Shown one piece after another: positions 1-64,000 of a stretch of DNA of 64,000 nt. The stretch is from the IMG/VR virus record IMGVR_UViG_3300032093_000041, positions 1-64,000 of that record. The stretch is one strand, 5' to 3'. This DNA is from a virus. The position numbers were made by a program, and so were the translations under genes. Each line of letters opens with the position of its first letter. The first letter of the stretch is position 1. The notes beneath the pieces are model-generated. The model worked only from the letters and a program-made list of their open reading frames with translations, ran no database searches and was not told the DNA's origin.

Positions 1-5
1 GCCAT
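1..5 (-). CDS. Start of a further minus-strand gene (cut by window edge)
   Basis: An ATG reads leftward from base 5, and an AGGAAA Shine-Dalgarno-like stretch sits four bases upstream, overlapping the stop of the collagen-like fibre gene. The same tight stop-to-start spacing is seen elsewhere in the left block, so the leftward operon probably continues outside the window. Only the first codon is visible and no product can be named. Confidence 0.45.
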
Positions 6-13
6 AATGTTTC

Positions 14-2998
<2,985 letters not shown>

Positions 2999-3019
2999 GA
3001 CCTCGGTCGTTTCTCTAGT

Positions 3020-3037
3020 TTAAAGCCCCTCAGGGCT
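3020..3037 (-). terminator. Possible weak hairpin between fibre gene and holin-like gene
   Basis: Read on the minus strand, AGCCC and GGGCT form a five-pair stem around a four-base loop, followed by only two T residues. It lies in the 44-base gap before the collagen-like gene. The short T-run makes it a poor intrinsic terminator; it could be a partial terminator or an mRNA-stability element. Confidence 0.25.
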
Positions 3038-3042
3038 AGGCA

Positions 3043-3231
3043 TTAAGCCTTTTTGCCGAATGCTGTATCTTTGGGGTTCAGGTAGCGAAGCACAACTGGG
3101 AGTGCTGCCGCCCAAAGAGCATTTGCTGCCAGCTTAATATCGCTAGTCGCTGCGTAAGTGGCAACTGCTGCGCCCAATACGCTTCTTGCGTATGATGCAA
3201 GCATTGCTTTTTGTTCTGCTGTAATTTTCAT
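3043..3231 (-). CDS. Small hydrophobic protein, holin-like
   Basis: The protein is 62 residues from the internal ATG (MKITAEQK). A longer reading from 3252 would overlap the upstream fibre gene more. A Lys-rich N-terminus is followed by two hydrophobic helical stretches (LGAAVATYAA and ALWAAALPVVLRYL) and a polar, Lys-containing tail. That layout fits a small class of phage membrane proteins often annotated as holins or virion-associated proteins. It lies between two fibre genes, where lysis genes are sometimes found, but no endolysin gene is adjacent. Holin function is inferred from size and hydrophobicity only. Confidence 0.5.
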   Translation of the reverse strand: MKITAEQKAMLASYARSVLGAAVATYAATSDIKLAANALWAAALPVVLRYLNPKDTAFGKKA

Positions 3232-3238
3232 ATTATTC

Positions 3239-4537
3239 CTAACCTGTAACAACTATTGTGTAGTCATTTGCTGAAATTGTTCCATTGAGGACCACTGAAA
3301 TCGTGTTTCCGTTTGAGCGGGTGATGTCGCCAAAAACAGTTGCACCAGTTGCAACTTCATAGATTTGGACCATCACGTCTGTGGTGCCGAAGTTGTGCGT
3401 AACTGTTGTGGTGGAGACGCCTGCGGCCGACGCGGCACAGCCTTGCTTGGATATTCTCGCTATAACCGGCGTGCTTGTTGTTAGCCCGGAAGCGGATGTT
3501 TCAGCGAGATTTGTACGAGCCCCAGAAGCGGTGCTTGAACCAGTACCACCATCTGCCACAGCAACGTCTACGCCATTCCACGTACCGGTGGTAATTGTTC
3601 CAAGAGTAGTAATCGTGTTTTGGCCGACATATGTTGATGCAATGTCAACTGCGTTTGCGGTAACAGTAATACGGTCGGTTGTCCCACCCACATTGAGAGT
3701 GTTGCCGTCTTTTGTGAGACCGTCACCAGCGATTACTTGGCCAGCACCTGAGAATTGAACCCAAGTCATTGGGTCTGTGCCAACATTGATTGCTCCGTTG
3801 CTCGAAACAACCCAGCCGGAGTCTGCGTTTACAGAACCTTCTTCAACGAAGGTGAATGTTCCGCCAGATACTTCTCCAGTGTCAGCTGTGCCGTTAGCGT
3901 CTGTAGCGCGTACTGCTGCACCGGTTGCTTGGACAACGTAGATACCGTTTTGCGATGCTGTTGACTGGTTTTTAACAAGAACGCGGTCACCAGCTACAAG
4001 GGTAACGCTTGTATCAAGGGTATCGCCAGCTTCAAGTTCTGTAGAAAGATTAACTTCTACTGTTGTCGCAACACGGACTGACTTCTTAACATCAAGGCCT
4101 TGGCGGGCGGCATCTACATAACCTTTAGTTGCGGCATGCGCAGCATCTGTTGGAGTCGCGACCTTAATATTGCCGTTTGCGTCACGCTTGACCAGCTTTG
4201 AGGCTGTGGCATCCGAGGTAGCATCAGTAAGGTCGTTCCAGAAAGCGCTAGAAAGCAAACCGGCGCTGTCTGTGTCAGCGAGGTTTAGAGTGAGAGTTAC
4301 CTGTCCGTTTGATTCCGAAATGGTAATAGCGTCCGTATGGGTTCCACCAGATTGGACATTGTGAAGCATCTTGCGCCATGCGGAGCCTGAGTACACCTTG
4401 ATAGTGTCTTCAGTGCTGTTATAAATCATCCGACCTTCGAAGTTGTTCGAAGATGGGTCTGTTGCTACAACCTCGAACCTTCCGTTGAGAATCTGGTTCT
4501 GGTTGAGGTCAAGATTTGTTAAAAACTTGGTTGCCAT
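3239..4537 (-). CDS. Tail fibre protein
   Basis: A 432-residue beta-rich protein, high in Thr, Ser, Gly and Val and without membrane segments. The N-terminus (MATKFLTNLDLNQNQI) is of the kind that starts many phage fibre and tailspike proteins. It is followed by an AAHAATKGYVD block, the common phage fibre motif found before shaft regions, then a long stretch of predicted beta structure with GTGSST turns. It sits between baseplate-associated genes and the collagen-like fibre. It probably forms a trimeric fibre or the connector that carries the collagen fibre. Family-level assignment is good; receptor and partner are unknown. Confidence 0.75.
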   Translation of the reverse strand: MATKFLTNLDLNQNQILNGRFEVVATDPSSNNFEGRMIYNSTEDTIKVYSGSAWRKMLHNVQSGGTHTDAITISESNGQVTLTLNLADTDSAGLLSSAFWNDLTDATSDATASKLVKRDANGNIKVATPTDAAHAATKGYVDAARQGLDVKKSVRVATTVEVNLSTELEAGDTLDTSVTLVAGDRVLVKNQSTASQNGIYVVQATGAAVRATDANGTADTGEVSGGTFTFVEEGSVNADSGWVVSSNGAINVGTDPMTWVQFSGAGQVIAGDGLTKDGNTLNVGGTTDRITVTANAVDIASTYVGQNTITTLGTITTGTWNGVDVAVADGGTGSSTASGARTNLAETSASGLTTSTPVIARISKQGCAASAAGVSTTTVTHNFGTTDVMVQIYEVATGATVFGDITRSNGNTISVVLNGTISANDYTIVVTG

Positions 4538-4546
4538 GGTCCTGCC

Positions 4547-4858
4547 TTATGTCAAGTATGCGAATCCGGAAAAGGGAGCTGTGAAGCTAACGGTTATTTG
4601 TGATGTACTGTTATATGTTACCTCACCTATAACGTAGGTATCAGCAGAATCAACTATTACCACTACTGGCTTTCCACCAAGCGTATGTGTGATTACCCAA
4701 GTTGCAGATGGTGTCGACTGGGCATATACAAATCGACGCGTATTGCCAGCAGCGCCACCAGTGCGAACAATTACTTGGTTCGGCGCTTCTTGGTCAATTA
4801 ATACCTGATTAGGGGTATCTTGATAAACGTTGACATTGTTAGGGACGGTATTGCTCAT
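4547..4858 (-). CDS. Small fibre- or baseplate-associated structural protein
   Basis: A 103-residue protein with a Gln/Asn-rich N-terminal half containing repeated Pro-Asn-Gln-Val phrases, followed by a compact beta-rich domain with a central THTLGGKPVVVIVDS strand pair. The C-terminal part resembles short beta-sandwich domains found in fibre and baseplate adaptor proteins. Its start overlaps the preceding gene by four bases (ATGA), so translation is probably coupled. Location between a BppU-like protein and a fibre suggests an adaptor role. No specific family is recognised. Confidence 0.55.
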   Translation of the reverse strand: MSNTVPNNVNVYQDTPNQVLIDQEAPNQVIVRTGGAAGNTRRFVYAQSTPSATWVITHTLGGKPVVVIVDSADTYVIGEVTYNSTSQITVSFTAPFSGFAYLT

Positions 4859-5274
4859 CGCGTTACCTCTTGCGACAAGGTAAACGTTCCTTGTATCACC
4901 CGTGATACATTCCCGCCGCCATCTTCGATTTCAAGGTCATAAACGCCACTGGAAGTGAGGGAACCAGTTTGAGCATCGCTCATCACGATGGTTATTTTCC
5001 CCTCATCGCCGTCTATTTCTATTCCCTCGTTTTCTGTGGTCAACTCAATCATTACCGCAGAAGAGTCAATAGTTCTCCTAACCTGCATTCGTGCAGTATG
5101 ACCCGTTAGGTCATAAACTTCGTAAACCGAAGGGTCATCAGGAGAGGGTGCCTGAAGTTCGAGTACGCGGACAAACGTAGTTCCCTGCTCGCACAGAATG
5201 TTATACGTTCCGGATATCACGGCTTTTTCTCCATTAATATATTGTAGATTAAGGTTCTTGGCTTGATTAGCCAA
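4855..5274 (-). CDS. BppU-like baseplate/fibre attachment protein
   Basis: A 139-residue protein whose central pattern (DLTGHTARMQVRR, then a DGDEGKITIVMSDAQT strand pair and a GVYDLEIED motif) matches the small beta-sandwich domain found at the N-terminus of baseplate upper proteins such as BppU. In those proteins it anchors receptor-binding proteins to the baseplate. Here it is a stand-alone protein between the wedge genes and the fibre genes, which fits a connector role. The family call rests on pattern recognition by eye. Confidence 0.6.
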   Translation of the reverse strand: MANQAKNLNLQYINGEKAVISGTYNILCEQGTTFVRVLELQAPSPDDPSVYEVYDLTGHTARMQVRRTIDSSAVMIELTTENEGIEIDGDEGKITIVMSDAQTGSLTSSGVYDLEIEDGGGNVSRVIQGTFTLSQEVTR

Positions 5275-5287
5275 TAACTTCTTGACA

Positions 5288-5527
5288 TTATTCGAATTCG
5301 CCTGGATAGGAACATTCCCCCGACATAATTATGTCAGATGCATATTCGAGCATGCCGTTCGCAAGCCAGGGACTCATTCCAGAAGAAACTGAAACAGACA
5401 GCTCGCTCGCTTCATTTCCTGCCACTTCCGCGATAATTATAAAATTTGTCACCAATCTGGAAGGCAATATGTCGCGTATCAGGTGTTCAAATTGTTCCCT
5501 TAGGGCTTGCTCTTCGTTGTCAAACAC
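5288..5527 (-). CDS. Hypothetical protein in the baseplate cluster
   Basis: A 79-residue acidic protein with an amphipathic N-terminus (EEQALREQFEHLIRDIL), a hydrophobic strand (FIIIAEVAG) and no cysteine pair or membrane segment. It lies between the gpI-like and BppU-like genes on the same strand with short gaps, so it is probably expressed with the baseplate genes. I do not recognise a family. Confidence 0.5.
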   Translation of the reverse strand: MFDNEEQALREQFEHLIRDILPSRLVTNFIIIAEVAGNEASELSVSVSSGMSPWLANGMLEYASDIIMSGECSYPGEFE

Positions 5528-5551
5528 TAAATGACTCCTTGCCGTTTTTAA

Positions 5552-6766
5552 CTATGCCGTCATGACATGCGTTAGCAAAACACCTACAGGTTTAGCTCTT
5601 TGCACTGCTTCCATGACTAAAACAGAGCTTTCTCCTATTTTTGTTTCATCAGCGCCTAGTGTTTCATACCATGGCGTTTGAATTTCTATTTCGAACGGAT
5701 TCGTAGAGTAGTCATAATCCAGGTTCACAGTTTTGTTTCCGATGAGCATCAGCTTTACTGAATCTTCAATTGCTGATGTTGTTCCGGCATTGAACCCAAA
5801 CGACCCTGTGGACACTTGCCAATCAAGTAAATCTCTTTGTACTTCAAGGTCGAAAACAGGAGGATTCAAAGATGAGTAAGATGTAATTCTTAATGTGTCG
5901 GCACTGTTTAGTTCTGAGCTGTTTAGGACAAAAGCATCAGTTTCCTCTTCCGTTGAGGATGTAAAGCGTGTAACCGGTTTTGTTCCAACAAATTTTGCCA
6001 ACCAGAGCAAATCTGACACTTGCGCTGCGCGTGGGTTGACGAGCGTGCTTAGTGTATTAATGGACTGTTCGTCTTTCCCGTCTTGGGCATCAAGGTAGGA
6101 CATGTCGAGTGTTTTGTTTATAACGGAATCTAAACCAACAGTACAGACATCTATAAATCTCATTAATGGCATGTCGATTGGTTCTGTAATGGAAAAATCG
6201 TCTTCAAGCATGAACTGAGGTAGAAGAGAAGCCACTTTGCCCAACGCTGTGCTTTCGTTAGCAAACTCCATTTGCGGGACAAAAACCGGACTCGAAAAAT
6301 AAGCTGTTTCTGATTGGTTTTTTTCGATGCTAATGGTTATTTTTACAGCGGGAGTTGAAGAGTCAAAAACATCAGTAAGCACTCTCACTATTGACCACTG
6401 AGGGGAGGCAACTCCTTCAGCATTGATAGAAGGGCTAGATGCATTAATTACGAAGCTATATATAGATGCAATAGATAGTGTTGAAACGTCTTCAACAGAT
6501 ACATCTACCAGTCCGCCATTTGGTATTTTTATAGCAAAAGTAAAAACTGCGGCGGAGTTGTTTAGAGATTCGTCTCCAGGAAGTGGTTCTATGTAAATAG
6601 AGTTATTTAATCCGCCGCCAATTTCTATTTGTCTACAGTTGAGTCTAGGTAATAGTTCGGTCGGACCTCCATCGCTTATAACTGTAGATGCGCCAGCAGA
6701 CCAAGAACTAAGATTGTTGATGCTGTGTAATGTAAAAGCATCGCCCACCAACCTATTAGTAATCAC
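5552..6766 (-). CDS. Baseplate wedge protein, tail protein I (gpI)-like
   Basis: A 404-residue protein directly after the J-like wedge gene, with which it overlaps by four bases. The N-terminal ~170 residues are a beta-rich domain. The middle has LLPQFMLEDD and a helical region (MRFIDVCTVGLDSVINKTLD, then SDLLWLAKFVG), and the C-terminus ends in an AKPVGVLLTHV-type strand. This helix-rich centre with a short terminal strand is the pattern of P2 gpI / Bacillus XkdU-type proteins, which join wedge to fibres. Gene order (gp25-like, J-like, I-like) supports the call. The extra N-terminal beta domain is larger than in short gpI proteins. Confidence 0.65.
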   Translation of the reverse strand: MITNRLVGDAFTLHSINNLSSWSAGASTVISDGGPTELLPRLNCRQIEIGGGLNNSIYIEPLPGDESLNNSAAVFTFAIKIPNGGLVDVSVEDVSTLSIASIYSFVINASSPSINAEGVASPQWSIVRVLTDVFDSSTPAVKITISIEKNQSETAYFSSPVFVPQMEFANESTALGKVASLLPQFMLEDDFSITEPIDMPLMRFIDVCTVGLDSVINKTLDMSYLDAQDGKDEQSINTLSTLVNPRAAQVSDLLWLAKFVGTKPVTRFTSSTEEETDAFVLNSSELNSADTLRITSYSSLNPPVFDLEVQRDLLDWQVSTGSFGFNAGTTSAIEDSVKLMLIGNKTVNLDYDYSTNPFEIEIQTPWYETLGADETKIGESSVLVMEAVQRAKPVGVLLTHVMTA

Positions 6767-8256
6767 GAAACAGTCACTTCCACTGTTGCTCTAGGAAGAC
6801 TTCCCTTGTAAACCATTTGCAATCCTGTTACTGCAGAGCCTGATGTGGTCTCTAGGATTACTAGCTCGTTGCCTGGGGATACGTACGTATAATCTCCAAA
6901 TTCGGGTATGGTCGCTGTAACGGAGTTGACATATGCTACGCCTTCAACAGAATTGGCCCTAACAACAAGGTCAAATAGTCGTACAGACGGATTCCAGTTA
7001 GGCCAGTTAGCCGGAGAAACAAAAGATTCAAGTTCTTCAGCAACGTTTGTCACAACGCTTGCGGCAGAGTACTCGCTGTCTACTGATATATCAACAGAAA
7101 ACGAAGCATCGCATACAAGAGCATCAAGTATCACAAATGACAACCCGGCAACTATTCTTGCGGAAACATCTTGCGTAATCGAAGTTTTAACAGTGTCAGA
7201 AATTGGATTTCCGTCGTCGTCGCAAAGAACTATTACGAAATATCCAGCTGCAGGTTCTGATAAGTCGTTTCGAAGCCTAAATAGGTCAATGAACGCTCCA
7301 TCTACGTCTATCTCGCCTGGAGGTGCTTCATAAGCATTCCTAGTAAACGTAAAAGCAGTTGCAGTAGAAGCAGTTGTATTATAAACACCGGAAATTAAAT
7401 AATTTTTTTCCGCAGTGACAGTGCTTGTGTTTATAACCCTTGTGTAGTCAGAAAACGTAGAATCAGATATAAAATCAGCAGTCGTGTTGCCTACTGCCGG
7501 CCCGGAATTAGTACCAGTTAGCGCTCCAGGGGCAAAAGTTGCATCGAAATCAACAACTGGATTGCACAGGTCGTAAACCTTGCATCTATGCACGTCTGGG
7601 TATTGGGTGATTATGAATTCTTCAATTTGTGTTGCAGTAACGAGAGAGGAGCTCAAGGAAGCTAGATGAGACGTTGCTCGTGCAAAGTATTCGTCATCAG
7701 TCTCTGGTTCATCACCCTGCTGAACTAAAGCCGTAGTCACACAAGAAAGAACTGTTGCGTTTGGCTGAACTATCACCAACTCTGTTCCAGAAAGTAGTGT
7801 TGGGATAACGCCCGATATTTCGCATGTTAGGGTAGCCGTCACTACAGAGTCGCCAACTCCTGCTGTCACTTGAGATGTTGTCCTAAATGGGTATTGGACG
7901 GTTTCTTCTCCCACTACTGCTTCGTATACAACGAAGAAATCAACAGGAACTGTTTCTCCGTCGTTGGACAACGTAAATTCAACTTCTACTGTAGAAAATG
8001 TTGCCTCATACCTAATTACACCCATTAGCTGGAGTATTCCCTCCATAAGACCATGGGGAATTCTGTTGATTGCAGCAATGTTGAGAGAACCTATTAGCGC
8101 GCATGCCTGAAGTATCGAGTCTTCTACTGTTCCAACTCTCGGGGTGAACTCTGGTAAAGCTAGACGAGCGTACTCTACTGAATCGTCATAGATGTCTGCG
8201 GCGTCTCTATCATCAATCGATAAGTCAATATATTGGGAGAAGTCTGGTGAAGCCAT
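6763..8256 (-). CDS. Baseplate J-like wedge protein
   Basis: A 497-residue protein of the Baseplate_J family (P2 gpJ / T4 gp6), which forms the ring of wedges around the hub. The N-terminus has a YARLALPEFTPR region and a helical GTVEDSILQACALIG segment. A beta domain (GETVPVDFFVVYEA) follows, then the family-typical EPETDDEYFARA motif, after which comes the helical arm with TQIEEFIITQYPDVHRCKVYD. A C-terminal beta domain carries the NSVEGVAYVNSV phrase. Position immediately downstream of a gp25-like gene is the standard order. Confidence in the family is high. Confidence 0.88.
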   Translation of the reverse strand: MASPDFSQYIDLSIDDRDAADIYDDSVEYARLALPEFTPRVGTVEDSILQACALIGSLNIAAINRIPHGLMEGILQLMGVIRYEATFSTVEVEFTLSNDGETVPVDFFVVYEAVVGEETVQYPFRTTSQVTAGVGDSVVTATLTCEISGVIPTLLSGTELVIVQPNATVLSCVTTALVQQGDEPETDDEYFARATSHLASLSSSLVTATQIEEFIITQYPDVHRCKVYDLCNPVVDFDATFAPGALTGTNSGPAVGNTTADFISDSTFSDYTRVINTSTVTAEKNYLISGVYNTTASTATAFTFTRNAYEAPPGEIDVDGAFIDLFRLRNDLSEPAAGYFVIVLCDDDGNPISDTVKTSITQDVSARIVAGLSFVILDALVCDASFSVDISVDSEYSAASVVTNVAEELESFVSPANWPNWNPSVRLFDLVVRANSVEGVAYVNSVTATIPEFGDYTYVSPGNELVILETTSGSAVTGLQMVYKGSLPRATVEVTVS

Positions 8257-8258
8257 GT

Positions 8259-8555
8259 TTAATCCTCAAATTTCACGTTTAGACGAATGGCTCCAGATGC
8301 GCTTCCACGAGCGTCAACAGAAACATCAGAAATTTTTATGTCTGGCCAAAAAGTGTTCATATTTCTCAAAAATTCTGAATTAAAGAAAACATTAAAACTC
8401 GGGTCTGTAATACCAAATGTTGGCTCCATCGGCATTTCTCCGATGTTAGTCCTAACCAGTATTGCCACAGCTTGAGATTTGTACTCGTCCGTGTTTTCGG
8501 GTATGACAACAGCACGGCCCCTGCTGAATGATAATGGAAATTTTAGAGTGTCCAT
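8259..8555 (-). CDS. Baseplate wedge protein, gp25/gpW-like
   Basis: A 98-residue protein of the GPW/gp25 family. The diagnostic block is VRTNIGEMPMEPTFGITDP, matching the family pattern of a helix ending in Gly-Glu followed by Met-x-Pro-x-Phe-Gly. The family forms the inner wedge that links J-like proteins to the sheath and shares a fold with lysozyme-like proteins without being catalytic. It lies two bases before the J-like gene in the same operon. Confidence 0.85.
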   Translation of the reverse strand: MDTLKFPLSFSRGRAVVIPENTDEYKSQAVAILVRTNIGEMPMEPTFGITDPSFNVFFNSEFLRNMNTFWPDIKISDVSVDARGSASGAIRLNVKFED

Positions 8556-8595
8556 GCGTTACCTGCCAATATTCATTTTATAACAGTTTGCCCAT

Positions 8596-8865
8596 CTAGG
8601 CGGTCTGTTTTGCCACCACAACGACATCATCTAGCTTTGCATCCAAGAATGCAACAAGAACCTTGTCTCCAGCCTCAATTTCCGATTCTGTAAAAACAGA
8701 ACATGGCCCTATGGTTTGGGTGGGATTTACTGTCGGAATAACTATAAAAAGTTTCCCATTAGCAGCAACTCTTGACACTTTTGCAATATGAACCCCAACC
8801 CGAAAAGGGGCTCCGCTTGAACCTCGAGATGAGCTCGTAAATCTTGATAGAGGGTCGTTAATCAT
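8596..8865 (-). CDS. Baseplate spike-type OB-fold protein
   Basis: An 89-residue protein whose core (VHIAKVSRVAANGKLFIVIP, then EIEAGDKVLVAFLD and a final VVVVAKQ strand) has the strand pattern of the small OB-fold domain at the N-terminus of tail spike and hub-tip proteins such as gpV/gp5. It lies between the putative hub and the gp25-like wedge, where the spike gene is usually found. It is much shorter than a full spike and lacks the C-terminal beta-helix, so the membrane-piercing needle may be elsewhere. Assignment is moderate. Confidence 0.55.
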   Translation of the reverse strand: MINDPLSRFTSSSRGSSGAPFRVGVHIAKVSRVAANGKLFIVIPTVNPTQTIGPCSVFTESEIEAGDKVLVAFLDAKLDDVVVVAKQTA

Positions 8866-10728
8866 TTATAAAATTCCTATGCTTCTCTGGCCCAAAGACA
8901 CTGGCGAAGTTGCCGCCAAGCTCGTTATGGGTTTTCCTTTTTGAGTAAGTGGCTCTAATGGTGTACGGAAAGAAACCTGTGCAGACTCTGGAGAACCTTC
9001 CGTGAACGAAACAGATGTAATCAAATACGCGCCAAAAAAATAATCAGGTTTAGGTCCCACTATAACTGTATGCCCAGGACGTAATTGTCCACCATTGGGC
9101 ATCTGTACACGGCATGAGCCCGTAGCGGCTAGAGGGTCGTTGTCTGACGTTTCAAATTGCGGCCATGTTTCTAGCCTGAAACCAAATCTGTCAACCAAAT
9201 GACGAGAATATTTAATTCCAGTTTGTTCTGCTATACCAGCTTTTTCTAATTCAAATTGCGACACAGGTCCGTCGTTTCCTGGAAGATGCAGCAACGGTGT
9301 GTATTTTCTTATGAGGGACTTTCCGCCGCTACGCACAAGCGCTTCTATGAGCCCAAATCTCCACATTAAATATTCGTGTTGTGCATAAAAAAGTATGCCG
9401 TCAACTTCAAAACAGACGTATTGATTTGAGCCTGCTGTTCTGTTTAAAACATTCCAAACAGATTCTTCTTGGTCTCCGCTTTTTGCATTAAATTGAGATT
9501 TAGTTTTAGCTGTTTTTTGACCTACGAATCCAAGGTTGTATTTTATTGCAGCATTTCTAGCGTAATCATACCCTGAGTTGCCTTTAACAGAACCACGTTT
9601 TTTGTCTCTTTTCATCTGCTGTACGGCACGACTGCAAATTGAAATACTTACTTCTGGTGAGCCTGATTGCCCTGGTCCGCAGGATATGTCTGCTATCTCG
9701 TAACTTCGTCCTCTGTATTCAACCAGCCTTCGTGGAACAAAATAATTGTTGTCCATCATTAAAAAATTTTCATCTCGTATGGTTAAGGTCACGGCAGATG
9801 TTAGGTCCATGTTGTATTGGACCCTAACGCTTAATAAGTTGTCATAAAAATACTGCTGTGCTGTGGCGTCTGCAATATCCGGAAGGCGAATAATGCCAGC
9901 AAAAGGTGGTGTTCCTTTTCCGGATTTGAGTAAAGTTTCAACTGGCTGCCAAGCTCTTGACAAGGCTGCTTCAGATGGCTCTTTATAAAATTTCTTATAG
10001 TATGTGTCCTGTTGTTTGGACAACATTTTAGCGGCGATTCTTGCTTCTTTCGATGTCGCAAATTTGCCAAGATGCTGCCCAGTTGCTTGGTATTCTTTTA
10101 TTGCTTCCTCGGAAGAAACTATTGTCGGCCTGTTTGCTCTAAGAACAACCCTTGGTATTAGTACGTGTTTACCACCAAGAAATACGGATATTGACAACAA
10201 GGTGGATACTGTCTTGTCAGCATTCTCAACAACTGGTCTCGAAAATAAATCAATATTTCCCGTATACCAACTTAAAGACTCATTATCTGAATACTGAAAA
10301 GTTGCGTCAACCAGCTGTTTGTCTCTAAGAAATTCGGTCTCAATGCTTCTGACGGCCCATGACTTATATGCTTTTTCTAAAGCTGTAGCGTATTTTGTTG
10401 CTGCAGCATTGCTTTTAAAAATGCCCAAATGCAAACCTGTAGCAGTATATGCATCTCTTGCTTGCTTGTCAGTTACAGCGTTTCCATCCGCATCAAATCT
10501 TGGGACAACAATATAATGTTTCGTTTTTGAACTAAATGAATACATTGCGGAGCCGTTATAAACTGGACCAGTAACCATTAGGGCTACCGGATTTAATCCT
10601 TGTACGGTTTTGCCGAGGCGCTTAATAAATCTAGAAGACAAATTAATAGTCCCATAAGACCATATCGACGAAGCAGTTATTCTGGCAGCTTTAGCTGTTA
10701 TGTAAACATTTGGCGGAGTGGTAATCAT
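8866..10728 (-). CDS. Large baseplate protein, probable hub (gp27/gpD-like)
   Basis: A 620-residue protein between the small OB-fold protein and another baseplate gene. The C-terminal part has the flow of a hub protein: an ESVWNVLNRTAGSNQYVCFE domain, an FYAQHEYLMWRF strand, a DPLAATGSCRVQMPNGGQLRPGHTV stretch, then a terminal strand pair containing YLITSVSF. The N-terminal half has two copies of a motif, near residues 95-125 (ATGLHLGIF) and 215-245 (ATGQHLGKF). Each is followed by an Ala-rich helix, a module seen in many phage structural proteins. Neighbours and length support the hub role. I have no residue-level proof of gp27 homology. Confidence 0.6.
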   Translation of the reverse strand: MITTPPNVYITAKAARITASSIWSYGTINLSSRFIKRLGKTVQGLNPVALMVTGPVYNGSAMYSFSSKTKHYIVVPRFDADGNAVTDKQARDAYTATGLHLGIFKSNAAATKYATALEKAYKSWAVRSIETEFLRDKQLVDATFQYSDNESLSWYTGNIDLFSRPVVENADKTVSTLLSISVFLGGKHVLIPRVVLRANRPTIVSSEEAIKEYQATGQHLGKFATSKEARIAAKMLSKQQDTYYKKFYKEPSEAALSRAWQPVETLLKSGKGTPPFAGIIRLPDIADATAQQYFYDNLLSVRVQYNMDLTSAVTLTIRDENFLMMDNNYFVPRRLVEYRGRSYEIADISCGPGQSGSPEVSISICSRAVQQMKRDKKRGSVKGNSGYDYARNAAIKYNLGFVGQKTAKTKSQFNAKSGDQEESVWNVLNRTAGSNQYVCFEVDGILFYAQHEYLMWRFGLIEALVRSGGKSLIRKYTPLLHLPGNDGPVSQFELEKAGIAEQTGIKYSRHLVDRFGFRLETWPQFETSDNDPLAATGSCRVQMPNGGQLRPGHTVIVGPKPDYFFGAYLITSVSFTEGSPESAQVSFRTPLEPLTQKGKPITSLAATSPVSLGQRSIGIL

Positions 10729-10739
10729 GTAACTCCTGC

Positions 10740-11663
10740 CTATCTAGGCGGCTGTAGCTCTTTAATTAACCAGTCCGGAATATCTATATAAGACGGAGTA
10801 CCCAGCTGTCTACGCAATGTTGCCACAGAGTATGGATAGCCAGGTATGCCGTTTGCTAAGTTCGCCCTAATTTTTTGCTGCAATAGACCCCTAAGAACTT
10901 CAAGGCTAGCTCTACCCCCAGAACCCCCTCCTCCTGTTCTTCTGTCGGTCTTGTTCAATTTGTCTGGCACACCATACCTGAACCTTGGAAGAAGAATAAA
11001 CCGTTGTCTGAGGTTTTTGTACTCAATGCAGGATATCGAGCATGTTCCCGCAACGGCCTTACCGGTAGCGTCGTCGCGAGTCAGTGTGAATTTCATGTCG
11101 TCGATATACCAAGAATTTAACTGAATGCTAGGTGACATGTTTTCAAACGCAACTGGTATGCCAAGGTCAGCTATTGTCTGCAAACGTAATATTTGGTCTT
11201 CAATAGGATTACTGAAACCGTCATAGTAAGAGAAATTAGAATTTGTTGTAGTAAATTCGGGTTGCCGAAGTGTTGGATTTGCCCTGTTGTCGCTCAGGTA
11301 CTCATCCGTAGTTTCACGTAAGTTGAATCGCGTTGGTCTACGAACAATGGTTGTTGATGCTGTTACTTTTTTGACAAGAGCGAACTCAAAAGATAAGCGC
11401 CTTAGTTTTCCACCATTTATATCTGGGATTGGTATTGAGTATGGGCGCTTAAGCTCACTAATATCTGCTCCAAATCCTTCTAGCTGAAACTGCGTAGGAG
11501 GAGCTTGAAAAGTGTATGACAATTTTGTTCCCGAAATGGTGTACATAACCCTGTCTTGCGTAGCCTGGAATGTCCATTGTTTGGAACTATTATCTAAAAT
11601 TGGGCTGGGATTATTACTGTCAATGTTGTACTCGCGCCCAGTGATGCTTATTCCTCTTGGCAT
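10740..11663 (-). CDS. Tail/baseplate protein downstream of tape measure
   Basis: A 307-residue protein whose ATG overlaps the last base of the tape measure stop (TAATG). A beta-rich N-terminal half contains FEFALVKKVTAST. A Gly-rich linker (GGGGSGG) separates the main domain from a C-terminal helical segment ending in YPYSVATLRRQLGTPSYIDIP. In contractile phages this slot usually holds an XkdP/gpX-like LysM protein that bridges tube and hub. No LysM repeat is obvious here. It is probably part of the tail tip or hub, by position. Confidence 0.5.
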   Translation of the reverse strand: MPRGISITGREYNIDSNNPSPILDNSSKQWTFQATQDRVMYTISGTKLSYTFQAPPTQFQLEGFGADISELKRPYSIPIPDINGGKLRRLSFEFALVKKVTASTTIVRRPTRFNLRETTDEYLSDNRANPTLRQPEFTTTNSNFSYYDGFSNPIEDQILRLQTIADLGIPVAFENMSPSIQLNSWYIDDMKFTLTRDDATGKAVAGTCSISCIEYKNLRQRFILLPRFRYGVPDKLNKTDRRTGGGGSGGRASLEVLRGLLQQKIRANLANGIPGYPYSVATLRRQLGTPSYIDIPDWLIKELQPPR

Positions 11664-14600
11664 TACATTCTCCTACGATTCTGACGCTGTAGAGCAATAA
11701 TCTTCTGTACAACTTCATCTGCTGTTTCTCTAGCGCTTCCAGACTCTACAACAGTTATGTTAAAGCTGTCCCCGCCATATGTTGGGCTTGCGCCTCCAGA
11801 TGCACCCATCGAAACTGGCGATGTGCGGTCACCCATCGGGCCAATCGGTGGAACAACATGTAGGTGTCTTTCTCCGCCGACACCATGGAACTCAGCGAAT
11901 CCACCAGCGTCATTGATGAACTTGGAATACTGACCAAGGTTGTCTCCGGTCAAGTCATATGCTCTGCCTGTTGCGTGGTCTGAACTGGGAGAACCTAGAC
12001 CCCATTCGCGCCACGAAGAGGTAATCATTCTCTTGCCTGGGAGCATTCCGTTAAACCGTGAATGCGCACCCATTGTTGCGCGCAATGCCTTACTGGTAGA
12101 TGTGTCACCAACTTTTATGTTTCTTTGTCTCCCGGTGTACCAACCTGGACCACTAGGTCCAGAAGCATTGTATACTGCGTTGGGATGGCCGGCTGGTGGA
12201 GTCATTCCTGCTGGGGCTCCTCCTCCCATGCCGCTAGGAGCCGAATTCCACCAGGGCGGAGCGTTCTGCCACCATTGAGGTTCTCCAGAAATGCTTGAAA
12301 GCCCATCCGTAAATGCTGCGAGCATCTGGTTGTATATTTCTTTTGCGCCCGCAGTCATCGCATCAAGGGTTTCTTGGGTTGTTTGTCCTGTTTTTAGTTT
12401 GGACATACTTTCTCCGCCTAGCACAGCGCCGTATCTGCCTTCTGTCTCAACCGTCTGGCCAGTGTACGAAGCTATTCTTCTTGCCGCACCAATTCGTGTT
12501 CCAACACCCTTAAATAGCGTTCCAGCTTTTATTTCTTTTTCGAGCTGGAACAGTTTTGTTTGGGCATTGGTGTCGCCAGATTCAGCTTTCGTAATTAGGC
12601 TACTGATACCAGTTTGAAGCATTTCAGTAGCAGCTGCAGCATCTTTAAATCCTATGTTTTTAGCGACTAACTGGCTTCCTATATTCGTAGCAAATTCTTT
12701 TGAAATACCAGAACGCTCTTCAGTCAACTGTTCTCCGACGAGACCCTTGAATTTTTCATCTTGTGCTGCCCCAGCTAGGGCCCCAGTAAATATGTTTCCA
12801 GTCTTGAAGTTTTCTGACCTTGCTAAAAATGCTCCAACTCCAGCTTCTCCGCCCGTTAACTGTTCGAGGTCTATGTATTTTTGGTAGTAATCAATGAATG
12901 CTTCGGTCGATGCGTCTCCGCCTAAAATTCTGCTTCTTGCAGAATTAAGGGCATCTTGCATTTCCTCACTTTCCAAGTACTTTGTCAAAACGTCTGTCGA
13001 CTCAATAGTGATGTCTCTTAAGGCTTGATTTATCTGCTTAGCGGTTTTCACCATGCCGGCTCCGAGTTTGCCAATCAAGTCCGTTAGCTTGATTGTTGGG
13101 TCAAACAAGTTGACGTTCATTTCGGCTGCTAGCTTCATGATTTCATCTGACGACATACCTGTAGCAAGTTGCAAGCCGCTCATTGCGTTGTCAAATTGGT
13201 CGAACATTGGCGTTACAGCCTGCTCTATGTCTGTCGCTTCTTTCTTTAGGCGACTAACTGCCTGCTTACCAGTTCCTCCGCTAGACATAAGTTTTGCGTC
13301 TTCTTTAGAGATAATTCCAGCTTTAACAAAGTTGTCCAAAGCTGTACTACGAGCACCTTTGTCCATTTTCTCAAAGTCTGTAACAAATTTTCTAAAATCT
13401 TTTACTGTCTGACGCCCGCCAGCCGCTGTACCGGTCTTTAAAGCGCCAGCAAGAGTGTTTACGGTTACGTCAACGAGTTTTGAATCCGCAATCGCAGTCG
13501 CTGCTTTCCTGGCCATTTTGTCTTTGTTTCGTTTGGCTGAGAAAAACCCAACGACTGCACCAACGCCGGCACCAACAGCTGCGCCTACTGGACCGCCAAG
13601 CATTCCACCAATTGCAGCGCCAGAAGCAGCACCAGCACCCATACCACCCTTATATGTTCGTGCATTTAGGGCCGTACCAGCTAAACCCACTCCAAGACCC
13701 AAAGCAGGAGAGAACGGCATCAACATAGCGCCGGTGCTCATCCATTTTTGAGCCGACTCGTCGCCAAACATTTTTTGACCCATGCCGCTTTCAAGGAACA
13801 TTCCGGTTCCTATGGAGGCCAGCATTCCTCCGCCCATCATGGAAGTTTTCATTTTTGCGGCATTCATGAAAGCTTTGCCTTTGCCCATTGGCTTACCCTT
13901 GTTAAAAGCGCGCTGAGCCATGTCTGGGTCCATCCCCTGGTTCATTGCTTCCTGCATGATGGCACCGGGTGTTGCGCCAGGACCTAAGTTTGAAGCTATT
14001 TGCCTAAGTTGAGCGTTAGCATTTTGCACTTGAAAAGCGTTAGTACGCATTGCAGCGCCAGTCAAAAATCCACCCAAACGTGTTTTTGGTGTCTTGCCAA
14101 TCATTTGCTGACCAGCAGGCGAGGGGCCGAACATAAAGTTCATTGCGTTTGTACCCATTGCCCTCATGCGAGTCATCGGCGCTCCACTAGCACCTCCTGG
14201 ACCTACTGCTCCAGATATCCCCGGCGGTGTCGGGGGACCATGTTGAACACCATATCCATATGCTGCTCCAGGGTTTATGCCGGGAAGGAAGGGTCCAATT
14301 CTTCCCATGACTTTTCCAGAAGCATTTTTTGCAGCGTCGAATAAGGCTCTAGCCTTAAATCTTGCCGAGTAGTTAGACCTCATTGTTTGGCCTAAACTCG
14401 TGCCTCCCATCGGTTGTCCAGGCGAAACGCCCGCTTGACCAAGGAATGGACCATGCATACGAGACATGACTTTATTTATTTGGTCTGGTCTTCTCGGGTC
14501 TTCAGGGTGAGGTGTTCCAAACCTTTGAAGGTGGGCATTAAAGTCGCCTATCCGTGCGGCTAGCGCTCTTCCTCTCTCAACACTTTCGGCGCGTGCGGCA

Positions 14601-16810
14601 GTTACTACTTTGGCATTACCGCCTCTACCGTACTCAATTCCCAGTCCGGCTCTAGCTCCACCGCGAGCCTGACCCACATCTGTACTTCTAGTTCCTGCCC
14701 CAACCCTGCCGTTGGTAACTACCAGATTTCCGTTTGCGTCTCTTTGAAGGGGACCGCTTGCCTCAAGCCCGCCATATGGGGTTACGTAACCCTTGGCTCC
14801 CGGGCTGACGGGGGAAAGCCTGCGCTGCGCAGGCATGGAGTTAGCAACAAACGTAGGTACAAGTTGACCATTTGGCCCTACTGGCAACATCTGGACTGTT
14901 CCACCAGCGGTGGAGACGCCGAATTGATTTCCTGCAGCTACACCAGCAGTAGAAACAAATGAACTACTACCATAACTCCTATCACCAGTACTTCTTCCAC
15001 CCCTACTGCCTCGGCCGCCGCCACCGCCACCTCCTCCGGGGAACTTTCCGTTTACAACGACTGTTCCGGCATTAACTGTTGCTTGAGCTGCGTTTACTCC
15101 CGCCATCCCAGCAGCACCACCCATGCCGCTATTGCCCATTGCACCGGCAAGCTTGTATGGAGATGCTGCTGAAAAGTTCGGACTGTTGGATATCGCGGTG
15201 CTCATACCAGCCGCCATTGCAGCAGCGTTACGGCGCTCATACCTTTCTGAGCGACGACCTTTAAGCGCATAGCGAGTCATTGCGGCAACGGCCATGGTTC
15301 CACCAATTGGGCCGAGTTGGGCCATGAGACCAATAACCCCCGCTATTTGCCTGAATAGAATAGCAATAGCATCAACAACCTGCGTAATGACTGGAAGGGC
15401 AGTCGTAAAAGCCCTTCTCACAGCGTTGCCGATGTCGAAGAAACCGTCAACGACATTCTTAAGGGCATCGCCAAATGCCAAAAAGTCTTCTTTGTTGTTT
15501 TTTGCTAAGTCAGCAAAAGCTTGGGCGTTTTGGCCAATTCTCCTAAATACTTGAACAAGTGGCTCGCCAAACATTTTGATTACAACAGAGCCTCCGTCGC
15601 GCATTGATTCCAACATGTCTCTAGCATCTTTAAAATCATTTACGAATGCTTCGAAAAAGTCACCAGTGCGTTTCCACCATCCAGCTGCTGCTGGAAGGAA
15701 TTCCCTAAATAGTTTTATGGCAAATTCTTCAGTTTTCTCCGAAAGTTTTTCCAAAGAACCAAGTAGTCCACCGCGACCAAAGTTGATTATGTCTCCGCGG
15801 ACCATTCTAAAAGAACGGGTAAGGCCTTGAAAAATACTATTAAAAGTCTTTTTTACTGGCTCAAGCAGATACCTACCCGCATCAGCAAGCTCAACAAACG
15901 CTCTGGTTAGATAGGACTTCAGCTGTGCAATAAGGGTTTGGTTTATCGTTTTGCCAAAACCTTCAACGCCAGCATCTTTAGCCAACTTCCCTGACTCTAA
16001 AGCTTTTAGGAGACTAGAAGCGCTTCCATATTTTTTAGCTGCTTTTTCAAATTCAGGACCTATTTGTTTTGCTAACTGAGTAGTCTCATCGCTAAAACCT
16101 TTGTTCTTTTTGAGTAGAGAAATATATTCAGCGGCAGCAGCCATGCTCTTATCTCTATTGAGTCCTGTTCCAAAGTCAGCCATCATCTGGAGCTGCTTAA
16201 CTGCCTGAGGGTCAAGTTTGGCGTTTTTACTAAAAGCTGCGTAGGCTTGGTTCAGTGTCGTCATGCCGTAGGACGCAAGGGTTGAATTCACTTGAAGCAT
16301 CCGCAGCGCATCAGCCGATTGAGATAATGCACTCCCAAGAGCTGCTGATTCTTTGTACCTAAAAGAATATGCCGCAGCGTTGAACTCTTGGAACGCTGCC
16401 GCTGCTGTTATTGCTGCAGCGCCCGCCGCCGCCACGGCCCCAGCAAGACCCTGCATGCCCCAGTTGTAGACTTTCATAGCGGCGTTGCCTATAGCAAATG
16501 CTGCGTTCACGCTGACTAAGGCTGCTGTTACAGCAAGAAACTCAATACCCAAACCAACAACTAGATACATTATTTTTCTAGCGTGTTTGATAAAAGTTAG
16601 GTTTGCTCCATTCAGGCGAGCCATAGTCCCAGTCATGGCTCCCATGCGAGCGTTGAGGTCACCCATTCTTGCGTTTAAACGCTGGGTGTCGTTAGCAAGG
16701 GTTCTTTGGGCACGGCCAAGAGCGGTGAGGCGAGCTGCTGTTGCCTCAATCTGCTCCGTGTTCTTCGTGTCGACGTCGAGAACAATATTTATACGACTGT
16801 CAGCAGCCAC
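11663..16810 (-). CDS. Tape measure protein with C-terminal M15-type peptidase domain
   Basis: This 1715-residue protein starts with GTG at 16810, with GGGG shortly upstream. An internal ATG would cut into the conserved N-terminal helix. The N-terminal part is heptad-rich (NARMGDLNARMGAMTGTMARLN) and is followed by a hydrophobic segment near residues 70-120. Long helical regions, Gly/Met-rich low-complexity stretches and a glycine-zipper membrane segment (GGMLGGPVGAAVGAGVGAVVG) follow. Near the C-terminus H1612, D1619 and the HLH pair H1649/H1651 match the zinc-binding SxHxxGxAxD and HLH pattern of peptidase M15, a peptidoglycan hydrolase family. It follows the frameshifting chaperone, as tape measures do. 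It sets tail length, and its end could cleave peptidoglycan during DNA entry. The enzymatic role is inferred from motifs. Confidence 0.9.
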   Translation of the reverse strand: MAADSRINIVLDVDTKNTEQIEATAARLTALGRAQRTLANDTQRLNARMGDLNARMGAMTGTMARLNGANLTFIKHARKIMYLVVGLGIEFLAVTAALVSVNAAFAIGNAAMKVYNWGMQGLAGAVAAAGAAAITAAAAFQEFNAAAYSFRYKESAALGSALSQSADALRMLQVNSTLASYGMTTLNQAYAAFSKNAKLDPQAVKQLQMMADFGTGLNRDKSMAAAAEYISLLKKNKGFSDETTQLAKQIGPEFEKAAKKYGSASSLLKALESGKLAKDAGVEGFGKTINQTLIAQLKSYLTRAFVELADAGRYLLEPVKKTFNSIFQGLTRSFRMVRGDIINFGRGGLLGSLEKLSEKTEEFAIKLFREFLPAAAGWWKRTGDFFEAFVNDFKDARDMLESMRDGGSVVIKMFGEPLVQVFRRIGQNAQAFADLAKNNKEDFLAFGDALKNVVDGFFDIGNAVRRAFTTALPVITQVVDAIAILFRQIAGVIGLMAQLGPIGGTMAVAAMTRYALKGRRSERYERRNAAAMAAGMSTAISNSPNFSAASPYKLAGAMGNSGMGGAAGMAGVNAAQATVNAGTVVVNGKFPGGGGGGGGRGSRGGRSTGDRSYGSSSFVSTAGVAAGNQFGVSTAGGTVQMLPVGPNGQLVPTFVANSMPAQRRLSPVSPGAKGYVTPYGGLEASGPLQRDANGNLVVTNGRVGAGTRSTDVGQARGGARAGLGIEYGRGGNAKVVTAARAESVERGRALAARIGDFNAHLQRFGTPHPEDPRRPDQINKVMSRMHGPFLGQAGVSPGQPMGGTSLGQTMRSNYSARFKARALFDAAKNASGKVMGRIGPFLPGINPGAAYGYGVQHGPPTPPGISGAVGPGGASGAPMTRMRAMGTNAMNFMFGPSPAGQQMIGKTPKTRLGGFLTGAAMRTNAFQVQNANAQLRQIASNLGPGATPGAIMQEAMNQGMDPDMAQRAFNKGKPMGKGKAFMNAAKMKTSMMGGGMLASIGTGMFLESGMGQKMFGDESAQKWMSTGAMLMPFSPALGLGVGLAGTALNARTYKGGMGAGAASGAAIGGMLGGPVGAAVGAGVGAVVGFFSAKRNKDKMARKAATAIADSKLVDVTVNTLAGALKTGTAAGGRQTVKDFRKFVTDFEKMDKGARSTALDNFVKAGIISKEDAKLMSSGGTGKQAVSRLKKEATDIEQAVTPMFDQFDNAMSGLQLATGMSSDEIMKLAAEMNVNLFDPTIKLTDLIGKLGAGMVKTAKQINQALRDITIESTDVLTKYLESEEMQDALNSARSRILGGDASTEAFIDYYQKYIDLEQLTGGEAGVGAFLARSENFKTGNIFTGALAGAAQDEKFKGLVGEQLTEERSGISKEFATNIGSQLVAKNIGFKDAAAATEMLQTGISSLITKAESGDTNAQTKLFQLEKEIKAGTLFKGVGTRIGAARRIASYTGQTVETEGRYGAVLGGESMSKLKTGQTTQETLDAMTAGAKEIYNQMLAAFTDGLSSISGEPQWWQNAPPWWNSAPSGMGGGAPAGMTPPAGHPNAVYNASGPSGPGWYTGRQRNIKVGDTSTSKALRATMGAHSRFNGMLPGKRMITSSWREWGLGSPSSDHATGRAYDLTGDNLGQYSKFINDAGGFAEFHGVGGERHLHVVPPIGPMGDRTSPVSMGASGGASPTYGGDSFNITVVESGSARETADEVVQKIIALQRQNRRRM

Positions 16811-16827
16811 TTATACCCCAAATATGC

Positions 16828-17516
16828 TCAATATCCTTGAGCTTTACGCTCGGCAGCGGCGCGGTCCGCCTCAATAACTTTAGCACATGAGACGCGTATT
16901 ATCCATTCCTGTTCGCTGCAATTGAGCAACTGTATTGGGTCTGTGCCGAACAGTTCCCCTAGACGAGCGGCCGTCGCTATTCGGCCGTCCTCCGTCAATT
17001 CATCTAGGAGTGTTTCGTAGGGTTTTCGGTTTGTTCTACCGTGTCGCCGTATCCTGCGGCATCAATAATTGCCAAGGCGGCAGCTTCAACGTGCGGGTCA
17101 AGACCAAAAAACGCCATCACTGCGTCAGGGAGTGCTCGTGCAGCGCCTGTCATCTTGAGGATTGAAGGAGAGGCAAATCCGAGCGACTTTCCATCCTCAA
17201 ACACTTCTTCACCATTGAGGTAAATGCCGCGAGTCGTGTGGCCAATAACTTGACAAGCAAACTTTGTGGCGTCAATACCGTTTTTGGTTTCCGAGCCGGA
17301 GTTTTTTTGCCATGCTTTTAGCTGCTGCTGCGTGATGTTTGGGCTAATCACAAGTTGAACGCCCGGGCGTTCTGGGACATTAATAAATATCTCAGGGCGC
17401 ATGACTTTCTTGCTCACGACAGCCTTGAGTTGCTCAAGAACATTGTCTGTGTCTACTTCATCAGCGAACGAAGGGGCGCTAATGTTTTCATCGAGTGGTT
17501 CGTATAGATTGCTCAT
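16828..17516 (-). CDS. Tail assembly chaperone, frameshifted long form
   Basis: The long product reads the upstream frame to the slippery site at 17019-17025, then continues in the -1 frame through YETLLDELTEDGRIATA and QEWIIRVSCAKVIEAD to a TGA at 16828-16830. It gains about 63 residues over the short form. A pair of overlapping chaperones made by a programmed shift immediately before the tape measure gene is a widely conserved feature of long-tailed phages (lambda gpG/gpGT). The extension is acidic and helical, as in gpT-type domains. The frames and slippery heptamer are seen directly; use of the shift is inferred. Confidence 0.8.
17004..17516 (-). CDS. Tail assembly chaperone, short form
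   Basis: A 170-residue protein from ATG 17516. A GTG nine bases upstream is possible but has no better ribosome site. It is acidic at its N-terminus (DENISAPSFADEVD) and has a central beta part (EIFINVPERPGVQLVIS). The C-terminal helices are rich in Ala (AARALPDAVMAFFG). It sits between the tail tube and the tape measure, where the gpG-like chaperone is found. It coats the tape measure during tail assembly and is not expected in the mature virion. Confidence 0.82.
   Translation of the reverse strand: MSNLYEPLDENISAPSFADEVDTDNVLEQLKAVVSKKVMRPEIFINVPERPGVQLVISPNITQQQLKAWQKNSGSETKNGIDATKFACQVIGHTTRGIYLNGEEVFEDGKSLGFASPSILKMTGAARALPDAVMAFFGLDPHVEAAALAIIDAAGYGDTVEQTENPTKHS
17019..17025 (-). promoter_or_regulatory. 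Programmed -1 ribosomal frameshift site
   Basis: On the minus strand the heptamer is AAACCCT, read A AAC CCT in the upstream frame. It fits the XXXYYYZ rule exactly, with both tRNAs able to re-pair after slipping back one base to AAA CCC. The next -1 codon is TAC, and the zero-frame stop TAG follows a few codons later. This position near the end of the short chaperone is typical. Confidence 0.85.
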
Positions 17517-17563
17517 GCACGTCACACTAGCACCATATCTGTGGCGCTAGTGGATGTTAATAG

Positions 17564-18010
17564 TTATTGTGTCGGAGCGCCCGAGATAGCGAATGTAAGA
17601 GCGAATGTTGCTGGCGCACCAGATGATGCGTCACCCTCTGGTTCGGAAAGTCCGACAAGGAGCGCCTTGGCGTAAATGCGCTCTGACTGAGAGTTTTTGA
17701 GGTCACAGTCGGTGTCGTAAATCTTGATTTCGTAGTATGCGCGGCCAACTTTGGTACGCGCATCCTTCAATACGGTTCTGAGGCTAGAATCGTAGTGCTT
17801 TGTCAGTGTGATGTCACCCACCTCGGATGGTGCGCAGAGCGTCTCCGGGAAAGGATTTCCGCCTGTGTATATTTTTTCCACTGACGCTGTAATCTCGCCA
17901 CCAGAAACTTGTGCAAAATATCCACTCAGGGTAGGCCCTGTAACATCACCACCAGTGAGTGGTGTGATTTCTGCAATAATTTGCCTCTGAGCCAACTTTG
18001 AAGTTGTCAT
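17564..18010 (-). CDS. Tail tube protein
   Basis: A 148-residue protein following the sheath gene, preceded by a strong GGAGGAA ribosome-binding site. Beta-rich sequence (GEITASVEKIYTGG, GDITLTKHYD, RAYYEIKIYD, ATFALTFAISG) fits the tube fold shared by contractile and non-contractile tails. The order sheath, tube, chaperone, tape measure is characteristic. The tube forms the rigid channel through which DNA leaves the capsid. Confidence 0.85.
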   Translation of the reverse strand: MTTSKLAQRQIIAEITPLTGGDVTGPTLSGYFAQVSGGEITASVEKIYTGGNPFPETLCAPSEVGDITLTKHYDSSLRTVLKDARTKVGRAYYEIKIYDTDCDLKNSQSERIYAKALLVGLSEPEGDASSGAPATFALTFAISGAPTQ

Positions 18011-18024
18011 TTGCTATTCCTCCG

Positions 18025-19482
18025 TTATACCAATGTTGAAGTTAAATTGGACTTTGTTATTTCGACTTCTATGCGGTCACCCACAGAACTGACGCGAGCG
18101 CCAACTTTTGCCTTGATAACTCCTGTAGCCAACTGTGTAAGCGGGTTAATCGCATCGTTGACCTGGACTGTGTAACCAGGGTCAATCTGCTTGCCGTTGG
18201 CGTCAAATGCTTCATAAAAGCCACCGCCAATACGAATTCTTTCCATAATTCCAGTAAGCGTTGCTGCGACTCTGGAGAAAGTGGAACGACGTCCGTCGAT
18301 TGGCAAAAACAGTAGAGCCTCTAGAGCGATTTCTGCTTCGTAGACCACCTGGTTAAGAACCTCACGAGCGATAATGAATCTGAAGTTGTCTGTGTCGTTC
18401 GAAGCCGAACGAGCACCGTAGATTCGTGTCGTACCGTTGATTACCTTGATTGCGTTAACAAACCCTGCGTCGAGAGCTTCTGCTTCCGAGTTTGACAACA
18501 CGATATGAGGGGAAGTAACGAAGTTTGACTGTGTGCGCTCGCCAGCATATGGGTTCCATGAACCATAAGTGTTATGCACCAATGCTCTCTTCGCCGCAAC
18601 ATATCCCTCGCAAGGGATTGTCTTGGTGAGAGTGCCGCTTGGTATCTTCACCCATGGGTAGAAGAATGCTGCAAACTCTGCGTTTTCGATGTCGGAATAG
18701 TCTTCGAGTGCGCCAATCGCGTCATTGACTGAGTCGTCCTTGTCAAATCCGAGAAGGGCGATTCTCCTGTTTCCGGCAGCATGAGCTATCAATGCTTCGC
18801 GAACTGTTTGCGAAGTGTACCCAGGAGCACAAACGGAACCAGGTCCTAGATTCTCAGTGAAGAGGTCAACTGCATCGACAACGTCAGCAGCAGCAATTGA
18901 ACCACCAGCTGTTCCGCCAGTAAAGTCGGTGTCTGGGATTACGGCAGGAATTCCTGTCTCGCCCTCGTCTGTGGCTGTTACGTACAGTGCAGCAATAGCA
19001 CTGTTGTTAATTTCGTTTACAGCAGCAGCAACGGTTGTGTGAATTTGGGTTCTATACGCAAGTGCCCCATTGAGATAAACAGACACTCGGAAGTTTGTGC
19101 CAGCTGAAGGCTGGGAAACTGCGGCACTAAGAACACCACTGTGTGCCCAAGTACCCTTGCCTGCAGCGGTCAGCGTCATGACAACGTCGTCATCTGCGTT
19201 TTGCAACTCAAGCGTTGCCTCTGTAGCTGTTGAAGAAACCACGCGCGACACATAAGCACGAGCGCCACCCTCTTCAAAGAAGGTTTCGATTGTCTCGTAC
19301 GTCCACCCTGCCGCAACGGAGTTACCAAAAACGTCCTGATAATCGGAAAGGCTGGTAATCAGATGCACCGTGCCATCTGGTCCGCGCTCGGTCAAACCGG
19401 CGACAAACAAGGTCGCAGTCGCTGCGGTCTGTGCAGTTGTTGGTCCTGTTCTGACCGCCGTTGTTACAATTACACCTGGCAT
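18025..19482 (-). CDS. Contractile tail sheath protein
   Basis: A 485-residue sheath-family protein that makes this phage a myovirus. Supporting features are the N-terminal beta-strand followed by GLTERGPDGTVHLITSL, a DYQDVFG motif near residue 50, a variable middle domain, and the C-terminal conserved core with GYVAAKRALVHNTYGSWNPY, the RFIIAREVLNQVVYEAE helix and RSTFSRVAATLTGIMERI. A strong GGAGGAA site precedes the ATG. The sheath contracts on the tube to drive it through the envelope. The tube gene follows immediately. Confidence 0.93.
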   Translation of the reverse strand: MPGVIVTTAVRTGPTTAQTAATATLFVAGLTERGPDGTVHLITSLSDYQDVFGNSVAAGWTYETIETFFEEGGARAYVSRVVSSTATEATLELQNADDDVVMTLTAAGKGTWAHSGVLSAAVSQPSAGTNFRVSVYLNGALAYRTQIHTTVAAAVNEINNSAIAALYVTATDEGETGIPAVIPDTDFTGGTAGGSIAAADVVDAVDLFTENLGPGSVCAPGYTSQTVREALIAHAAGNRRIALLGFDKDDSVNDAIGALEDYSDIENAEFAAFFYPWVKIPSGTLTKTIPCEGYVAAKRALVHNTYGSWNPYAGERTQSNFVTSPHIVLSNSEAEALDAGFVNAIKVINGTTRIYGARSASNDTDNFRFIIAREVLNQVVYEAEIALEALLFLPIDGRRSTFSRVAATLTGIMERIRIGGGFYEAFDANGKQIDPGYTVQVNDAINPLTQLATGVIKAKVGARVSSVGDRIEVEITKSNLTSTLV

Positions 19483-19536
19483 TTGTTCCTCCGTACCATA
19501 TAATTTTATGGGCTATTTATTCCGAGACTACTCAGA

Positions 19537-20022
19537 TTATACTGACTGATTATCTGTTTCTGGCGAACCTTCTTCAGAAGATTCACCAATTTTCTCATCC
19601 TGCTCAGCAGAATCTGTATGCATTAATTGTTCCACGTTTTCTGGCTCTGCAGCGTCAGCAACAACTTCACCAGTAATGACGGCCGCTAAGTCAGCCACAG
19701 CACCTTCTAGTTCCTGGGGGGATGAAGTTGACTGGCCTTTTTTGGCTCGCTTTTTTTTTGAAATTTCTTTGGCTTCTAGCGGTTCTGCAGATGTAGATAC
19801 CGTAAATGGCCTAACTTTCAACATTTTTCTATCTATTAGTTGTAGTGTTTTGGTGTTTCGTTCGTGCACTACAAATGTTGACAACGGGGTAACAAACAAA
19901 TCATCGGCAACCTCAAGTGTTCTGCCGGAAACATTTTGCACCTGGATACAGCCGGAAAACTCAACAGGCAGTTCTTTTACCGGCTTGTCAAGATGATGAA
20001 AAAAATCTATATTCTGTGTCAT
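19537..20022 (-). CDS. Hypothetical protein between tail terminator and sheath
   Basis: A 161-residue protein with a small beta-rich N-terminal domain (FSGCIQVQNVSGRTLEVADDL) and a Lys-rich patch (EISKKKRAKKGQ). The C-terminal half is long, acidic and probably disordered, ending in Glu/Ser-rich sequence. Genes at this position in contractile phages are often small structural or assembly proteins. I do not recognise a family. Confidence 0.5.
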   Translation of the reverse strand: MTQNIDFFHHLDKPVKELPVEFSGCIQVQNVSGRTLEVADDLFVTPLSTFVVHERNTKTLQLIDRKMLKVRPFTVSTSAEPLEAKEISKKKRAKKGQSTSSPQELEGAVADLAAVITGEVVADAAEPENVEQLMHTDSAEQDEKIGESSEEGSPETDNQSV

Positions 20023-20025
20023 GTT

Positions 20026-20646
20026 TTACTCCTGAAAAAGACTTTCGAGGTTAATGTTGGAAGTGTCGCCGGTGCCCTTAACACTAAGGTCATACTCGGT
20101 AACAGTCCCAACGTCTTCTCTCGTTATGACCTCATCCAATAATAGGTCATAACTGACAAAAGCTCCGGCAAGAATGCGGTCGCCCTTAAGCATCGTAAGG
20201 TCCGAATATTCTTCTGACATTGTAGTTTCCTCAACCCTGGCCGAGCGAGACGTATCGAGCCTTGTAAGGCATGGGTAATCAAGCAAGGCCGACCTAACTA
20301 CCGTTGTGAGCCTGTCTCGCATTAGCGTCGATTCATATGGGCCCTCAGTCCTCACCCAAACGTATGTTCTCATCCCATAAGCAACGCGGTAAAGAGGGTC
20401 TAGCGTTGTGCCGTCATACTCCAGCCTGGTAAAAGATTTGGCGTTGATTACAACGGTAATTATTGATGGCCATGCATCGAGAGCTATTGGCTCATACGTC
20501 AGATATTCAGCCGGGGTAGGAAGCGTAAGGTCGTCAACGGACCATCCATTACGATACTTCACCAACCTTGTTGGAATATCGTTTTTAAGATACTCAGTAA
20601 CGTAATATTTGGCCGAATGAGGCCCCTGCATTAACTCTTTTGGCAT
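20026..20646 (-). CDS. Tail terminator-like protein
   Basis: A 206-residue protein. The ATG at 20646 is chosen because it overlaps the upstream stop as TAATG; a longer reading from 20673 would intrude on the preceding gene. The central block (SIITVVINAKSFTRLEYDGT, then YRVAYGMRTYVWVRT and STLMRDRLTTVVRSALLD) follows the strand-strand-helix layout of tail terminator/neck proteins. Position just before sheath and tube is standard. It probably caps the tail and joins it to the head completion proteins. Confidence 0.6.
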   Translation of the reverse strand: MPKELMQGPHSAKYYVTEYLKNDIPTRLVKYRNGWSVDDLTLPTPAEYLTYEPIALDAWPSIITVVINAKSFTRLEYDGTTLDPLYRVAYGMRTYVWVRTEGPYESTLMRDRLTTVVRSALLDYPCLTRLDTSRSARVEETTMSEEYSDLTMLKGDRILAGAFVSYDLLLDEVITREDVGTVTEYDLSVKGTGDTSNINLESLFQE

Positions 20647-21107
20647 TAGGTCACCTGTCCATCCACAACCCAATCGGCAGCATCATTTGCATATTTTTCT
20701 GCAAAACCAGCAGGTTCAAAAATGATTTTGCGCTTTGGCATTTTCGTTGTTCCGTACTGGTGAAATTTAGCGTATTCAACTTTTGTACCGAGTGTCATTG
20801 ACTTGGGTGTTACCGAAAAAGTTGCATCTGGCCCAATTCCAGAAAGACTTGCAAGAAGTTTGCCGGTTCTAACCATCGGAGGAGCGCCGGGGAATCTTGA
20901 AGATTTCCAGGCTCCATATTCCGGGTCCAGAGGCGACCAGCCACCAGATGGGAGGCCACCGAGCGCAAAGTTCGCCGTATTCATGGCACTTATCTCTGCT
21001 TTGGCCTTGGTAAAAAGCGGGAGAAAATTTTGGCTTCTTACAAAAGCGGCAGTCAAGCTGGCTTGAGCTTTTTCTACGCCCTCTATACGCACATCAACAG
21101 ACGCCAT
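20646..21107 (-). CDS. Head-tail joining / virion morphogenesis protein (gp10/gpS-like)
   Basis: A 153-residue protein with the pattern of the virion morphogenesis family: an N-terminal helical region, a GAPPMVRTGKLLASLSG block, then TKVEYAKFHQYGTTKMPKR, where YAxxHxYGT and the Pro-Arg-Arg/Lys ending are hallmarks. Members complete the neck or tail in HK97-, Mu- and P2-type phages. It overlaps its neighbours by a single base on each side (TAATG), implying coupled translation. Confidence 0.78.
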   Translation of the reverse strand: MASVDVRIEGVEKAQASLTAAFVRSQNFLPLFTKAKAEISAMNTANFALGGLPSGGWSPLDPEYGAWKSSRFPGAPPMVRTGKLLASLSGIGPDATFSVTPKSMTLGTKVEYAKFHQYGTTKMPKRKIIFEPAGFAEKYANDAADWVVDGQVT

Positions 21108-21967
21108 TAAATTCTCCGGCGTCTATATCGTCTTAGGGCTAGAAGTTCTTTTTCGGTAAACCCTGTCTCGAGTGGGGCAACATTTCTAGGGTTAAGGTCC
21201 TTAACGCCAACAACGTCATCATGCATGTTTTGCATTTCGCGTGTTGCTGCACGAAGAATAAACAACTTAAACATAGAAATGTTTTCTCCATCCAACCCGC
21301 CAGAGTACGTAACCTCTACCAAGTCGTTAGGGAAACCCCTGTACATCTCCAGGCCGTATCTGTGGACCGTATAGTCATTCCCGGTGGCCACAGCGGTTCC
21401 ACCCGTAACAAACGCTCCAGGATTTGTGCTAAAACCACCTACGGTAAAAGTAGTGTTCGTGACTGCTGTTATTTGCCTTCCTGGGACATTAAGAGCACTG
21501 GGGGCCATGCCGTTTATTGCGACGAATTGGCCGACAGTGAACTTATGTGCGGATGTAGAACTATACGTAACGGACGAACCAGAGAAAGTTGCGTTACTTA
21601 CAGATACCTGTCTGCGCATTGCTTCGCCGAGAAGAACTCCGGATTCCGAAAGGTTCTTTATCATTACCTTGGACACAGACACAACGGGAGTATTGCGTAA
21701 GCTAATCATTACGGACGGCTGTATGTAGTTAATTGTTGTTCCCGTGGTGTCAAGGCTATGGTCATAAAAAAATGATGTAGCGGGTACACCCTGAAAGTGA
21801 GGGGGAATTACGTGAGTTTCAACAAACTCGTCAACTTCTATGGGGCGACGTAAAAAGCCTTCAAGTTCACTTTGAAGACCGGACAGAACCATGTCAGCAG
21901 CATCTTGCTGTCTAAGACTAAAGCTGATGTCCATATAGGTCGTCAGCTCGCTAACGGATACCAGCAC
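21107..21967 (-). CDS. Head-tail connector (adaptor) with inserted beta domain
   Basis: A 286-residue protein with the helical N-terminus of gp6/gp15-type adaptors (AADMVLSGLQSELEGFLRRP) and the usual C-terminal helix near LFILRAATREMQNM. Between them, from about residue 120 to 200, is a Ser/Thr/Gly-rich beta segment (SGSSVTYSSTSAHKFTVGQF) which most short adaptors lack. It sits next to the gp10-like neck gene. The adaptor would dock under the portal; the insert may decorate the neck. Confidence 0.7.
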   Translation of the reverse strand: MLVSVSELTTYMDISFSLRQQDAADMVLSGLQSELEGFLRRPIEVDEFVETHVIPPHFQGVPATSFFYDHSLDTTGTTINYIQPSVMISLRNTPVVSVSKVMIKNLSESGVLLGEAMRRQVSVSNATFSGSSVTYSSTSAHKFTVGQFVAINGMAPSALNVPGRQITAVTNTTFTVGGFSTNPGAFVTGGTAVATGNDYTVHRYGLEMYRGFPNDLVEVTYSGGLDGENISMFKLFILRAATREMQNMHDDVVGVKDLNPRNVAPLETGFTEKELLALRRYRRRRI

Positions 21968-21969
21968 GG

Positions 21970-22194
21970 TTATACCGCCCGACCAAGACGCACGTTGCGT
22001 CGTTCACGCAACAAGCCTCTACCCTCCCCAGCACGAGTCCTTCCTCTGCCGCCGCCGCCTACGGTGTCGCTTAAGCGTCGTAGAGCGTAGGACGTAGCCC
22101 TCTTCCACCATGAAGGCAGCGTTGAGCCAGGTCTGGCTATTCTCCGTGTAGGAGATGGGATTTCAGTATCGCTGGTATTATTTGGAGTTGGCAT
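21970..22194 (-). CDS. Small arginine/glycine-rich basic protein
   Basis: 74 residues from the ATG at 22194, chosen because a GAGG site lies five bases upstream. The longer reading from 22296 overlaps the ParB-like gene and lacks such support. The C-terminal half is extremely basic and Gly-rich (GGGGRGRTRAGEGRG and RRNVRLG), suggesting nucleic-acid or nucleoprotein binding. It precedes the head-tail adaptor. No family is recognised. It could be a minor head protein or a DNA-binding accessory. Confidence 0.55.
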   Translation of the reverse strand: MPTPNNTSDTEIPSPTRRIARPGSTLPSWWKRATSYALRRLSDTVGGGGRGRTRAGEGRGLLRERRNVRLGRAV

Positions 22195-22231
22195 AGCTAC
22201 CTCGCAGTGTAGACAATGCAAATATTTTACT

Positions 22232-22771
22232 TTATTCGTCGGCGTTTGGGGGGCGCTCGAATTGCATCGAATCAACTGCACCGGCTGGAGCTTCAATTGG
22301 AACCCACGCTTTCGAGTATTTATGCTCAGAAACTTTTCTCATTTTTATGAGAGAGCCGTCAAGCAACATGTCTACTTCAATCATTGACATGCCAAAAACT
22401 TCTTCCATCTTGGCTGCGCTGTAGCGTCCAGATTGGTGTATTTTTTTAATTGTTCTTGACAAATGATGGTTGACTATGGAACCGCGCGCTCTGTTCAAAG
22501 TGATATGCATGACCATGGCTTCAACTTCATCGCAGTCAACATAATGCACCGGCATAGATTTGGAATGTTTTGCTGCAAGACGCTTATTGGTAGCCACGGT
22601 GACGACTCGGTGAAACCCGTCAATAATGAATCCAGTACTGCGCTGAACGACTATGGGGCTGATAATTCCATATTGCTCTATTGATTGAGCAAGAAGCTTT
22701 AGGTCAGGGCGAAGAACATGTGTAGTGCGCCATGGGGCAGGACGCAACAACTCAATTTTGGATGTTGTCAT
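22232..22771 (-). CDS. ParB/sulfiredoxin-fold domain protein
   Basis: A 179-residue protein with the N-terminal ParB-like fold: RPDLKLLAQSIEQYGIISPI, then VVQ and GFIIDGFHRV, where G52-H54-R55 correspond to the nucleotide/phosphate-binding GxxR motif. A helical C-terminal part (MEEVFGMSMIEVDMLLDG) resembles a helix-turn-helix. Stand-alone proteins of this kind are common in phages and may bind DNA, act as CTPases/nucleases or regulate transcription. There is no ParA partner, so partitioning is unlikely. The gene overlaps the upstream coiled-coil gene by ATGA. Confidence 0.75.
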   Translation of the reverse strand: MTTSKIELLRPAPWRTTHVLRPDLKLLAQSIEQYGIISPIVVQRSTGFIIDGFHRVVTVATNKRLAAKHSKSMPVHYVDCDEVEAMVMHITLNRARGSIVNHHLSRTIKKIHQSGRYSAAKMEEVFGMSMIEVDMLLDGSLIKMRKVSEHKYSKAWVPIEAPAGAVDSMQFERPPNADE

Positions 22772-23109
22772 GGTCCCACCTGGGCACGAATGTTGGCATT
22801 CAAAGTACGGAGAGCATCGATGCTCGTACGAAGAGACAAAAGTTTTTCGCGCTTTGCTTTTAGCAATGATTCAGCAATTTTGTAATCAAACATCAACTCG
22901 TCCATTTTGTAGTCGGACCAGGCTTCACGCTCCTTAATGGAACCCTTAGCGGACAAATATTCCTTTGCCCAATTTGTTTTGTACATAGCTTCTTTTTTAG
23001 CTGAATCCTCGGCTAAACGCTCGAAGGCTTCTGTCTCTGTCTCTAGTTCTTCTATTAATTCGAGTAGCGTTTCTTCTACGTCGACTTGGCTTATTGGTCG
23101 GTTACGCAC
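22768..23109 (-). CDS. Coiled-coil protein of the recombination cluster
   Basis: A 113-residue, highly charged helical protein. Heptad-like runs (EETLLELIEELETETEAFERLAED, and AESLLKAKREKLLSLRTSIDALRTL) suggest two long helices forming a hairpin coiled coil. It lies between the RuvC-like and ParB-like genes and overlaps the latter. Small coiled-coil proteins in this slot accompany recombination genes in several phages, but the role is unknown. Confidence 0.6.
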   Translation of the reverse strand: MRNRPISQVDVEETLLELIEELETETEAFERLAEDSAKKEAMYKTNWAKEYLSAKGSIKEREAWSDYKMDELMFDYKIAESLLKAKREKLLSLRTSIDALRTLNANIRAQVGP

Positions 23110-23118
23110 AAGGTGAGT

Positions 23119-23649
23119 CTACAGCGTTTTACGAGAAAGTCCATCCATCGGCGACCAATCAATTTTTTCTAGCGCCGACAAATTCTCAACTGGCCATTCG
23201 TGGGTGGACAGACCTATTGAGGCCAAACCCATTTGTTCTAAAATCCAAGCGTCACACCTATCGTCAGAGCCAGCACCAGACCATACAATTCCAGTTTTTG
23301 CAGATATTGCAGATATAACTTCGTTTTTACTCGCATTGCCTTTCCCTGCAGCAAACTTGGCTCTACATGTAGGAGGGACGTCTACGTAGGGTATGCCGTT
23401 TTCCCATAGCCTCATTCTCACGGCTCCACCTAATTCACCGATGCTGTGAGCCTGTGAATTCCTAGAAGCAAATGAGTAACCTTCAATAACCGCAACGTCA
23501 ATGCAGAATTCTTCACATAGCTCAAGAAGTGTTGTAGATATATAGCTAAGTCGTTCAGCCCCTCTATGCTTTGTTGCAATTACTCCCGTGTCTCCGTTTA
23601 TTGAGTACCCGGTTGAGGTGAGAGACAGGTCAATGCCGGCGATGTTCAT
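23119..23649 (-). CDS. RuvC-like Holliday junction resolvase
   Basis: A 176-residue RuvC-fold nuclease. Catalytic acids are visible as D7 (GIDLSLTSTG), E56 (VIEGYSF) and D130/D133 (GSDDRCDAW), in the expected order and spacing. The mid-region GELGGAVRMRLWENG and KFAAGKGNASKNEV match the conserved helix and Lys-containing loop of the family. It probably resolves branched DNA made during recombination-dependent replication before packaging. It is adjacent to the HNH and annealase genes, downstream of a probable terminator. Confidence 0.85.
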   Translation of the reverse strand: MNIAGIDLSLTSTGYSINGDTGVIATKHRGAERLSYISTTLLELCEEFCIDVAVIEGYSFASRNSQAHSIGELGGAVRMRLWENGIPYVDVPPTCRAKFAAGKGNASKNEVISAISAKTGIVWSGAGSDDRCDAWILEQMGLASIGLSTHEWPVENLSALEKIDWSPMDGLSRKTL

Positions 23650-23674
23650 AAGAAAACAATAGCCTAGACAGCAG

Positions 23675-23702
23675 AAAACCCGCCGGTCGCGAACAGGCGG
23701 GT
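23675..23702 (-). terminator. Probable intrinsic terminator after the HNH gene
   Basis: On the minus strand ACCCGCC and GGCGGGT form a seven-pair GC-rich stem around an eleven-base loop, followed at once by TTTTC. It lies in the only sizeable gap of the left block (23,650-23,844). It probably ends or attenuates the transcript from the terminase side, and the RuvC-like gene begins 26 bases further on. The 142 bases between the HNH stop and the stem hold only a 38-codon open frame without a ribosome site. Confidence 0.6.
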
Positions 23703-23844
23703 ACTGAGGGAGTTAACCTCGCTGCCACGGAGTGGACTGTTCTCCGCTAGATTCGACCACCTGCTTTCCTTGCCCATTGATAAGGATTGCGCGCTGGCTA
23801 TAGATTACCAGTGCTGTTTTGCATGTGGCGTAAATGGTGAAGTG

Positions 23845-24147
23845 CTATTCTTCCCAACCGTGTTTTGCTAGACCTAACTCAAATGCCAACGCAGGGTATC
23901 TGCCGATTCTGTCGTGACATTTTCTGCATACAGCAAGAAGATTTTGTTCGTCAAGAATCGAGCCACCCTGAGAACGGCGTTTTAGTTCATGTATATCTAC
24001 GCTTTTTTGGCGCACGTACATGGCAAGTTCATCATGCTCTGCAAAAACAGGACAGGCTTCACAATAAGGTCGTTGCTCAAGTAATCGAGCAACCAAAGGA
24101 CGGCGTAGTTTGTATTCGGCTTCTTTTTTCTTAGACCTATAGCGCAT
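23845..24147 (-). CDS. HNH endonuclease
   Basis: A 100-residue protein from the ATG at 24147, just after the preceding stop; a longer reading from 24177 would overlap. The ββα-metal signature is complete: zinc-ligand pair C29/C32, the D51-x-H53 strand, N69, and the second pair C74/C77 with H78. Free-standing HNH proteins near terminase genes can assist packaging cleavage, or may be homing nucleases. Location in the recombination cluster, several genes from the terminase, leaves both options open. Confidence 0.82.
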   Translation of the reverse strand: MRYRSKKKEAEYKLRRPLVARLLEQRPYCEACPVFAEHDELAMYVRQKSVDIHELKRRSQGGSILDEQNLLAVCRKCHDRIGRYPALAFELGLAKHGWEE

Positions 24148-24149
24148 GG

Positions 24150-24629
24150 CTACATAGTAACGCCGTCGAACTCCCATTTGCCATCAAGAGTTGCCCATAG
24201 AGCCTCGTCAGCAGCAGATGGCTCCATATCAAATTCGTCCATTAAGCGTTTGTGCTCAAGGATTGCTTTTTCAAAAAGCTCAGTGCGGGAAATGAATTCC
24301 ACCGTCTCCGGCATTGAACAAACACGGTCAAGCTTCGATTGGACATAGTGCTTGAAACGCTCAACCTTGTGGCGGCGTGAACCGTATGTGGCGATTGCTT
24401 CTGCGAGTAACCCAGCGCCAGCGCTGCCCATGCGCTCATAGCGCTCACGGTCAGAATCTTCATCGTCGAGCAAATCAGAGATTTGGTCATCTAGATTATT
24501 GATGAGCGCAGAAAGCGCCTTCTTCCATCTCTCGCGATTAGCCGGCATCTCCAGATACTCGCGTTGGCTAATGCTGGCTTTATTCTTTACGTCGTCAGCG
24601 ACAATACGTGCAAATGCGTCATCATTCAT
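24150..24629 (-). CDS. Hypothetical helical protein
   Basis: 159 residues from the ATG at 24629, which follows the upstream stop after one base. The longer reading from 24716 would overlap the nuclease gene by 86 bases and is rejected. The sequence is charged and helical (ALSALINNLDDQISDLLDDEDSD), with a SRRHKVERFKHYVQSKLDRV block and no cysteine motif. It is sandwiched between Cas4/RecB-like and HNH nucleases, so a role in DNA processing is plausible but unproven. Confidence 0.6.
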   Translation of the reverse strand: MNDDAFARIVADDVKNKASISQREYLEMPANRERWKKALSALINNLDDQISDLLDDEDSDRERYERMGSAGAGLLAEAIATYGSRRHKVERFKHYVQSKLDRVCSMPETVEFISRTELFEKAILEHKRLMDEFDMEPSAADEALWATLDGKWEFDGVTM

Positions 24630-24630
24630 T

Positions 24631-25404
24631 TCAATTCCAATACGTGCATAGTCCTTGCTTGAAGATGCACCAGTTACATAATGGTGTTGGCTGTGGCTTC
24701 CAGTCATCGTTGGCATGACAGTTTTCTATTTCCCTTCTTACTGTTACTACAGTTTCTTTTACTGCTTCTACTTCGGCTTTTGTCGGCTTGTGGGTAAGTC
24801 GAGCGCCGTCTTTTAAATATAGAAGTTCTAGTTCAAATGTATCTATGTTCTCTAGTTTTTCCAACATTGCTGCGTACAGAGTTAGCTGAAAAAACTTGTC
24901 CTTGGCGTACCGTGGATTGGGGGTTTTGCCAGTTTTGTAGTCTGTAATTCGCGCTTCGGTGAGAGACAGTCGATGCCATCTGTCGATAAAACCTTTTACA
25001 AGAACGCCATCTATGTCGTCGTTTAGTTCATACTCAACGCCATCTGGGAACAGGGATGATGGGTCTTCCATATCGAAAAGATTTTCTACGCACCACCAAC
25101 ACGACCAGCGGAATTCATTTAAGGTTGTTTTCCCTAAATACGGCTTAACCCGCGACTCCCACTCTCCGGATTCCCATGTTGTGGTACATAACATTTTTGC
25201 TGTTCGTATGTGTCGTTCTTCTGGCGGAAAATCACGGTACATGTTCTCAAGAACCTCGTGAACAAAGTTCCCCATCAAGGTATGGATTGTCGGAGGTTCA
25301 GAGTGCTTGTCGACACGCGATAGCTTGAACTTCAACGGACATTGCTGGAATGTTGAGATAGATGATGCCGATAGGTGCTCGGGTAGTGAGCCAGCCTCAC
25401 TCAT
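24631..25404 (-). CDS. Cas4/RecB-like PD-(D/E)XK nuclease with Fe-S cysteines
   Basis: A 257-residue RecB-family exonuclease domain. Visible motifs are SASSISTFQQCPLKFKL at the N-terminus, GFIDRWHR (motif II Asp), ITDYKTGK (motif III, D-x-K) and FQLTLYAAML (Gln-x3-Tyr motif). C22 together with C243, C246 and C253 has the one-plus-three arrangement of the Cas4/AddB 4Fe-4S cluster. It overlaps the annealase gene by eight bases. The pair probably works like a lambda Exo/Beta system, with end resection followed by strand annealing. No CRISPR array or Cas1/Cas2 is present, so it is not an adaptation module. Confidence 0.85.
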   Translation of the reverse strand: MSEAGSLPEHLSASSISTFQQCPLKFKLSRVDKHSEPPTIHTLMGNFVHEVLENMYRDFPPEERHIRTAKMLCTTTWESGEWESRVKPYLGKTTLNEFRWSCWWCVENLFDMEDPSSLFPDGVEYELNDDIDGVLVKGFIDRWHRLSLTEARITDYKTGKTPNPRYAKDKFFQLTLYAAMLEKLENIDTFELELLYLKDGARLTHKPTKAEVEAVKETVVTVRREIENCHANDDWKPQPTPLCNWCIFKQGLCTYWN

Positions 25405-26065
25405 CGCTTTGCTCCATTACGCCAAAAGAAACTTGGACACATGCGGCAATCAGTTCCGTAAGTTCGTCTATGCTGGCAGATGCTTTTGTCGGCTTTGCGC
25501 GGCCACCACTGTATTGCTTCCAATGAGTGTTGAGTTGCTCTTTCTGCTCTGCATTAAGAGACTTAGCAAGCCCCATAAAGTTGTCCCACAACTCAAGACG
25601 CTCTGCTTCTCCTGCCGATACTGGTGCTTGAGAAGCAGCGATTACTTCTTCAATCTCCATGGCGTCTTCCGAGCGAGCAAGATACAGGCCTATCCCCAAT
25701 GTTTGAGCGGCTTTCTTTAGTGCGTCAGAAACAGCGCCTTTCATTTCATCGCCAAGGTCGACAATGTCTCCCTGCTTGGTGCGCTTTATTTTCTGCCCAC
25801 CAATGCCGTCACGATGGATTACACGGGTATCACCTTTTTCATCTTTGATGACAGCATCAAGGGATACATGGGCAACTATGAAATCGCTATCGATTTTGTC
25901 GCGCTCACAGCTGATGATGCGCATTGACCAGGAATCGACGCCAATAACTTTGTTTAAACGAGTAATCACCTCGCTGACAGGAATATAGACAAGGGATGTC
26001 CCCCCTTTACGAAGCTCGCGCTCCATTTCTGGTGGGAAGGGTGCTGATAGGTCTTGATACAACAT
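25397..26065 (-). CDS. Rad52/22-like single-strand annealing protein
   Basis: A 222-residue protein with the Rad52 family core. An N-terminal YIPVSEVITRLNKVIGVDSWSMRI block is followed by a beta-hairpin strand pair (FIVAHVSLDAVIKDEKGDTRVIHRDGIGG) and the helix ALKKAAQTLGIGLYL, the conserved DALKRA-type segment. The C-terminal third is a linker and a small helical domain. It anneals single strands after resection. It overlaps the nuclease gene downstream, which suggests a functional pair for recombination-dependent replication. Confidence 0.85.
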   Translation of the reverse strand: MLYQDLSAPFPPEMERELRKGGTSLVYIPVSEVITRLNKVIGVDSWSMRIISCERDKIDSDFIVAHVSLDAVIKDEKGDTRVIHRDGIGGQKIKRTKQGDIVDLGDEMKGAVSDALKKAAQTLGIGLYLARSEDAMEIEEVIAASQAPVSAGEAERLELWDNFMGLAKSLNAEQKEQLNTHWKQYSGGRAKPTKASASIDELTELIAACVQVSFGVMEQSDE

Positions 26066-26580
26066 TATTTTGCTCTCCGTACGATGATGCTTTCTTTGGA
26101 TTCGGATACGTCACAGAACTTATCGGCATTAATACCGATTTTTGCAAGCTCCTTGACACGCCAATATGACGGCGCACAGTAGTCCAACATTTTCACCATC
26201 ATGTCCTGAGGTGTCATGACTACTTCACCAGTCTCGAGGTCAACCGCCATATCACTAATGCGACTCGCGACGTTCTGAGCGATGCTTTCGTGCTGCCACT
26301 TCTTACGGTCTGCTGCTGCGCGCTTTTCTATTTTTGTCCCATCGCTCAGAACCATCTCTGGCACTGAACGCATAACTGAACTGAGGACGCCACACGCACT
26401 GTCGTACACGATTGCAACGTCAGCCTTAACAGCATGAAGAGCAGATACATATTCAGCAATCTCGTTCATGTCTGTGCCAGAGTTTTTAAGCTCTGACATC
26501 ATTGTGTCGGCAGCACTGATTTTTGAGTTCAGTTCGTCGACGATGGAACGCCAATCAGGCGTTTTCCCTTCGCTTGTCAT
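26065..26580 (-). CDS. Hypothetical protein between terminase and annealase
   Basis: A 171-residue helical protein. The N-terminus is coiled-coil-like (VDELNSKISAADTMMSEL), a conserved-looking centre contains DGTKIEKRAAADRKKWQHE, and the C-terminal part has DYCAPSYWRVKELAKIGINADKF. Translationally coupled with the Rad52-like gene, it is probably an accessory factor for recombination or replication. No family is recognised. Confidence 0.6.
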   Translation of the reverse strand: MTSEGKTPDWRSIVDELNSKISAADTMMSELKNSGTDMNEIAEYVSALHAVKADVAIVYDSACGVLSSVMRSVPEMVLSDGTKIEKRAAADRKKWQHESIAQNVASRISDMAVDLETGEVVMTPQDMMVKMLDYCAPSYWRVKELAKIGINADKFCDVSESKESIIVRRAK

Positions 26581-26611
26581 ATTTCTCCTACTTAGTTAGT
26601 TAGGGGTTGGT

Positions 26612-27916
26612 TTAGATGAGTATAGCCATAGGTCTGCGTTGTGGCAACCCCAATCCGGCTAAATATGTAAAAGCCCCAACTGCAGAGTCAACTTGGTCGT
26701 CGTGGTCGCATGCCTCGGGGAATGAGGAAACTTCATCTAGCCAGTCGGATATCCAACTGGACCTCACGAGACGGACATTGCCATTGGCTGCGGCGGCGGC
26801 AAAAGGTCTTGCTCTTGTGAATTTGTCTCCAGTAGAACGGATTCCCTGAAAGTCATAGCCTGGAAGTACATAGCGGGCATACTGGTCAATCAGAGCCTTG
26901 CCTGATGAACCTGGTTCTTGCTCCATCCGTATAGAAACCGTGTGCCCGTCTTCTGCGGCTGTTTGCGCAATAAGCTGCTCAACCTTTTCGTTCTTGACAC
27001 GTGCGCGCTTTACGTCTAAAACGTAAGCAATTCCCTGGTCAAACAGCATCAACGTCCCAACTGTCCAGTCTGGATTTGGGTTCGAGTGGCTTGGTTCTGT
27101 TGCTGCCATGTCCCAAAACCTAACAGCCCTGGCCGCAGATGTGACTTGTGGCACTTCATGGTGGTCAATGATTGGGAAGTCAGTTCTGTCAAACAACGTA
27201 CCTAGCGTCGTTGCCCACCAGTCACCCATTTCCAGCCTTCTGCGCTCTATGGGGTCCAGGGCGGACAGGGCCATACGGTAAGACTCTGCGTCAATTCCTG
27301 GGTTATCCGTCAACATTGATGGAACAAATATCCTGCCGGTGTCTTGGCCTTCTACGATAAACCGTTGACGAACCCAATTGGGCGCTGGGTTTGATGCTGC
27401 CCGCATTCGCAAAGGGACCTTAGATAGTTCGCCGTTGGCAGGACGGCGCAAGCGAGAGAAAAGGTATCTGTAATCAGACTCGCGGATTTCGGTGACTTCG
27501 TCCATGCCGATGAACTGGAATTCCGAACCCTTGTATCTGAGGTAGTCGTTGGTGTTGTTGAGATACCCGAAGGAAATTCTGGCCCCAGAGGGGAATGTGG
27601 CTACATATTGGTTTGCGTTCCAATGGATGTCGTCCTGGGTTGATATCCATGAACGGAAGCGGTCCATGAGGGCTCCAGGGAGGGACAAGTCCGCATATGT
27701 ACGTCTAAACAAAATCGCCGAGTAGCCAGGAACGTCAACATATTGAAGGGCAGACATGAGGAGTGCTGAGCTTTTACCTCCACCTGCTGCGCCACCAAAT
27801 AGGGCTTCCAGGGTCATTGTCCTCAAGAAGACTTTCTGCGTTAGCGAAGGTTCCTCTGGGCAGAACAGTGGAGCCTTAGGCTGCAGGTATTCTAATATTT
27901 CATTCCAATTAGTCAC
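26612..27916 (-). CDS. terL: Terminase large subunit
   Basis: A 434-residue packaging motor starting with GTG at 27916, with AGGAT upstream. The ATPase domain has Walker A at residues 42-49 (GAAGGGKS) and Walker B FIGMDE with D139-E140. The nuclease domain has RFWDMAAT, a MEQEPGSSGK block and DHDDQVDS, the last carrying RNase H-fold acidic residues. It threads DNA into the prohead through the portal and cuts it. It is the first gene of the leftward block and diverges from the portal. No terminase small subunit is recognisable next to it. Confidence 0.93.
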   Translation of the reverse strand: MTNWNEILEYLQPKAPLFCPEEPSLTQKVFLRTMTLEALFGGAAGGGKSSALLMSALQYVDVPGYSAILFRRTYADLSLPGALMDRFRSWISTQDDIHWNANQYVATFPSGARISFGYLNNTNDYLRYKGSEFQFIGMDEVTEIRESDYRYLFSRLRRPANGELSKVPLRMRAASNPAPNWVRQRFIVEGQDTGRIFVPSMLTDNPGIDAESYRMALSALDPIERRRLEMGDWWATTLGTLFDRTDFPIIDHHEVPQVTSAARAVRFWDMAATEPSHSNPNPDWTVGTLMLFDQGIAYVLDVKRARVKNEKVEQLIAQTAAEDGHTVSIRMEQEPGSSGKALIDQYARYVLPGYDFQGIRSTGDKFTRARPFAAAAANGNVRLVRSSWISDWLDEVSSFPEACDHDDQVDSAVGAFTYLAGLGLPQRRPMAILI

Positions 27917-27985
27917 ATCTATATCCTACGCAAGCAAGTGGTATGACTAGTATAGGTTTGTGCAAGTGCAAAGAAGGTCGCAACA
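27917..27985. promoter_or_regulatory. Divergent intergenic region between terminase and portal blocks
   Basis: These 69 bases separate the leftward terminase from the rightward membrane-protein gene, so promoters for both directions must lie here or nearby. AT-rich hexamers resembling -10 boxes occur on both strands (TATAGG rightward and TATAGA leftward), but no convincing -35 at the right spacing was found. A phage-specific sigma factor or polymerase may be used. The GAAGG ribosome site of the rightward gene is at its right end. Confidence 0.35.
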
Positions 27986-28177
27986 GTGAAGCAACGGCTA
28001 GTTTCAGTCATAGCATTTATCAAAAAAAGAAGGTCCAGAGCAGCAGCCGCCAATTTAATGATGGCGTCATTTATAATTATGACATCGATTGGCGCATTTT
28101 TTATTGACGTGTCCGTGGGCTTCATAACCCTCGGTGTGTCTTGTGGCCTATTGGGCTTGCTTTTGGGTCTAGAGTAA
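27986..28177 (+). CDS. Small two-helix membrane protein
   Basis: A 63-residue protein starting with GTG, nine bases after a GAAGG site. A basic N-terminus (KQRLVSVIAFIKKRRSR) precedes two hydrophobic segments, around residues 24-40 and 44-62. The positive-inside rule places the N-terminus in the cytoplasm. The gene ends eleven bases before the portal. Possible roles include an antiholin-like or superinfection-exclusion protein; none is demonstrated. Confidence 0.55.
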   Translation: MKQRLVSVIAFIKKRRSRAAAANLMMASFIIMTSIGAFFIDVSVGFITLGVSCGLLGLLLGLE

Positions 28178-28188
28178 ATTAGGTAAAT

Positions 28189-30477
28189 ATGGCGTGGAAC
28201 TCCGGTAGCGACAAGGCTTTACAGTCCGGCTCTCAAAAATCTATTTTAACACCGGGAGCGCCAGTGGCGTTCAATACCGGCATCGCCGGAAAGCCATATC
28301 GAGATTCGTGGGACATCGAACGGGCTTACCGAGAGGGAATGTCCAAGGTAACTTGGGTAACAAGGTGCATTGATGCTATTGCAGGAAACCAATCGCGCCT
28401 GCCGGTAATTCTCAGAAAAGACAATTCCCCTTCAGGGAAAATAATCACCGACAACCGAAACAACACAATATTGGACATATTGAACACCAAGTCCAATATG
28501 GGTGAAAATTCTTTTGTCTTCCGGTATCGCCTTTCGTCCCAGTTGCTTCTTTCTTCACGCGGAGCATTTATCGAAAAAGTTCGCGGTAAAGATGGCTCAG
28601 TTGTTGCTCTACAGCTTCTACCCCCACAGCACACTGCACCAATACCGGACCCAAAGAAATTTGTCGCCGGATTTGAAGTTGACATGCGAAACGGCACCAA
28701 AATTACGTTGCCACCGAAGGATGTCATCTGGATTAGAAAGCCACATCCTTTAGACCCGTATCTGTCCCTGACGCCGCTTGAATCAGCAGGGATTGCCATA
28801 GAGATTGAGAATCTCTCAAAAATTTACAACAGAAACTTCCTGCTTAATGACGGTCGTCCGGGTGGAATGATTGTCGTTCGTGGTGAGATTGACGACGACG
28901 ACAAAGACGAATTGCGTGCTCGATTTAGGGGTAACGTCAATCGCGCTGGTGCGATTACTGTTGTTTCTTCCGACGAAGGTGTCGACTATGTAGACACTGG
29001 CGCAAGCCCGAGAGACGCCAACTACATACAGATGCGTCAAATCACCAAAGAAGAAATACTTGCTGCTTTTGGTGTTCCTGAGTCCGTAATTGGGAATGCA
29101 TCTGGAAGGACTTTCAGCAACGCCGGCGAAGAACATCGGGTTTTCTGGAACGAGACACTGTTGCCTCATTTGGAGCTAATTGCCAGAGGATTAGACGAAC
29201 TCGACCCAGACCATTACATCGACTTTGATACATCTGATGTTCCCATTCTTATTCTGTATAAGCAAGAACGCGAACGCTACCTCTTGGACGAATTCCAAAA
29301 TGGCCTGATTAGCGGAAATGAATACAGAGCAGAGACAGGGCGCAAGAGGGTTGACTCAGACCTTATGCAGGCAATGTTGGCAAACCCGAACCTGACGCCA
29401 ATTGGTTATACGGACAGAAGATTTGATTCTCAAGAGCAGGCACAGCAGCAAGCGGCAATGATGGGCCAGCCAGGAATGCCTGGCGTTGCTGCAGCAGGGA
29501 TGATGCCTCAGGCACCTCCTCCTGGCGCTCCTGGCGCAGAGGGACAACCAGCCATGCCTGAAATGGGTTCTATCCCAGCAGAAATAATCAACTTGAACGC
29601 CGGCCAGCCACAAGAAGGCATGACTGCCACGTTGAATGCAGAAGCATCACAGCAGCCACAAATGCCGACAATGGCATCGCCAAGCGCACTGTCTGCTTTT
29701 GATAAGGAGATGCAAGCCAAGTCCGCAGAGATACGCAACGATTGGGAATTCAAAGCCGACCAATCATCCGATACGTGGACGGAAATACTTGATAGAACCC
29801 TAGAAAGATTCTTCGAAAGGCAGCAACGTGTTGTCCTTGAAAAAGCAATGGGTGCAAAATCTAAAAAAGCCATAGATTCTGGAAATCTTTCTGTTGATTC
29901 AATTTACGACACAGCAGTTTGGGACAAACAAATTGAAGACGATATACGACCTATTTTGTCAGGAATCGTAAAAGACGCATCACAGCTTGCATCCGAACAA
30001 ACTGGAATCCCCGTCGACATGGGCGACGATGAGGTTAAAGAGCTAATTGACGCTCAAATGCTAAGAGTGCGCAAAGCCAACAACACCACAAAAGACGAAG
30101 TCGCATCAGCAATATTGATTGCCTTGGCGCTATCGGACGATGAGGACAGGGTTGGAATGTTGAAGGCTGCTTTGTCTGCAATATTCATAAATATCTTGGC
30201 TAAGCGCAAGAGGTCTATTGCCGAGCATGAAGCGCAAAGCTCGTATAACGCCGGAACATATTTTGGCGCACGCCAATCTGGCGCAACAACAAAAACATGG
30301 GTCACCCGTAAAGACGCAAAGGTAAGAGGAGAGCACAAGTTGCTCGAAAATAAAACCGTTGACGTGATGGATGATTTCGCCTTGGGTCAGGAAACACTTA
30401 GATTCCCCGGAGACCCACTTGCGCCTCCTCATTTGACAATGAACTGTCGCTGCAAGCTTCGGTTCAGTGTTGACTGA
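28189..30477 (+). CDS. Portal protein fused to MuF-like capsid morphogenesis domain
   Basis: A 762-residue fusion. Residues 1 to about 400 are an HK97-type portal: VTWVTRCIDAIAGNQSRLPV, SSRGAFIEKVRG, LLPPQHTAPIPDP, and the wing/stem region ending in KEEILAAFGVPESVIGNASG. A Met/Pro/Gly-rich linker follows at about residues 420-510. The C-terminal part ends in the MuF signature, with TKTWVTRKDAKVRGEHKLLEN, then FPGDPLAPPHLTMNCRC. Portal-MuF fusions are known in HK97- and SPP1-like phages. MuF domains elsewhere are carriers of toxin domains delivered with the DNA, which matters given the polyproteins downstream. The next gene begins after a 90-base gap. Confidence 0.88.
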   Translation: MAWNSGSDKALQSGSQKSILTPGAPVAFNTGIAGKPYRDSWDIERAYREGMSKVTWVTRCIDAIAGNQSRLPVILRKDNSPSGKIITDNRNNTILDILNTKSNMGENSFVFRYRLSSQLLLSSRGAFIEKVRGKDGSVVALQLLPPQHTAPIPDPKKFVAGFEVDMRNGTKITLPPKDVIWIRKPHPLDPYLSLTPLESAGIAIEIENLSKIYNRNFLLNDGRPGGMIVVRGEIDDDDKDELRARFRGNVNRAGAITVVSSDEGVDYVDTGASPRDANYIQMRQITKEEILAAFGVPESVIGNASGRTFSNAGEEHRVFWNETLLPHLELIARGLDELDPDHYIDFDTSDVPILILYKQERERYLLDEFQNGLISGNEYRAETGRKRVDSDLMQAMLANPNLTPIGYTDRRFDSQEQAQQQAAMMGQPGMPGVAAAGMMPQAPPPGAPGAEGQPAMPEMGSIPAEIINLNAGQPQEGMTATLNAEASQQPQMPTMASPSALSAFDKEMQAKSAEIRNDWEFKADQSSDTWTEILDRTLERFFERQQRVVLEKAMGAKSKKAIDSGNLSVDSIYDTAVWDKQIEDDIRPILSGIVKDASQLASEQTGIPVDMGDDEVKELIDAQMLRVRKANNTTKDEVASAILIALALSDDEDRVGMLKAALSAIFINILAKRKRSIAEHEAQSSYNAGTYFGARQSGATTKTWVTRKDAKVRGEHKLLENKTVDVMDDFALGQETLRFPGDPLAPPHLTMNCRCKLRFSVD

Positions 30478-30567
30478 CGACTTACAGTAAAGTACGCAAT
30501 TTCTTATACCGCAAGACGGTGTCGACAGATTATTATTTAGTAGGTGAACGTCGAAAGGCTATTTTAA

Positions 30568-32925
30568 ATGCACTTCAGCAACTTTACTGAAAGTCGTGAC
30601 TTTACTGAAACTAACTACAAGTCACTTTCAGGTCAAATAAATGTAAACGAGGCTAAGGGCGTTGTTGAGTGCTTCGTTGCCGCTTTGGGAAACAAGGACA
30701 GTGTCGGCGACATTTGTCTACCAGGATGTTTTACCGAAAGCCTTAAGCGACGGAAGCCTCGTGTCGTATGGGGACATAACTGGAATGAGCCAATCGGCAA
30801 GGTTCTTGAAATATATGAGGTCGGGCCAAACGACCCGCGCCTCCCTCAGAAGATGAAGCAGAGGGGTGTTGGCGGCCTATTTGCCAAAGTGCAGTTTAAT
30901 CTTGGTGCAGAAAAAGGCAAAGAAGCATTTGCCAACGTAGCTTTTTTTGGTCTTGAGCAAGAGTGGTCAATAGGCTACAAAACCCTTGACGCAGTATATG
31001 ACAATGGCCAGCAGGCAAACCTTCTAAAAGAAGTAGAACTCTATGAGGTGTCTCCAGTACTCCACGGAGCAAACCAGCTAACTGCAACGCTGTCGATTAA
31101 GTCTGAGAACCAGAAGGATAATTATTCAGAAAAAGGTTCAAAATTAAAGGACCCCAGTGGTGGACTGACTGCTGCTGGTCGAGCACACTTTAAGCGCACG
31201 GAAGGTGCAAACCTGAAACCAGGAGTAAAAGGCCCAGCCAACACTCCTGAGAAGATGAGACGCAAAGGTTCGTTCCTGACGAGATTCTTTACAAACCCTT
31301 CTGGCCCAATGAAAGACGACAAAGGCAAGCCAACGAGACTGGCTCTATCTGCGGCAGCATGGGGTGAGCCTGTGCCGCAAGATAGGTCTGACGCCGCTGC
31401 TCTTGCAGCAAAGGGTCGTCGCCTTCTGGAAAGATACGAAAACTCGAAAGAAAAATCGCTTGACGCCGATGTTGATTCAAAAAACCATGCGTTGATTTAC
31501 GCACCACAGGCCGCAGGAATGTCAAATCCATCTTCCGGGAGAATGGGCGGACTTGCACGAGGCATAGGAATGCATTTCGGTGGCGAAGTCGTCATACGAA
31601 GCGCCGACGAAAACATGGTGGTATTCGACCTCGCTAAAGACGGAGCAACAGAAACCCTTAGGGCCAGTTACCACACCCCCAATGAGGTGGACTTCATGTT
31701 TGGCCCAGCAACCAAAGTGCGTCAAGAGGTTGTATACATTCCCGTTGACGGGTCAATGGGTAGCAGGGTGTCTGGCATAGATTTGCCATCAAAGCCGCAT
31801 GGCTGTGGTTGTGGAGGCTCCTGCGGGGGCGCAAAATCAGAATGCCAATGTGGTGGTTCTTGTGGCGGCTCTTGCTCGACAAATCAGATGAAATCATGGA
31901 ACGACTTTAAGTCTGATAATCCTGGCGTGCACTTGTTTATCAAGACAGCGGATATGGACATGTATCAAGCCGCTCAGGAAATAGGGTTTCATCACGGGTT
32001 TGATGTTGAGCTTCTGTCCGACGGCTTTGCTGTGCCAAACATTGACTGGTATGGCGAGGGCGCATCAGATGCACTTGTCACGGCAATGGATGGGATTGCA
32101 GAAAAGTTTGCTTTTGGCAGGAGTGCTAGGTCAACAGCAAAAAGAGCAAGAAAACTTGTAAAACCTTCTGTGTTTGACGGAGATGGTGACGGTTTCATGA
32201 CCGGCCGAGACGGTAGGGACAATATTCCATACAAGCCAAGAATGCCAAGGACTGACGAGCCAATCGAGATACCTGAAGAAATCCCGGTCCCAGAACCAAC
32301 TCGTATCCCTAAGCCAAATCCAGACAGAACGCCTTCTAGGCCAGCGCCGGCCCCAGCACCCTCTGTTCCTCAACCGCAGCGTCCTGCAGTCCCTGCTGGT
32401 AGACGTGACATGATGCCACGAATGCCGCGTACCGATGAGCCAATCGAGATTCCGGAAGAGATACCAGTACCAGAGCCAACTCGTATTCCTAAACCAAATC
32501 CGGACAGAACTCCATCTAGACCGACTCCAGCACCAGCCCCATCGGTTCCGCAGCCACAGCGCCCTGCGGTCCCAGCAGGACAGCGTCGCAGAGAAGAAAT
32601 ACGTAAACAGATGATGGAGCTGCTCCGCCGCCAGTACATGGCTTCACGAGGCAAAGCAGACACGTATGCCGTCTATATGACTGTTTCGGAAAATCACGAC
32701 ATCAATATAAAAAGTGCACAAAATGTCAATAGTCGTGACATTGACTCGTTGCTGCTTGAGATGCCAGTTGAGTACATCTACGAATTCAAGTCACTTATTG
32801 ACCCCGTAGCGGACTATCATCGAATTAGTGTTGTCGCCGTGGACTCTGGTCTGAAAATATTCGAGGCTTCAAAGTTGACAGTGGCAGCACTGGACGCAAT
32901 GAGCAACGTCGTTAGAGGCTGGTAG
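30568..32925 (+). CDS. Long prohead maturation protease with C-terminal extensions
   Basis: A 785-residue protein; usual members have about 200. Residues 1-185 are an HK97-family (S78) prohead protease with candidate catalytic H70 (VVWGHNW) and S134 (EWSIGY), followed by a VELYEVSPVLHGANQ strand. Residues 192-292 form a domain resembling DUF6321 (GGLTAAGRAHFKR and MRRKGSFLTRFFTNPSGP). At 323-327 is SSGRMG, the motif found in the polyproteins. Next come a Cys/Gly cluster near 411-440 (CGCGGSCGG), a calcium-type DGDGDG loop at 537-542, two 60-residue Pro-rich repeats and a C-terminal domain. It cleaves scaffold and capsid proteins during maturation and may cut itself. Processing at SGRM is my inference. 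Confidence 0.85.
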   Translation: MHFSNFTESRDFTETNYKSLSGQINVNEAKGVVECFVAALGNKDSVGDICLPGCFTESLKRRKPRVVWGHNWNEPIGKVLEIYEVGPNDPRLPQKMKQRGVGGLFAKVQFNLGAEKGKEAFANVAFFGLEQEWSIGYKTLDAVYDNGQQANLLKEVELYEVSPVLHGANQLTATLSIKSENQKDNYSEKGSKLKDPSGGLTAAGRAHFKRTEGANLKPGVKGPANTPEKMRRKGSFLTRFFTNPSGPMKDDKGKPTRLALSAAAWGEPVPQDRSDAAALAAKGRRLLERYENSKEKSLDADVDSKNHALIYAPQAAGMSNPSSGRMGGLARGIGMHFGGEVVIRSADENMVVFDLAKDGATETLRASYHTPNEVDFMFGPATKVRQEVVYIPVDGSMGSRVSGIDLPSKPHGCGCGGSCGGAKSECQCGGSCGGSCSTNQMKSWNDFKSDNPGVHLFIKTADMDMYQAAQEIGFHHGFDVELLSDGFAVPNIDWYGEGASDALVTAMDGIAEKFAFGRSARSTAKRARKLVKPSVFDGDGDGFMTGRDGRDNIPYKPRMPRTDEPIEIPEEIPVPEPTRIPKPNPDRTPSRPAPAPAPSVPQPQRPAVPAGRRDMMPRMPRTDEPIEIPEEIPVPEPTRIPKPNPDRTPSRPTPAPAPSVPQPQRPAVPAGQRRREEIRKQMMELLRRQYMASRGKADTYAVYMTVSENHDINIKSAQNVNSRDIDSLLLEMPVEYIYEFKSLIDPVADYHRISVVAVDSGLKIFEASKLTVAALDAMSNVVRGW
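32236..32595 (+). repeat. Tandem 180-base coding repeat (two copies)
   Basis: Two consecutive 60-codon units within the prohead protease gene encode Pro/Glu-rich sequence beginning RMPRTDEPIEIPEEIPVPEP and ending in PQPQRPAVPAG. The protein copies are almost identical while many third positions differ, so the duplication is not recent or the peptide is under selection. It probably forms an extended, stiff linker. Confidence 0.85.
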
Positions 32926-32927
32926 AA

Positions 32928-33131
32928 ATGTCTTCCAGATTCTCTCGTCCGAAGAAGAACGTCAGCCAGAATAAACCGCAAATAGGTTATTCTAAACCTG
33001 TAGACAATCAAAAAAAATCGTACAAGTATCACTGCATGGTCACGGGCGATAAACGCGCTCTTCCTTGTGGAGGATGCGTCAACCCTAAAGGTTGTTTATC
33101 AAATTCGATGCAGTACAAGGAGATGAAGTAA
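32928..33131 (+). CDS. Small cysteine-rich protein
   Basis: A 67-residue basic protein beginning two bases after the protease stop and overlapping the next ATG (TAATG). The C-terminal half carries four cysteines in a CMVTGDKRALPCGGCVNPKGC arrangement, which could bind zinc. Placement between protease and the acidic 483-residue protein suggests a head-assembly accessory. The family is not recognised. Confidence 0.6.
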   Translation: MSSRFSRPKKNVSQNKPQIGYSKPVDNQKKSYKYHCMVTGDKRALPCGGCVNPKGCLSNSMQYKEMK

Positions 33132-34582
33132 TGGCTGAGACACCAGTAGTAAAGCTTGACGCTGACGGTGAAGTGGTTCAGTGTGCCAAGGGCATGGACT
33201 CTGGCGAGTGTGGCTACACACCTGGAGCAAAGGTATGCGGTAAGTGCGGCGCTGTCGCACAGCAAATGAAGTCAGCTTCAATTGGAGGAATGATGGGCAT
33301 GGGTGGCGGACCTGCTGGCATGCCAGTCGCTACACCAATGCGCAAAAAGCCTCGCCCAATGGGTCCCCCAAGTCTTGACGACGAAGAGGACGATGACCTT
33401 GTTGGCATGGAAGGCATGGAAGAAGACGACATGATGGACGACGAAGACGACATGATGGATACCGAAGACGGCAAGATGATGGGTTACGACGACCTTGATG
33501 ATGATGAATCAGAAATGTACGTCCGCCGTGCGGCACCAAAGCGCAAGCGTAATGTTGTTGCCATGGAAGATGCTGACATGGAAGAAGACATGATGGAAGA
33601 AGAGGACGACATGGAAGACTCCATGATGGCCTCTCGCCAAAAGATGAGAAATCGTCGTCTTGGCAGCATGGGATACAAGTCATCCGAATTTGATAAAGAT
33701 GCATTCCTTTGCTCTTTCGACCGCAAGGTTTACCCAGGCGGTTCTCCTGTTTGTGATTCATGCCCTGGTGGATGTGTTCCAGAAGATGGAATGCCTTCTC
33801 TTCTTGAAGTTGAAGGAATGGCAGAAGACATGTTCAAGGGTAAAGTTCTTGACTCTGGCTACTCCGACGAAGCAGACCTATTTGTGGTTGACATTGAAAG
33901 AAAAGATGGCAAGCCAGTAGAGATTTTCTTCGATGGTTCATCTGGCGAAGTTATGGGATGGCACCTTTTGAACAGCGATTTAGTTGAAGTAAAGTCTGCG
34001 CTTGTAAATAAAGCAATGATTAGCTTTGGCGATGCTGCTGACATTGCGGTAAAGACAGTCACTGGTGACATCGTTGCTGTTGAACCAGACGTATTCGAAG
34101 GATACGACGTTTACGCAGTGGAGATTGACGGCATTAACGGCAAGTCCTACGACGTCTTCGTTTCACTCGATGGTGAAGTTCTTGGTTACGACGAGTACAC
34201 AATGGAAGAAGCAACAGAGATTGAAGCAGAAGCTGCCGAGATTGCTCTGAAGCGTGCTTACAGCGAGGACACTCGTAAGGCAATGTCAGACAAGGGTCAA
34301 GCCCTTCCTGATGGCTCTTACCCAATCGCCGACGAAGCTGACCTTCGCAACGCAATTCAGGCTTACGGCCGAGCAAAAGATAAAACAGCAGCCAAAGCGC
34401 ACATCATGAAGCGTGCAGTTGCTCTTGGTAAAGAAGACTTGATTCCAGTTTCATGGGTTTCAAAGGAAGACATTGAAAAAGCAAAGGCTGGAGAAAAGTC
34501 AGCAGATGACAATTTCTTATCAACGCTGATGGAATTTGAAATGCTCACCGTCGCCGAAGATACAGAAACAGAATCGGAGTAG
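33131..34582 (+). CDS. Acidic multidomain head-region protein (zinc ribbon, PepSY-like repeats)
   Basis: A 483-residue protein from ATG 33131, which overlaps the upstream stop. Residues 17-45 hold a Cys motif ending in CGKCG that looks like a zinc ribbon. A very acidic Met/Asp/Glu stretch follows. A second Cys block (CSFDRKVYPGGSPVCDSCPGGC) precedes two PepSY-like repeats (KVLDSGYSDEADLFVVDIE and YDVYAVEIDGINGKSYDV). The final domain (RAYSEDTRKAMSDKG, then ALPDGSYPIADEADLRNAIQ and AKAHIMKRAVALGKEDLIP) is one often attached to phage capsid-region proteins. Acidity and position suit a scaffold-like or inhibitor role near the protease. That role is not demonstrated. Confidence 0.6.
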   Translation: MAETPVVKLDADGEVVQCAKGMDSGECGYTPGAKVCGKCGAVAQQMKSASIGGMMGMGGGPAGMPVATPMRKKPRPMGPPSLDDEEDDDLVGMEGMEEDDMMDDEDDMMDTEDGKMMGYDDLDDDESEMYVRRAAPKRKRNVVAMEDADMEEDMMEEEDDMEDSMMASRQKMRNRRLGSMGYKSSEFDKDAFLCSFDRKVYPGGSPVCDSCPGGCVPEDGMPSLLEVEGMAEDMFKGKVLDSGYSDEADLFVVDIERKDGKPVEIFFDGSSGEVMGWHLLNSDLVEVKSALVNKAMISFGDAADIAVKTVTGDIVAVEPDVFEGYDVYAVEIDGINGKSYDVFVSLDGEVLGYDEYTMEEATEIEAEAAEIALKRAYSEDTRKAMSDKGQALPDGSYPIADEADLRNAIQAYGRAKDKTAAKAHIMKRAVALGKEDLIPVSWVSKEDIEKAKAGEKSADDNFLSTLMEFEMLTVAEDTETESE

Positions 34583-34584
34583 TA

Positions 34585-34836
34585 ATGAGAAAGCTTACGC
34601 CAGAGGAGCGCGAACAGCGCCGCGCAGGAAAAACAGAGACAGCACCTGTTGTTGAGGCACAAAAAATTGCCCCTATCGCAGAAGTTGAGCCTGATGCGGA
34701 AAAGGAAGAGGAAGCTCCCAAAAAGGAAAGCAAGCCTAAGAAAACGAAAGACGCAGCCGACGATGTTGACACACCAGCAAAACAAACAAAACCTGTCTTG
34801 TCTTTGTCACCGGAGCTTCCTAGGTCAGCTGAGTAA
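34585..34836 (+). CDS. Small charged hypothetical protein
   Basis: An 83-residue protein starting two bases after the upstream stop. It is made almost entirely of charged, Ala- and Pro-rich disordered sequence (KLTPEEREQRRAGK, then alternating Glu- and Lys-rich runs). No globular domain is visible. It may be a linker-like assembly factor, and I cannot name a family. Confidence 0.5.
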   Translation: MRKLTPEEREQRRAGKTETAPVVEAQKIAPIAEVEPDAEKEEEAPKKESKPKKTKDAADDVDTPAKQTKPVLSLSPELPRSAE

Positions 34837-34856
34837 CAAGCACTGGTGGTACTCCA

Positions 34857-37800
34857 GTGCAGGATGATGTACTAAAAAACAAACTGCTAGGAATGGCATC
34901 TTCTAAAGATGCAAAACTAAGCACGGCTCCTTCTTCATCTTCTAAAAAAAATACAGACGATGAAGTCAAAAAAGAAGATAAACCAGAGAAGCCGTCTAAG
35001 GCTCAGTCTGAATACGAGCAGTTTTTAATTGACTGGGAGCCGTCAGACCCATTGCCGTTTTTCCCACCTGGAAAAATTATCAAGCTATGCCACCTAAGCA
35101 ATAACCCAATGGTTACTGGGTCGGACTATTACATAGACAACCCTGAAACAACTAAAAAAGCTTATAAACCTAATAAAAAAAGTATTGAAGAAGAGTTTTT
35201 AGAGGTTAAAAACCTTGGGCCAAAACTGAGTCGTGGTCTTTCTTCTCTTCTGGCAATGGTTGCTAGGTCTAGAGGGTTGTGGGTAGATGACAAAAATAAA
35301 TTGCGTTGTCCAGAAGGAACACCAGCTGCCAACCAATTTACAGACATAACCGGAAGTAACTGCTTTATACCTTCGCCGTCTGCCGCAGCGCAAAGTGGTG
35401 CTCGGGCAGCAAGAAGAGCATTTGGTACAGCAGAACAAATGGCAGCGGGCATGGGGCAACGTGTTGACCGCAGTCCATCTGGTCGCTCTAATGCTGCAGC
35501 AAGATATTCTCCTTCAGACTTGGCGATGCTTCAGGCAGGAATGGACATTGGCGGAAGAATGGCGATGCTAGGCGGAGCATCTCCAAGCTTGAGACAAACA
35601 CGAGGAACGGGAGGGGCATCCAAAACCGGTATGCCCATTTACTACATCGGCAAAAGAGAAGCGATAGCAAGAGGTAAGGACCTAACGCGCGCTGCGGCTG
35701 AATTAAAAAGACGATACTCGACAAGTGCGCAAGCTTCAGAGGCAATCGTTTACCCCCCTGGCTCACGGTTTGCAGGTCAACCAATTGGAGATGTTCTAAA
35801 TAAGGCTGACTTCATGAGGGCAATGGAAGAATTCATGCCCAATGTTGACCCCAATGAATTTTCTGAATACTTCGACAATGCAATTCCTGGTGTTTTGAGT
35901 CTTAACGACCGCAGAGCGTACGTGAGAATGTTCGAAGCTTTTTGGCAAGCAACAATTCAGCAGATGACCGAACAGCCAGACGCTTACAAAATCATCACAA
36001 CATTTGAGATGATGGATGACATTAACACTGCTGTAGAAATCCAGGTTGACCCGTTTTCCCCTAGTCCTCAAAGCGGAGGAAGACTGGCTGGTGTTGGTGC
36101 CATACAAATGGCTAGACAAGCTGGCCTTATGGCAGAAGGTGGCGCTCACGTAAGGTTCAAAATAAGCCCATTTGGCATGTGGCAGCAAGCCAATAATGTT
36201 GGGCGCAATATGGACAGCGACGGCTCTGGGTGGTGGGATAGCCGCGAGGGCAGGATGCATTACATCGCTGTTCATGAAACAGGCCACGTTGTCGACTTCT
36301 ATCAAAAACTGAAGGCTTTTGGATTAGACCCTAATGCTATGCAAAGATATACGGCTCCACAAAGAGTCGTTAACGTACCAGGTGCTGGTCCCTCTGTTCA
36401 GCAAGACAAATATAACGGCGCGTGGATAATTGACTGGTCACAAGTGTCGAATCCTATGAACAACCCGTTCATAGATGACATGATTCAAGCTGCTGCACGA
36501 CTAAAGGGCACCCAGTATACCGGTTCACGTTTTAGTGGCCGAAAAATAGACCTACAAGATGACATGAATGCTTTTTATGCAAACCTTGTTTGGGGCTTTC
36601 AAAACAACATAAACCACGACCCAAGCGACTTGCCACTTATGGCTGCGCTCGTTGGTGGCGCATATGCGACAGACTCCGGTGTAGAGACAAGAGCTGAGTA
36701 TTTTGTCTATAGGCGTTTATTTGGAGAACTAAGAGGAGCGCAATCAGCAACACCTGGTTTCAACCCTTTCAAAGACCAATTGCAGAGCGGTCCATTTGAC
36801 GCGACTCCAAGCGATATTGACTTGCGAACAACTTCCGCTAGAAAGAATCAGAGCAACAACCTGCTCACTCATTTCTTGGATGCATGGGCAACACAGGAAA
36901 GACAGAGAGCGTTAGAGCCTGGTGGAGCTTTGTATCAAATCATTCAGCAATTACCACCAGGGCAAGCCATACCGCAAAGCATTATTGAAGACTTTGAAAG
37001 AAACGTTGCCGCGGATACGTTGGCAAGACTGAACAAACTGGGGCAGGATGTTTTTGGTGTAGCCCCAAATCAATGGAACATCAGTGGTCGAATGGGGAAC
37101 ATCCAAGGCCCTTCGAGCAGACCACCATCACTTCATGCTCAAAGAGTAAGAACTGCTGTTCGCTCCAACAACATACGCACTACACGTGGCAAAAAGCAAC
37201 CCAGCGTCAGCTATGGAATAAGTGGTCGGATGGGAAACCCAGACCCAGTAAAACCACAGCGTCCTCGCGAACCAGACAACGGACCATTTACTGGAAAATT
37301 CCTGGATGTACTCCGTGGTTCATCTACGTGGAAACAATTTGCAAAAAAATACCGCGACCAAGAAGTTGTTTTCTTTGATTATGAGACCACCGGGTTTGGT
37401 GATGACGGCAACATGCCAGTGCAAATTGGCGCAGTAAAAATGAAGAATGGGAAAGTTGTTGAGCGTTTCAATGTCTTTGTAAACCCTGGAATACCGCTGG
37501 GTGATTGGGCCAAGAAGAATCTTAAAGACGACAAGGGGCAACCATTGACTGATGAATGGCTTGCTTCAAAAGCATCACTAAAAGAATCTCACGAAAAGCT
37601 ATTAGAGTTTTTTGGTGAAGATGCTTTACTGGGAGGTCAATACACTCCATTCGACCTAGAAGTTTTAGAACGAATACTTGGGCAGGTTGGCCTGGAGTAC
37701 AAACCGGCTGGGGTTATCGACTCAAAGGCAATGGCCGACGAAATACTGCCACGATGGACACCGGAAAACCCAGATGGTCCAACAATGATTGACCCAAAAA

Positions 37801-40028
37801 CTGGTGCTAAAAAAGGTTCTAATAGCCTTGGTCCTTTAGCAGAATACTTGGAAGTTGACCTGGGAGATGGTTGGCACACAGCCGATGCTGACTCTGAAGC
37901 GTCAGCAATGATTATTGAAAGAATGCTAGATAGAGCCGCATCAAGGCCAGACACACCAAGACGCATACTCGACGTTGACCAAGTGCCGCTAATTGTTCAG
38001 GAGCGCCGTGCCCAGTACGACAGAGACATGGCGGATTACTCAAAGAAAAAAGCCGAATACGACCAGTTAATCTCAGGACGCATGGGTGCTTCCCAGTTCG
38101 AGACAGCAAACGGTTCTGTATATACGCGCCAGCAAGATGGAACATTCCGCAGAAAAAAGAGCGCAATGCTCGGAACCACAATCGAAGACACCGACATAGA
38201 GTCAACATATGACAACACAGTATTTGTCGACGCTGATGATGCTTATTTGATTATGGCGCAGGGTCAAAGAGGCGCAATCATCGATAAAGATGGGGACCTA
38301 GTTGGTAGGCGATACGACGACACAGATTTGGACAGTGCAAAGTTCATGTCATTCCGCCGCGAGGGAGACGACTTCGATACTGCATATAAAAAAGCAGGTG
38401 GCACGGTTCAGGAAGAAAAAATACCAGCAGTTCGTATCAGCAGAGAACCGCAGAGCGGTTTAAAGCCAATTGAGTGGAACAACAAAGACAACAAATTTCA
38501 TGTCGGTAGCCCTGTTTCTTCGATAACCATGGAGACAAGCCAGCAAATATCTGGCAGGATGGGAAATCCTCAACGAGCATCTTTGGCAAAAACAGTGCAG
38601 GTTAAAGAGATGCTTGCCTCGACGAAAAGCTCTGTTGGTGCAGCAATGTCGGATGAGTACATTGATTCCTGGCCTGAAATTGAATCAAAGCTAAATCAAA
38701 GCGAAATCCTTGCTCGTAAGCCATTGACTAAATCAGAAGCCCGTCAAAGGACTAGAAGTGGAATTCAATGGTTTGCTAAAGCATTGCAAGATGCAATAGG
38801 TGGAGAAGGTAGAGACCCACAGCAAACAGTTATGTCGCCGTACTTAAGAGGCGTTGAGCTTGACTTCATGGCACACATAGCAGAAATGTCTGAAGATGAA
38901 CTTGAGCAAGAAGTAATTGATGCCATATCAGAGTTTCACGCCGGAATAGACCCTCGCCCGCATATTCAGGTATGGCAAGGGGACTTGACGCGCATTATTC
39001 AGAATGGCTACAAGACAACCCATCAGGTCGATAGTGACCACAGCAATAGTCCAATGAGAAAAGTCTATGAAGCAGAAATAGGCATACACCCCGACGTCCC
39101 TGACACAATGAGGCCAGCTTCTGGTTATATAGTTCATACAGATTGGCTCAACGCAGAAGACAAAGCTGCAGCAGATTTGGTACAGCTAGTCCCCGGCGCT
39201 GACCCTGAAGTCAATTTACCTGAATTCACTTCCCGAGGAAATGCGGAAACAATGCGCGGTCCTGTTCATGTATACGGCGGAGCTGAAGTTATATTACGCC
39301 CAGAAACTAGCGGAAGAACTTTTTATGGATATGGTGATTCACTGAGAACTAGGTTTACCCCTGCCAGCGTCGAGTCGGTCGACCCAGACGAAGTTGCTCG
39401 GTCGATTATTTTTGGTGGAACAACACCGGTAGAAAATATGCTCGATTTGCTTCATGGGAAATGGAAGGGTGACTATTCTTCTAGGCGCTATGAAGCAAAC
39501 AGCCCATCAAAAGAGTATTATGAAGCCCTCGTTGTTGGGGGATTTGATGCTGCCGACATAGAGGAAGTAATAATCCCTTCTCCAGAGGTAATCCCTGTTG
39601 AGGTGCTTTTTGAGTCAGAATCGTTGCCTGGGCAAAGAAACGAAGACAGAATTGCAAGGGGATACGACACGGACGCAACCATACCTTCTTTTTCAAAAAT
39701 GAAAGAATCTCAGTATTGGGTTGACAACGCCGGTGTAAGCGCCGAAGATGCCGAAATTATAGCTAGAGAAATAGCCAATAAAAAATTATTGTCCGTTGGT
39801 TCTAATGTTAATTTAGCCCGACTCCTTGCGGCAGAAAAAATCCGCAAACAACTTGAGGCTGCTGGAGCAAAAATGACAGTCCGCAACGATACGGGCGTGG
39901 ACTTCTTTAACCCAGACAGCTGGATTCAGGACATGAAAGACAAGTCAATGGAAGACGTTGCGGAGGCGCGTATGCGGCAAAGAATCATGTGGTCAATCAA
40001 AGACCAGCTAGCTAAGGCGACAGCATGA
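34857..40028 (+). CDS. Polyprotein A: zincin, DnaQ-like exonuclease and further domains joined by ISGRM motifs
   Basis: A 1723-residue protein with a GTG start near a GGTGG site. It has four ISGRMG motifs, at residues 742, 788, 1072 and 1231. The first part has a C151-containing RCPEG-FTD-C motif and an HExxH zincin (H473, E474, H477) with downstream acids E610/E614 as possible third ligand. The part between 788 and 1072 is a complete DEDDh exonuclease: D841/E843 (FFDYETTGFG), a central PFDLEVLERIL, then H1007 and D1010 (WHTADADSEA). The 1072-1231 part is a small unknown domain. The last part ends in a domain (VYGGAEVILRPE, then YEALVVGG) shared with the 1267-residue protein. Function as virion cargo is inferred. 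Confidence 0.85.
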   Translation: MQDDVLKNKLLGMASSKDAKLSTAPSSSSKKNTDDEVKKEDKPEKPSKAQSEYEQFLIDWEPSDPLPFFPPGKIIKLCHLSNNPMVTGSDYYIDNPETTKKAYKPNKKSIEEEFLEVKNLGPKLSRGLSSLLAMVARSRGLWVDDKNKLRCPEGTPAANQFTDITGSNCFIPSPSAAAQSGARAARRAFGTAEQMAAGMGQRVDRSPSGRSNAAARYSPSDLAMLQAGMDIGGRMAMLGGASPSLRQTRGTGGASKTGMPIYYIGKREAIARGKDLTRAAAELKRRYSTSAQASEAIVYPPGSRFAGQPIGDVLNKADFMRAMEEFMPNVDPNEFSEYFDNAIPGVLSLNDRRAYVRMFEAFWQATIQQMTEQPDAYKIITTFEMMDDINTAVEIQVDPFSPSPQSGGRLAGVGAIQMARQAGLMAEGGAHVRFKISPFGMWQQANNVGRNMDSDGSGWWDSREGRMHYIAVHETGHVVDFYQKLKAFGLDPNAMQRYTAPQRVVNVPGAGPSVQQDKYNGAWIIDWSQVSNPMNNPFIDDMIQAAARLKGTQYTGSRFSGRKIDLQDDMNAFYANLVWGFQNNINHDPSDLPLMAALVGGAYATDSGVETRAEYFVYRRLFGELRGAQSATPGFNPFKDQLQSGPFDATPSDIDLRTTSARKNQSNNLLTHFLDAWATQERQRALEPGGALYQIIQQLPPGQAIPQSIIEDFERNVAADTLARLNKLGQDVFGVAPNQWNISGRMGNIQGPSSRPPSLHAQRVRTAVRSNNIRTTRGKKQPSVSYGISGRMGNPDPVKPQRPREPDNGPFTGKFLDVLRGSSTWKQFAKKYRDQEVVFFDYETTGFGDDGNMPVQIGAVKMKNGKVVERFNVFVNPGIPLGDWAKKNLKDDKGQPLTDEWLASKASLKESHEKLLEFFGEDALLGGQYTPFDLEVLERILGQVGLEYKPAGVIDSKAMADEILPRWTPENPDGPTMIDPKTGAKKGSNSLGPLAEYLEVDLGDGWHTADADSEASAMIIERMLDRAASRPDTPRRILDVDQVPLIVQERRAQYDRDMADYSKKKAEYDQLISGRMGASQFETANGSVYTRQQDGTFRRKKSAMLGTTIEDTDIESTYDNTVFVDADDAYLIMAQGQRGAIIDKDGDLVGRRYDDTDLDSAKFMSFRREGDDFDTAYKKAGGTVQEEKIPAVRISREPQSGLKPIEWNNKDNKFHVGSPVSSITMETSQQISGRMGNPQRASLAKTVQVKEMLASTKSSVGAAMSDEYIDSWPEIESKLNQSEILARKPLTKSEARQRTRSGIQWFAKALQDAIGGEGRDPQQTVMSPYLRGVELDFMAHIAEMSEDELEQEVIDAISEFHAGIDPRPHIQVWQGDLTRIIQNGYKTTHQVDSDHSNSPMRKVYEAEIGIHPDVPDTMRPASGYIVHTDWLNAEDKAAADLVQLVPGADPEVNLPEFTSRGNAETMRGPVHVYGGAEVILRPETSGRTFYGYGDSLRTRFTPASVESVDPDEVARSIIFGGTTPVENMLDLLHGKWKGDYSSRRYEANSPSKEYYEALVVGGFDAADIEEVIIPSPEVIPVEVLFESESLPGQRNEDRIARGYDTDATIPSFSKMKESQYWVDNAGVSAEDAEIIAREIANKKLLSVGSNVNLARLLAAEKIRKQLEAAGAKMTVRNDTGVDFFNPDSWIQDMKDKSMEDVAEARMRQRIMWSIKDQLAKATA

Positions 40029-40348
40029 AAAAGGTATTGGTTGGGAAAACTGGAGACGGAGGCAAGCTCTACTTTGTCATAGGCGGCAAGACAGACGGCA
40101 TTTATCAAACCAGAAACAGAATGACTGAAATCAGTTTTTGGGATTTTGTTGACAAAAGACCAGATTTAGAAGAACTAACAATAACCAAAACACAGAAAAT
40201 GCTCTGGTCAAGAAATGTCTCAAATGCGGAGTGGGTTTCCCGCTTTATGCCACCGCAATGGAGGGTTAGCGAGGATGAAAACCCATACAACCTCAAAGTG
40301 AGTCGCGCATTAGATACAATAAGAACTACGACAGATTATCTGTTCTAG
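40025..40348 (+). CDS. Small hypothetical protein coupled to polyprotein A
   Basis: A 107-residue protein whose ATG overlaps the polyprotein stop (ATGA). A beta-rich N-terminus (KKVLVGKTGDGGKLYFVIGG) and a helical Trp-containing C-terminal half (SNAEWVSRFMPPQWRV) are visible. A small partner immediately after each large protein recurs in this region and suggests cognate accessory or immunity-like genes, but there is no direct evidence. The family is unknown. Confidence 0.5.
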   Translation: MKKVLVGKTGDGGKLYFVIGGKTDGIYQTRNRMTEISFWDFVDKRPDLEELTITKTQKMLWSRNVSNAEWVSRFMPPQWRVSEDENPYNLKVSRALDTIRTTTDYLF

Positions 40349-40374
40349 AATTAGCCCTGCCGCAAGGATACCTA

Positions 40375-41019
40375 GTGGATACTTTTGAGAAATTTCTCTC
40401 CAATAAAATTATAATTGTAGACGAAGAAAAGGCGGGCGGACCTGCCGGTGCTGTCATCCCCCAGGAAAGACTTACTGGCGACGTACTAAAAGGTCGGGGG
40501 CCCAGAAGGGGAAATCTCGAAAGACTCCTTAGATACTGGCGTCCAATAATGAAAAAACCGGGCGGCTTCAGGCGTTGTCGCGTAATCCTGGCAGACCATC
40601 CTGAGCTTTACCCACTGGAGAATATCTGCGCTTGGTTGCATCATGAAACAACGGGTCTATGGCCTAACGAGGGATGCCACCACCCCGGCATGAAGAACTG
40701 CAAAAAGAAGCTTAAAAAGGGCACCCAGGGCAGCCTTTGGACAGACAAAGACTTTGATGACAGGATGAGAAAACTTACATCTAGGGCGACCAGAAAGAGT
40801 CTACAATTTTCTGGTGTAGTAACCCCCGATGAGCCGTTTGCGCCAGTAATCACTAATGAAGATTACGACCATGCTTTTAAGGTTTTACAAGATTTCTTTG
40901 AAATGGAACCAGACTTTTGCAAAATGCTCATAGACGAATCCAGCTGGGAGCATACGCATGGTTTTGAAACTCCTAAAATTAAGATGGTCCCGGTAGATGA
41001 AGACAGTATCTCTTTCTGA
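40375..41019 (+). CDS. Conserved-looking phage protein with GRGPRRGN…RYWRP and CAWLHHETTG motifs
   Basis: A 214-residue protein starting with GTG seven bases after AAGGA. A basic block (GRGPRRGNLERLLRYWRPIM), then GGFRRCRVILADHPELYPL and ICAWLHHETTGLWPNEG, form a motif series I associate with head-region proteins of actinobacterial and environmental phages. A Lys-rich stretch (CKKKLKKGTQ) follows. The role is unknown; capsid or scaffold-linked packaging is possible. Its end overlaps the start chosen for the next gene by 23 bases. Confidence 0.55.
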   Translation: MDTFEKFLSNKIIIVDEEKAGGPAGAVIPQERLTGDVLKGRGPRRGNLERLLRYWRPIMKKPGGFRRCRVILADHPELYPLENICAWLHHETTGLWPNEGCHHPGMKNCKKKLKKGTQGSLWTDKDFDDRMRKLTSRATRKSLQFSGVVTPDEPFAPVITNEDYDHAFKVLQDFFEMEPDFCKMLIDESSWEHTHGFETPKIKMVPVDEDSISF

Positions 41020-43057
41020 TTGCTGCAGCGAAAAAGGGCTGCAACCAATAATCCAGACTCGGCACGTGATGCCAGAGTTAGCGCTGACGCACGTCAACGC
41101 ATTTGAAGAGCCACTACCCAAAGACTCCAGTTATCGTGCTGCAGTTCTGTACAAGTGTGCAATGCAGCGCCGAGGCGGACGTCAGGGGCTAGAAGTAAAA
41201 GTTGGTTCAATCACGTCGACAAGCCCATTCTTACAAGGGGTTCAATCCGTTGGTTCAATGCTTGTCCCTGGAGACACTGCCCCACTGCGAAGCCCAGTAC
41301 GGTCAGGACTAGCCAGGCTTGTTACCCCCGGTGGTGTTCGTGGTGCCAACCCTTTTGCTTATGGCAAGCCAAACCGTGGCTACAGATGCCCAGAGGGTTA
41401 CCAGTTCGGCGGAAGATTCACTGACTCACGTTTTTCTACATGCGGCAAGCAGTTATTTGACCTTCCAGGCACGATTGGTGCCGTAATAGGAACAGCGCTT
41501 AGGCGGTCTGCAGATTCTTTAATTGACGGTTTTAAACCCACGACAAGTCGCGTGGGTGCGCTTTCTGTGTCCGGAGACATAATTCAAAGCAGGGCACCAC
41601 AGATACCTAGAGTATCTTCCCTCAATAAAAGAGTAAGAAACTCCAATACAGAATCAATCGTCTCTGCAATGTCGAGCGTTACGGAACCGTACAGAAGAAT
41701 GGTGCGTCGTGATGGATTTGTTCTTGAGCCAGTTGTTAGCAATGCTGTGCTACGAACGATTCCTGACAACAGAGACATGGAAGGTGCAACGTTCATACAG
41801 ACAGCTCTTGAGCCGAAGACGATTGGACAAGACGAACTAGGTCTACTTTCCAACACAGGAATTCAGAAGCTTGTCTATGTCCTTAATGGTGGCTCAACCC
41901 TTAATATTGAAAAAGCCAGGCCCCTGACTGTTGGTGAAAGACGCAAACTCGGTAAAACCGTGAATGTCGCAATGAGGGCCGACAACAGTTCCGACCCAGC
42001 AGCAAGATTGAGACTTGTAGCAGAAGAAATGGGCGACGCTGTTAGATATGAAGAGTCTTTCGAGCAAATATCAAACCCCAACGAAATAGTTGTGGCAAAG
42101 ATTCCTGGCTCGAACGTTAAAACACGTGTGAAAAGATGGGTTTATGAAGCGTTTTACGCCAAAAAACCAACTAAAAAAACGCCAGCAGAAGTAGATACAG
42201 AGGACGGCGACACGCTGTCCCCCGGCAAAAAAATTGACAATCTTTCTGGAGCCGTACGTCACTTAAACGCAGGCGGTTCTTTAGAAAATATATCTAGCGC
42301 AATTCGCGTAGAGGCTCTAAGACGTAGTCGACTTTACAAGACTGGGAAACTCAAAGAAGGAGTAATTCTTCACGAGCGTGCAGATGGACAAACTGTCTTT
42401 GAAATGAAACCGAAAAAAGACTTTGAGCATCTAGGTGCAGCATTTGCATCAGAAGTGCAAAGGTCTCTAGGTCTAATCGCGCCAAAAGTGAGGGTTGCTG
42501 GAAGCGGAAATAGGCGTCCGTATCTTATTGGGGAAGCACAGGATGCTGCCACCAAGGGCTCGCAATCACGTTCAGACGGTCTTAAAAACGTCGCTGCAGA
42601 GGATTTGGTTGGACTGGCTATTGCTGACTGGCTTACCGATACATACGGTAGGTCTCCGGCGAATATTGCTCCGGTGAACATTAGCGGCTCAATGCGTGCT
42701 GTCTCATCAATAAATCCGATGGCTGGTTTGCCGACATCAAATGCTCGAAATGTAAGAGTCAGAATGGATTCTTCGATTGATGATTTTTTTGGCCAGCAGT
42801 TGCGCGAAATGTATCGCAAAAATTTCGAGCGCTTGCAGGCTGAGCAACGCAAAAAAGCTTTACAAATCATTGCTGCATATATAGAGCGTGCGCAAGATAT
42901 AGACTTTGCGGACATGAGAAGGCGTCTAACTTTAGACGGTTCTTTATCTCAGGCAGAAAAACGACACCTTGGAATTATCGAAAACCTTTTTAATAGGCGG
43001 CTTGAAACGCTTCGCACGTCGCGGGCAGCATTTATAAAAGTTCTCGGTCTAAAGTAA
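40997..43057 (+). CDS. Large protein with RCP-FTD-C motif and possible kinase-like fold
   Basis: A 686-residue protein. The first ATG overlaps the previous gene by 23 bases; an ATG at 41069 would avoid this and may be the true start. Near residue 131 is the RCPEG-GGRFTD-C motif found in polyproteins A and B. From about residue 450 to 600 the order of elements (GVILHERADGQTVFEMKP, SEVQRSLGLIAPKVRV, DLVGLAIADWLTDTYGRSPANI) recalls HipA/PI3K-like kinases with a Lys in the N-lobe and an Asp-x-x-x-x-x-x-x-Asn loop. A variant motif ISGSM occurs at 562. The C-terminus is helical and charged. The kinase idea is tentative. Confidence 0.65.
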   Translation: MKTVSLSDCCSEKGLQPIIQTRHVMPELALTHVNAFEEPLPKDSSYRAAVLYKCAMQRRGGRQGLEVKVGSITSTSPFLQGVQSVGSMLVPGDTAPLRSPVRSGLARLVTPGGVRGANPFAYGKPNRGYRCPEGYQFGGRFTDSRFSTCGKQLFDLPGTIGAVIGTALRRSADSLIDGFKPTTSRVGALSVSGDIIQSRAPQIPRVSSLNKRVRNSNTESIVSAMSSVTEPYRRMVRRDGFVLEPVVSNAVLRTIPDNRDMEGATFIQTALEPKTIGQDELGLLSNTGIQKLVYVLNGGSTLNIEKARPLTVGERRKLGKTVNVAMRADNSSDPAARLRLVAEEMGDAVRYEESFEQISNPNEIVVAKIPGSNVKTRVKRWVYEAFYAKKPTKKTPAEVDTEDGDTLSPGKKIDNLSGAVRHLNAGGSLENISSAIRVEALRRSRLYKTGKLKEGVILHERADGQTVFEMKPKKDFEHLGAAFASEVQRSLGLIAPKVRVAGSGNRRPYLIGEAQDAATKGSQSRSDGLKNVAAEDLVGLAIADWLTDTYGRSPANIAPVNISGSMRAVSSINPMAGLPTSNARNVRVRMDSSIDDFFGQQLREMYRKNFERLQAEQRKKALQIIAAYIERAQDIDFADMRRRLTLDGSLSQAEKRHLGIIENLFNRRLETLRTSRAAFIKVLGLK

Positions 43058-43058
43058 A

Positions 43059-46000
43059 ATGAAACAAATTTCTCTTGTTAAAGACAAAATAGACGGGTCC
43101 CCTTTTGCTGTCCTCCTGATAGACAAAGGTTCTGTCACGGCATATGGCTCTCCTGGACAAGGAGAAGACTGGGCAGAATGGGTCAATAGTCAAGAAACAT
43201 CCGTAGAAGAAATACAAGATGTTCTAGATGTTCGCCTGGTTGCTGAACCATCAATTCCAGCAAAAAAATTTAACGAGAGCTCAATCAGTAGCTACTTAGG
43301 TCAAGAAGCAATGGACTTGCTAATGGCAGAGTTAAATAAAAAAGCTCTGCTAGAAATAGTTCAAGTTAAGTCAGAAAGTCAGCCGCAGGAGTATGACGAG
43401 GAAGACCTTCCGGACTACACGCCCATATCGGTGTGGCCGTTGTCTGAAATATCGCTGGCTTCCATAGATGTTGCATACAAATCTCAGCTTGCTGATTACA
43501 AGGCTAAAGCTTTCAACGCCGACAGAAACAGGCGGGCGCTTGCTCTTGAGGTGAAGTGGGCTAGAGCTATTTGGGATAACGACCGTCAAGGATGGCGTTG
43601 CCCACCAGAGACCACCAATGGCGGCCAGTTCACTAACAGAATGGGTCTTGGTTGCACCACTGGTCTTGTTCGACGTCTTGGTCAATCTCTGATGAGCATT
43701 GAAGACAGAAATAAACTTCAGATGCAGCTCCCAGGACTAGAAGACCCGAGAGGTTTCCTGTATCGCTCTGGTTCATTAATTGACCAGCGAGCAGAAACTA
43801 GACAGCGTGAATTTGCTGACCGACAAGAACGTCGCGCAGCACGCCGCGTTCGCAGTCTTATCGAAAAAGAAGGAAAAAAAGAACAAGAGCGTTTAGCTAA
43901 AGAAAACAAACGCAAACATCGTTCTGGGGAATCTCTAAGAGATATTTATTCAAGTTTTACGCCAGACGCAAGCAGAGTGTCTCGCGCACGTGCTGCTGGA
44001 GCAGTAAAGCTTCGTCGGTTTGCATCCAACGTAGAGCAAGAATCACTCAGGAATATTGGGGCGAGTCAACAGCGCAGAGACCGCAGGGTTAGGGACGTAT
44101 CAGAGGAAAAGCTAGACAGTAAGAAGATACGCAAGCTCCGCGATTTTGGTGGAAAAATACCTGGTTCAAAACTTGGAGGCTATGTCCAGTACGACAAGAT
44201 GATGGCAGACGACAAAGGGCAGGCTGTCGACATCAATGGCGAACTCATGGTCCCTCGTGTTCTTGTGGACATGGATGAAATGCACTCTAATCCATACTAC
44301 GGAAGAGAATTTTTAACAGATGATTCCGGTAATCAAGTAGAAAATTTCCATGCCAATCATAAGTGGGTCACCGTAGAAGAAGTACTCGCTATGGCGTCTA
44401 TCAATCGCGCGACCAAACCAGCACATGACTGGATTGAAATGCGTAAGGGGCGAGGTTTCCCTGGTGATGAAACCATTGAGTTTGTTGAAGCAAAAGAACT
44501 TCGTAAAATTCAAAAAGACAATGGATTTATTGGAGTTCGGTCAAGCTTAAAAGACAAAGGCAAAGGCCGTTTTGACGGAGACACTCGCGGCAAAGGCAAG
44601 AAGAAGACAAAACCAGCGCAAGGCGGCTCCATCGGCGACATGGAATTTGAGCCAGATGAATTGCCGCCAACCGTCGCAAAAAGGTTTGGAGATGCATGGC
44701 GCGATAGCAGAAAACGTCTTGGTTCGTGGATTGCAAACCTTGACCCCTTGCTAGATGAAGACCAGAAAACACGTCGCGAAAAGCGTCGCCGCCAAAAAGC
44801 TTCAAAATCTAAAGACTCGAGCGCCATAAACGGTGCAAACATTCTTCAGTCTCTATTCTCTGATATTGATGACCCGATAGAGGCAACCGTGCGATACGCA
44901 CAACTGTCCAACTTTAAAGAACCAGAGTTCAGAGACTGGTACGACTACACCACAAACAACAAACCAGTACCTGAGCGTCGCGAAGATTGGAACTTTGGAT
45001 TCAATAGTGTAATTGGCGAACCGACACCTCATTTTGCTCGGCTCAAAAACCTTATAGACGGAATAGTGTCAGAACACGCCGCTGGCGTACTGATTACAGC
45101 GGACGACTCAGAAGACCCCGATATAACCAAATTTATTTTTCAAGATTACGACTTCAGTACAAAGTTTAGGTCTGGTCAAATTGGGAATGTATACAACGTG
45201 CGTGTTGTAACAAGGACTGATGGCGTTGAAGAAGTACGACAAATAGCTGTAGATTCAATAAGTCTAAATCGCTGGACGGATAATCCATTAGACGAGAACA
45301 GACAACCAATTACGGCAACTGATGCAGGTCTATATATGCTGTGGTCAAACACAACGTTTTTAGATGTTCCGGAAGATGTCGTAGAGAGAGCAGCTAGTGG
45401 GCAAATGCCTACGTTTGAGCTCGTAGAGCTTGCTGCGAAACAATGGGTGGACCCAGGGTATCACGGTGCTCAGCCGCCTGCTTTCTATTATGACCAGGCC
45501 ACTAAATGGCACGAACATTACAGGGTTATCGGCTTCAACCAAAAGGGTGCTCCGCTATATATCAAGGGTGCAGGCGGGAGGGGTCGGACCGGGTCAACGT
45601 CGGTACATATCCCTGGCACATCAAATTCTGTCGTAGACACGAGAACCGGTGGTCTTATTTCTGGCCGCATGAGCCAAGAAACAATAATCACCCCAGAAGG
45701 TCAGCGAGCCCTAGACGACCCTAATGTGAATATTTGGACTGGTGAACAAAACTTTCTGGTGCTTGACGGAGGCCCTGCACCCGGGCGCGGACGCCGGCGT
45801 CGTCGCACATCTGGTCCTACGCCCCAGTCTCCTGGTGTTGTATCGCGCTTCCTTGATGGAGAAGGTCGCCAACTAAGTAGAGAACGCCGCAGCGCAAGAA
45901 GGATGCTAAAGGGGCGTACACCAAAAGACACACGCCCGATACGTCAACGCATAGAAGCTGCGCTGTATGAGAGGTCACGTCGTCGGTCAGGCGAGCCAAG

Positions 46001-49000
46001 ACCCATTTCAATGCAGGCACCGGATATCGACATAAACGTTTACTCCGACGAGCTTCGCAGAATGGAAGAAAGCGGAGAGTCGATAGAGGCACGCAATGCA
46101 CTTCCACCGATAGATGGCGTATATGACTGGTTGCTCCCAGATAACTTTTCCGCTGGCAATGATTGGTGGGGCTCTGGCGTAAACCAGCAACGAATAGACA
46201 CCCTTAATGCTTCATTACACGAGCTTGGAGGTTCATTCTTCCCGCTCGTATCGCAACGCGATATTGACCGTTTGCCGCAGCTTGCTGAAGAAGGCAGAAA
46301 GTGGCTAGAAGACATAAATGACCCTGACAAGGATTCTGCTCCTGGAGAAGTATCCAACTGGGGTTTTGCCGAATGGAAAGAGTATGGAGGATATACATAC
46401 GTTTACGATTCGAGGAACGAAACAAAACCGCCCATTGCAATCGTAAACAACGAATCCGGCACAACGCACATGATTGGCAAAGATGGCCAACACCTTATGA
46501 CTCTGGTCACGAGAGTGGCTCCATCTGGAGAAACTGTATTTTTGCCCGTTGGCTCAAACTCGACGCATAAACGGCTCGACAACATCACTGAGCAGCCGGG
46601 ATTCTTGCAGACAGTTTTAGGTAAATTCCGTAGACGCCAACAGCAAGACATAAACCCAGAGCAGATTATCCCTGGTCTTCGTTCCAGAGAACGAGCATTC
46701 ACTCGTGGCGACAATACAATTGAGGACGTTCGTTCCCAGTTTGAGAATGGGACACCTTCAGATACGTTCCCATACTCATTTGCAACAAAGCAACGTACTG
46801 GCGCATTAGCTCCAACTTCTCTTACAACTCTTCAGGAGGAGTCACTGCTAGAAGAAGCAGATAAACTGCAGGTACAAATCGCCGATGACTTTAGACGTCA
46901 ATTGGGTCTAAACAAAAAAGACCAACTGACCGAAGAGGCAATCAAAGACCTCATTGATGACCTCCAACGTCGTGGCAAAAAACGCGAAGCTGGAATTGCA
47001 ACAAACAACCTTCACGACCTTGCCGTACTTGATGACATGTTGCAGTCACGAGACGTTATGCATGTCAACAACCTAAAGCCGGGCCGCAGGCATCTACTTT
47101 TAGGCACAAGCGTAAACCCAGTACCAGACTCCGAGCAAAAGCGCCGCCGCGCAATGACGCCAGACATGATTCACGTTTCCAGTGATTCAAGAGCAATGGA
47201 TTCAAGGCTTTCAGACAGAGGGGACACAGACCCAGCAACGTCTAAGAGAACATATCCGAGTGGAGCAATAAATCTCTACGAACCGTCTGAAGAGTCGTTT
47301 ACGCCTTCATCGCCAAGGCCGCAAACTGGACCAGCCCTCATTCCGGGGGAGGGCGATGCTACTGGAACAATTGTTTATCAAAACGGAATGTATTTTGATA
47401 CGTCAACAAACCGTTACGTAGAAGACTTAAGTGGTCTCGATTTTGAATCAGCAGACTTTGTCCATGTTCCTGTTCCTTTAGAGGAATCTTCTACAAACGG
47501 AATCGACGATTTAGGCGGGGAGTTTCCTAAAATTCTTCTTACTTCCGGACCTGGTGCTCCTAGTCGACAATCGGCAGTCATAGCTCCTGGAGTTTCAAGC
47601 ACGAATCCAGAAGCCGCTCTTACTTCTAGGCCAGATGCTGTTAATGCCGTCGTAGCAAAACCGAATTCATTTACCGAAGCATTTTACTTAGTAAGAAATA
47701 GATGGCGTCAGATTGCCGCAACAAAACCTGCCGACCAGACTGAGCCATACCGAAAGCTGACAGACAAGATTGGCGCAGACCCAGCTCCGACTGCATTTAT
47801 GCTGTCGTCGCTGTTGAGCCCGCTTCTTTCTAAGGCAGACGGTCTGGAATCAGAAGAAGGCGTGTCTCTATATTCAGCACCAATTCATTCCCCTACGCTT
47901 TCCGGTAGCGACAATGCCGCAGGAATATTGAGGGCAATAAGAAACGCATCAAGAAAATCACCAACAGAAAACGGTCTTTTCTCTGATTACTTACCTGGTT
48001 CATCAGGCGACATTGTCTCGTATTCTGGTATGGCAGTTGGGCCCCACGCACCCCGTGGGCAGACGGTACTTGACGCAATAGGCGTATTTGCTGACTTGCC
48101 GTTTGAGACTGTTTATATACCGAGCACCCAACCAATAGCTCCAAATGTGGCGCAGCACAATAGTTTAGCGAATGCAAACCGAACATTACTTGATACAAAA
48201 ATATTCCGGTCGCTGAACGCTGCACTCCAGTTGGATTACGCGTCGCAAAAAATGCGTCAGCTGCTGGATAGCGGCACACCACAAGAAATAACTGGCTGGA
48301 ACGACACATGGGGTAAAAGATTCGGCGGAAGATTTGACATAACACAAGCAGATATTGAGTCTGTCGAGCAGCTACGTGATGCAGCGTGGCAGCGTGCGGC
48401 GGAAGACCTTTCGTCCGTTGCTAAAAATGCTGGTGACCGCAGAAACGACTTCCTTAACCAGTGGCGTAATCGCTCCCAATTCCGCCCAGAGAATCGCGAG
48501 ATAGACGCTGAGCTCAGCATTGCCACCGAATACATCACTAATGGTGTTATTGCTGAGCAAGCGGAGTACCTACTCACTAAGCACATACTCACCAATCCAC
48601 GAATAATGCAAAGCCTTGCTCAGTCCGAGCTTGTATCTTTAGAGTCGCGTTCAAGAGAAGCGAACAAGAGAATGGAGAGGCTCGAAGCTATACGTAGTGC
48701 GCAAACCGCACTAGGTAGGCGCTCTATGCCTGGGTATTCACCAGAAGACATTGACCCCATTGAATTATTGCCAGTACTTGATAGACACGGTGATGGTGTT
48801 GTTACAAACGCATCACTGCGCGACCCAGCAGAAATAGTCGAAATATTGTCTGACCACAAATCTCTTGGATTTGGAGCTCCTTTAGACATAGACCCAGCAA
48901 CTGGAGAATATGTTCCATCCATTTTAACCGACGACCAAATGGAAGCATTGGCGCTAATAGATTACTCAATCCGTAGAAATCTAAGCCAAGGAAGTCCAGC

Positions 49001-50411
49001 AGATGAATACGGATATACCGGCATGCCGGAAGCAAACACCGTATTTGGACACCTAGAGCTAGACAATTTACCTCCAGAGAACCTAACTGGCTGGCAACGC
49101 CAATCCCCAGGAGCCGCTGCAGTATGGTCTCTTATGGAGGCTTCTGGATTCAACGGAAACCCACTATTGCTTGATGTAGAAGAATTTAAAGAAATAGCTA
49201 AAATTGAAGATTCATCAGGAAAACGACAAACTCTAGTTGTAACCAGAGGTATCGATTCTCATGGAAGAAACTCAGGAAGTTTTCTCACCAACTTGCTCCT
49301 AAGAGCTAAACGCTCGCTTCTTGGTTCAGGCGGAGCACAGCATGGAACGGGAGAATATTGGAGCGCTCAGCCTTTTGAATGGCGCTCAAACAGTGAGTCT
49401 TCGGCAATCGGAATGATTGTGCGCGGAAATCACAGGGTAGGTTCGCATGAATTGCTCGTAGGTACCGACAGCTCAGCAAGAACTAACGGCTCGAATGGTA
49501 TCTTGTCGGATTTATTTTACGAAGCCACGTGGGCTGTTGCAAACGCACTTGGTGCAAGAGGTTTCGGCAGCGGTACAAATCCTAGTCACGGACAAGAATA
49601 CGCAGCAGATATCCCAGTTAATTCAGTGAAAATAGACCCTGTTACCGGACTGTATGACCAGGCCGACCTGGATAACCTACAACTAAAAATCCTGGAACTG
49701 ACCAGGGCGTTTGACCCATCACAAGGCCTCGGTAGCGCTGGCCTGATGACCCTTGAGAAGTGGGCGGACAGAAGAAATTTTGTTACAGATTCCATAATCC
49801 CAGACCTTGCTGGTGGAGCTGCAGCTTCAAACTTCGACCGCAATGAGTCAGCAATCAGGGAAAGGCAATTTTTAAATGCCTGGCTTGGCCAACACTTGAG
49901 CTGGATGGTTCAACTGGCACAAATGCGACGAGATGAGTCTGACCGGGTCAACGGAAAGGAAAACGCTCAGTGGAATAGGCGTCTAGATGCTGCTCAGCAC
50001 TCCATCGTGATGATGGACCCAAATGCCAGAGCAGCAATGATGGGGTATGACGTTCTGATTAGACATGACCAGAACAGTCATAACTGGAGCAGCAGGAGTC
50101 AATACGACACAGACGCCAGTTATAGGTTTGGCGATTATGATTTCTGGGAGCAAGACAGCAGCAGAATAACACTCCATAATCCGAAAGTGTTGCTGATGTT
50201 AAACAGAACAGCCACTCCGATGCTGAGGCGTGTCCATTCTTCTCAGACATGGGCCGTTAGAAGCAACCGGAGCGGAGGGCATTTCCTTGATGGGTCAGGA
50301 CTGACAATCGCAGACATATTGCAGGAGATACCAGCAAATCCAACAACACCTGAAGAACAATATATCGCCGATACTCTTACTAGGTATATAGAATTATGGG
50401 GCGGACTATGA
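43059..50411 (+). CDS. Polyprotein B: 2450 residues, ISGRM motif and C-terminal ADP-ribosyltransferase-like domain
   Basis: Starts one base after the previous stop. Near residue 181 is the RCP-GGQFTN-C motif. Basic, charged helices follow to about 350. One ISGRMS motif occurs at residue 867, splitting the protein into about 870 and 1580 residues. The last 400 residues fit an ADP-ribosyltransferase: R2063 in VVTRGIDS, then H2095-G-T-G-E-Y-W, a GTNPSHGQEYA segment, G2329-Y-D (MMGYDVL) and N2382-R-T (LMLNRTATP). The GYD and LNRTA pair is typical of ART domains in phage head-associated proteins. The middle ~1000 residues are unrecognised, with some DRHGDGVV calcium-like loops. The function is inferred. 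Confidence 0.8.
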   Translation: MKQISLVKDKIDGSPFAVLLIDKGSVTAYGSPGQGEDWAEWVNSQETSVEEIQDVLDVRLVAEPSIPAKKFNESSISSYLGQEAMDLLMAELNKKALLEIVQVKSESQPQEYDEEDLPDYTPISVWPLSEISLASIDVAYKSQLADYKAKAFNADRNRRALALEVKWARAIWDNDRQGWRCPPETTNGGQFTNRMGLGCTTGLVRRLGQSLMSIEDRNKLQMQLPGLEDPRGFLYRSGSLIDQRAETRQREFADRQERRAARRVRSLIEKEGKKEQERLAKENKRKHRSGESLRDIYSSFTPDASRVSRARAAGAVKLRRFASNVEQESLRNIGASQQRRDRRVRDVSEEKLDSKKIRKLRDFGGKIPGSKLGGYVQYDKMMADDKGQAVDINGELMVPRVLVDMDEMHSNPYYGREFLTDDSGNQVENFHANHKWVTVEEVLAMASINRATKPAHDWIEMRKGRGFPGDETIEFVEAKELRKIQKDNGFIGVRSSLKDKGKGRFDGDTRGKGKKKTKPAQGGSIGDMEFEPDELPPTVAKRFGDAWRDSRKRLGSWIANLDPLLDEDQKTRREKRRRQKASKSKDSSAINGANILQSLFSDIDDPIEATVRYAQLSNFKEPEFRDWYDYTTNNKPVPERREDWNFGFNSVIGEPTPHFARLKNLIDGIVSEHAAGVLITADDSEDPDITKFIFQDYDFSTKFRSGQIGNVYNVRVVTRTDGVEEVRQIAVDSISLNRWTDNPLDENRQPITATDAGLYMLWSNTTFLDVPEDVVERAASGQMPTFELVELAAKQWVDPGYHGAQPPAFYYDQATKWHEHYRVIGFNQKGAPLYIKGAGGRGRTGSTSVHIPGTSNSVVDTRTGGLISGRMSQETIITPEGQRALDDPNVNIWTGEQNFLVLDGGPAPGRGRRRRRTSGPTPQSPGVVSRFLDGEGRQLSRERRSARRMLKGRTPKDTRPIRQRIEAALYERSRRRSGEPRPISMQAPDIDINVYSDELRRMEESGESIEARNALPPIDGVYDWLLPDNFSAGNDWWGSGVNQQRIDTLNASLHELGGSFFPLVSQRDIDRLPQLAEEGRKWLEDINDPDKDSAPGEVSNWGFAEWKEYGGYTYVYDSRNETKPPIAIVNNESGTTHMIGKDGQHLMTLVTRVAPSGETVFLPVGSNSTHKRLDNITEQPGFLQTVLGKFRRRQQQDINPEQIIPGLRSRERAFTRGDNTIEDVRSQFENGTPSDTFPYSFATKQRTGALAPTSLTTLQEESLLEEADKLQVQIADDFRRQLGLNKKDQLTEEAIKDLIDDLQRRGKKREAGIATNNLHDLAVLDDMLQSRDVMHVNNLKPGRRHLLLGTSVNPVPDSEQKRRRAMTPDMIHVSSDSRAMDSRLSDRGDTDPATSKRTYPSGAINLYEPSEESFTPSSPRPQTGPALIPGEGDATGTIVYQNGMYFDTSTNRYVEDLSGLDFESADFVHVPVPLEESSTNGIDDLGGEFPKILLTSGPGAPSRQSAVIAPGVSSTNPEAALTSRPDAVNAVVAKPNSFTEAFYLVRNRWRQIAATKPADQTEPYRKLTDKIGADPAPTAFMLSSLLSPLLSKADGLESEEGVSLYSAPIHSPTLSGSDNAAGILRAIRNASRKSPTENGLFSDYLPGSSGDIVSYSGMAVGPHAPRGQTVLDAIGVFADLPFETVYIPSTQPIAPNVAQHNSLANANRTLLDTKIFRSLNAALQLDYASQKMRQLLDSGTPQEITGWNDTWGKRFGGRFDITQADIESVEQLRDAAWQRAAEDLSSVAKNAGDRRNDFLNQWRNRSQFRPENREIDAELSIATEYITNGVIAEQAEYLLTKHILTNPRIMQSLAQSELVSLESRSREANKRMERLEAIRSAQTALGRRSMPGYSPEDIDPIELLPVLDRHGDGVVTNASLRDPAEIVEILSDHKSLGFGAPLDIDPATGEYVPSILTDDQMEALALIDYSIRRNLSQGSPADEYGYTGMPEANTVFGHLELDNLPPENLTGWQRQSPGAAAVWSLMEASGFNGNPLLLDVEEFKEIAKIEDSSGKRQTLVVTRGIDSHGRNSGSFLTNLLLRAKRSLLGSGGAQHGTGEYWSAQPFEWRSNSESSAIGMIVRGNHRVGSHELLVGTDSSARTNGSNGILSDLFYEATWAVANALGARGFGSGTNPSHGQEYAADIPVNSVKIDPVTGLYDQADLDNLQLKILELTRAFDPSQGLGSAGLMTLEKWADRRNFVTDSIIPDLAGGAAASNFDRNESAIRERQFLNAWLGQHLSWMVQLAQMRRDESDRVNGKENAQWNRRLDAAQHSIVMMDPNARAAMMGYDVLIRHDQNSHNWSSRSQYDTDASYRFGDYDFWEQDSSRITLHNPKVLLMLNRTATPMLRRVHSSQTWAVRSNRSGGHFLDGSGLTIADILQEIPANPTTPEEQYIADTLTRYIELWGGL

Positions 50412-50797
50412 AATCTATAGATAAATCATCTTTAACGTCAGACGAATTTGCAATGTATTCACAGAGCAAGTTAAAACTAAAACGAGCCGTGGAGGACATG
50501 TATCAACTTGCTGAGTTGCCTCCATTTGCTTTTGACAAGACAGGAAAAACTCCAGAACTTGCTGGGGAATTCATACAAGACATAAATGAACACCTTCGAG
50601 ACATTGATGAAGAAGATTTCATCACAGATAGATATAGGCCACTTGTAGACATAAAAACCAAATATGAAAACGAACTCAATGAAGCTCGCAAAATACGCGA
50701 CAGTGCGCCCAAGCTTGGCCTAGCGTTAAAAAAATGGTTTGAAGACAACAATCTACGAATGGACGAAGCGATAGCGTATTTCTACGGCGTGGATTAA
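50408..50797 (+). CDS. Small helical protein coupled to polyprotein B
   Basis: 129 residues from ATG 50408, which overlaps the polyprotein stop (ATGA). A start twelve bases earlier is less likely. The protein is helical and charged, with KYENELNEARKIRDS and a C-terminal FEDNNLRMDEAIAYFYG segment. It follows the ART-like protein as a small tail gene; a chaperone or cognate partner role is possible. No family recognised. Confidence 0.55.
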   Translation: MKSIDKSSLTSDEFAMYSQSKLKLKRAVEDMYQLAELPPFAFDKTGKTPELAGEFIQDINEHLRDIDEEDFITDRYRPLVDIKTKYENELNEARKIRDSAPKLGLALKKWFEDNNLRMDEAIAYFYGVD

Positions 50798-50799
50798 AT

Positions 50800-53700
50800 A
50801 TGCTTATTGAAAACGAAGACGAGAAGCCTAGGAACAGAAAGCTTCGACGCAACAAAAAAAACTGGGAAAAGCTTAGAGAAAAACCAATTGTCGCTATCGA
50901 TACCCTGTCTGGTGGCGGTCTTGTTTCAGGTCAAATATCGGGCAAAGCTCTGGGAGGACGCATAGGTCGTCGTATTGGTGGAGCCTCTAAGCCAATGGAT
51001 ATGAATCCGACTACAGCAAGAGACGCCGACATGGACGGAATGGTCTTAGAGGGCATACCAACAATTCGCCAAGGAAGAGGAATGCCAGACCCCACACCGG
51101 GAGGCGAAGTCGCCGGCCGAATGGGCAGGGAGCAAAATAAAGAAGAGTTTGTAGGTGTAGACAAGCTTTTGCGCCAACATTTTTCACAGTTTGCAAAGTT
51201 TCAAGAATGGACGAAAAACAAAGATTGGAACGCATTCCATAGAAACCATTTTGACTGGTGGATGTTTCCAATCCCTCTCGGTTCTAATTCATATAGGGAT
51301 GAGTACAACATTGCCGGGGAACCGCTAGAAGAACTACGGCAAAACAAACGCTACATGGCAACGCTGGCGAGCGCAATGAGGATGTACACACGTTCAATCG
51401 GCTGGGACATGGACAGTCAAGAGTGGATAAATAACGCCGAAATAGAACGTGGGCAAGAGCCAGTTAGAAGCCTTAATCGTGCTCGCTTACTCAAAATTGC
51501 CCAGTCAGCTGAAGCTCATGGTCTAGATAATGAACTTAGCTCGATGAGCCACATGGTCAACGACATGCGTTCGAACGGCATCCCAACCGGAAATGATGAA
51601 TACTGGAATTCTATTTCTGGAAGGATGAGCAATCCTGATAGACCAAATTTTCCACTTAACCCAAAACAAGGCGACACTTTCTCTTCAGATGACCCAGAAG
51701 ATACAAGAATATGGAAATTTGATGGAAAGTTATGGGTTAGGCAAGACGGAGGCGGAAGACGCTCCGCGACAGTTGGGTTCCGTAAAGCCGGTGGCAGCGG
51801 GGGTAAAAGTATATCTCCATCAGCTTCTTCTATTAGGGCTGGTTCAGAAAGAACTGTAAAATATGGTTCGCCAGCTTTCGATGAGCTGTGGGAACGCCGC
51901 GACAAAGAAAACGAACAGGCGGACGGCACCAACCTAACATTTGACTGGAAAAATGAAGAGTCAAGGCTTTACTACTTATCAGTATTTGGCAAATTTCCCA
52001 ATACTCATCCTAAAAATAGAAAAAAAGTGGGATGGGCAAAATTTGGTGGGGGTAACGAGCCTGGGAATTATTCTGGGGGAACTCACTCCTGGATTGCTGC
52101 AGTAAAGAATCAATTGCGTGAACTTGGAATTTCACTCGTCCCACAAGAACACCCTAAAATGGGGGACCAATATGGAAGCTGGATTTCTTTCTCCGGCAGC
52201 CCTGGTGCGTCTGCTGCAGAAGGAGCATCAGCAAAACAGCTGTTATCTCATCTTGCAGAAACAATTAGCCCTGATACATTCTATGAACACTTTGAAGCTT
52301 GGATTAGAAATCCATTTGTAACAGCACAAAAAAACGGCAAAGACGTTGGCGTAAGACTTGCTTTCAACAATGATAAAGAAAAGCTTTTAAATGAATACCG
52401 GCGTAGAGTTATAGCGCTACGAGATGCATTGTACTCTCATTTTGGTAACGAGGTTGACGAAGTTGCCGAAACAATGGTTAAGCCCCTAACAGACTCATCA
52501 GGAAAATCCAGCACCAATACTGGGAACGATTGGGTAGACCTAACAGAAAATGCTAGATGGGCTTCCAACTTAATCAAACAACAAGTATCAAATATTCTTG
52601 AACAAGAAAAACCTCGCAGCGAAGAACGCCTTGCATATCTTTTAGATTCGCGACTGCAATCAAAGCTACCTGATGAAATAAGGCAACAAATACGAACATC
52701 TCCTAGTTTTATTAGAGGCTTGCTTCAAGAAGAATTCAAAAACAGGGACTGGGGGAGAGGAGATAATTTCTCCCAAATAGATTTAATGCCCTCCGTTGAT
52801 GACGAAACGGTGTCCCTGATTGAAGAATTAGCTGACGAATTTATAGAAAAACTAATAAGCGAAAATGCCGATGTGAGCGTAGTAAGTGACGCAGATTCTA
52901 AAAATTTCATTGATTCATTTGTTCAGGATTCCTCAATGCGGACATCCGCAGCAAAGCCGATGTTGCAGAGCAAACTCAGCAACAGAATAGCTAGAGGACA
53001 AATTTCTGGGAAAATGGGAAATACCCCAGAAAATGACATAGAAGCGAAAGACCTTGAATACGACCCCGACACGCCAGAGCATTTAGGGAACCATTTCACA
53101 TCGAAACATGAAGGGTACGACGTTAGGCCTAACCCTGTAGACAACGTCTTGGATGCGCGCAATACCGGCGCACCACTGGAGTGGCTCGTACCAGGTTCGT
53201 ATCACCCAGAAATAAAAGAATTAGTCAATGGGCTGACGGACAAGGTATTGGAGCTTGGGTTTGCTAGTTACCTACAAACAAATCCAGACTTCTACATGGG
53301 CTCTAAAGATACCGCTGGTCGCGATGCAGCATCGGAATTCAGAGGTTGGCTCGGAGGATGGATTGGAGCAACTGTTTCCAAGATAATGGCCTTGGGTGAT
53401 TTTGGTGAAGATTTTGAACTAGACGACGGTCATAGGGACTTCATAAGAAATTTCGTAGGAGACATGGCCGACACAATGACCCGCTTCTCTGACATACCGC
53501 GTGAAGACCCTGACGGTCGTGGCGGCAACACAATGCAAGTGCTTCGTGGCCTTATTTCTCGTGTTCCTGGATTTGGTTCAGGGGGAAGTATGACAAGCGA
53601 CCTAAGTCAAGAAGTAAATGACATAGCCAGCGGACTAGCAATGCGGGCCATACACGCAGGGTTAAAAATCAACAACATGCAACGTATGGGTATTAGCGAT

Positions 53701-54603
53701 AGACGTAGGGCGAACCAAGACACACTTGACTGGTGGAACTCTGCCATAGGCGCTGGCCTGCTTTCTACATCTCCTAGCGATTATGAGTCGATAGACGATA
53801 TTGGATACGAAAACCTAATGAAAGAGTCGCAAGTATCTGTGGCCATGCCTATTAATGCTGTTTTAAATATGTTTGCTGATAACGAGTTTAAAACGCTATT
53901 TGAAACAAACACCAGCCAAGGCAATGTCAACACTTCAGCTCGGGCCGCAGCAGAATTTGCGATGTTCGGAATCCTCCCCTCATATAAGGGGAAGAGGCCT
54001 GCTTACGGAATTTTGCACGTCGGCGGAATGACAGAAGATGCAATAAAAAACACGAACCAGTACGGACCCATAAGAATTGTCCTAAACCCCGACATGAATG
54101 AAAAGGTTACTTGGACAGAAATTGACTCACTGTCCTTGATGTCAACAGCTTCAACGTTAAAGAACCCGTCACAGCATGGGCTTTTTGGACAAAGGCTTAC
54201 TTCTGACACCCCCTTTACAAGGGTTTCGGCAGCCGACATTATCTCTCTTATCGAGCGTGGCCGAGATGTATCAAATAGCGCAGACGACAAGAGTGCCATA
54301 GGTAGGTCCAAATATGCAGAAGCTCAAATTCATTCAAAGATAACTCTGGAAGACATTCAATACATTGTCGTTGACGACACCGACTTTAGATGGGGGGATA
54401 TTGATTTTCCTCCATTTGGTCCTGATGGGATGATTCTGATGCAGGACGACGATGGTTATGAGGAAGCAGCAGATGAATTTCCCGATGACATTATGGATTA
54501 TGAAGGATTTATTCAGATATCCAAAATTGCAGAATCTCTTAACATTCCCGTTGTTCTGCTCAGTGATATAACAAATGCTGGCGAAGAGGTGGTGAGGCCG
54601 TGA
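50800..54603 (+). CDS. Polyprotein C: 1267 residues with three SGRM/AGRM-type motifs
   Basis: Begins two bases after the preceding stop. N-terminal cassette at residues 68-104: MNPTTARDADMDG, then EGIPTIRQGRG and DPTPGG, followed directly by AGRMG at 105. ISGRMS at 272 is followed by NPD, and ISGKMG at 735 by NTP; an ISGKA occurs at 46. Between 735 and the end is a helical region (TMQVLRGLISRVPGFG) and then a domain near 1068-1175 (AYGILHVGG, YGPIRIVLNP, YAEAQIHSK) shared with polyprotein A. The C-terminus is very acidic. The 272-735 segment has a KLWVRQDGGGRR beta-turn start and is otherwise unknown. The cargo role is inferred. Confidence 0.8.
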   Translation: MLIENEDEKPRNRKLRRNKKNWEKLREKPIVAIDTLSGGGLVSGQISGKALGGRIGRRIGGASKPMDMNPTTARDADMDGMVLEGIPTIRQGRGMPDPTPGGEVAGRMGREQNKEEFVGVDKLLRQHFSQFAKFQEWTKNKDWNAFHRNHFDWWMFPIPLGSNSYRDEYNIAGEPLEELRQNKRYMATLASAMRMYTRSIGWDMDSQEWINNAEIERGQEPVRSLNRARLLKIAQSAEAHGLDNELSSMSHMVNDMRSNGIPTGNDEYWNSISGRMSNPDRPNFPLNPKQGDTFSSDDPEDTRIWKFDGKLWVRQDGGGRRSATVGFRKAGGSGGKSISPSASSIRAGSERTVKYGSPAFDELWERRDKENEQADGTNLTFDWKNEESRLYYLSVFGKFPNTHPKNRKKVGWAKFGGGNEPGNYSGGTHSWIAAVKNQLRELGISLVPQEHPKMGDQYGSWISFSGSPGASAAEGASAKQLLSHLAETISPDTFYEHFEAWIRNPFVTAQKNGKDVGVRLAFNNDKEKLLNEYRRRVIALRDALYSHFGNEVDEVAETMVKPLTDSSGKSSTNTGNDWVDLTENARWASNLIKQQVSNILEQEKPRSEERLAYLLDSRLQSKLPDEIRQQIRTSPSFIRGLLQEEFKNRDWGRGDNFSQIDLMPSVDDETVSLIEELADEFIEKLISENADVSVVSDADSKNFIDSFVQDSSMRTSAAKPMLQSKLSNRIARGQISGKMGNTPENDIEAKDLEYDPDTPEHLGNHFTSKHEGYDVRPNPVDNVLDARNTGAPLEWLVPGSYHPEIKELVNGLTDKVLELGFASYLQTNPDFYMGSKDTAGRDAASEFRGWLGGWIGATVSKIMALGDFGEDFELDDGHRDFIRNFVGDMADTMTRFSDIPREDPDGRGGNTMQVLRGLISRVPGFGSGGSMTSDLSQEVNDIASGLAMRAIHAGLKINNMQRMGISDRRRANQDTLDWWNSAIGAGLLSTSPSDYESIDDIGYENLMKESQVSVAMPINAVLNMFADNEFKTLFETNTSQGNVNTSARAAAEFAMFGILPSYKGKRPAYGILHVGGMTEDAIKNTNQYGPIRIVLNPDMNEKVTWTEIDSLSLMSTASTLKNPSQHGLFGQRLTSDTPFTRVSAADIISLIERGRDVSNSADDKSAIGRSKYAEAQIHSKITLEDIQYIVVDDTDFRWGDIDFPPFGPDGMILMQDDDGYEEAADEFPDDIMDYEGFIQISKIAESLNIPVVLLSDITNAGEEVVRP

Positions 54604-54806
54604 TTGAGCTATTTGCCACCGGGCCAGGTGGGAGACAAAAAATGTTTAAAACCCATTCCGTCATGGTTGGAAATTCTCCTGTCTACTTTGGATACATACT
54701 CAGGAACGGCGAAAAAGGTGGAATAATTAACTTATCGTCCGTTGTTGCCTCTAATCCAGTTTGGACAGTCGTTGACGAATTTATCGCAGATACTAAACCA
54801 GAGTAG
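54600..54806 (+). CDS. Small protein coupled to polyprotein C
   Basis: A 68-residue protein starting with GTG and overlapping the preceding stop (GTGA); GGTGAGG just upstream can act as the ribosome site. It is beta-rich (KTHSVMVGNSPVYFGYIL) and ends in an acidic tail. It repeats the arrangement seen at 40025 and 50408, with a small gene right after a giant one. No family is recognised. Confidence 0.5.
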   Translation: MIELFATGPGGRQKMFKTHSVMVGNSPVYFGYILRNGEKGGIINLSSVVASNPVWTVVDEFIADTKPE

Positions 54807-54826
54807 AAGAAATCTTTACAAAACAC

Positions 54827-57800
54827 ATGACTGATACGCAGAACATAGACATTGAGCAAAAAGACGTTCTTGGGGCTCCGCGCAGAGTGCGCACTACCGA
54901 CCCGGACGTTTTCTCTGACCCAGAATCGGCCAGAGTTGCTGCGCGACGTCTTGGATGTATTGGGATTAGAAGATATCTAAACCGCTCAGGCGGAGAGTCA
55001 TGGATGCCATGCACCAATGAGTCCGACTACAGAAAATATAGCGGGATAGGTGTTTCTGGTCGTAGGTTCCGACGCCAGCAGCTGGAAAGAGATATCAGGC
55101 AAATCACCGGCCGAGGCAAGCTTGCAAAGAAGACTTTAGAAGAAGCTGTCGAAACGAAAGCAAGCAAAAAAAATAACTACACAAAGCCGGAATTGCGCGA
55201 GAGAATCAAGCAGCGAATTATGGCTGGCTCTGAGGGTGGAGCCCCCGGACAGTGGTCTGCAAGAAAAGCGCAAATGCTCGCTCAGGCGTATAAAAAAGCA
55301 GGTGGCGGATACAAGACTGGCGGAAAAAGCAAAACGCAACGTTCGCTTTCTTCGTGGACTAAAGAAAAATGGACCACGAGCGACGGTAAAAAAGCTCGCA
55401 GAGGTAGCTACACCAGAAGATACTTGCCAGCTAAAGCGTGGTCAAAGCTGACACCGGCGCAAAGAGCGGCTACCAACAGGAAGAAAATACAGGGTTCTCG
55501 CAGCGGAGAACAGTTTGTCCCTAATACGGATGCGGCAAGAACGGCACGCAAACGTTCAGTTAGGGGCGTAAAACACGTTGAGTTTTATGACGGCATCGAA
55601 ACAAAATCAATCGATGGTCTGATAGAGGAAAAGGCATTATCTCGTCGTTCTTCCAGAAGAACTCTTAGAACTCCTGGTGCGTTGCGTCCTAGATTGGGAG
55701 CAACCGGACAGGATATGAATCCCGCAACAGCGAGAGACGAAGACCTAGACGGCTTAGTTCTTGAAGGAATTCCCACAATTAACCGTGGTCGCGGTGTAAT
55801 TGACCCAACCCCGGGCGGAAGACCGAGTCGGTGGGTGCCAAGAATGCGGCCTCAAAGGACGCAAGCGCCAACACCGGAAGAAAAACCTCAGCCTCGTAGG
55901 CAGTTGCTCCAGCGACCAGAAAGATTGCCAAAACCAAAGGCTGAAAAAGTACGCGAATCTAAACTTAATTGGCTCCCAGAAGATGCTGATAAATGGACAG
56001 AAGACGATGCCCAGAGGTTGCTCGATACGCAAAAAGCTTCCGGTCTTTCTTACGGTGAATTTGCAAAACAGAACGGACTTTTTGCTAACGACGTTCGTGA
56101 ATCAGTAGAAAGACAAAAGTCTCGACGCAAAAAGCGCATCAGTGCTTTTCGCAAAAATAACCCCAAACTTTTTGCTGCTGTTAACAGTTTTGGAGCTGTT
56201 AAAGACGAGGCAATGGAAGCGGTTTCTAGAGGAAAAGTTAACAACTGGGGCTCACTTGTTTCATGGGCGTTTAAAGACAATGACTTAAAGCGCCAAAGAC
56301 TAAACGACAGGGCGGTAAACGACCTATTTAACAATGTGTCAAATGGTCTTGACCCAGACGGAAAGTCAGATGTAGTTCTTGGTTTTGTGCCGTCGCGCAC
56401 GAAACAAGGAGAAATGACTAAGACTTTTGCCCGAGCAAACAATCTTCCCGATGGTTTCGTTAGTAGATACAAGACTCCGAGAACAGCCATACAGCCAGCT
56501 AGAAGAATTACTTCCACGGCCGAACGAGCAGAACGTCGTGGAGAGCGACGCGTTGGAAGAATAAGCAGAGACATAGAGGCAACAGCTAGGGCGTTTGAAA
56601 GGTTTGACGCTATTTCCGGCCGCATGGGTGGGATATCAGGACGCATGGCAACACCGTCTGGCCCAGACTCACAGTGGACAAACCAAGAAAAAGCACAGTG
56701 GAAAGCCGGTCAGTGGCGTAAGAGGTTCCTCTTCGATGAAGCCCTAAGTACTGCAAGGGTTAATTTATCACCTGAAATGCAGGCACATATTGCCAAGTAT
56801 CCTGATGCCGCAACTGCAGCAAGAGCAATCCTTGACCTATCTGACCAAGATTTAGACAAGCTGTTCAAGGGTCATAATGACGCGCTCAAAGCAGCGAACG
56901 TAGCCATTAAACCTCCAAGAAAAGATGAACTTCCGCTTCTTCCGTCTGAAGTTGCTGCAGCAGCACAAATCAAACGTCCTCTCGTTAGAAGCTTCCTTGA
57001 TGAGTACAAAAAAATGGCACCGAATGGGACTTTGTCGCGTCTTGATGTTGACGTACTCTCTAATGAAGACATTGAAGAACTGTTTAATCGCTACATACTG
57101 CCAGAGATGGTCGACCCAACAAAGCTCGATGCTGCTGGTGTAATTGATGTTGCCCAGAGAATTTCTCAACCGGGCCAAGAAAATTCACCGCTGCGCCTGC
57201 TGGACAATCTTGCATATATGGCCGGCGACGATGCGATGAGCCTGGAAGCAAGAAGAAGAGTTCTTCAAGAAAAACTTGCCGCTGGTGTTGCTCAGGGAAC
57301 CATGACCCCGGCTCAACAGCAGGCAACACAAAATGCGCTTGATGCCCTAGATGAAGAACTAGCAAAACTAATAGCTGACTACGAAGCTGGAAAGCCTTTA
57401 GATTCGTCTATACCGTTGCAGCCTTTAGACGACCCGAGGCAAATGCCAAGATGGGCTGGCGGACGTAGGGCGCTTAGTTTTGAAGACCCAGTAACAGCAG
57501 ATGATTACATCATGTTTTTGTTGGAAAACAATGACATTGGCTTCCACCCAGAATGGGGTCCAATCACCAAGCCTGAATGGGAGAACTGGTCAGAAGACAT
57601 ACAGGAGAGGGCCGCAGAAGCAGAACGCGTCTATAGAGAAGGCGGAGAACTAGAAGCTAAAGACGCCATAGACGCTTTGAATGCAGAGTATCAGCAATGG
57701 ACACAGGTTGGTCTTGAGGCAGGATGGATTCAAGAGCCAGAAGAAGACGAAGAGTTTGAAGAACCGCAGCCTGAGCGCCCAATACGTGATGAGTTTGGTG

Positions 57801-60800
57801 TTCTCGATGAAGATTGGGTATGGAACACAGAACACGGTTCCCCCGAAGAGCTTGGCGTAACCGACGACCCAGCAACGTGGGCTCAACACCCGGACAACGT
57901 CGAAGACGACGGCGTAACCCTAATCCCACTTGACGAACTAGAAGAATTGATTCTCAAGTATGCGCCGAAACAGTTTCAAGCTGACCTTCTCGAAATACTA
58001 AAGCCAAGTGAGTGGACAGACCCACACAACGGTCATATCGACCAAAGATACATTGACCTCCCGCCCGAATTAATTGATTATTTTGTCGGACAAGCAATGG
58101 GAACAATGCCGCCGACCCCATCAAGCTCAGGACAGATGCCAACACCAAACCTTGGTGGAATACAAGGTGATGGAGTTGGACTTTCCGACCCGGGCGGACC
58201 AAGACTTCGCAAGGGCATACCTTTTATACCAAGGAACATCAACTGGGACTCTGCATTGCGCATGTTCCAGCGAATTCTAAATAAACAAGGAAAACAAGCA
58301 TCGTCAAAAGGCTCTTATGCAACTGCAAGTCGCCAGTATGACCCAGCACTTGGTGTTTATGACGACTGGGGTGCACTACAGCTACAGAACCAGTTTGTAG
58401 AGGCTGCAAAGGAAGCCCGCGAGCTTTACGTTACGGGAACTGGACAAGATTCTCGCAAAGCTCGAGAGCAGGTTTGGAACCTTCTTCAATCAGGAAGAAC
58501 TCCGCAAGAAATAAGCCATGAACTGATTATTTTTGGTGCAGACCAGCCGGACACAAATAGGCCTCCTCAGCCAATTGATTTGCGTGACTTGGTTAAAGCT
58601 GCAGCAACACAGTACGCAATAGATAACAACATCAAAACTTCAGATGTAACAAAACTTCTCAATGCAGCAGACCAGGCTTTCAATTCTGATACAGCGCGTC
58701 AAGAGGCGTTTAGGAGAAGCCAGCTTGAGCGCTTGCGTGACGACCTAACCCGTCTATTTAGCGGCCAAAGCCCACAACAAATCATTAGCTCTATTGATGG
58801 TCTGATTGAAGAAACAGAAAGAAAGAAATGGTTTGCTGACCAGGCATACAGAATTGAACGCGGACATGATGCTCGGTTAAGAAAAGCCGCTCTTGACCTT
58901 GCTGAGTCATATCCTGTTCCAACCGCTCGTCGCGCAATATTTATGGAACCAGATGGGACCATAACTGACAGCCCAAGCCGTAGAGCAAAAGCCCTCTATC
59001 AGGAGCCATACACTGGCGAAGTAACTGACGACGACACGAGGGGATGGCCTCAGGCGTTTGATGAAGGTTATGACCCAACACAAATAAGTCGGGCACGCCA
59101 TGCTAACCGCATATATCGCTGGTGGAGACAAAACTGGGGTTACATCGAGCGAAACGAAAATGGTGAAATTACTCGCGAATATGTAGGTCCGCTGCAGGGA
59201 ACACTAAAGGCTCATCAGCTTCACGCACGTAAATACGGAAACGAAGGTCTTGCTGGAACAACTGCGTATGCAACAAGAACAGCAGATTCTCGAGTCCAGC
59301 AGCTTCGTGAAGTAAAAAGAACCATAGAGGGGGCGCGGCAAGAGGGTCGAGGCATGGGAATATCTGGCTTCATGCGAAGCGGTGGGCCGAACCTTTACGA
59401 TGAATATTCACGGAAAGCAGCTCGCGTACTTGTTTCGGGACGCCGCAAAAACAAACCTTCATCAATGCTGCTTGGCTACGATTCTGACGAAATGCCAATT
59501 ACAAGAGCAATGAGGACGGCATTTTCTGGAGGAAGTGGGAAGTTCCTTGGAGCATCTAATGAGCATTCATTTGCTGCATTAATGAACCCCGAGAACGTTG
59601 ACTACTTTAAACATCTATCACCGGTGGAGAAAGACTACTTTAGAGCCCTCTACTCAAATCCAGACTTTGTCGTTGCCGTATCAAAAGATGTGACTGCACC
59701 GCTGCCGAACAGAACACGCGGTGCTTCCACCGTCTCCCCAGACGAAGCAATAATAAATGCATTCCGTTCGTCTATGGATGCAACGCGACCAACGATTTCT
59801 GGTCAGATGGGATTGAGGAGAACGCTAAGCAACGCTAGCAGAGTTGCAAGATACAACCCTGAGAGATGGCAGCGAGAATATTTAACAGCTAGAAATAGTT
59901 TCCGGATGACCTCGCCTTTCAGGGGCAAGAAAAAGCAGAACTACAAGCTTGAACAAATAACTCTGAAAGACAGCGTTTTTAAGCCAGTAGAAGGTCTTTA
60001 TCTTGTAGATGCAGATACAAAAAATGTTATCGACGGACCTTTCAAATCAGATGAATTAGGTTTATTGGCCAGTGAAAAAGCCAAGGGCGCAGAAACAAGC
60101 GTTATATCTAAAAATTATCCTCGTCCATGGGAGCAAATGCCTGAGATTCAGGAGCTAATTGCTAACGGCGTGAGTAATGAATTGCGTGATTTTATGACGC
60201 TGGACTCACACAAGATAAGCGACATACGCAGCACTGTTTACGACACTATTGAAGGCAAAATTAACCAATATGCACTAGACCTTGATAAGGGCGTCCCACA
60301 GAAAGCGTCAGATACGGCAATATTTAGTCGCGACCCTGATACGGGGGCGCTAATGGTTCTTCTTATACAAAGAGCGTTCGGTCCACACAAAGACGATACC
60401 GGTGCATGGGTTCTCCCTGGAGGGTTTGCTGACCCTGGCGAAACCGCACTAGAGACAGCATTGCGTGAACTAGAAGAGGAAGTAGGACTAAAAGTAAGTC
60501 CGACAGATGCGCGCGTTAAGCAGATAGGAACAATAACAGCACCAGACTGGGATGTGCGCTTTACAAAAGGCGTAGAGGTCAGTGGTACTGCGTTGTTTGT
60601 ATCTCCAGACGCTGCCTTTAAGGCTGGAGATGACGCGCTGAGAGCGCAATGGTTCCCTGTTCAGGATATAGCGGACGGAAAACTTCCAATCGGGTTCGGA
60701 CATGTCGCGTGGATTAAGAACGCTATGGCTCTGGAAGTTGATGACCCGGCAAACTATGGTCCTGACTACGAAAGTTTAAGAACAGGTTTAGACCGTGTTG

Positions 60801-63800
60801 AAAGAGCAACGCGTGCTAGGAATAAAGAACTAATTGAAATTTCAAACAGCTGGCGCAAAGAACTGAATAAAGGCAGAGCAAAAGCCGACAAGATAAAACT
60901 TTTTGACGAAAAAAACCTTGGTTCATATTCCGCTTGGGAACTAGCTCCATCAGACGACATGATGAGGCTCGGCTCAATATCCCGCATGAGGCTAATGGGC
61001 AGAGAGGTAACTCCAGAATCTATTGCCGCGGACGTAGAAAGAACCCGTGAAAACCGTCTATCCAGAGTTGGTTCAAATTTTGGTCCGTCAATATCTGGAC
61101 GCATGGGTGAAGGGTTTGAAAACAACATGAACGACATGCACTTAAGAGGCATGTCGTCTGACGAAATAAAAAATAAGCTGCGCCAAGAAAATGGCGTCAG
61201 TGAAGAGGATATAAATCGTTACGTTCTCTATAGCGGAATACAGTTGTCTAAAACTTCAGACAATGTTTCAGCTTCAGAGCGAAAAATGTTTGACGAGATG
61301 ATATCCAGCGGAGGCTCAATTAGAGACTTGGCAAAAAAGAACAAAATATCTTTTACGGAAGCAATGGATGTTGTTGTAAAAGTAGAGTCTTCAATCGGCA
61401 ATAGAGAGCCGGCCATAAATGCAGCATTGCGCAAAGCAATTATGAATGATTCTTTTATTTCTGGAGCAGAAAAAGCGGCGATGGTGCAGCGACTACATGG
61501 AGCATCGCGTGCCTCTGTAGCAAAATTTATGGGTATGTCGGTGGAGCGATACGGGGAAGTAGAAGCATCGATAATAGACAACCTAAAAGCTCGCAACCCG
61601 AAAATGTTTAAGTCTGCCGGTGCATGGTCTTCAAATCCAGAATCCTTATTTGCAGAACAAGATATTTTTATGCGTTATGTTCATGGCAAGCAGCCACTAA
61701 ACCGCATAGCAGAAGACCTTGGCATGACCGAAAAAATGGTCGATGGCATAGTAAAGCGATACGCCAGATGGAAAAATTCAAATGCTCCTCTAGAGAGAGC
61801 AGCAATCAAACAATCAATTTCGCAGTTTGGTTCAGCATTGAACGCTGGTGAAATTCAAATGATGCGTCGCTTGTCGGACGGAGAAAATATATTCCAATTC
61901 TCCGAAAGAACAAACATGCCGAAGAAAGCTGCAATACGCATGTATAACTCGGCAATGCGTAAAATGCATATGGAATCCGGAGTTTCTCCTCTTTCAAGAA
62001 ACTTTGACGCCAACATATATAAGGCGATACCTAAAGAGTGGATTTCTCCGTCATTCTTGTTCGAAAAAAATCCACCGAAGGCAACTAGGGCAATATCTGG
62101 CAAAATGTCAGACGTAGCAAAGAGCGCTAACAAATTTAACGCAGAAAAACGTTCTTACATGACATCCCCTATGTCTGCTTTGCGCGAAAAAGTAAAAGAT
62201 ATTCGCCAGGAAATGAGAGACCAAATACAGAATCTTTCATCTACGTCGGCTTATATGCATCCAGTATTTGGAGGGCAAGAAGGCATAGACAAAATGGCGG
62301 CGCTCGGTGCTTACATAAAAAGGACAATAGATGAATCTGTCCTAGAGGCTGTCGTGGATGCCGCACGAAAGTCAGGCTCACGGTTTTCAGGAGATAGAGA
62401 AGAAATTGCTAAGCGAGCAATGAATAAAGCTCGCAAATCTTTGATGGAAGATTTGTGGATGAAGAGAGAAATGATTGATTTTTCTCTCGACATGCATGAA
62501 ATGATTGAATCCGCATCTTGGCCATGGAGAATGTGGCAGCCAGACAGTCCTGAATGGCAGCGCCATAGGAACATCCCAGAGCTGATGGAAACATACAAAA
62601 CGAACACGCCAAAGGGTCGCCAGGCATATATAAATGCCGGCTTCTACATGCCGCTTGGCGATAATGAGATGTTTGAATTCCTAAATGCTGTCGAGGAAAA
62701 CAATTCCATTAGCGGGAGAATGTCAAACCCGAGACAGTGGGCTCAATCTAGAGACCTATACGACATAATTGGAGTTTCGGAAACAGCAACAGACGAAGAG
62801 CTAAAAAAAGCCTTTAGAGCTAAATCTCGCGTGCTTCACCCAGACGTTAACAATTCTCCAGATGCTACTGAGCAATTCAAAGAACTTGGATTCGCATGGG
62901 AAACACTAAGCAATAGCAGGTTAAGAAACCAATACGATTCATGGCGAGCAGGACGAACTTCACGCCAATCTTCTTCGGCGAGACCAAATAACACAGACAT
63001 TGCTGACGATGACATTGACGTAAGTCAATACACAGACCAAGACCTATATTTATATGACGATAAGGGTCGCCTATGGCCGCGGCATAACGCAAATAGAGAC
63101 GACTGGCCTACCGCTCCGTTTACTCAGTCAACCGTGTTCCCGCAACGCCAATGGGTCGAAAAAGAATTTGACGAATGGTCAGACTGGACTCGCCACGGCA
63201 TACAGCCATCACGCCCAGCAGGAAGTGCTCTATGGGGTGAGGGTAGAGGTACGCGAGACCTTGGTGGTGACGGTGAGATTGATGACGATGGACAAGGAGG
63301 ACCTGGCCCATCTTCTGGACCTCGTGGGCCATTTAATCCAACTTCAGGTAGCCCTGCTAATGCCTACTTCGTAGAACAACAAGTTAGGCGTGACCTTGGT
63401 CCGGATGCAACTGACGAAGAAGTGCTAGCTGAGCTAATCAGGAGAATGACCGGTGGTGGGCGTGGCCCATCAATGAGCTCTTCTCCTGGTTCAATATCGG
63501 GTCGCATGTCATCGTCGTTCCCTCCTCTTGATGACAGCGTTCAAAAACGTCTTGGATTGCAAAATCTTCCTAGTTCATATGACCAATCTGAACTTACGAA
63601 ACAGCATCCAAAACTTACGTTTGATGTTTACAAAGCCAACATTGGCGAACCATCTGTTGAAGTAACCACAACATTTGGCGGAAAGTCAAATGTCAGCAAG
63701 TATCGCTACGACAACGTTTATCGCCCCATTATTGATGCATTGGTAGCAGGAGTACAACGCCCTACTGGAGGAAAGCGTAAATTTGTTTCAGTTGGTGGGC

Positions 63801-64000
63801 CAGCTGGTTCAGGCAAGACTACAGACAGAAAAACCGGCGCTCACAATATCCCAACACCAGGGTTTGCGCTCCATGTTGATGCTGATGAAATAAAAACCCT
63901 TCTACCCGAGGCAAGAGCACTTCATGCTGCCGGAAACCCAATGTGGGCGAATGCTGTTCACGAAGAATCACGTGTAATAGCGGACCTTGCACTGCAAGAA
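54827..64000 (+). CDS. Polyprotein D: giant frame open at right edge, with DUF5872, Nudix, HTH, J-domain and zeta-like kinase parts
   Basis: At least 3058 codons with no in-frame stop; the 3' end is outside the window. C44 and C62 lie in a GCIG…WMPC motif. Residues 118-245 form a DUF5872-like domain (PGQWSARKAQML, GSRSGEQFVPNT). Residues 297-333 hold the MNPATARDEDLDG/EGIPTI/DPTPGG cassette. Processing-type motifs occur at 596, 603, 1657 (SGQM), 2089, 2423 (SGKM), 2628 and 2890. The Nudix box is at 1866-1888 (GFADPGE…RELEEEVGL), with four HTH-like helix pairs at 2163-2375. A J-domain begins at 2643 with HPD at 2671-2673. A P-loop (VGGPAGSGKTT) is at 2989-2999, followed by D3018/D3020 and an EES helix as in zeta toxins. 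Domain calls are strong; joint function as cargo is inferred. Confidence 0.85.
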   Translation, partial: MTDTQNIDIEQKDVLGAPRRVRTTDPDVFSDPESARVAARRLGCIGIRRYLNRSGGESWMPCTNESDYRKYSGIGVSGRRFRRQQLERDIRQITGRGKLAKKTLEEAVETKASKKNNYTKPELRERIKQRIMAGSEGGAPGQWSARKAQMLAQAYKKAGGGYKTGGKSKTQRSLSSWTKEKWTTSDGKKARRGSYTRRYLPAKAWSKLTPAQRAATNRKKIQGSRSGEQFVPNTDAARTARKRSVRGVKHVEFYDGIETKSIDGLIEEKALSRRSSRRTLRTPGALRPRLGATGQDMNPATARDEDLDGLVLEGIPTINRGRGVIDPTPGGRPSRWVPRMRPQRTQAPTPEEKPQPRRQLLQRPERLPKPKAEKVRESKLNWLPEDADKWTEDDAQRLLDTQKASGLSYGEFAKQNGLFANDVRESVERQKSRRKKRISAFRKNNPKLFAAVNSFGAVKDEAMEAVSRGKVNNWGSLVSWAFKDNDLKRQRLNDRAVNDLFNNVSNGLDPDGKSDVVLGFVPSRTKQGEMTKTFARANNLPDGFVSRYKTPRTAIQPARRITSTAERAERRGERRVGRISRDIEATARAFERFDAISGRMGGISGRMATPSGPDSQWTNQEKAQWKAGQWRKRFLFDEALSTARVNLSPEMQAHIAKYPDAATAARAILDLSDQDLDKLFKGHNDALKAANVAIKPPRKDELPLLPSEVAAAAQIKRPLVRSFLDEYKKMAPNGTLSRLDVDVLSNEDIEELFNRYILPEMVDPTKLDAAGVIDVAQRISQPGQENSPLRLLDNLAYMAGDDAMSLEARRRVLQEKLAAGVAQGTMTPAQQQATQNALDALDEELAKLIADYEAGKPLDSSIPLQPLDDPRQMPRWAGGRRALSFEDPVTADDYIMFLLENNDIGFHPEWGPITKPEWENWSEDIQERAAEAERVYREGGELEAKDAIDALNAEYQQWTQVGLEAGWIQEPEEDEEFEEPQPERPIRDEFGVLDEDWVWNTEHGSPEELGVTDDPATWAQHPDNVEDDGVTLIPLDELEELILKYAPKQFQADLLEILKPSEWTDPHNGHIDQRYIDLPPELIDYFVGQAMGTMPPTPSSSGQMPTPNLGGIQGDGVGLSDPGGPRLRKGIPFIPRNINWDSALRMFQRILNKQGKQASSKGSYATASRQYDPALGVYDDWGALQLQNQFVEAAKEARELYVTGTGQDSRKAREQVWNLLQSGRTPQEISHELIIFGADQPDTNRPPQPIDLRDLVKAAATQYAIDNNIKTSDVTKLLNAADQAFNSDTARQEAFRRSQLERLRDDLTRLFSGQSPQQIISSIDGLIEETERKKWFADQAYRIERGHDARLRKAALDLAESYPVPTARRAIFMEPDGTITDSPSRRAKALYQEPYTGEVTDDDTRGWPQAFDEGYDPTQISRARHANRIYRWWRQNWGYIERNENGEITREYVGPLQGTLKAHQLHARKYGNEGLAGTTAYATRTADSRVQQLREVKRTIEGARQEGRGMGISGFMRSGGPNLYDEYSRKAARVLVSGRRKNKPSSMLLGYDSDEMPITRAMRTAFSGGSGKFLGASNEHSFAALMNPENVDYFKHLSPVEKDYFRALYSNPDFVVAVSKDVTAPLPNRTRGASTVSPDEAIINAFRSSMDATRPTISGQMGLRRTLSNASRVARYNPERWQREYLTARNSFRMTSPFRGKKKQNYKLEQITLKDSVFKPVEGLYLVDADTKNVIDGPFKSDELGLLASEKAKGAETSVISKNYPRPWEQMPEIQELIANGVSNELRDFMTLDSHKISDIRSTVYDTIEGKINQYALDLDKGVPQKASDTAIFSRDPDTGALMVLLIQRAFGPHKDDTGAWVLPGGFADPGETALETALRELEEEVGLKVSPTDARVKQIGTITAPDWDVRFTKGVEVSGTALFVSPDAAFKAGDDALRAQWFPVQDIADGKLPIGFGHVAWIKNAMALEVDDPANYGPDYESLRTGLDRVERATRARNKELIEISNSWRKELNKGRAKADKIKLFDEKNLGSYSAWELAPSDDMMRLGSISRMRLMGREVTPESIAADVERTRENRLSRVGSNFGPSISGRMGEGFENNMNDMHLRGMSSDEIKNKLRQENGVSEEDINRYVLYSGIQLSKTSDNVSASERKMFDEMISSGGSIRDLAKKNKISFTEAMDVVVKVESSIGNREPAINAALRKAIMNDSFISGAEKAAMVQRLHGASRASVAKFMGMSVERYGEVEASIIDNLKARNPKMFKSAGAWSSNPESLFAEQDIFMRYVHGKQPLNRIAEDLGMTEKMVDGIVKRYARWKNSNAPLERAAIKQSISQFGSALNAGEIQMMRRLSDGENIFQFSERTNMPKKAAIRMYNSAMRKMHMESGVSPLSRNFDANIYKAIPKEWISPSFLFEKNPPKATRAISGKMSDVAKSANKFNAEKRSYMTSPMSALREKVKDIRQEMRDQIQNLSSTSAYMHPVFGGQEGIDKMAALGAYIKRTIDESVLEAVVDAARKSGSRFSGDREEIAKRAMNKARKSLMEDLWMKREMIDFSLDMHEMIESASWPWRMWQPDSPEWQRHRNIPELMETYKTNTPKGRQAYINAGFYMPLGDNEMFEFLNAVEENNSISGRMSNPRQWAQSRDLYDIIGVSETATDEELKKAFRAKSRVLHPDVNNSPDATEQFKELGFAWETLSNSRLRNQYDSWRAGRTSRQSSSARPNNTDIADDDIDVSQYTDQDLYLYDDKGRLWPRHNANRDDWPTAPFTQSTVFPQRQWVEKEFDEWSDWTRHGIQPSRPAGSALWGEGRGTRDLGGDGEIDDDGQGGPGPSSGPRGPFNPTSGSPANAYFVEQQVRRDLGPDATDEEVLAELIRRMTGGGRGPSMSSSPGSISGRMSSSFPPLDDSVQKRLGLQNLPSSYDQSELTKQHPKLTFDVYKANIGEPSVEVTTTFGGKSNVSKYRYDNVYRPIIDALVAGVQRPTGGKRKFVSVGGPAGSGKTTDRKTGAHNIPTPGFALHVDADEIKTLLPEARALHAAGNPMWANAVHEESRVIADLALQE

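What the first reader, a model, noticed from the sequence alone, without database searches (positions are those of the whole stretch)
30568..64000. Recurring ISG(R/K)M motif marks domain borders in four giant proteins and in the prohead protease
About 15 copies of (I/S)SG(R/K/Q)M(G/S/A), often followed by Asn-Pro, occur in polyproteins A (residues 742, 788, 1072, 1231), B (867), C (272, 735, plus AGRMG at 105) and D (596, 603, 1657, 2089, 2423, 2628, 2890), and in the protease (323). They sit before or on both sides of recognisable enzyme domains. The simplest model is a set of virion-cargo polyproteins cut by the phage's own maturation protease, or tagged for the capsid as T4 internal proteins are. 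I know of no described system with this motif.
Basis: partly seen in the sequence, partly recalled or inferred. Interest (0 to 1): 0.95.

Follow-up and report, generated by a model that had tools for sequence, protein, structure and literature searches.

The report
Phage polyproteins with genome-specific junction motifs
A large group of freshwater bacterial viruses strings many small enzyme modules into giant proteins and marks each junction with a short peptide "password" that is nearly uniform within one virus but differs between viruses, most likely the cutting sites of a virus-specific protease.

Summary
The motif is real, and the pattern is wider than reported. The head-gene cluster (protease to major capsid protein) holds 12 exact ISGRM copies where 0.03 are expected; no predicted protein elsewhere in the genome has one. 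Protein D continues beyond the window (3,927 aa) with three or four more copies. Selection is at protein level: codons vary freely, and motif residues are 91% conserved against 61% in the flanks. Copies sit in predicted disordered linkers between folded modules.

Relatives with 70-91% identical capsid proteins carry other junction motifs in the same gene cluster: I[ST]GKM, PVGxM, VVGxM, LSG[SA]M, GLSSGR, R[LF]SSG (23 copies) and STRS (31 copies). Homologous modules turn up in different genomes flanked by the local motif; one exonuclease module, 59% identical, is bounded by ISGRM here and by RLSSG elsewhere. Short relatives lack any motif. In all eight LSSG-type genomes the S78 head protease is itself the first domain of a 2,489-4,736-aa polyprotein.

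Best reading: processing sites that cut virion-cargo polyproteins into effector modules, read by a co-evolving phage protease. The protease's own copy (residue 323) is weak, the capsid protein has no motif, and a multivalent capsid-loading tag remains possible.

The parts
28189..30477 (+). Portal protein with C-terminal MuF domain; start of the head gene cluster
   Evidence: Pfam Phage_portal E 1.9e-50, Phage_Mu_F 4e-7; phrog_2662
30568..32925 (+). S78 prohead protease (residues about 14-182) + DUF6321 + C-terminal extension
   Evidence: Pfam Peptidase_S78 3.5e-11, DUF6321 1.2e-29; phrog_80 head maturation protease
31531..31545 (+). SSGRM in the protease (residues 322-326): at a disorder-to-helix border, doubtful member of the set
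   Evidence: AF2 linker 296-323 then helix 325-337; aligned with NPxxGRxxxLA of motif-less relatives
34857..40028 (+). Polyprotein A, 1723 aa: N-terminal HExxH zincin (473), DnaQ-type exonuclease 838-1018, further modules
   Evidence: Foldseek DnaQ/RNase T
37080..37094 (+). A site 742 ISGRM
   Evidence: in AF2 stretch with pLDDT<50
37218..37232 (+). A site 788 ISGRM, N-terminal border of the exonuclease module
   Evidence: homology starts here
38070..38084 (+). A site 1072 ISGRM, C-terminal border of the exonuclease module
   Evidence: low-pLDDT break 352-357 of the model
38547..38561 (+). A site 1231 ISGRM
   Evidence: G007 has VVGRM at the matching place
40375..41019 (+). 214-aa cluster protein; in motif-less relatives its homologue is fused to the protease C-terminus
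40997..43057 (+). 686-aa cluster protein with RCPxG..GGRFT element
42680..42694 (+). ISGSM variant (residue 562 of the 686-aa protein), uncertain
43059..50411 (+). Polyprotein B, 2450 aa, with N-terminal RCPP..GGQFT element
45657..45671 (+). B site 867 ISGRM
50800..54603 (+). Polyprotein C, 1267 aa (DUF3626 at 1023-1202)
51109..51123 (+). C site 104 VAGRM (ISGRM in G001)
51613..51627 (+). C site 272 ISGRM
53002..53016 (+). C site 735 ISGKM
54827..64000 (+). Polyprotein D (continues to 66610 of the record, 3927 aa): DUF5872-like, NUDIX, DnaJ, zeta-type kinase, GNAT modules
56612..56647 (+). D sites 596 and 603, tandem ISGRMGGISGRM
59360..59374 (+). D site 1512 ISGFM (variant; ISGYM in G001, VSGFM in G010)
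59795..59809 (+). D site 1657 ISGQM, before the NUDIX module (1831-1950)
61091..61105 (+). D site 2089 ISGRM, after the NUDIX module
62093..62107 (+). D site 2423 ISGKM
62708..62722 (+). D site 2628 ISGRM; the J-domain starts 10 residues after the Met
63494..63508 (+). D site 2890 ISGRM, before the zeta-type kinase module

Best explanation
The motifs are junction signals of virion-cargo polyproteins. Proteins A-D, and in related phages the head protease itself, are chains of independent effector modules: exonuclease, NUDIX, J-domain, zeta-type kinase, acetyltransferase; in relatives also ADP-ribosyltransferase, UvrD helicase and ArdC with a zincin. They are made in the head-assembly cluster and probably loaded into the procapsid. 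A genome-specific short motif in each linker (ISG[RK]M here) is recognised in trans and most likely cut, probably M|[GSA] in this dialect, by a phage-encoded protease. The separate modules would then be ejected into the next host. Motif and reader co-evolve, so each phage lineage has its own dialect and imported modules adopt it. Shown: repetition, protein-level selection, linker position, border position, dialect coherence, module exchange across dialects. Inferred: packaging, cleavage, scissile bond, and reader identity (S78 head protease first, zincin of protein A second).
For: Enrichment 12 vs 0.03. Codon-free protein-level selection (90.6% motif vs 60.8% flank identity, with 41 synonymous changes in 85 motif codons). 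Copies spaced a median of 217 aa apart, internal, hardly ever terminal. One of 78 sites inside a Pfam domain, 8.5 expected. AF2 puts all four A sites in low-confidence linkers between confident domains. Local homology ends coincide with motifs, 15.8% vs 4.8% within 10 aa. Within-genome uniformity of motif letters, 0 of 5000 shuffles. Concerted R-to-K change at orthologous sites, 13R:2K vs 1R:9K. Further dialects with 17-31 copies across 2-4 proteins. A 59%-identical exonuclease module bounded by ISGRM in one genome and RLSSG in another. S78 protease as N-terminal domain of 2,489-4,736-aa polyproteins in 8 of 8 LSSG genomes. Motif number rises with cluster length (Spearman 0.87), and short relatives have none.
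Against: No proteomic evidence of cleavage or packaging exists. The major capsid protein, the one protein this protease should cut, carries no dialect motif, and its conserved EFK[SA]L/NGANM region does not follow the dialect. The S78 domain is 72-87% identical across the other lineages' dialects, modest change for a reader of unrelated peptides. The zincin of protein A is also present in motif-less genomes. The protease's own copy here is ambiguous. One LSSG copy lies 6 residues from a C-terminus, odd for a cutting site.
Confidence: 0.55

Rival explanations
1. The motifs are cargo-loading tags: multivalent short peptides that bind the inner face of the HK97-fold capsid or an inner head protein, as encapsulin targeting peptides do. 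The dialect would follow the binding pocket.
For: Encapsulin targeting peptides (TVGSL, GSLxIGSLK; family 2B GPTGLGTSAAR between and after cyclase domains) resemble PVGSM/LTGAM/GPTGSM and lie in flexible regions. The capsid here is HK97-type. Many copies per chain could give avidity.
Against: Copies are internal at nearly every junction and almost never terminal. Several cluster proteins, including B in G005/G007/G008/G012, lack them. Motif-less relatives keep the core proteins. R[LF]SSG and STRS look unlike encapsulin peptides. The capsid protein is 70-91% identical across dialects.
Confidence: 0.2
2. The reader is the zincin-like metallopeptidase in the N-terminal part of protein A (or the ArdC-type MPTase in relatives), not the S78 head protease. 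Processing happens as proposed for polyvalent proteins.
For: HExxH occurs in protein A of all genomes examined that include that protein. PF18818 MPTase-PolyVal lies in the G030 and G033 polyproteins. Iyer et al. 2017 propose zincin processing (PMC5512222). The A N-terminal region diverges fastest, 72 to 23% identity, as a co-evolving reader might.
Against: The zincin is also present in the three motif-less genomes. Zincin-bearing proteins of G008 and G012 carry no motif themselves.
Confidence: 0.2
3. The motif is a passive linker cassette: an ancestral junction peptide copied along with modules by recombination, without any reader.
For: It travels with modules and sits at junctions.
Against: Codon usage is fully diversified. 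Strong purifying selection. Concerted within-genome changes and complete dialect replacement around homologous modules need a selecting reader.
Confidence: 0.05

Closest known systems
Polyvalent proteins of phages and conjugative elements (Iyer et al. 2017, PMC5512222)
   Same: Giant multidomain effector proteins encoded among phage late genes, with zincin peptidases, ArdC, zeta-type kinase, ADP-ribosyltransferase and MuF neighbours; processing by a peptidase proposed
   Different: In the passages read, no recurring junction motif, no genome-specific dialects and no fusion of a prohead protease to the chain are described
Prohead-protease maturation of head and ejection proteins (SPN3US gp245, PMC10052503)
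   Same: A phage protease cuts several packaged head proteins at a short consensus motif; a logo with a P1' Ser preference; the protease cuts itself
   Different: There 13 of 14 sites remove N-terminal propeptides; here the sites lie between modules along the chain, vary by lineage and are not shared with the capsid protein
Encapsulin targeting peptides (PMC8346489, PMC10960027)
   Same: Short hydrophobic-Gly peptides in flexible regions of cargo of an HK97-fold shell; repeated GPTGLGT in family 2B cargo
   Different: Mostly terminal, one or two per cargo; no module-by-module repetition
RNA-virus polyproteins (own knowledge)
   Same: A protease embedded in a polyprotein with its cleavage consensus repeated at domain junctions
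   Different: Here a double-stranded DNA phage with many alternative chains and effector modules that are exchanged between them

Membership tests
Polyvalent proteins (Iyer et al. 2017) | Many disparate effector/enzyme domains in one chain | tested here: met
   D: NUDIX, DnaJ, zeta-type, GNAT; A: exonuclease; relatives: ART, UvrD, ArdcN, MPTase
Polyvalent proteins (Iyer et al. 2017) | Encoded among virion genes | tested here: met
   Between portal/protease and major capsid protein in all genomes compared
Polyvalent proteins (Iyer et al. 2017) | MPTase zincin domain (PF18818) as hub | tested here: inconclusive
   HExxH in A but no Pfam match here; PF18818 clear in G030 and G033
Prohead-protease substrates | Protease of a head-maturation family in the same cluster | tested here: met
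   S78, phrog_80
Prohead-protease substrates | Same recognition motif at the capsid-protein cleavage site | tested here: not met
   No dialect motif in the capsid protein of 22 genomes; EFK[SA]L/NGANM region constant
Prohead-protease substrates | Observed cleavage at the motif | not testable with these tools
   Needs virion proteomics or co-expression
Encapsulin-type targeting peptides | HK97-fold shell as receptor | tested here: met
   The phage capsid protein is HK97-type (phrog_10), but receptor function is untested
Encapsulin-type targeting peptides | Terminal position on the cargo | tested here: not met
   2 copies within 45 aa of an end (plus one doubtful) in 59 proteins
T4 internal proteins with capsid-targeting sequence | Single N-terminal targeting sequence removed by the head protease | tested here: not met
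   Many internal copies, none N-terminal here

The most novel reading that the evidence does not exclude
A previously undescribed viral strategy: DNA-phage cargo polyproteins assembled from exchangeable effector modules, delimited by a short processing motif whose consensus is private to each phage lineage (ISG[RK]M, PVGxM, VVGxM, LSG[SA]M, GLSSGR, R[LF]SSG, STRS), read by a co-evolving cognate phage factor, with the head protease itself built into the chain in several lineages. The result would be a natural collection of mutually orthogonal motif-reader pairs.
Probability: 0.6. Interest if true: 0.92.

Novelty: new variant of a known kind. Interest (0 to 1): 0.85.

Why it matters
It would explain how phages can carry and deliver whole sets of host-takeover enzymes as polyproteins and how such modules are exchanged. 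The junction motifs give exact module borders, so unknown effector domains can be cut out, named and tested. The lineage-specific motifs predict a family of proteases (or receptors) with orthogonal specificities that could be tested directly and used as tools.

Tried and rejected
Internal translation starts or a Shine-Dalgarno origin of SGRM: Ser, Gly and Arg codons vary freely and GGC is the commonest Gly codon. DNA-level repeat: same reason, and all six Ser and Arg codons are used in STRS. Assembly artefact: found in many independent contigs. Motif shared with the capsid cleavage site: not found. Zincin confined to motif-bearing genomes: no, it is in all. 214-aa protein as a motif-specific reader: its domain also occurs in motif-less genomes, fused to their protease. 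Motif in isolated actinophages (GMA6, Cantare, Gilgamesh with a 4,624-aa giant): absent. Host by GTDB scan: no relative found. Literature: no description of the motif in the searches made.

Full report
Observation. In the six cluster proteins (10,838 aa) ISGRM occurs 12 times; Markov-1 shuffles give 0.034 on average and at most 2. The other 17,262 aa of ORFs in the record have none. The window is the first 64,000 bases of a 105,678-base virus record. Protein D continues to 66610 (3,927 aa) with copies at 3326, 3613 and 3785, and the major capsid gene follows at 66936-68279. The record encodes a WhiB-like regulator and the protease's nearest named relatives are actinophages, so an actinobacterial host is likely. 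The source is metagenomic.

Level of selection. The codons for Ser, Gly and Arg in the motif are mixed. Between this genome and its close relative G001, 41 of 85 motif codons differ synonymously and only 8 change the amino acid (90.6% identity), against 60.8% in the 20-residue flanks. Sites were chosen in one of the two genomes, so this contrast is somewhat inflated. Selection acts on the peptide.

Where the motifs sit. Pfam domains lie between them: exonuclease 838-1018 between 788 and 1072; NUDIX 1831-1950 between 1657 and 2089; J-domain from 2643 after 2628; zeta-type kinase 2979-3134 between 2890 and 3326; an acetyltransferase match 3723-3754 between 3613 and 3785. Over five genomes 1 of 78 sites falls inside a Pfam domain against 8.5 expected, with 3 of 2000 circular shifts as low. 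The J-domain begins 9-11 residues after the motif's Met in all five. An AF2 model of A 720-1290 has four stretches of very low confidence in its body, which hold all four motifs, with a confident DnaQ-like exonuclease and an alpha/beta module between them.

Relatives and dialects. Relatives of the protease and the capsid protein (280 and 313 stretches in IMG/VR) keep the order portal, protease, 496-aa protein, A, 214-aa, 686-aa, B, C, D, capsid protein in the genomes examined. De novo repeats showed that each genome has its own consensus in the linkers: ISG[RK]M (G000, G001), I[ST]GKM (G010), I[TS]GxM (G004), V[ST]GxM (G005), VVGxM (G007), PVGxM (G008), [LIV]SG[SA]M (G012, G014, G022). Letters at P5, P4 and P2 are more alike within a genome than between genomes (0 of 5000 label shuffles each). 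In a second set, eight genomes carry GLSSG[RK] or R[LF]SSG and one carries STRS. Copy numbers against expectation: G030 23 vs 0.29, G025 21 vs 0.35, G034 17 vs 0.17, G029 31 vs 0.44, each in 2-4 proteins. About 640,000 patterns were screened per genome, so a -log10 p above about 6-7 is needed. These reach 28-45; weaker ones such as TDSR are left out. Three genomes with shorter homologues of the same cluster (G019, G020, G023) have no motif, and motif number rises with cluster length (Spearman 0.87).

Modules move, motifs adapt. Ends of local homology between genomes lie within 10 residues of a motif in 15.8% of cases against 4.8% for shifted motifs (maximum 8.2% of 500). Across dialects the effect is smaller (8.1% vs 4.6%, 1 of 500). 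The J-domain module is in D with ISGRM here and in A with VVGQM in G007. The exonuclease module is bounded by ISGRM/ISGRM in G000 and by RLSSG/RLSSG in G030 at 59% identity. In G034 it is bounded by RFSSG, and in G033 by RMSSG/GLSSG inside the protease polyprotein. At orthologous sites G010 has Lys where G000 has Arg (1R:9K vs 13R:2K) although overall Arg/Lys use hardly differs (the tool's Fisher test used 2R:9K and 12R:2K, p = 0.001). These facts require a factor that reads the motif in trans and differs between lineages.

Mechanism. Cleavage is favoured over tagging. Copies are internal, one per junction and about a domain apart (median 217 aa). Gly and Met are near-invariant in the M-type dialects and the next residue is Ser/Gly/Ala in 80%. 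Cluster proteins without extra modules mostly lack the motif. In all eight LSSG genomes and in the PVGxM lineage the S78 protease is the first domain of the motif-bearing chain (2,489-4,736 aa), one of which ends in ArdC plus MPTase-PolyVal starting 2 residues after a motif. Which enzyme reads the motif is open. Against S78: it is conserved across dialects, and the capsid protein's own likely cleavage region never follows the dialect. The zincin of protein A is the other candidate, in line with the processing proposed for polyvalent proteins (PMC5512222). A tag for capsid loading, similar to encapsulin targeting peptides, is the main non-cleavage rival.

The copy in the protease. SSGRM at 322-326 lies at a disorder-to-helix border, but it aligns with NPxxGRxxxLA in motif-less relatives. 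It should not be counted as evidence that this protease cuts itself there. Relatives of the protease do carry clear dialect copies in their C-terminal extensions.

Known or new. The chains are polyvalent proteins by content and gene context. No description of the junction motif, the dialects or the protease-polyprotein fusion was found in the papers searched. I file it as a new variant of a known kind, with high interest because the dialects make reader specificity directly testable.

Noticed in passing
A about 150-172, B 181-200, 686-aa protein 131-150, and homologues: A recurring Cys-containing element RCPxxxxxGG(Q/R)FTxxxxxC near the N-terminus of several cluster proteins, also in motif-less relatives; a candidate shared head-targeting element.
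   Followed up: partly
window protease 537, C 75, D 304; L115-L118, L099: A second recurring element, DxDxDG in a context like FDPNAxDGDxDGLVQxxTxFER, repeated near module starts in G012, G014 and G022; resembles calcium-binding loops.
   Followed up: partly
G025-G034 (L206-L221): S78 head protease fused in one open frame with UvrD-like helicase, exonuclease, ArdC-N and MPTase-PolyVal domains (up to 4,736 aa).
   Followed up: partly
G019, G020, G023 protease C-termini: The homologue of the free 214-aa protein (window 40375-41019) is fused to the protease in motif-less relatives.
   Followed up: no
L123:4764-18638 (Streptomyces phage Gilgamesh gp48): An isolated phage has a 4,624-aa protein of unknown function between its portal-MuF fusion and its S78 protease, with Asp/Pro/Ala-rich linkers and no motif.
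   Followed up: partly
window 14-2998 (-): 994-aa protein with about ten collagen-like repeat stretches, probably a tail fibre.
   Followed up: no
L167, L195: Possible further junction motif TDSR, only weakly significant.
   Followed up: no
protease 194-265 and D 121-216: DUF6321 (above Pfam's cutoff) and a DUF5872-like stretch (below it); functions unknown.
   Followed up: no

What the first reader, a model, noticed from the sequence alone, without database searches (positions are those of the whole stretch)
54827..64000. Reading frame of more than 3058 codons still open at the edge
One plus-strand frame runs 9.2 kb without a stop and carries at least five unrelated domain types, all in register (DUF5872-like, Nudix, HTH units, J-domain, P-loop kinase). 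It may be among the longer phage proteins, and its domain mix is unlike any tail or replication protein I know.
Basis: seen in the sequence. Interest (0 to 1): 0.8.

Follow-up and report, generated by a model that had tools for sequence, protein, structure and literature searches.

The report
Phage polyprotein with virus-specific domain linkers
An uncultured phage, probably of actinobacteria, strings many unrelated enzyme domains into giant head-module proteins, each domain fenced off by one short motif peculiar to that virus; the likeliest reading is that these are protease-cut polyproteins whose pieces are injected into the host, a plan familiar from RNA viruses but not described in this form for tailed DNA phages.

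Summary
The frame continues past the window edge and ends at record position 66610: 3,927 aa, then the major capsid gene. It is the last of four giant ORFs (1,267-3,927 aa) in a head module running portal, S78 prohead protease, giant ORFs, capsid. Domains include J-domain, Nudix, zeta-type kinase, GNAT-like, RNase_T and DUF3626. A short motif, ISG[RKQ]M, recurs 17 times in the four ORFs, once in a neighbouring head gene and nowhere else in the record (0.1 expected). It sits between domains and is conserved as protein, not as DNA. Twenty-three syntenic relatives have the same module with shuffled domains; most use one motif of their own (ITGxM/VSGxM, LSSG, FSSG, STRS, GLAS; 9-35 copies), and these are nearly mutually exclusive. 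None of 147 motifs in seven viruses falls inside a Pfam domain (21 expected). A unit that is a separate gene in five relatives carries no motif there; where fused it usually follows one. Best reading: virion-delivered "polyvalent" polyproteins cut at a lineage-specific site, most likely by the S78 protease. Cleavage, packaging and injection are inferred, not shown. New variant of a known kind.

The parts
54827..64000 (+). Giant ORF P0002 (3,927 aa; continues to record position 66610)
54926..55021 (+). N-terminal anchor, DUF3721-like Cys stretch; conserved in the same slot in relatives whose P2 ORF is as short as 219-390 aa
55157..55552 (+). DUF5872-like basic region (phrog_17747 + phrog_14910)
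56612..56647 (+). Motif copies ISGRM-GG-ISGRM (residues 596, 603)
59360..59374 (+). Motif copy ISGFM (residue 1512)
59795..59809 (+). Motif copy ISGQM (residue 1657)
60317..60676 (+). NUDIX domain
61091..61105 (+). Motif copy ISGRM (residue 2089)
61664..61768 (+). Weak HTH_28 match (below Pfam cut-off)
62093..62107 (+). Motif copy ISGKM (residue 2423)
62708..62722 (+). Motif copy ISGRM (residue 2628), 10 aa before the J-domain
62753..62938 (+). DnaJ J-domain
63494..63508 (+). Motif copy ISGRM (residue 2890)
63761..64000 (+). Zeta_toxin-type P-loop kinase (to record 64228). Beyond the edge: motifs at residues 3326, 3613, 3621, 3785 and a GNAT-like stretch
28189..30477 (+). Portal protein
30568..32925 (+). 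S78 prohead protease with DUF6321; conserved H, S, E of the presumed triad; one SGRMGG-like site (~residue 323)
33092..34582 (+). PepSY-domain acidic protein, conserved between protease and giant ORFs
34857..40028 (+). Giant ORF P3 (1,723 aa): HExxH metallopeptidase-like N-terminal part (36273-36287), RNase_T (37368-37910), C-terminal unit; motif at 37080, 37218, 38070, 38547
40997..43057 (+). P9 (686 aa), conserved; Cys tag at 41387-41443; one ISGSM at 42680
43059..50411 (+). Giant ORF P4 (2,450 aa); Cys tag at 43599-43655; ISGRM at 45657
50800..54603 (+). Giant ORF P5 (1,267 aa): DUF3626 (53866-54405); motif at 51613 and 53002

Best explanation
The ORF is a head-module 'polyvalent' polyprotein. 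Inferred mechanism: the giant proteins are made late and taken into the prohead through conserved anchor regions (the RCPxGx5[QR]F[TN]x5C Cys tag of P3, P4 and P9; the DUF3721-like anchor of P2). They are then cut at the ISG[RKQ]M linkers, most likely by the S78 prohead protease of the same operon, into about a dozen separate domains that travel in the capsid and enter the cell with the DNA to act on host defence, RNA, nucleotides and translation. Shown: the ORF, its domains, operon order, the inter-domain motif, its protein-level conservation, its lineage-specific replacement, and the shuffling of units. Inferred: cleavage, which protease cuts, packaging, injection.
For: Motif: ISG.M 18x in 12,096 aa, 0.11 expected, never above 2 in 1,000 shuffles; over the whole record 17 in the four giant ORFs, 1 in P9, none elsewhere in 22.8 kaa. 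18 copies have 18 different DNA sequences using both serine codon families: selection on protein. Each of the 14 viruses tested has its own motif class at 9-35 copies against under 0.5 expected, nearly mutually exclusive, following clades. 147 motifs in seven viruses, 0 inside Pfam domains, 21 expected; often 2-10 aa before a domain. P2 of G000 and G001 differ by a 452-aa indel whose two edges both fall at motifs. Homology blocks between viruses end near motifs: 94 of 569 edges within 15 aa against 43.9 expected with motifs masked, decoy masks give 40 against 45. The P3 C-terminal unit is a separate gene without motif in five viruses; where fused, a motif lies 8-49 aa upstream in eight viruses. 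S78 protease adjacent, presumed triad intact in every relative with that region aligned, and in many relatives N-terminal in the same giant ORF. Relatives' payloads include ArdcN and MPTase-PolyVal. Precedent: T4 and SPN3US proteases cut ejected head proteins at one short motif (PMC9026906, PMC10052503).
Against: No mass spectrometry; cleavage never seen. The capsid protein carries no lineage motif, so the usual substrate of a prohead protease does not share it. The S78 domain stays about 70-80% identical while the motif changes greatly. In the fusion comparison other fused cases have the motif over 70 aa upstream or none (G002, G010, G011, G013, G015). Homology edges between viruses of different motif classes are not enriched overall (18 against 19.2 expected). 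Four relatives lack a clear motif. A shared docking peptide could give much of the same pattern.
Confidence: 0.55

Rival explanations
1. The motif is not cut: it is a short docking peptide by which the giant proteins bind a scaffold, capsid or portal surface at many points, and it co-evolves with that partner.
For: Lineage-wide replacement and inter-domain placement fit any trans-acting reader. The proteins lie in the head module.
Against: A motif so tightly tied to domain and fission/fusion boundaries is more than docking needs. Separate Cys tags and anchors already look like loading signals.
Confidence: 0.2
2. The motif is a cleavage site, but for a metallopeptidase (HExxH of P3; MPTase-PolyVal in relatives), as proposed for polyvalent proteins, acting in the virion or after injection.
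For: HExxH and a downstream Glu invariant or nearly so in P3; MPTase-PolyVal with ArdcN in G003, G005, G014, G018; autoproteolysis proposed in PMC5512222.
Against: The zincin fold could not be confirmed. Motif-bearing viruses G013 and G017 gave no MPTase-PolyVal match in the proteins scanned, whereas S78 was found in all 25 records searched.
Confidence: 0.13
3. An ordinary uncleaved multidomain virion protein with linkers of biased composition.
For: AlphaFold gives low confidence at the motif-bearing linkers (the model is weak throughout).
Against: Shuffles, mutually exclusive motifs and use of both serine codon families exclude composition or DNA repeats as the cause.
Confidence: 0.07
4. Assembly artefact, or a fusion of separate genes by lost stops.
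For: One sister contig has a frame-splitting 26-nt deletion.
Against: Continuous giant ORFs in many independent assemblies and purifying selection throughout.
Confidence: 0.02

Closest known systems
Polyvalent proteins of phages and conjugative elements (Iyer et al. 2017, PMC5512222)
   Same: Many unrelated effector domains in one polypeptide, domain shuffling, phage late-gene context; relatives carry its hallmark ArdcN and MPTase-PolyVal domains; injection with DNA proposed.
   Different: 2-15 domains and embedded peptidase there; a text search of the paper found no mention of linkers or interdomain motifs. Here one virus-specific motif recurs across several proteins of an operon with a prohead protease.
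T4 gp21 and its internal proteins (PMC9026906)
   Same: Prohead protease in the head module; internal proteins cut at a short motif, packaged and injected, including an ADP-ribosyltransferase.
   Different: T4 internal proteins are separate small genes with a short N-terminal targeting propeptide.
phiKZ/SPN3US giant-phage proteases and ejection proteins (PMC10052503, PMC5694885)
   Same: One short motif (S/A-x-E) across several head proteins; auto-cleavage; multiple cuts in one propeptide.
   Different: Cuts mainly remove propeptides; there the motif ends in Glu; not a string of effector domains.
Gordonia phages Chidieberevirus/Bendigovirus and Brevibacterium phage Cantare
   Same: Nearest cultured by capsid (about 45-48% identity); portal, effector-like genes, S78 protease and capsid in a similar module.
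   Different: Payload mostly in separate genes; no comparable repeated motif.
Pol A polyprotein of Thermocrinis Octopus Spring virus (PMC7689252)
   Same: A phage protein described as a polyprotein, with its helicase domain separate in relatives.
   Different: Replication protein; no repeated cleavage motif in the passages read.

Membership tests
Phage polyvalent proteins (PMC5512222) | Several unrelated catalytic or binding effector domains in one polypeptide | tested here: met
   DnaJ, NUDIX, Zeta_toxin, GNAT-like in one 3,927-aa ORF
Phage polyvalent proteins (PMC5512222) | Hallmark ArdcN / MPTase-PolyVal domains | tested here: inconclusive
   Present in or beside the protease slot of G003, G005, G014, G018; not matched in P0002, and P3 has only an HExxH
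Phage polyvalent proteins (PMC5512222) | Phage structural/late gene context | tested here: met
   Between prohead protease and major capsid gene
Phage polyvalent proteins (PMC5512222) | Delivered into the host with the DNA | not testable with these tools
   needs virion proteomics
Prohead-protease-processed head proteins (T4, phiKZ, SPN3US type) | Prohead protease with intact catalytic residues encoded in the module | tested here: met
   Peptidase_S78 E 3.5e-11; presumed H, S, E conserved in relatives; activity itself not assayed
Prohead-protease-processed head proteins (T4, phiKZ, SPN3US type) | One short motif shared by several head proteins | tested here: met
   ISG.M in P2, P3, P4, P5 and P9 only
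Prohead-protease-processed head proteins (T4, phiKZ, SPN3US type) | Motif present in the major capsid precursor | tested here: not met
   No lineage motif in the capsid proteins; the capsid may be cut elsewhere or not at all
Prohead-protease-processed head proteins (T4, phiKZ, SPN3US type) | Cleavage at the motif demonstrated | not testable with these tools
   needs mass spectrometry or an in vitro assay

The most novel reading that the evidence does not exclude
A tailed DNA phage lineage uses a true multi-effector polyprotein strategy: giant virion proteins cut into a dozen or more free effectors by the phage's head protease at a virus-specific recognition sequence, with cut-site code and protease specificity evolving together at dozens of sites.
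Probability: 0.45. Interest if true: 0.9.

Novelty: new variant of a known kind. Interest (0 to 1): 0.78.

Why it matters
If true, tailed DNA phages have arrived at the polyprotein plan of RNA viruses for delivering many early effectors at once, and the motif gives a simple rule for cutting viral dark-matter ORFs into functional units and finding new anti-defence or host-takeover domains. Natural switching of the motif between close relatives would also offer a set for studying how a protease and dozens of its sites change together.

Tried and rejected
DNA-level repeats or recombination sites: rejected, 18 motif copies have 18 DNA sequences. Internal translation starts at the Met of ISGRM: rejected, Arg codons are mostly CGC rather than Shine-Dalgarno-like, and the LSSG, STRS and GLAS lineages have no Met. 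Lineage motif in the capsid protein: not found. Clean large indels between close pairs: only four found, too few for statistics. Homology-edge test between different motif classes: no enrichment overall. AlphaFold of the J-domain/kinase stretch: weak (mean pLDDT 46, 4 sequences), used only to note low confidence at motifs. Zincin fold of P3: model pLDDT 62, no PDB match by Foldseek, VIA-align or sequence. Same-species contigs covering the P2 deletion site: only the two known ones found. Relatives of P9 among cultured phages: none. Paper searches found no description of this motif system, but only open-licence papers are held.

Full report
Observation. The plus-strand frame at 54827 is open to the window edge. 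The window is the first 64 kb of a 105,678-base virus record. The frame stops at record 66610, giving 3,927 aa, and is followed by the major capsid gene (66936-68279; Phage_capsid 2e-41). Pfam finds DnaJ, NUDIX and Zeta_toxin firmly, GNAT-like and DUF5872-like stretches weakly (the latter firm in PHROGs), and HTH only weakly. The ORF is under purifying selection in all units against the relative G001 (pN/pS 0.30; synonymous differences near saturation). A sister contig carries a 26-nt frame-splitting deletion; G001 keeps the codons.

Surroundings. Upstream lie terminase (minus strand), portal, S78 prohead protease with DUF6321, a PepSY protein and four giant ORFs P3 (1,723), P4 (2,450), P5 (1,267) and P2 (3,927 aa), with a conserved 686-aa protein P9. 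The minus-strand part of the window encodes a contractile tail (sheath, baseplate wedge). The host is probably an actinobacterium: a close capsid relative (88%) lies in an Actinomycetota MAG contig, the record has a Transglycosylas (PF06737) protein, and the nearest cultured phages infect Gordonia and Brevibacterium. This is inference.

The motif. Reading P0002 shows ISGRM(G/S) again and again. Counted over head-module ORFs, ISG.M occurs 18 times against 0.11 expected and at most 2 in 1,000 shuffles. Over the whole record, 17 are in the four giant ORFs, one is in P9 and none elsewhere. Cut at these sites, P0002 falls into pieces of 142-909 aa plus two short spacers. The DNA of the 18 copies is different in every case, with TCN and AGY serine codons, so selection acts on the peptide.

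Relatives. A capsid search gave 313 related stretches in IMG/VR. I fetched the protease-to-capsid region of 23 relatives. Gene order is conserved but payload moves between slots: the protease slot ranges from 460 to 4,736 aa and the P2 slot from 219 to 3,927 aa. In the 4,736-aa ORF of G005 the S78 domain is followed by sigma70 region 4, KTSC, UvrD helicase, RNase_T, ArdcN and MPTase-PolyVal. Most relatives have one dominant short motif: ISG/ITG/VSGxM in G000, G001, G002, G004, G007; GLSSG in G003; RFSSG in G014; RLSSG in G016 and G018; STRS 35 times in G013; GLAS 15 times in G017; four relatives have no clear one. The classes are nearly mutually exclusive and follow the capsid-plus-protease tree. 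Change of dozens of sites together in several proteins points to one trans-acting reader.

Where the motif sits. In seven viruses, 147 motif copies fall inside Pfam domains 0 times against 21 expected, often just before a domain (2-3 aa before ArdcN, 7 before KTSC, 10 before DnaJ). G000 and G001 differ in P2 by a 452-aa indel whose edges both lie at motifs. Homology block edges gather near motifs even when motifs are masked (94 against 43.9), while decoy masks do not attract edges (40 against 45); this holds within motif classes, not between them. The P3 C-terminal unit is a free gene without motif in five viruses; in eight of the viruses where it is fused, the virus's own motif lies 8-49 aa upstream, while five other fused cases have a more distant motif or none.

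Loading. P3, P9 and P4 share a small tag, RCPxGx5[QR]F[TN]x5C, across lineages; P2 has a DUF3721-like anchor in the same slot even where its payload is gone. I infer these are head-loading elements.

Mechanism. T4 and giant-phage prohead proteases cut ejected head proteins at one short motif (PMC9026906, PMC10052503), and polyvalent proteins are proposed to be released by proteolysis and injected (PMC5512222). The simplest reading here is a set of packaged multi-effector polyproteins cut at a virus-specific site, S78 being the first candidate because it is adjacent or fused and was found in all 25 relatives searched. A P3 HExxH enzyme or a docking role for the motif are the live rivals. The capsid protein lacks the motif, and the S78 domain is more conserved than the motif; both count against S78 to some degree. 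Cleavage, packaging and injection remain unproven.

Known or new. Domain content and context place it with phage polyvalent proteins; the shared lineage-specific inter-domain motif and its concerted replacement were not found in the papers held (open-licence papers only). I file it as a new variant of a known kind.

Noticed in passing
L087 / L214 (IMGVR_UViG_3300008107_000063), P0002 codons 1476-1484: 26-nt deletion splits the giant ORF in a same-species contig (99.7% identical); real variant or assembly error.
   Followed up: partly
window 35307-35363, 41387-41443, 43599-43655: The same Cys tag RCPxGx5[QR]F[TN]x5C occurs in three different head-module proteins and is kept across relatives, including some without a motif.
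   Followed up: partly
window 33092-34582: PepSY-domain protein with very acidic Met-rich stretches sits between protease and giant ORFs in the relatives; its C-terminal region resembles the C-terminus of Gordonia phage capsid maturation proteases.
   Followed up: no
L174 and L175 (G013): Pentapeptide-repeat domains embedded in STRS-motif giant ORFs, a possible gyrase-mimic payload.
   Followed up: no
L185:1-14211 (G005): A 4,736-aa ORF fuses prohead protease, sigma70 region 4, KTSC, UvrD helicase, RNase_T, ArdcN and MPTase-PolyVal.
   Followed up: partly
window 31147-31364: DUF6321 is fused to the protease here but lies as a separate match after the capsid gene in several relatives.
   Followed up: no
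L171:14937-19838 (Gordonia phage DalanDe): Cultured phage with a 1,633-aa capsid maturation protease carrying a long N-terminal extension and no repeated motif; a tractable outgroup.
   Followed up: partly
window 14-2998: 994-aa minus-strand protein matching collagen-like and other tail-fibre families.
   Followed up: no

What the first reader, a model, noticed from the sequence alone, without database searches (positions are those of the whole stretch)
62708..63511. J-domain directly behind an ISGRMS motif
The DnaJ signature (DLYDIIGVSETATDEELKKA…HPD) starts about ten residues after the motif and is closed by another motif at 2890. A packaged J-domain could recruit host DnaK to refold injected, partly unfolded cargo. 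That would suit proteins that pass through the narrow tail tube.
Basis: partly seen in the sequence, partly recalled or inferred. Interest (0 to 1): 0.75.

Follow-up and report, generated by a model that had tools for sequence, protein, structure and literature searches.

The report
J-domain cassette in phage cargo polyprotein
An actinobacterial phage carries a genuine chaperone-recruiting J-domain as one of about a dozen cassettes in a giant protein encoded among its head genes; the cassettes are separated by a short signature that related phages have each rewritten in their own version, which suggests a packaged multi-enzyme load that is cut into pieces at these signatures.

Summary
ORF 54827-66610 (3927 aa; it runs past the window) has a full-length J-domain at aa 2643-2704, window 62753-62938 (PF00226, positions 1-63/63, E 8e-20, HPD intact). 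The J-domain starts 10 residues after ISGRM (2628-2632). The next ISGRM (2890-2894) lies just before a zeta-type kinase.

The J segment is one cassette of a motif-delimited polyprotein. The gene lies between the portal/S78-protease genes and the major capsid gene of a contractile-tailed phage. ISGxM occurs 17 times in this block against about 0.1 expected. Relatives have their own version (I[ST]GKM, PSGSM, GPxGxM, EAGM, RLSSG). At the zeta junction the versions occupy the same position; the next residue is biased to G/S/A; the codons differ between copies. Three modules lie in different proteins in different phages, each between motifs.

Most likely mechanism: tagged precursors enter the prohead, are cut after GxM, and a 29-kDa fragment with a near-N-terminal J-domain is ejected and recruits host DnaK.

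Limits: the capsid protein lacks the cargo motif. At least three relatives' J-domains lost HPD. Four relatives with the same NUDIX and zeta modules have no J-domain. A general need to refold cargo is therefore not supported.

The parts
54827..64000 (+). Giant cargo polyprotein gene (3927 aa, continues to 66610 in the record), directly upstream of the major capsid gene (66936-68279)
55712..55819 (+). Conserved tag peptide DMNPxTARDxDxDGxVxEGIPTxxxGRGxxDPTPGG (aa 296-331), upstream of the first motif; proposed head-targeting signal
   Evidence: function inferred
56612..56647 (+). Tandem motifs ISGRMGGISGRM (aa 596-607)
60317..60676 (+). NUDIX domain module (aa 1831-1950)
   Evidence: PF00293 E 5e-16
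61091..61105 (+). Motif ISGRM (aa 2089-2093)
62093..62107 (+). Motif ISGKM (aa 2423-2427)
62708..62722 (+). Motif ISGRM (aa 2628-2632) before the J-domain; proposed cut after M2632
62753..62938 (+). J-domain (aa 2643-2704), HPD at 2671-2673
   Evidence: PF00226 1-63/63 E 8e-20; PDB matches; selection
62939..63493 (+). Linker after the J-domain: a conserved block (DDWPxxPFT...EFDEWSDW...QPSRPAGSALWGE) and a Gly/Pro-rich fast-evolving tail
63494..63508 (+). Motif ISGRM (aa 2890-2894) closing the J cassette, immediately before the zeta kinase module
63761..64000 (+). Zeta-toxin-like kinase module (start; continues past the window)
   Evidence: PF06414; full-length match in relatives
30568..32925 (+). 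Head maturation protease gene: Peptidase_S78 (aa 30-175), DUF6321, own SSGRM at aa 321-325; candidate reader of the motif
28189..30477 (+). Portal protein with C-terminal head-morphogenesis (MuF-like) region
34857..40028 (+). Cargo polyprotein P5, 4 ISGRM motifs, RNase_T exonuclease module (aa 838-1018)
40997..43057 (+). Conserved 686-aa protein with one ISGSM
43059..50411 (+). Cargo polyprotein P4, one ISGRM (aa 867)
50800..54603 (+). Cargo polyprotein P3, tag peptide at 50998-51105, motifs at aa 272 and 735 (and a VAGRM at 104), DUF3626 module

Best explanation
The segment is a J-domain cassette of a motif-delimited cargo polyprotein. SHOWN: (1) a full-length J-domain with HPD, kept by purifying selection; (2) cassettes separated by a short motif with lineage-specific versions, at matching positions where tested; (3) location in a conserved block running from portal and S78 protease to the major capsid gene, with the S78 protease fused to cargo polyproteins in several relatives; (4) three modules found in different polypeptides in different phages, always between motifs. 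INFERRED: the polyprotein enters the prohead through its N-terminal region or tag peptide (about 70%). The head protease, or a protease with its own specificity, cuts after the Met of GxM|(S/G/A) (about 55-60%). This frees a 262-aa, 29-kDa, acidic fragment (aa 2633-2894) whose J-domain lies 10 residues from the new N-terminus, close to the N-terminal position it has in free-standing DnaJ proteins. The fragment leaves the head with the DNA and, through HPD, recruits host DnaK (about 40%), probably for a restricted client such as the neighbouring kinase cassette or a host target, rather than for refolding all cargo.
For: J-domain. In other viral J-domain hits that I read as ORFs, the domain sits near the N-terminus of a protein of roughly 320-380 aa, and the only J-domains inside giant ORFs were those of this phage group. 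Motif: de novo search gives one dominant word per phage: ISG.M 17 vs 0.09 expected (G000), 16 (G002), P.GSM 15 (G011), GP.G.M 11 (G007), EAGM 12 and 18 (G008, G009), LSSG 9 (G034). Motif columns are retained in poorly conserved linkers, and ISGRM, EAGM, PSGSM and GPVG occupy the same junction before zeta. Residue after the motif is G/S/A in 19 of 22 copies (background 24%, p 1e-9); the bias holds in the six relatives tested, p 3e-3 to 6e-9. SPN3US protease gp245 likewise prefers Ser at P1' (PMC10052503). Codons of the copies differ, using both AGY and TCN Ser, so selection acts on protein. Every J-domain read has a motif variant just upstream: ISGRM, ITGRM, ITGKM, VVGRM, VTGQM, VSGKM, ISGAM, IAGKM. 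Module shuffling between motifs. Protease fused to polyproteins of 2758-5467 aa, with the tag after the protease domain.
Against: The major capsid protein has an invariant GG[RK]NGANM-type site in all lineages while the cargo motif varies, and a profile of the cargo motif does not pick that site; a head protease with one specificity would be expected to use the same site in both. Protease domains are about 80% identical across lineages with different motifs. RLSSG lacks the Met. HPD is lost in G005, G050, G004 and the second J-domain of G022. Relatives with the same NUDIX and zeta modules lack J. No virion proteomics exists for this group in the sources searched; no structure model could be made.
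Confidence: 0.45

Rival explanations
1. The motif is not cut. It is a repeated docking peptide that binds a head or scaffold partner, so the giant protein stays intact and the J-domain works, if at all, within it.
For: Lineage-specific versions of the motif need only a shared binding partner, not a protease. The capsid protein lacks the motif and the protease domain is about 80% identical across motif versions.
Against: Bias to G/S/A at the following residue in every lineage tested, which resembles a P1' preference. Modules lie cleanly between motifs. The protease is itself fused to motif-bearing polyproteins.
Confidence: 0.25
2. The J-domain acts in the producing cell before packaging: it recruits DnaK to the nascent giant polyprotein, keeping it foldable or packageable.
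For: The precursor is 3927 aa and the J-domain is part of it. PMC12619734 suggests that phage-encoded DnaJ may recruit host DnaK to assist assembly of viral proteins.
Against: Relatives with equally large or larger giants (5244-5437 aa) have no J-domain. Loss of HPD in some relatives.
Confidence: 0.2
3. The injected J fragment competes with or diverts host DnaJ/DnaK, for instance to blunt a chaperone-dependent defence or to favour phage replication.
For: DnaJ is required for phage sensing by the defence protein bNACHT25 (cited in PMC12619734). Patchy presence, duplication in G022 and loss of HPD in several lineages look like a part under changing pressure.
Against: No defence partner is known for this host. 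No PADLOC match in the J segment.
Confidence: 0.15
4. The J-domain is a passive leftover of domain capture without function.
For: Degenerate copies exist (G004, second J-domain of G022).
Against: pN 0.17 at saturated pS against G002, similar to the NUDIX and zeta modules (0.14-0.16) and lower than in flanking linkers. HPD intact in G000, G002, G003, the first J-domain of G022 and the Actinomycetota-MAG copy.
Confidence: 0.05

Closest known systems
Polyvalent proteins of phages and conjugative elements (Iyer et al. 2017, PMC5512222)
   Same: Large multidomain proteins encoded with virion genes and predicted to be injected; zeta-toxin-like kinases fused to MuF domains are described there.
   Different: The main text of that paper has no mention of DnaJ or J-domain. 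The repeated inter-module motif with lineage-specific versions was not seen in the passages read, and a literature search for ISGRM found nothing relevant.
Internal head and ejection proteins matured by a prohead protease (Salmonella phage SPN3US gp245, cleaving after AXE; T4 gp21)
   Same: One head protease, short repeated cleavage motif, several internal proteins, P1' preference for Ser, multiple cuts in long propeptides (PMC10052503).
   Different: There the cuts mostly remove N-terminal propeptides; here the motif divides proteins of thousands of residues into many enzyme modules. The capsid protein does not share the cargo motif.
Free-standing phage-encoded DnaJ/J-domain proteins (Lak phages, Atu_ph07, moraphages)
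   Same: J-domain of the same Pfam family.
   Different: Those read are separate proteins of roughly 320-380 aa with the J-domain near the N-terminus; here it lies inside a giant head-region polyprotein.
Gordonia and Brevibacterium myophages with related capsid protein (ChisanaKitsune, DalanDe, GMA6, Cantare)
   Same: Capsid protein 45-48% identical; extra genes between portal and capsid genes, including an annotated VIP2-like ADP-ribosyltransferase; DalanDe has a 1633-aa capsid maturation protease.
   Different: No copies of the cargo motif patterns tested in these proteins, and far less cargo.

Membership tests
J-domain proteins (PF00226) | Full-length match to the J-domain model above the curated cutoff | tested here: met
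   71.1 bits vs 27.8, positions 1-63/63
J-domain proteins (PF00226) | HPD tripeptide between helices II and III | tested here: met
   HPD at aa 2671-2673 here; lost in G005, G050, G004 and the second J-domain of G022
J-domain proteins (PF00226) | Four-helix J fold | tested here: inconclusive
J-domain proteins (PF00226) | Stimulates DnaK/Hsp70 ATPase | not testable with these tools
Class A or B DnaJ (zinc finger and/or C-terminal substrate-binding domains) | Further DnaJ domains in the same module | tested here: not met
   Only PF00226 and a sub-cutoff UBA_6 match in the 268-aa segment
Polyvalent proteins | Many effector-like domains in one polypeptide encoded with virion genes | tested here: met
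   NUDIX, HTH/sigma-region-4-like, J, zeta kinase, acetyltransferase-like modules between protease and capsid genes
Polyvalent proteins | Delivered into the host cell | not testable with these tools
   -
Prohead-protease substrates | Cargo shares the cleavage motif of the major capsid protein | tested here: not met
   Capsid site GG[RK]NGANM is invariant and is not picked by the cargo-motif profile
Prohead-protease substrates | Small residue after the scissile position | tested here: met
   G/S/A in 19 of 22 copies, p 1e-9; same bias in six relatives
Prohead-protease substrates | Observed cleavage in virions | not testable with these tools
   -

The most novel reading that the evidence does not exclude
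A widespread group of actinobacterial phages packages a modular arsenal as self-cutting polyproteins: tagged precursors enter the head, a phage protease with a fast-evolving specificity cuts many motif sites, and dozens of enzyme modules, among them a DnaK-recruiting J-domain, are delivered with the DNA. The motif and its reader switch together between lineages.
Probability: 0.35. Interest if true: 0.85.

Novelty: new variant of a known kind. Interest (0 to 1): 0.62.

Why it matters
If the reading is right, these common freshwater phages deliver a multi-enzyme load made as polyproteins, in the style of eukaryotic RNA viruses, with cassettes that can be exchanged at short cut sites. It would give sequence-based cut sites with which to predict unknown injected proteins in a large phage group, and a testable case of a phage bringing its own co-chaperone into the cell at the moment of entry.

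Tried and rejected
Motif as internal translation start: no Shine-Dalgarno-like sequence upstream of any of 18 motif ATGs; but only 2 of 9 gene starts checked had one either, so the control is weak; the RLSSG version has no Met. Motif as DNA-level recombination anchor: codons of the copies differ widely, including AGY/TCN serine. Motif identical to the capsid cleavage site: not supported; I had first taken the resemblance to GG[RK]NGANM as support. Literature search for ISGRM and for J-domains in injected phage proteins gave nothing relevant.

Full report
WHAT IS THERE. The window is part of a 105,678-bp virus record. ORF 54827-66610 (3927 aa) contains a complete J-domain at aa 2643-2704, ten residues after an ISGRM motif and followed, at aa 2890, by another. 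The J-domain aligns without gaps to solved J-domains, best with human DNAJB12 (2ctp, E 7e-18) and DnaJ 2 (9dyv). It is the only DnaJ match in the record.

GENOMIC SETTING. The record encodes a large terminase, a portal with a head-morphogenesis region, a head maturation protease (Peptidase_S78), a block of very large ORFs, then the major capsid protein; a tail sheath and a baseplate wedge protein indicate a contractile tail. A WhiB-type regulator and a close relative binned in an Actinomycetota MAG (capsid protein 88% identical) point to an actinobacterial host. The order portal, protease, ORF496, P5, O214, O686, P4, P3, GIANT, capsid is kept in close relatives, with rearrangements in more distant ones.

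THE MOTIF. In G000, [IVL][ST]G[RKQ]M occurs 16 times in the cargo block and not at all in other ORFs, against 0.07 in shuffles. A de novo search finds one dominant word per phage: ISG.M in G000 and G002, I[ST]GKM in G003, ITG.M in G004, PSGSM in G011, GP.G.M in G007, EAGM in G008 and G009, LSSG in G034, VSGKM in G051. At the zeta junction the versions lie in the same position: ISGRM (G000), ISGKM (G003), PSGSM (G011), EAGM (G008, G009), GPVG (G007). I have not shown that every copy in a genome has the lineage's version; G004, G005, G016 and G022 are mixed. The residue that follows is G, S or A far more often than expected in all seven phages tested. Copies within G000 use different codons. Together these say that a protein-level reader recognises the motif; a protease is the simplest reader, but a binding partner is not excluded.

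MODULES. The RNase_T exonuclease lies in P5 of G000 but in the 5467-aa protease polyprotein of G009; the acetyltransferase-like module lies in GIANT of G000 but in the P5-type ORF of G009; a P3 module lies in GIANT of G007 and G011. In each case the homologous stretch lies between two consecutive motifs; for the acetyltransferase-like module in G000 the match ends one residue into the motif at 3613. A tag peptide (DMNPxTARDxDxDGxVxEGIPTxxxGRGxxDPTPGG) stands near the start of P3, in GIANT, and after the protease domain in the fused polyproteins. In P3 a VAGRM follows it directly, and in G007 a motif-like PxGxM at aa 246 precedes it, so 'before the first motif' is a tendency and not a rule.

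THE J CASSETTE. J-domains were found in G000, in G001 (identical stretch), in seven of 50 further records and in the Actinomycetota-MAG contig. In all eight J-domains read by me a motif variant stands 10-14 residues upstream; the ninth, in the MAG contig, has IAGKM upstream. HPD is intact in G000, G002, G003, the first J-domain of G022 and the MAG copy; it is SPD in G005, GTD in G050 and absent in G004 and the second J-domain of G022. G016 was not read. G007, G008, G009 and G011 have NUDIX and zeta next to each other without J. The J-domain evolves under constraint similar to the NUDIX and zeta enzymes. A cut after the motif Met would give a 262-aa, 29.2-kDa fragment, pI 4.8.

INTERPRETATION. 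The J-domain is best read as one ejected cargo module that recruits host DnaK. Because relatives do without it and several have lost HPD, it is more likely to serve a restricted client or target than to refold the whole load. Packaging, cleavage, ejection and DnaK stimulation remain inferences.

WHAT I COULD NOT DO. Many records are fragments, so absence of J is firm only for the giants read through to the capsid gene. The sequences were sampled by similarity to this phage's genes, so frequencies are not those of nature.

Noticed in passing
55712-55819 and 50998-51105: A 36-aa peptide DMNPxTARDxDxDGxVxEGIPTxxxGRGxxDPTPGG shared by P3 and GIANT and found after the S78 domain in protease-fused polyproteins of relatives; a candidate head-targeting tag.
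   Followed up: partly
L205:2209-10482; L179-L180 (G009) ORF of 5467 aa: In several relatives the S78 head protease is fused at its C-terminus to thousands of residues of motif-bearing cargo.
   Followed up: partly
L201 (G022): Two J-domains in one 4175-aa protein, one with HPD and one without.
   Followed up: partly
window 34857-40028: P5 contains HETGH (an HExxH-type metallopeptidase motif) in a stretch without a Pfam match.
   Followed up: no
window 50800-54603: C-terminal DUF3626 match (E 1e-9) in P3.
   Followed up: no
window 14-2998 (-): 994-aa ORF dominated by collagen-like GxTGATG repeats, probably a tail fibre.
   Followed up: no
L004:19319-19657 (-), record 74145-74483: WhiB-type regulator, pointing to an actinobacterial host.
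   Followed up: yes
L323: Capsid relative (68% identical) in a contig binned as Phycisphaerae from an oxygen-minimum zone; could be mis-binned or a wider host range of the group.
   Followed up: no
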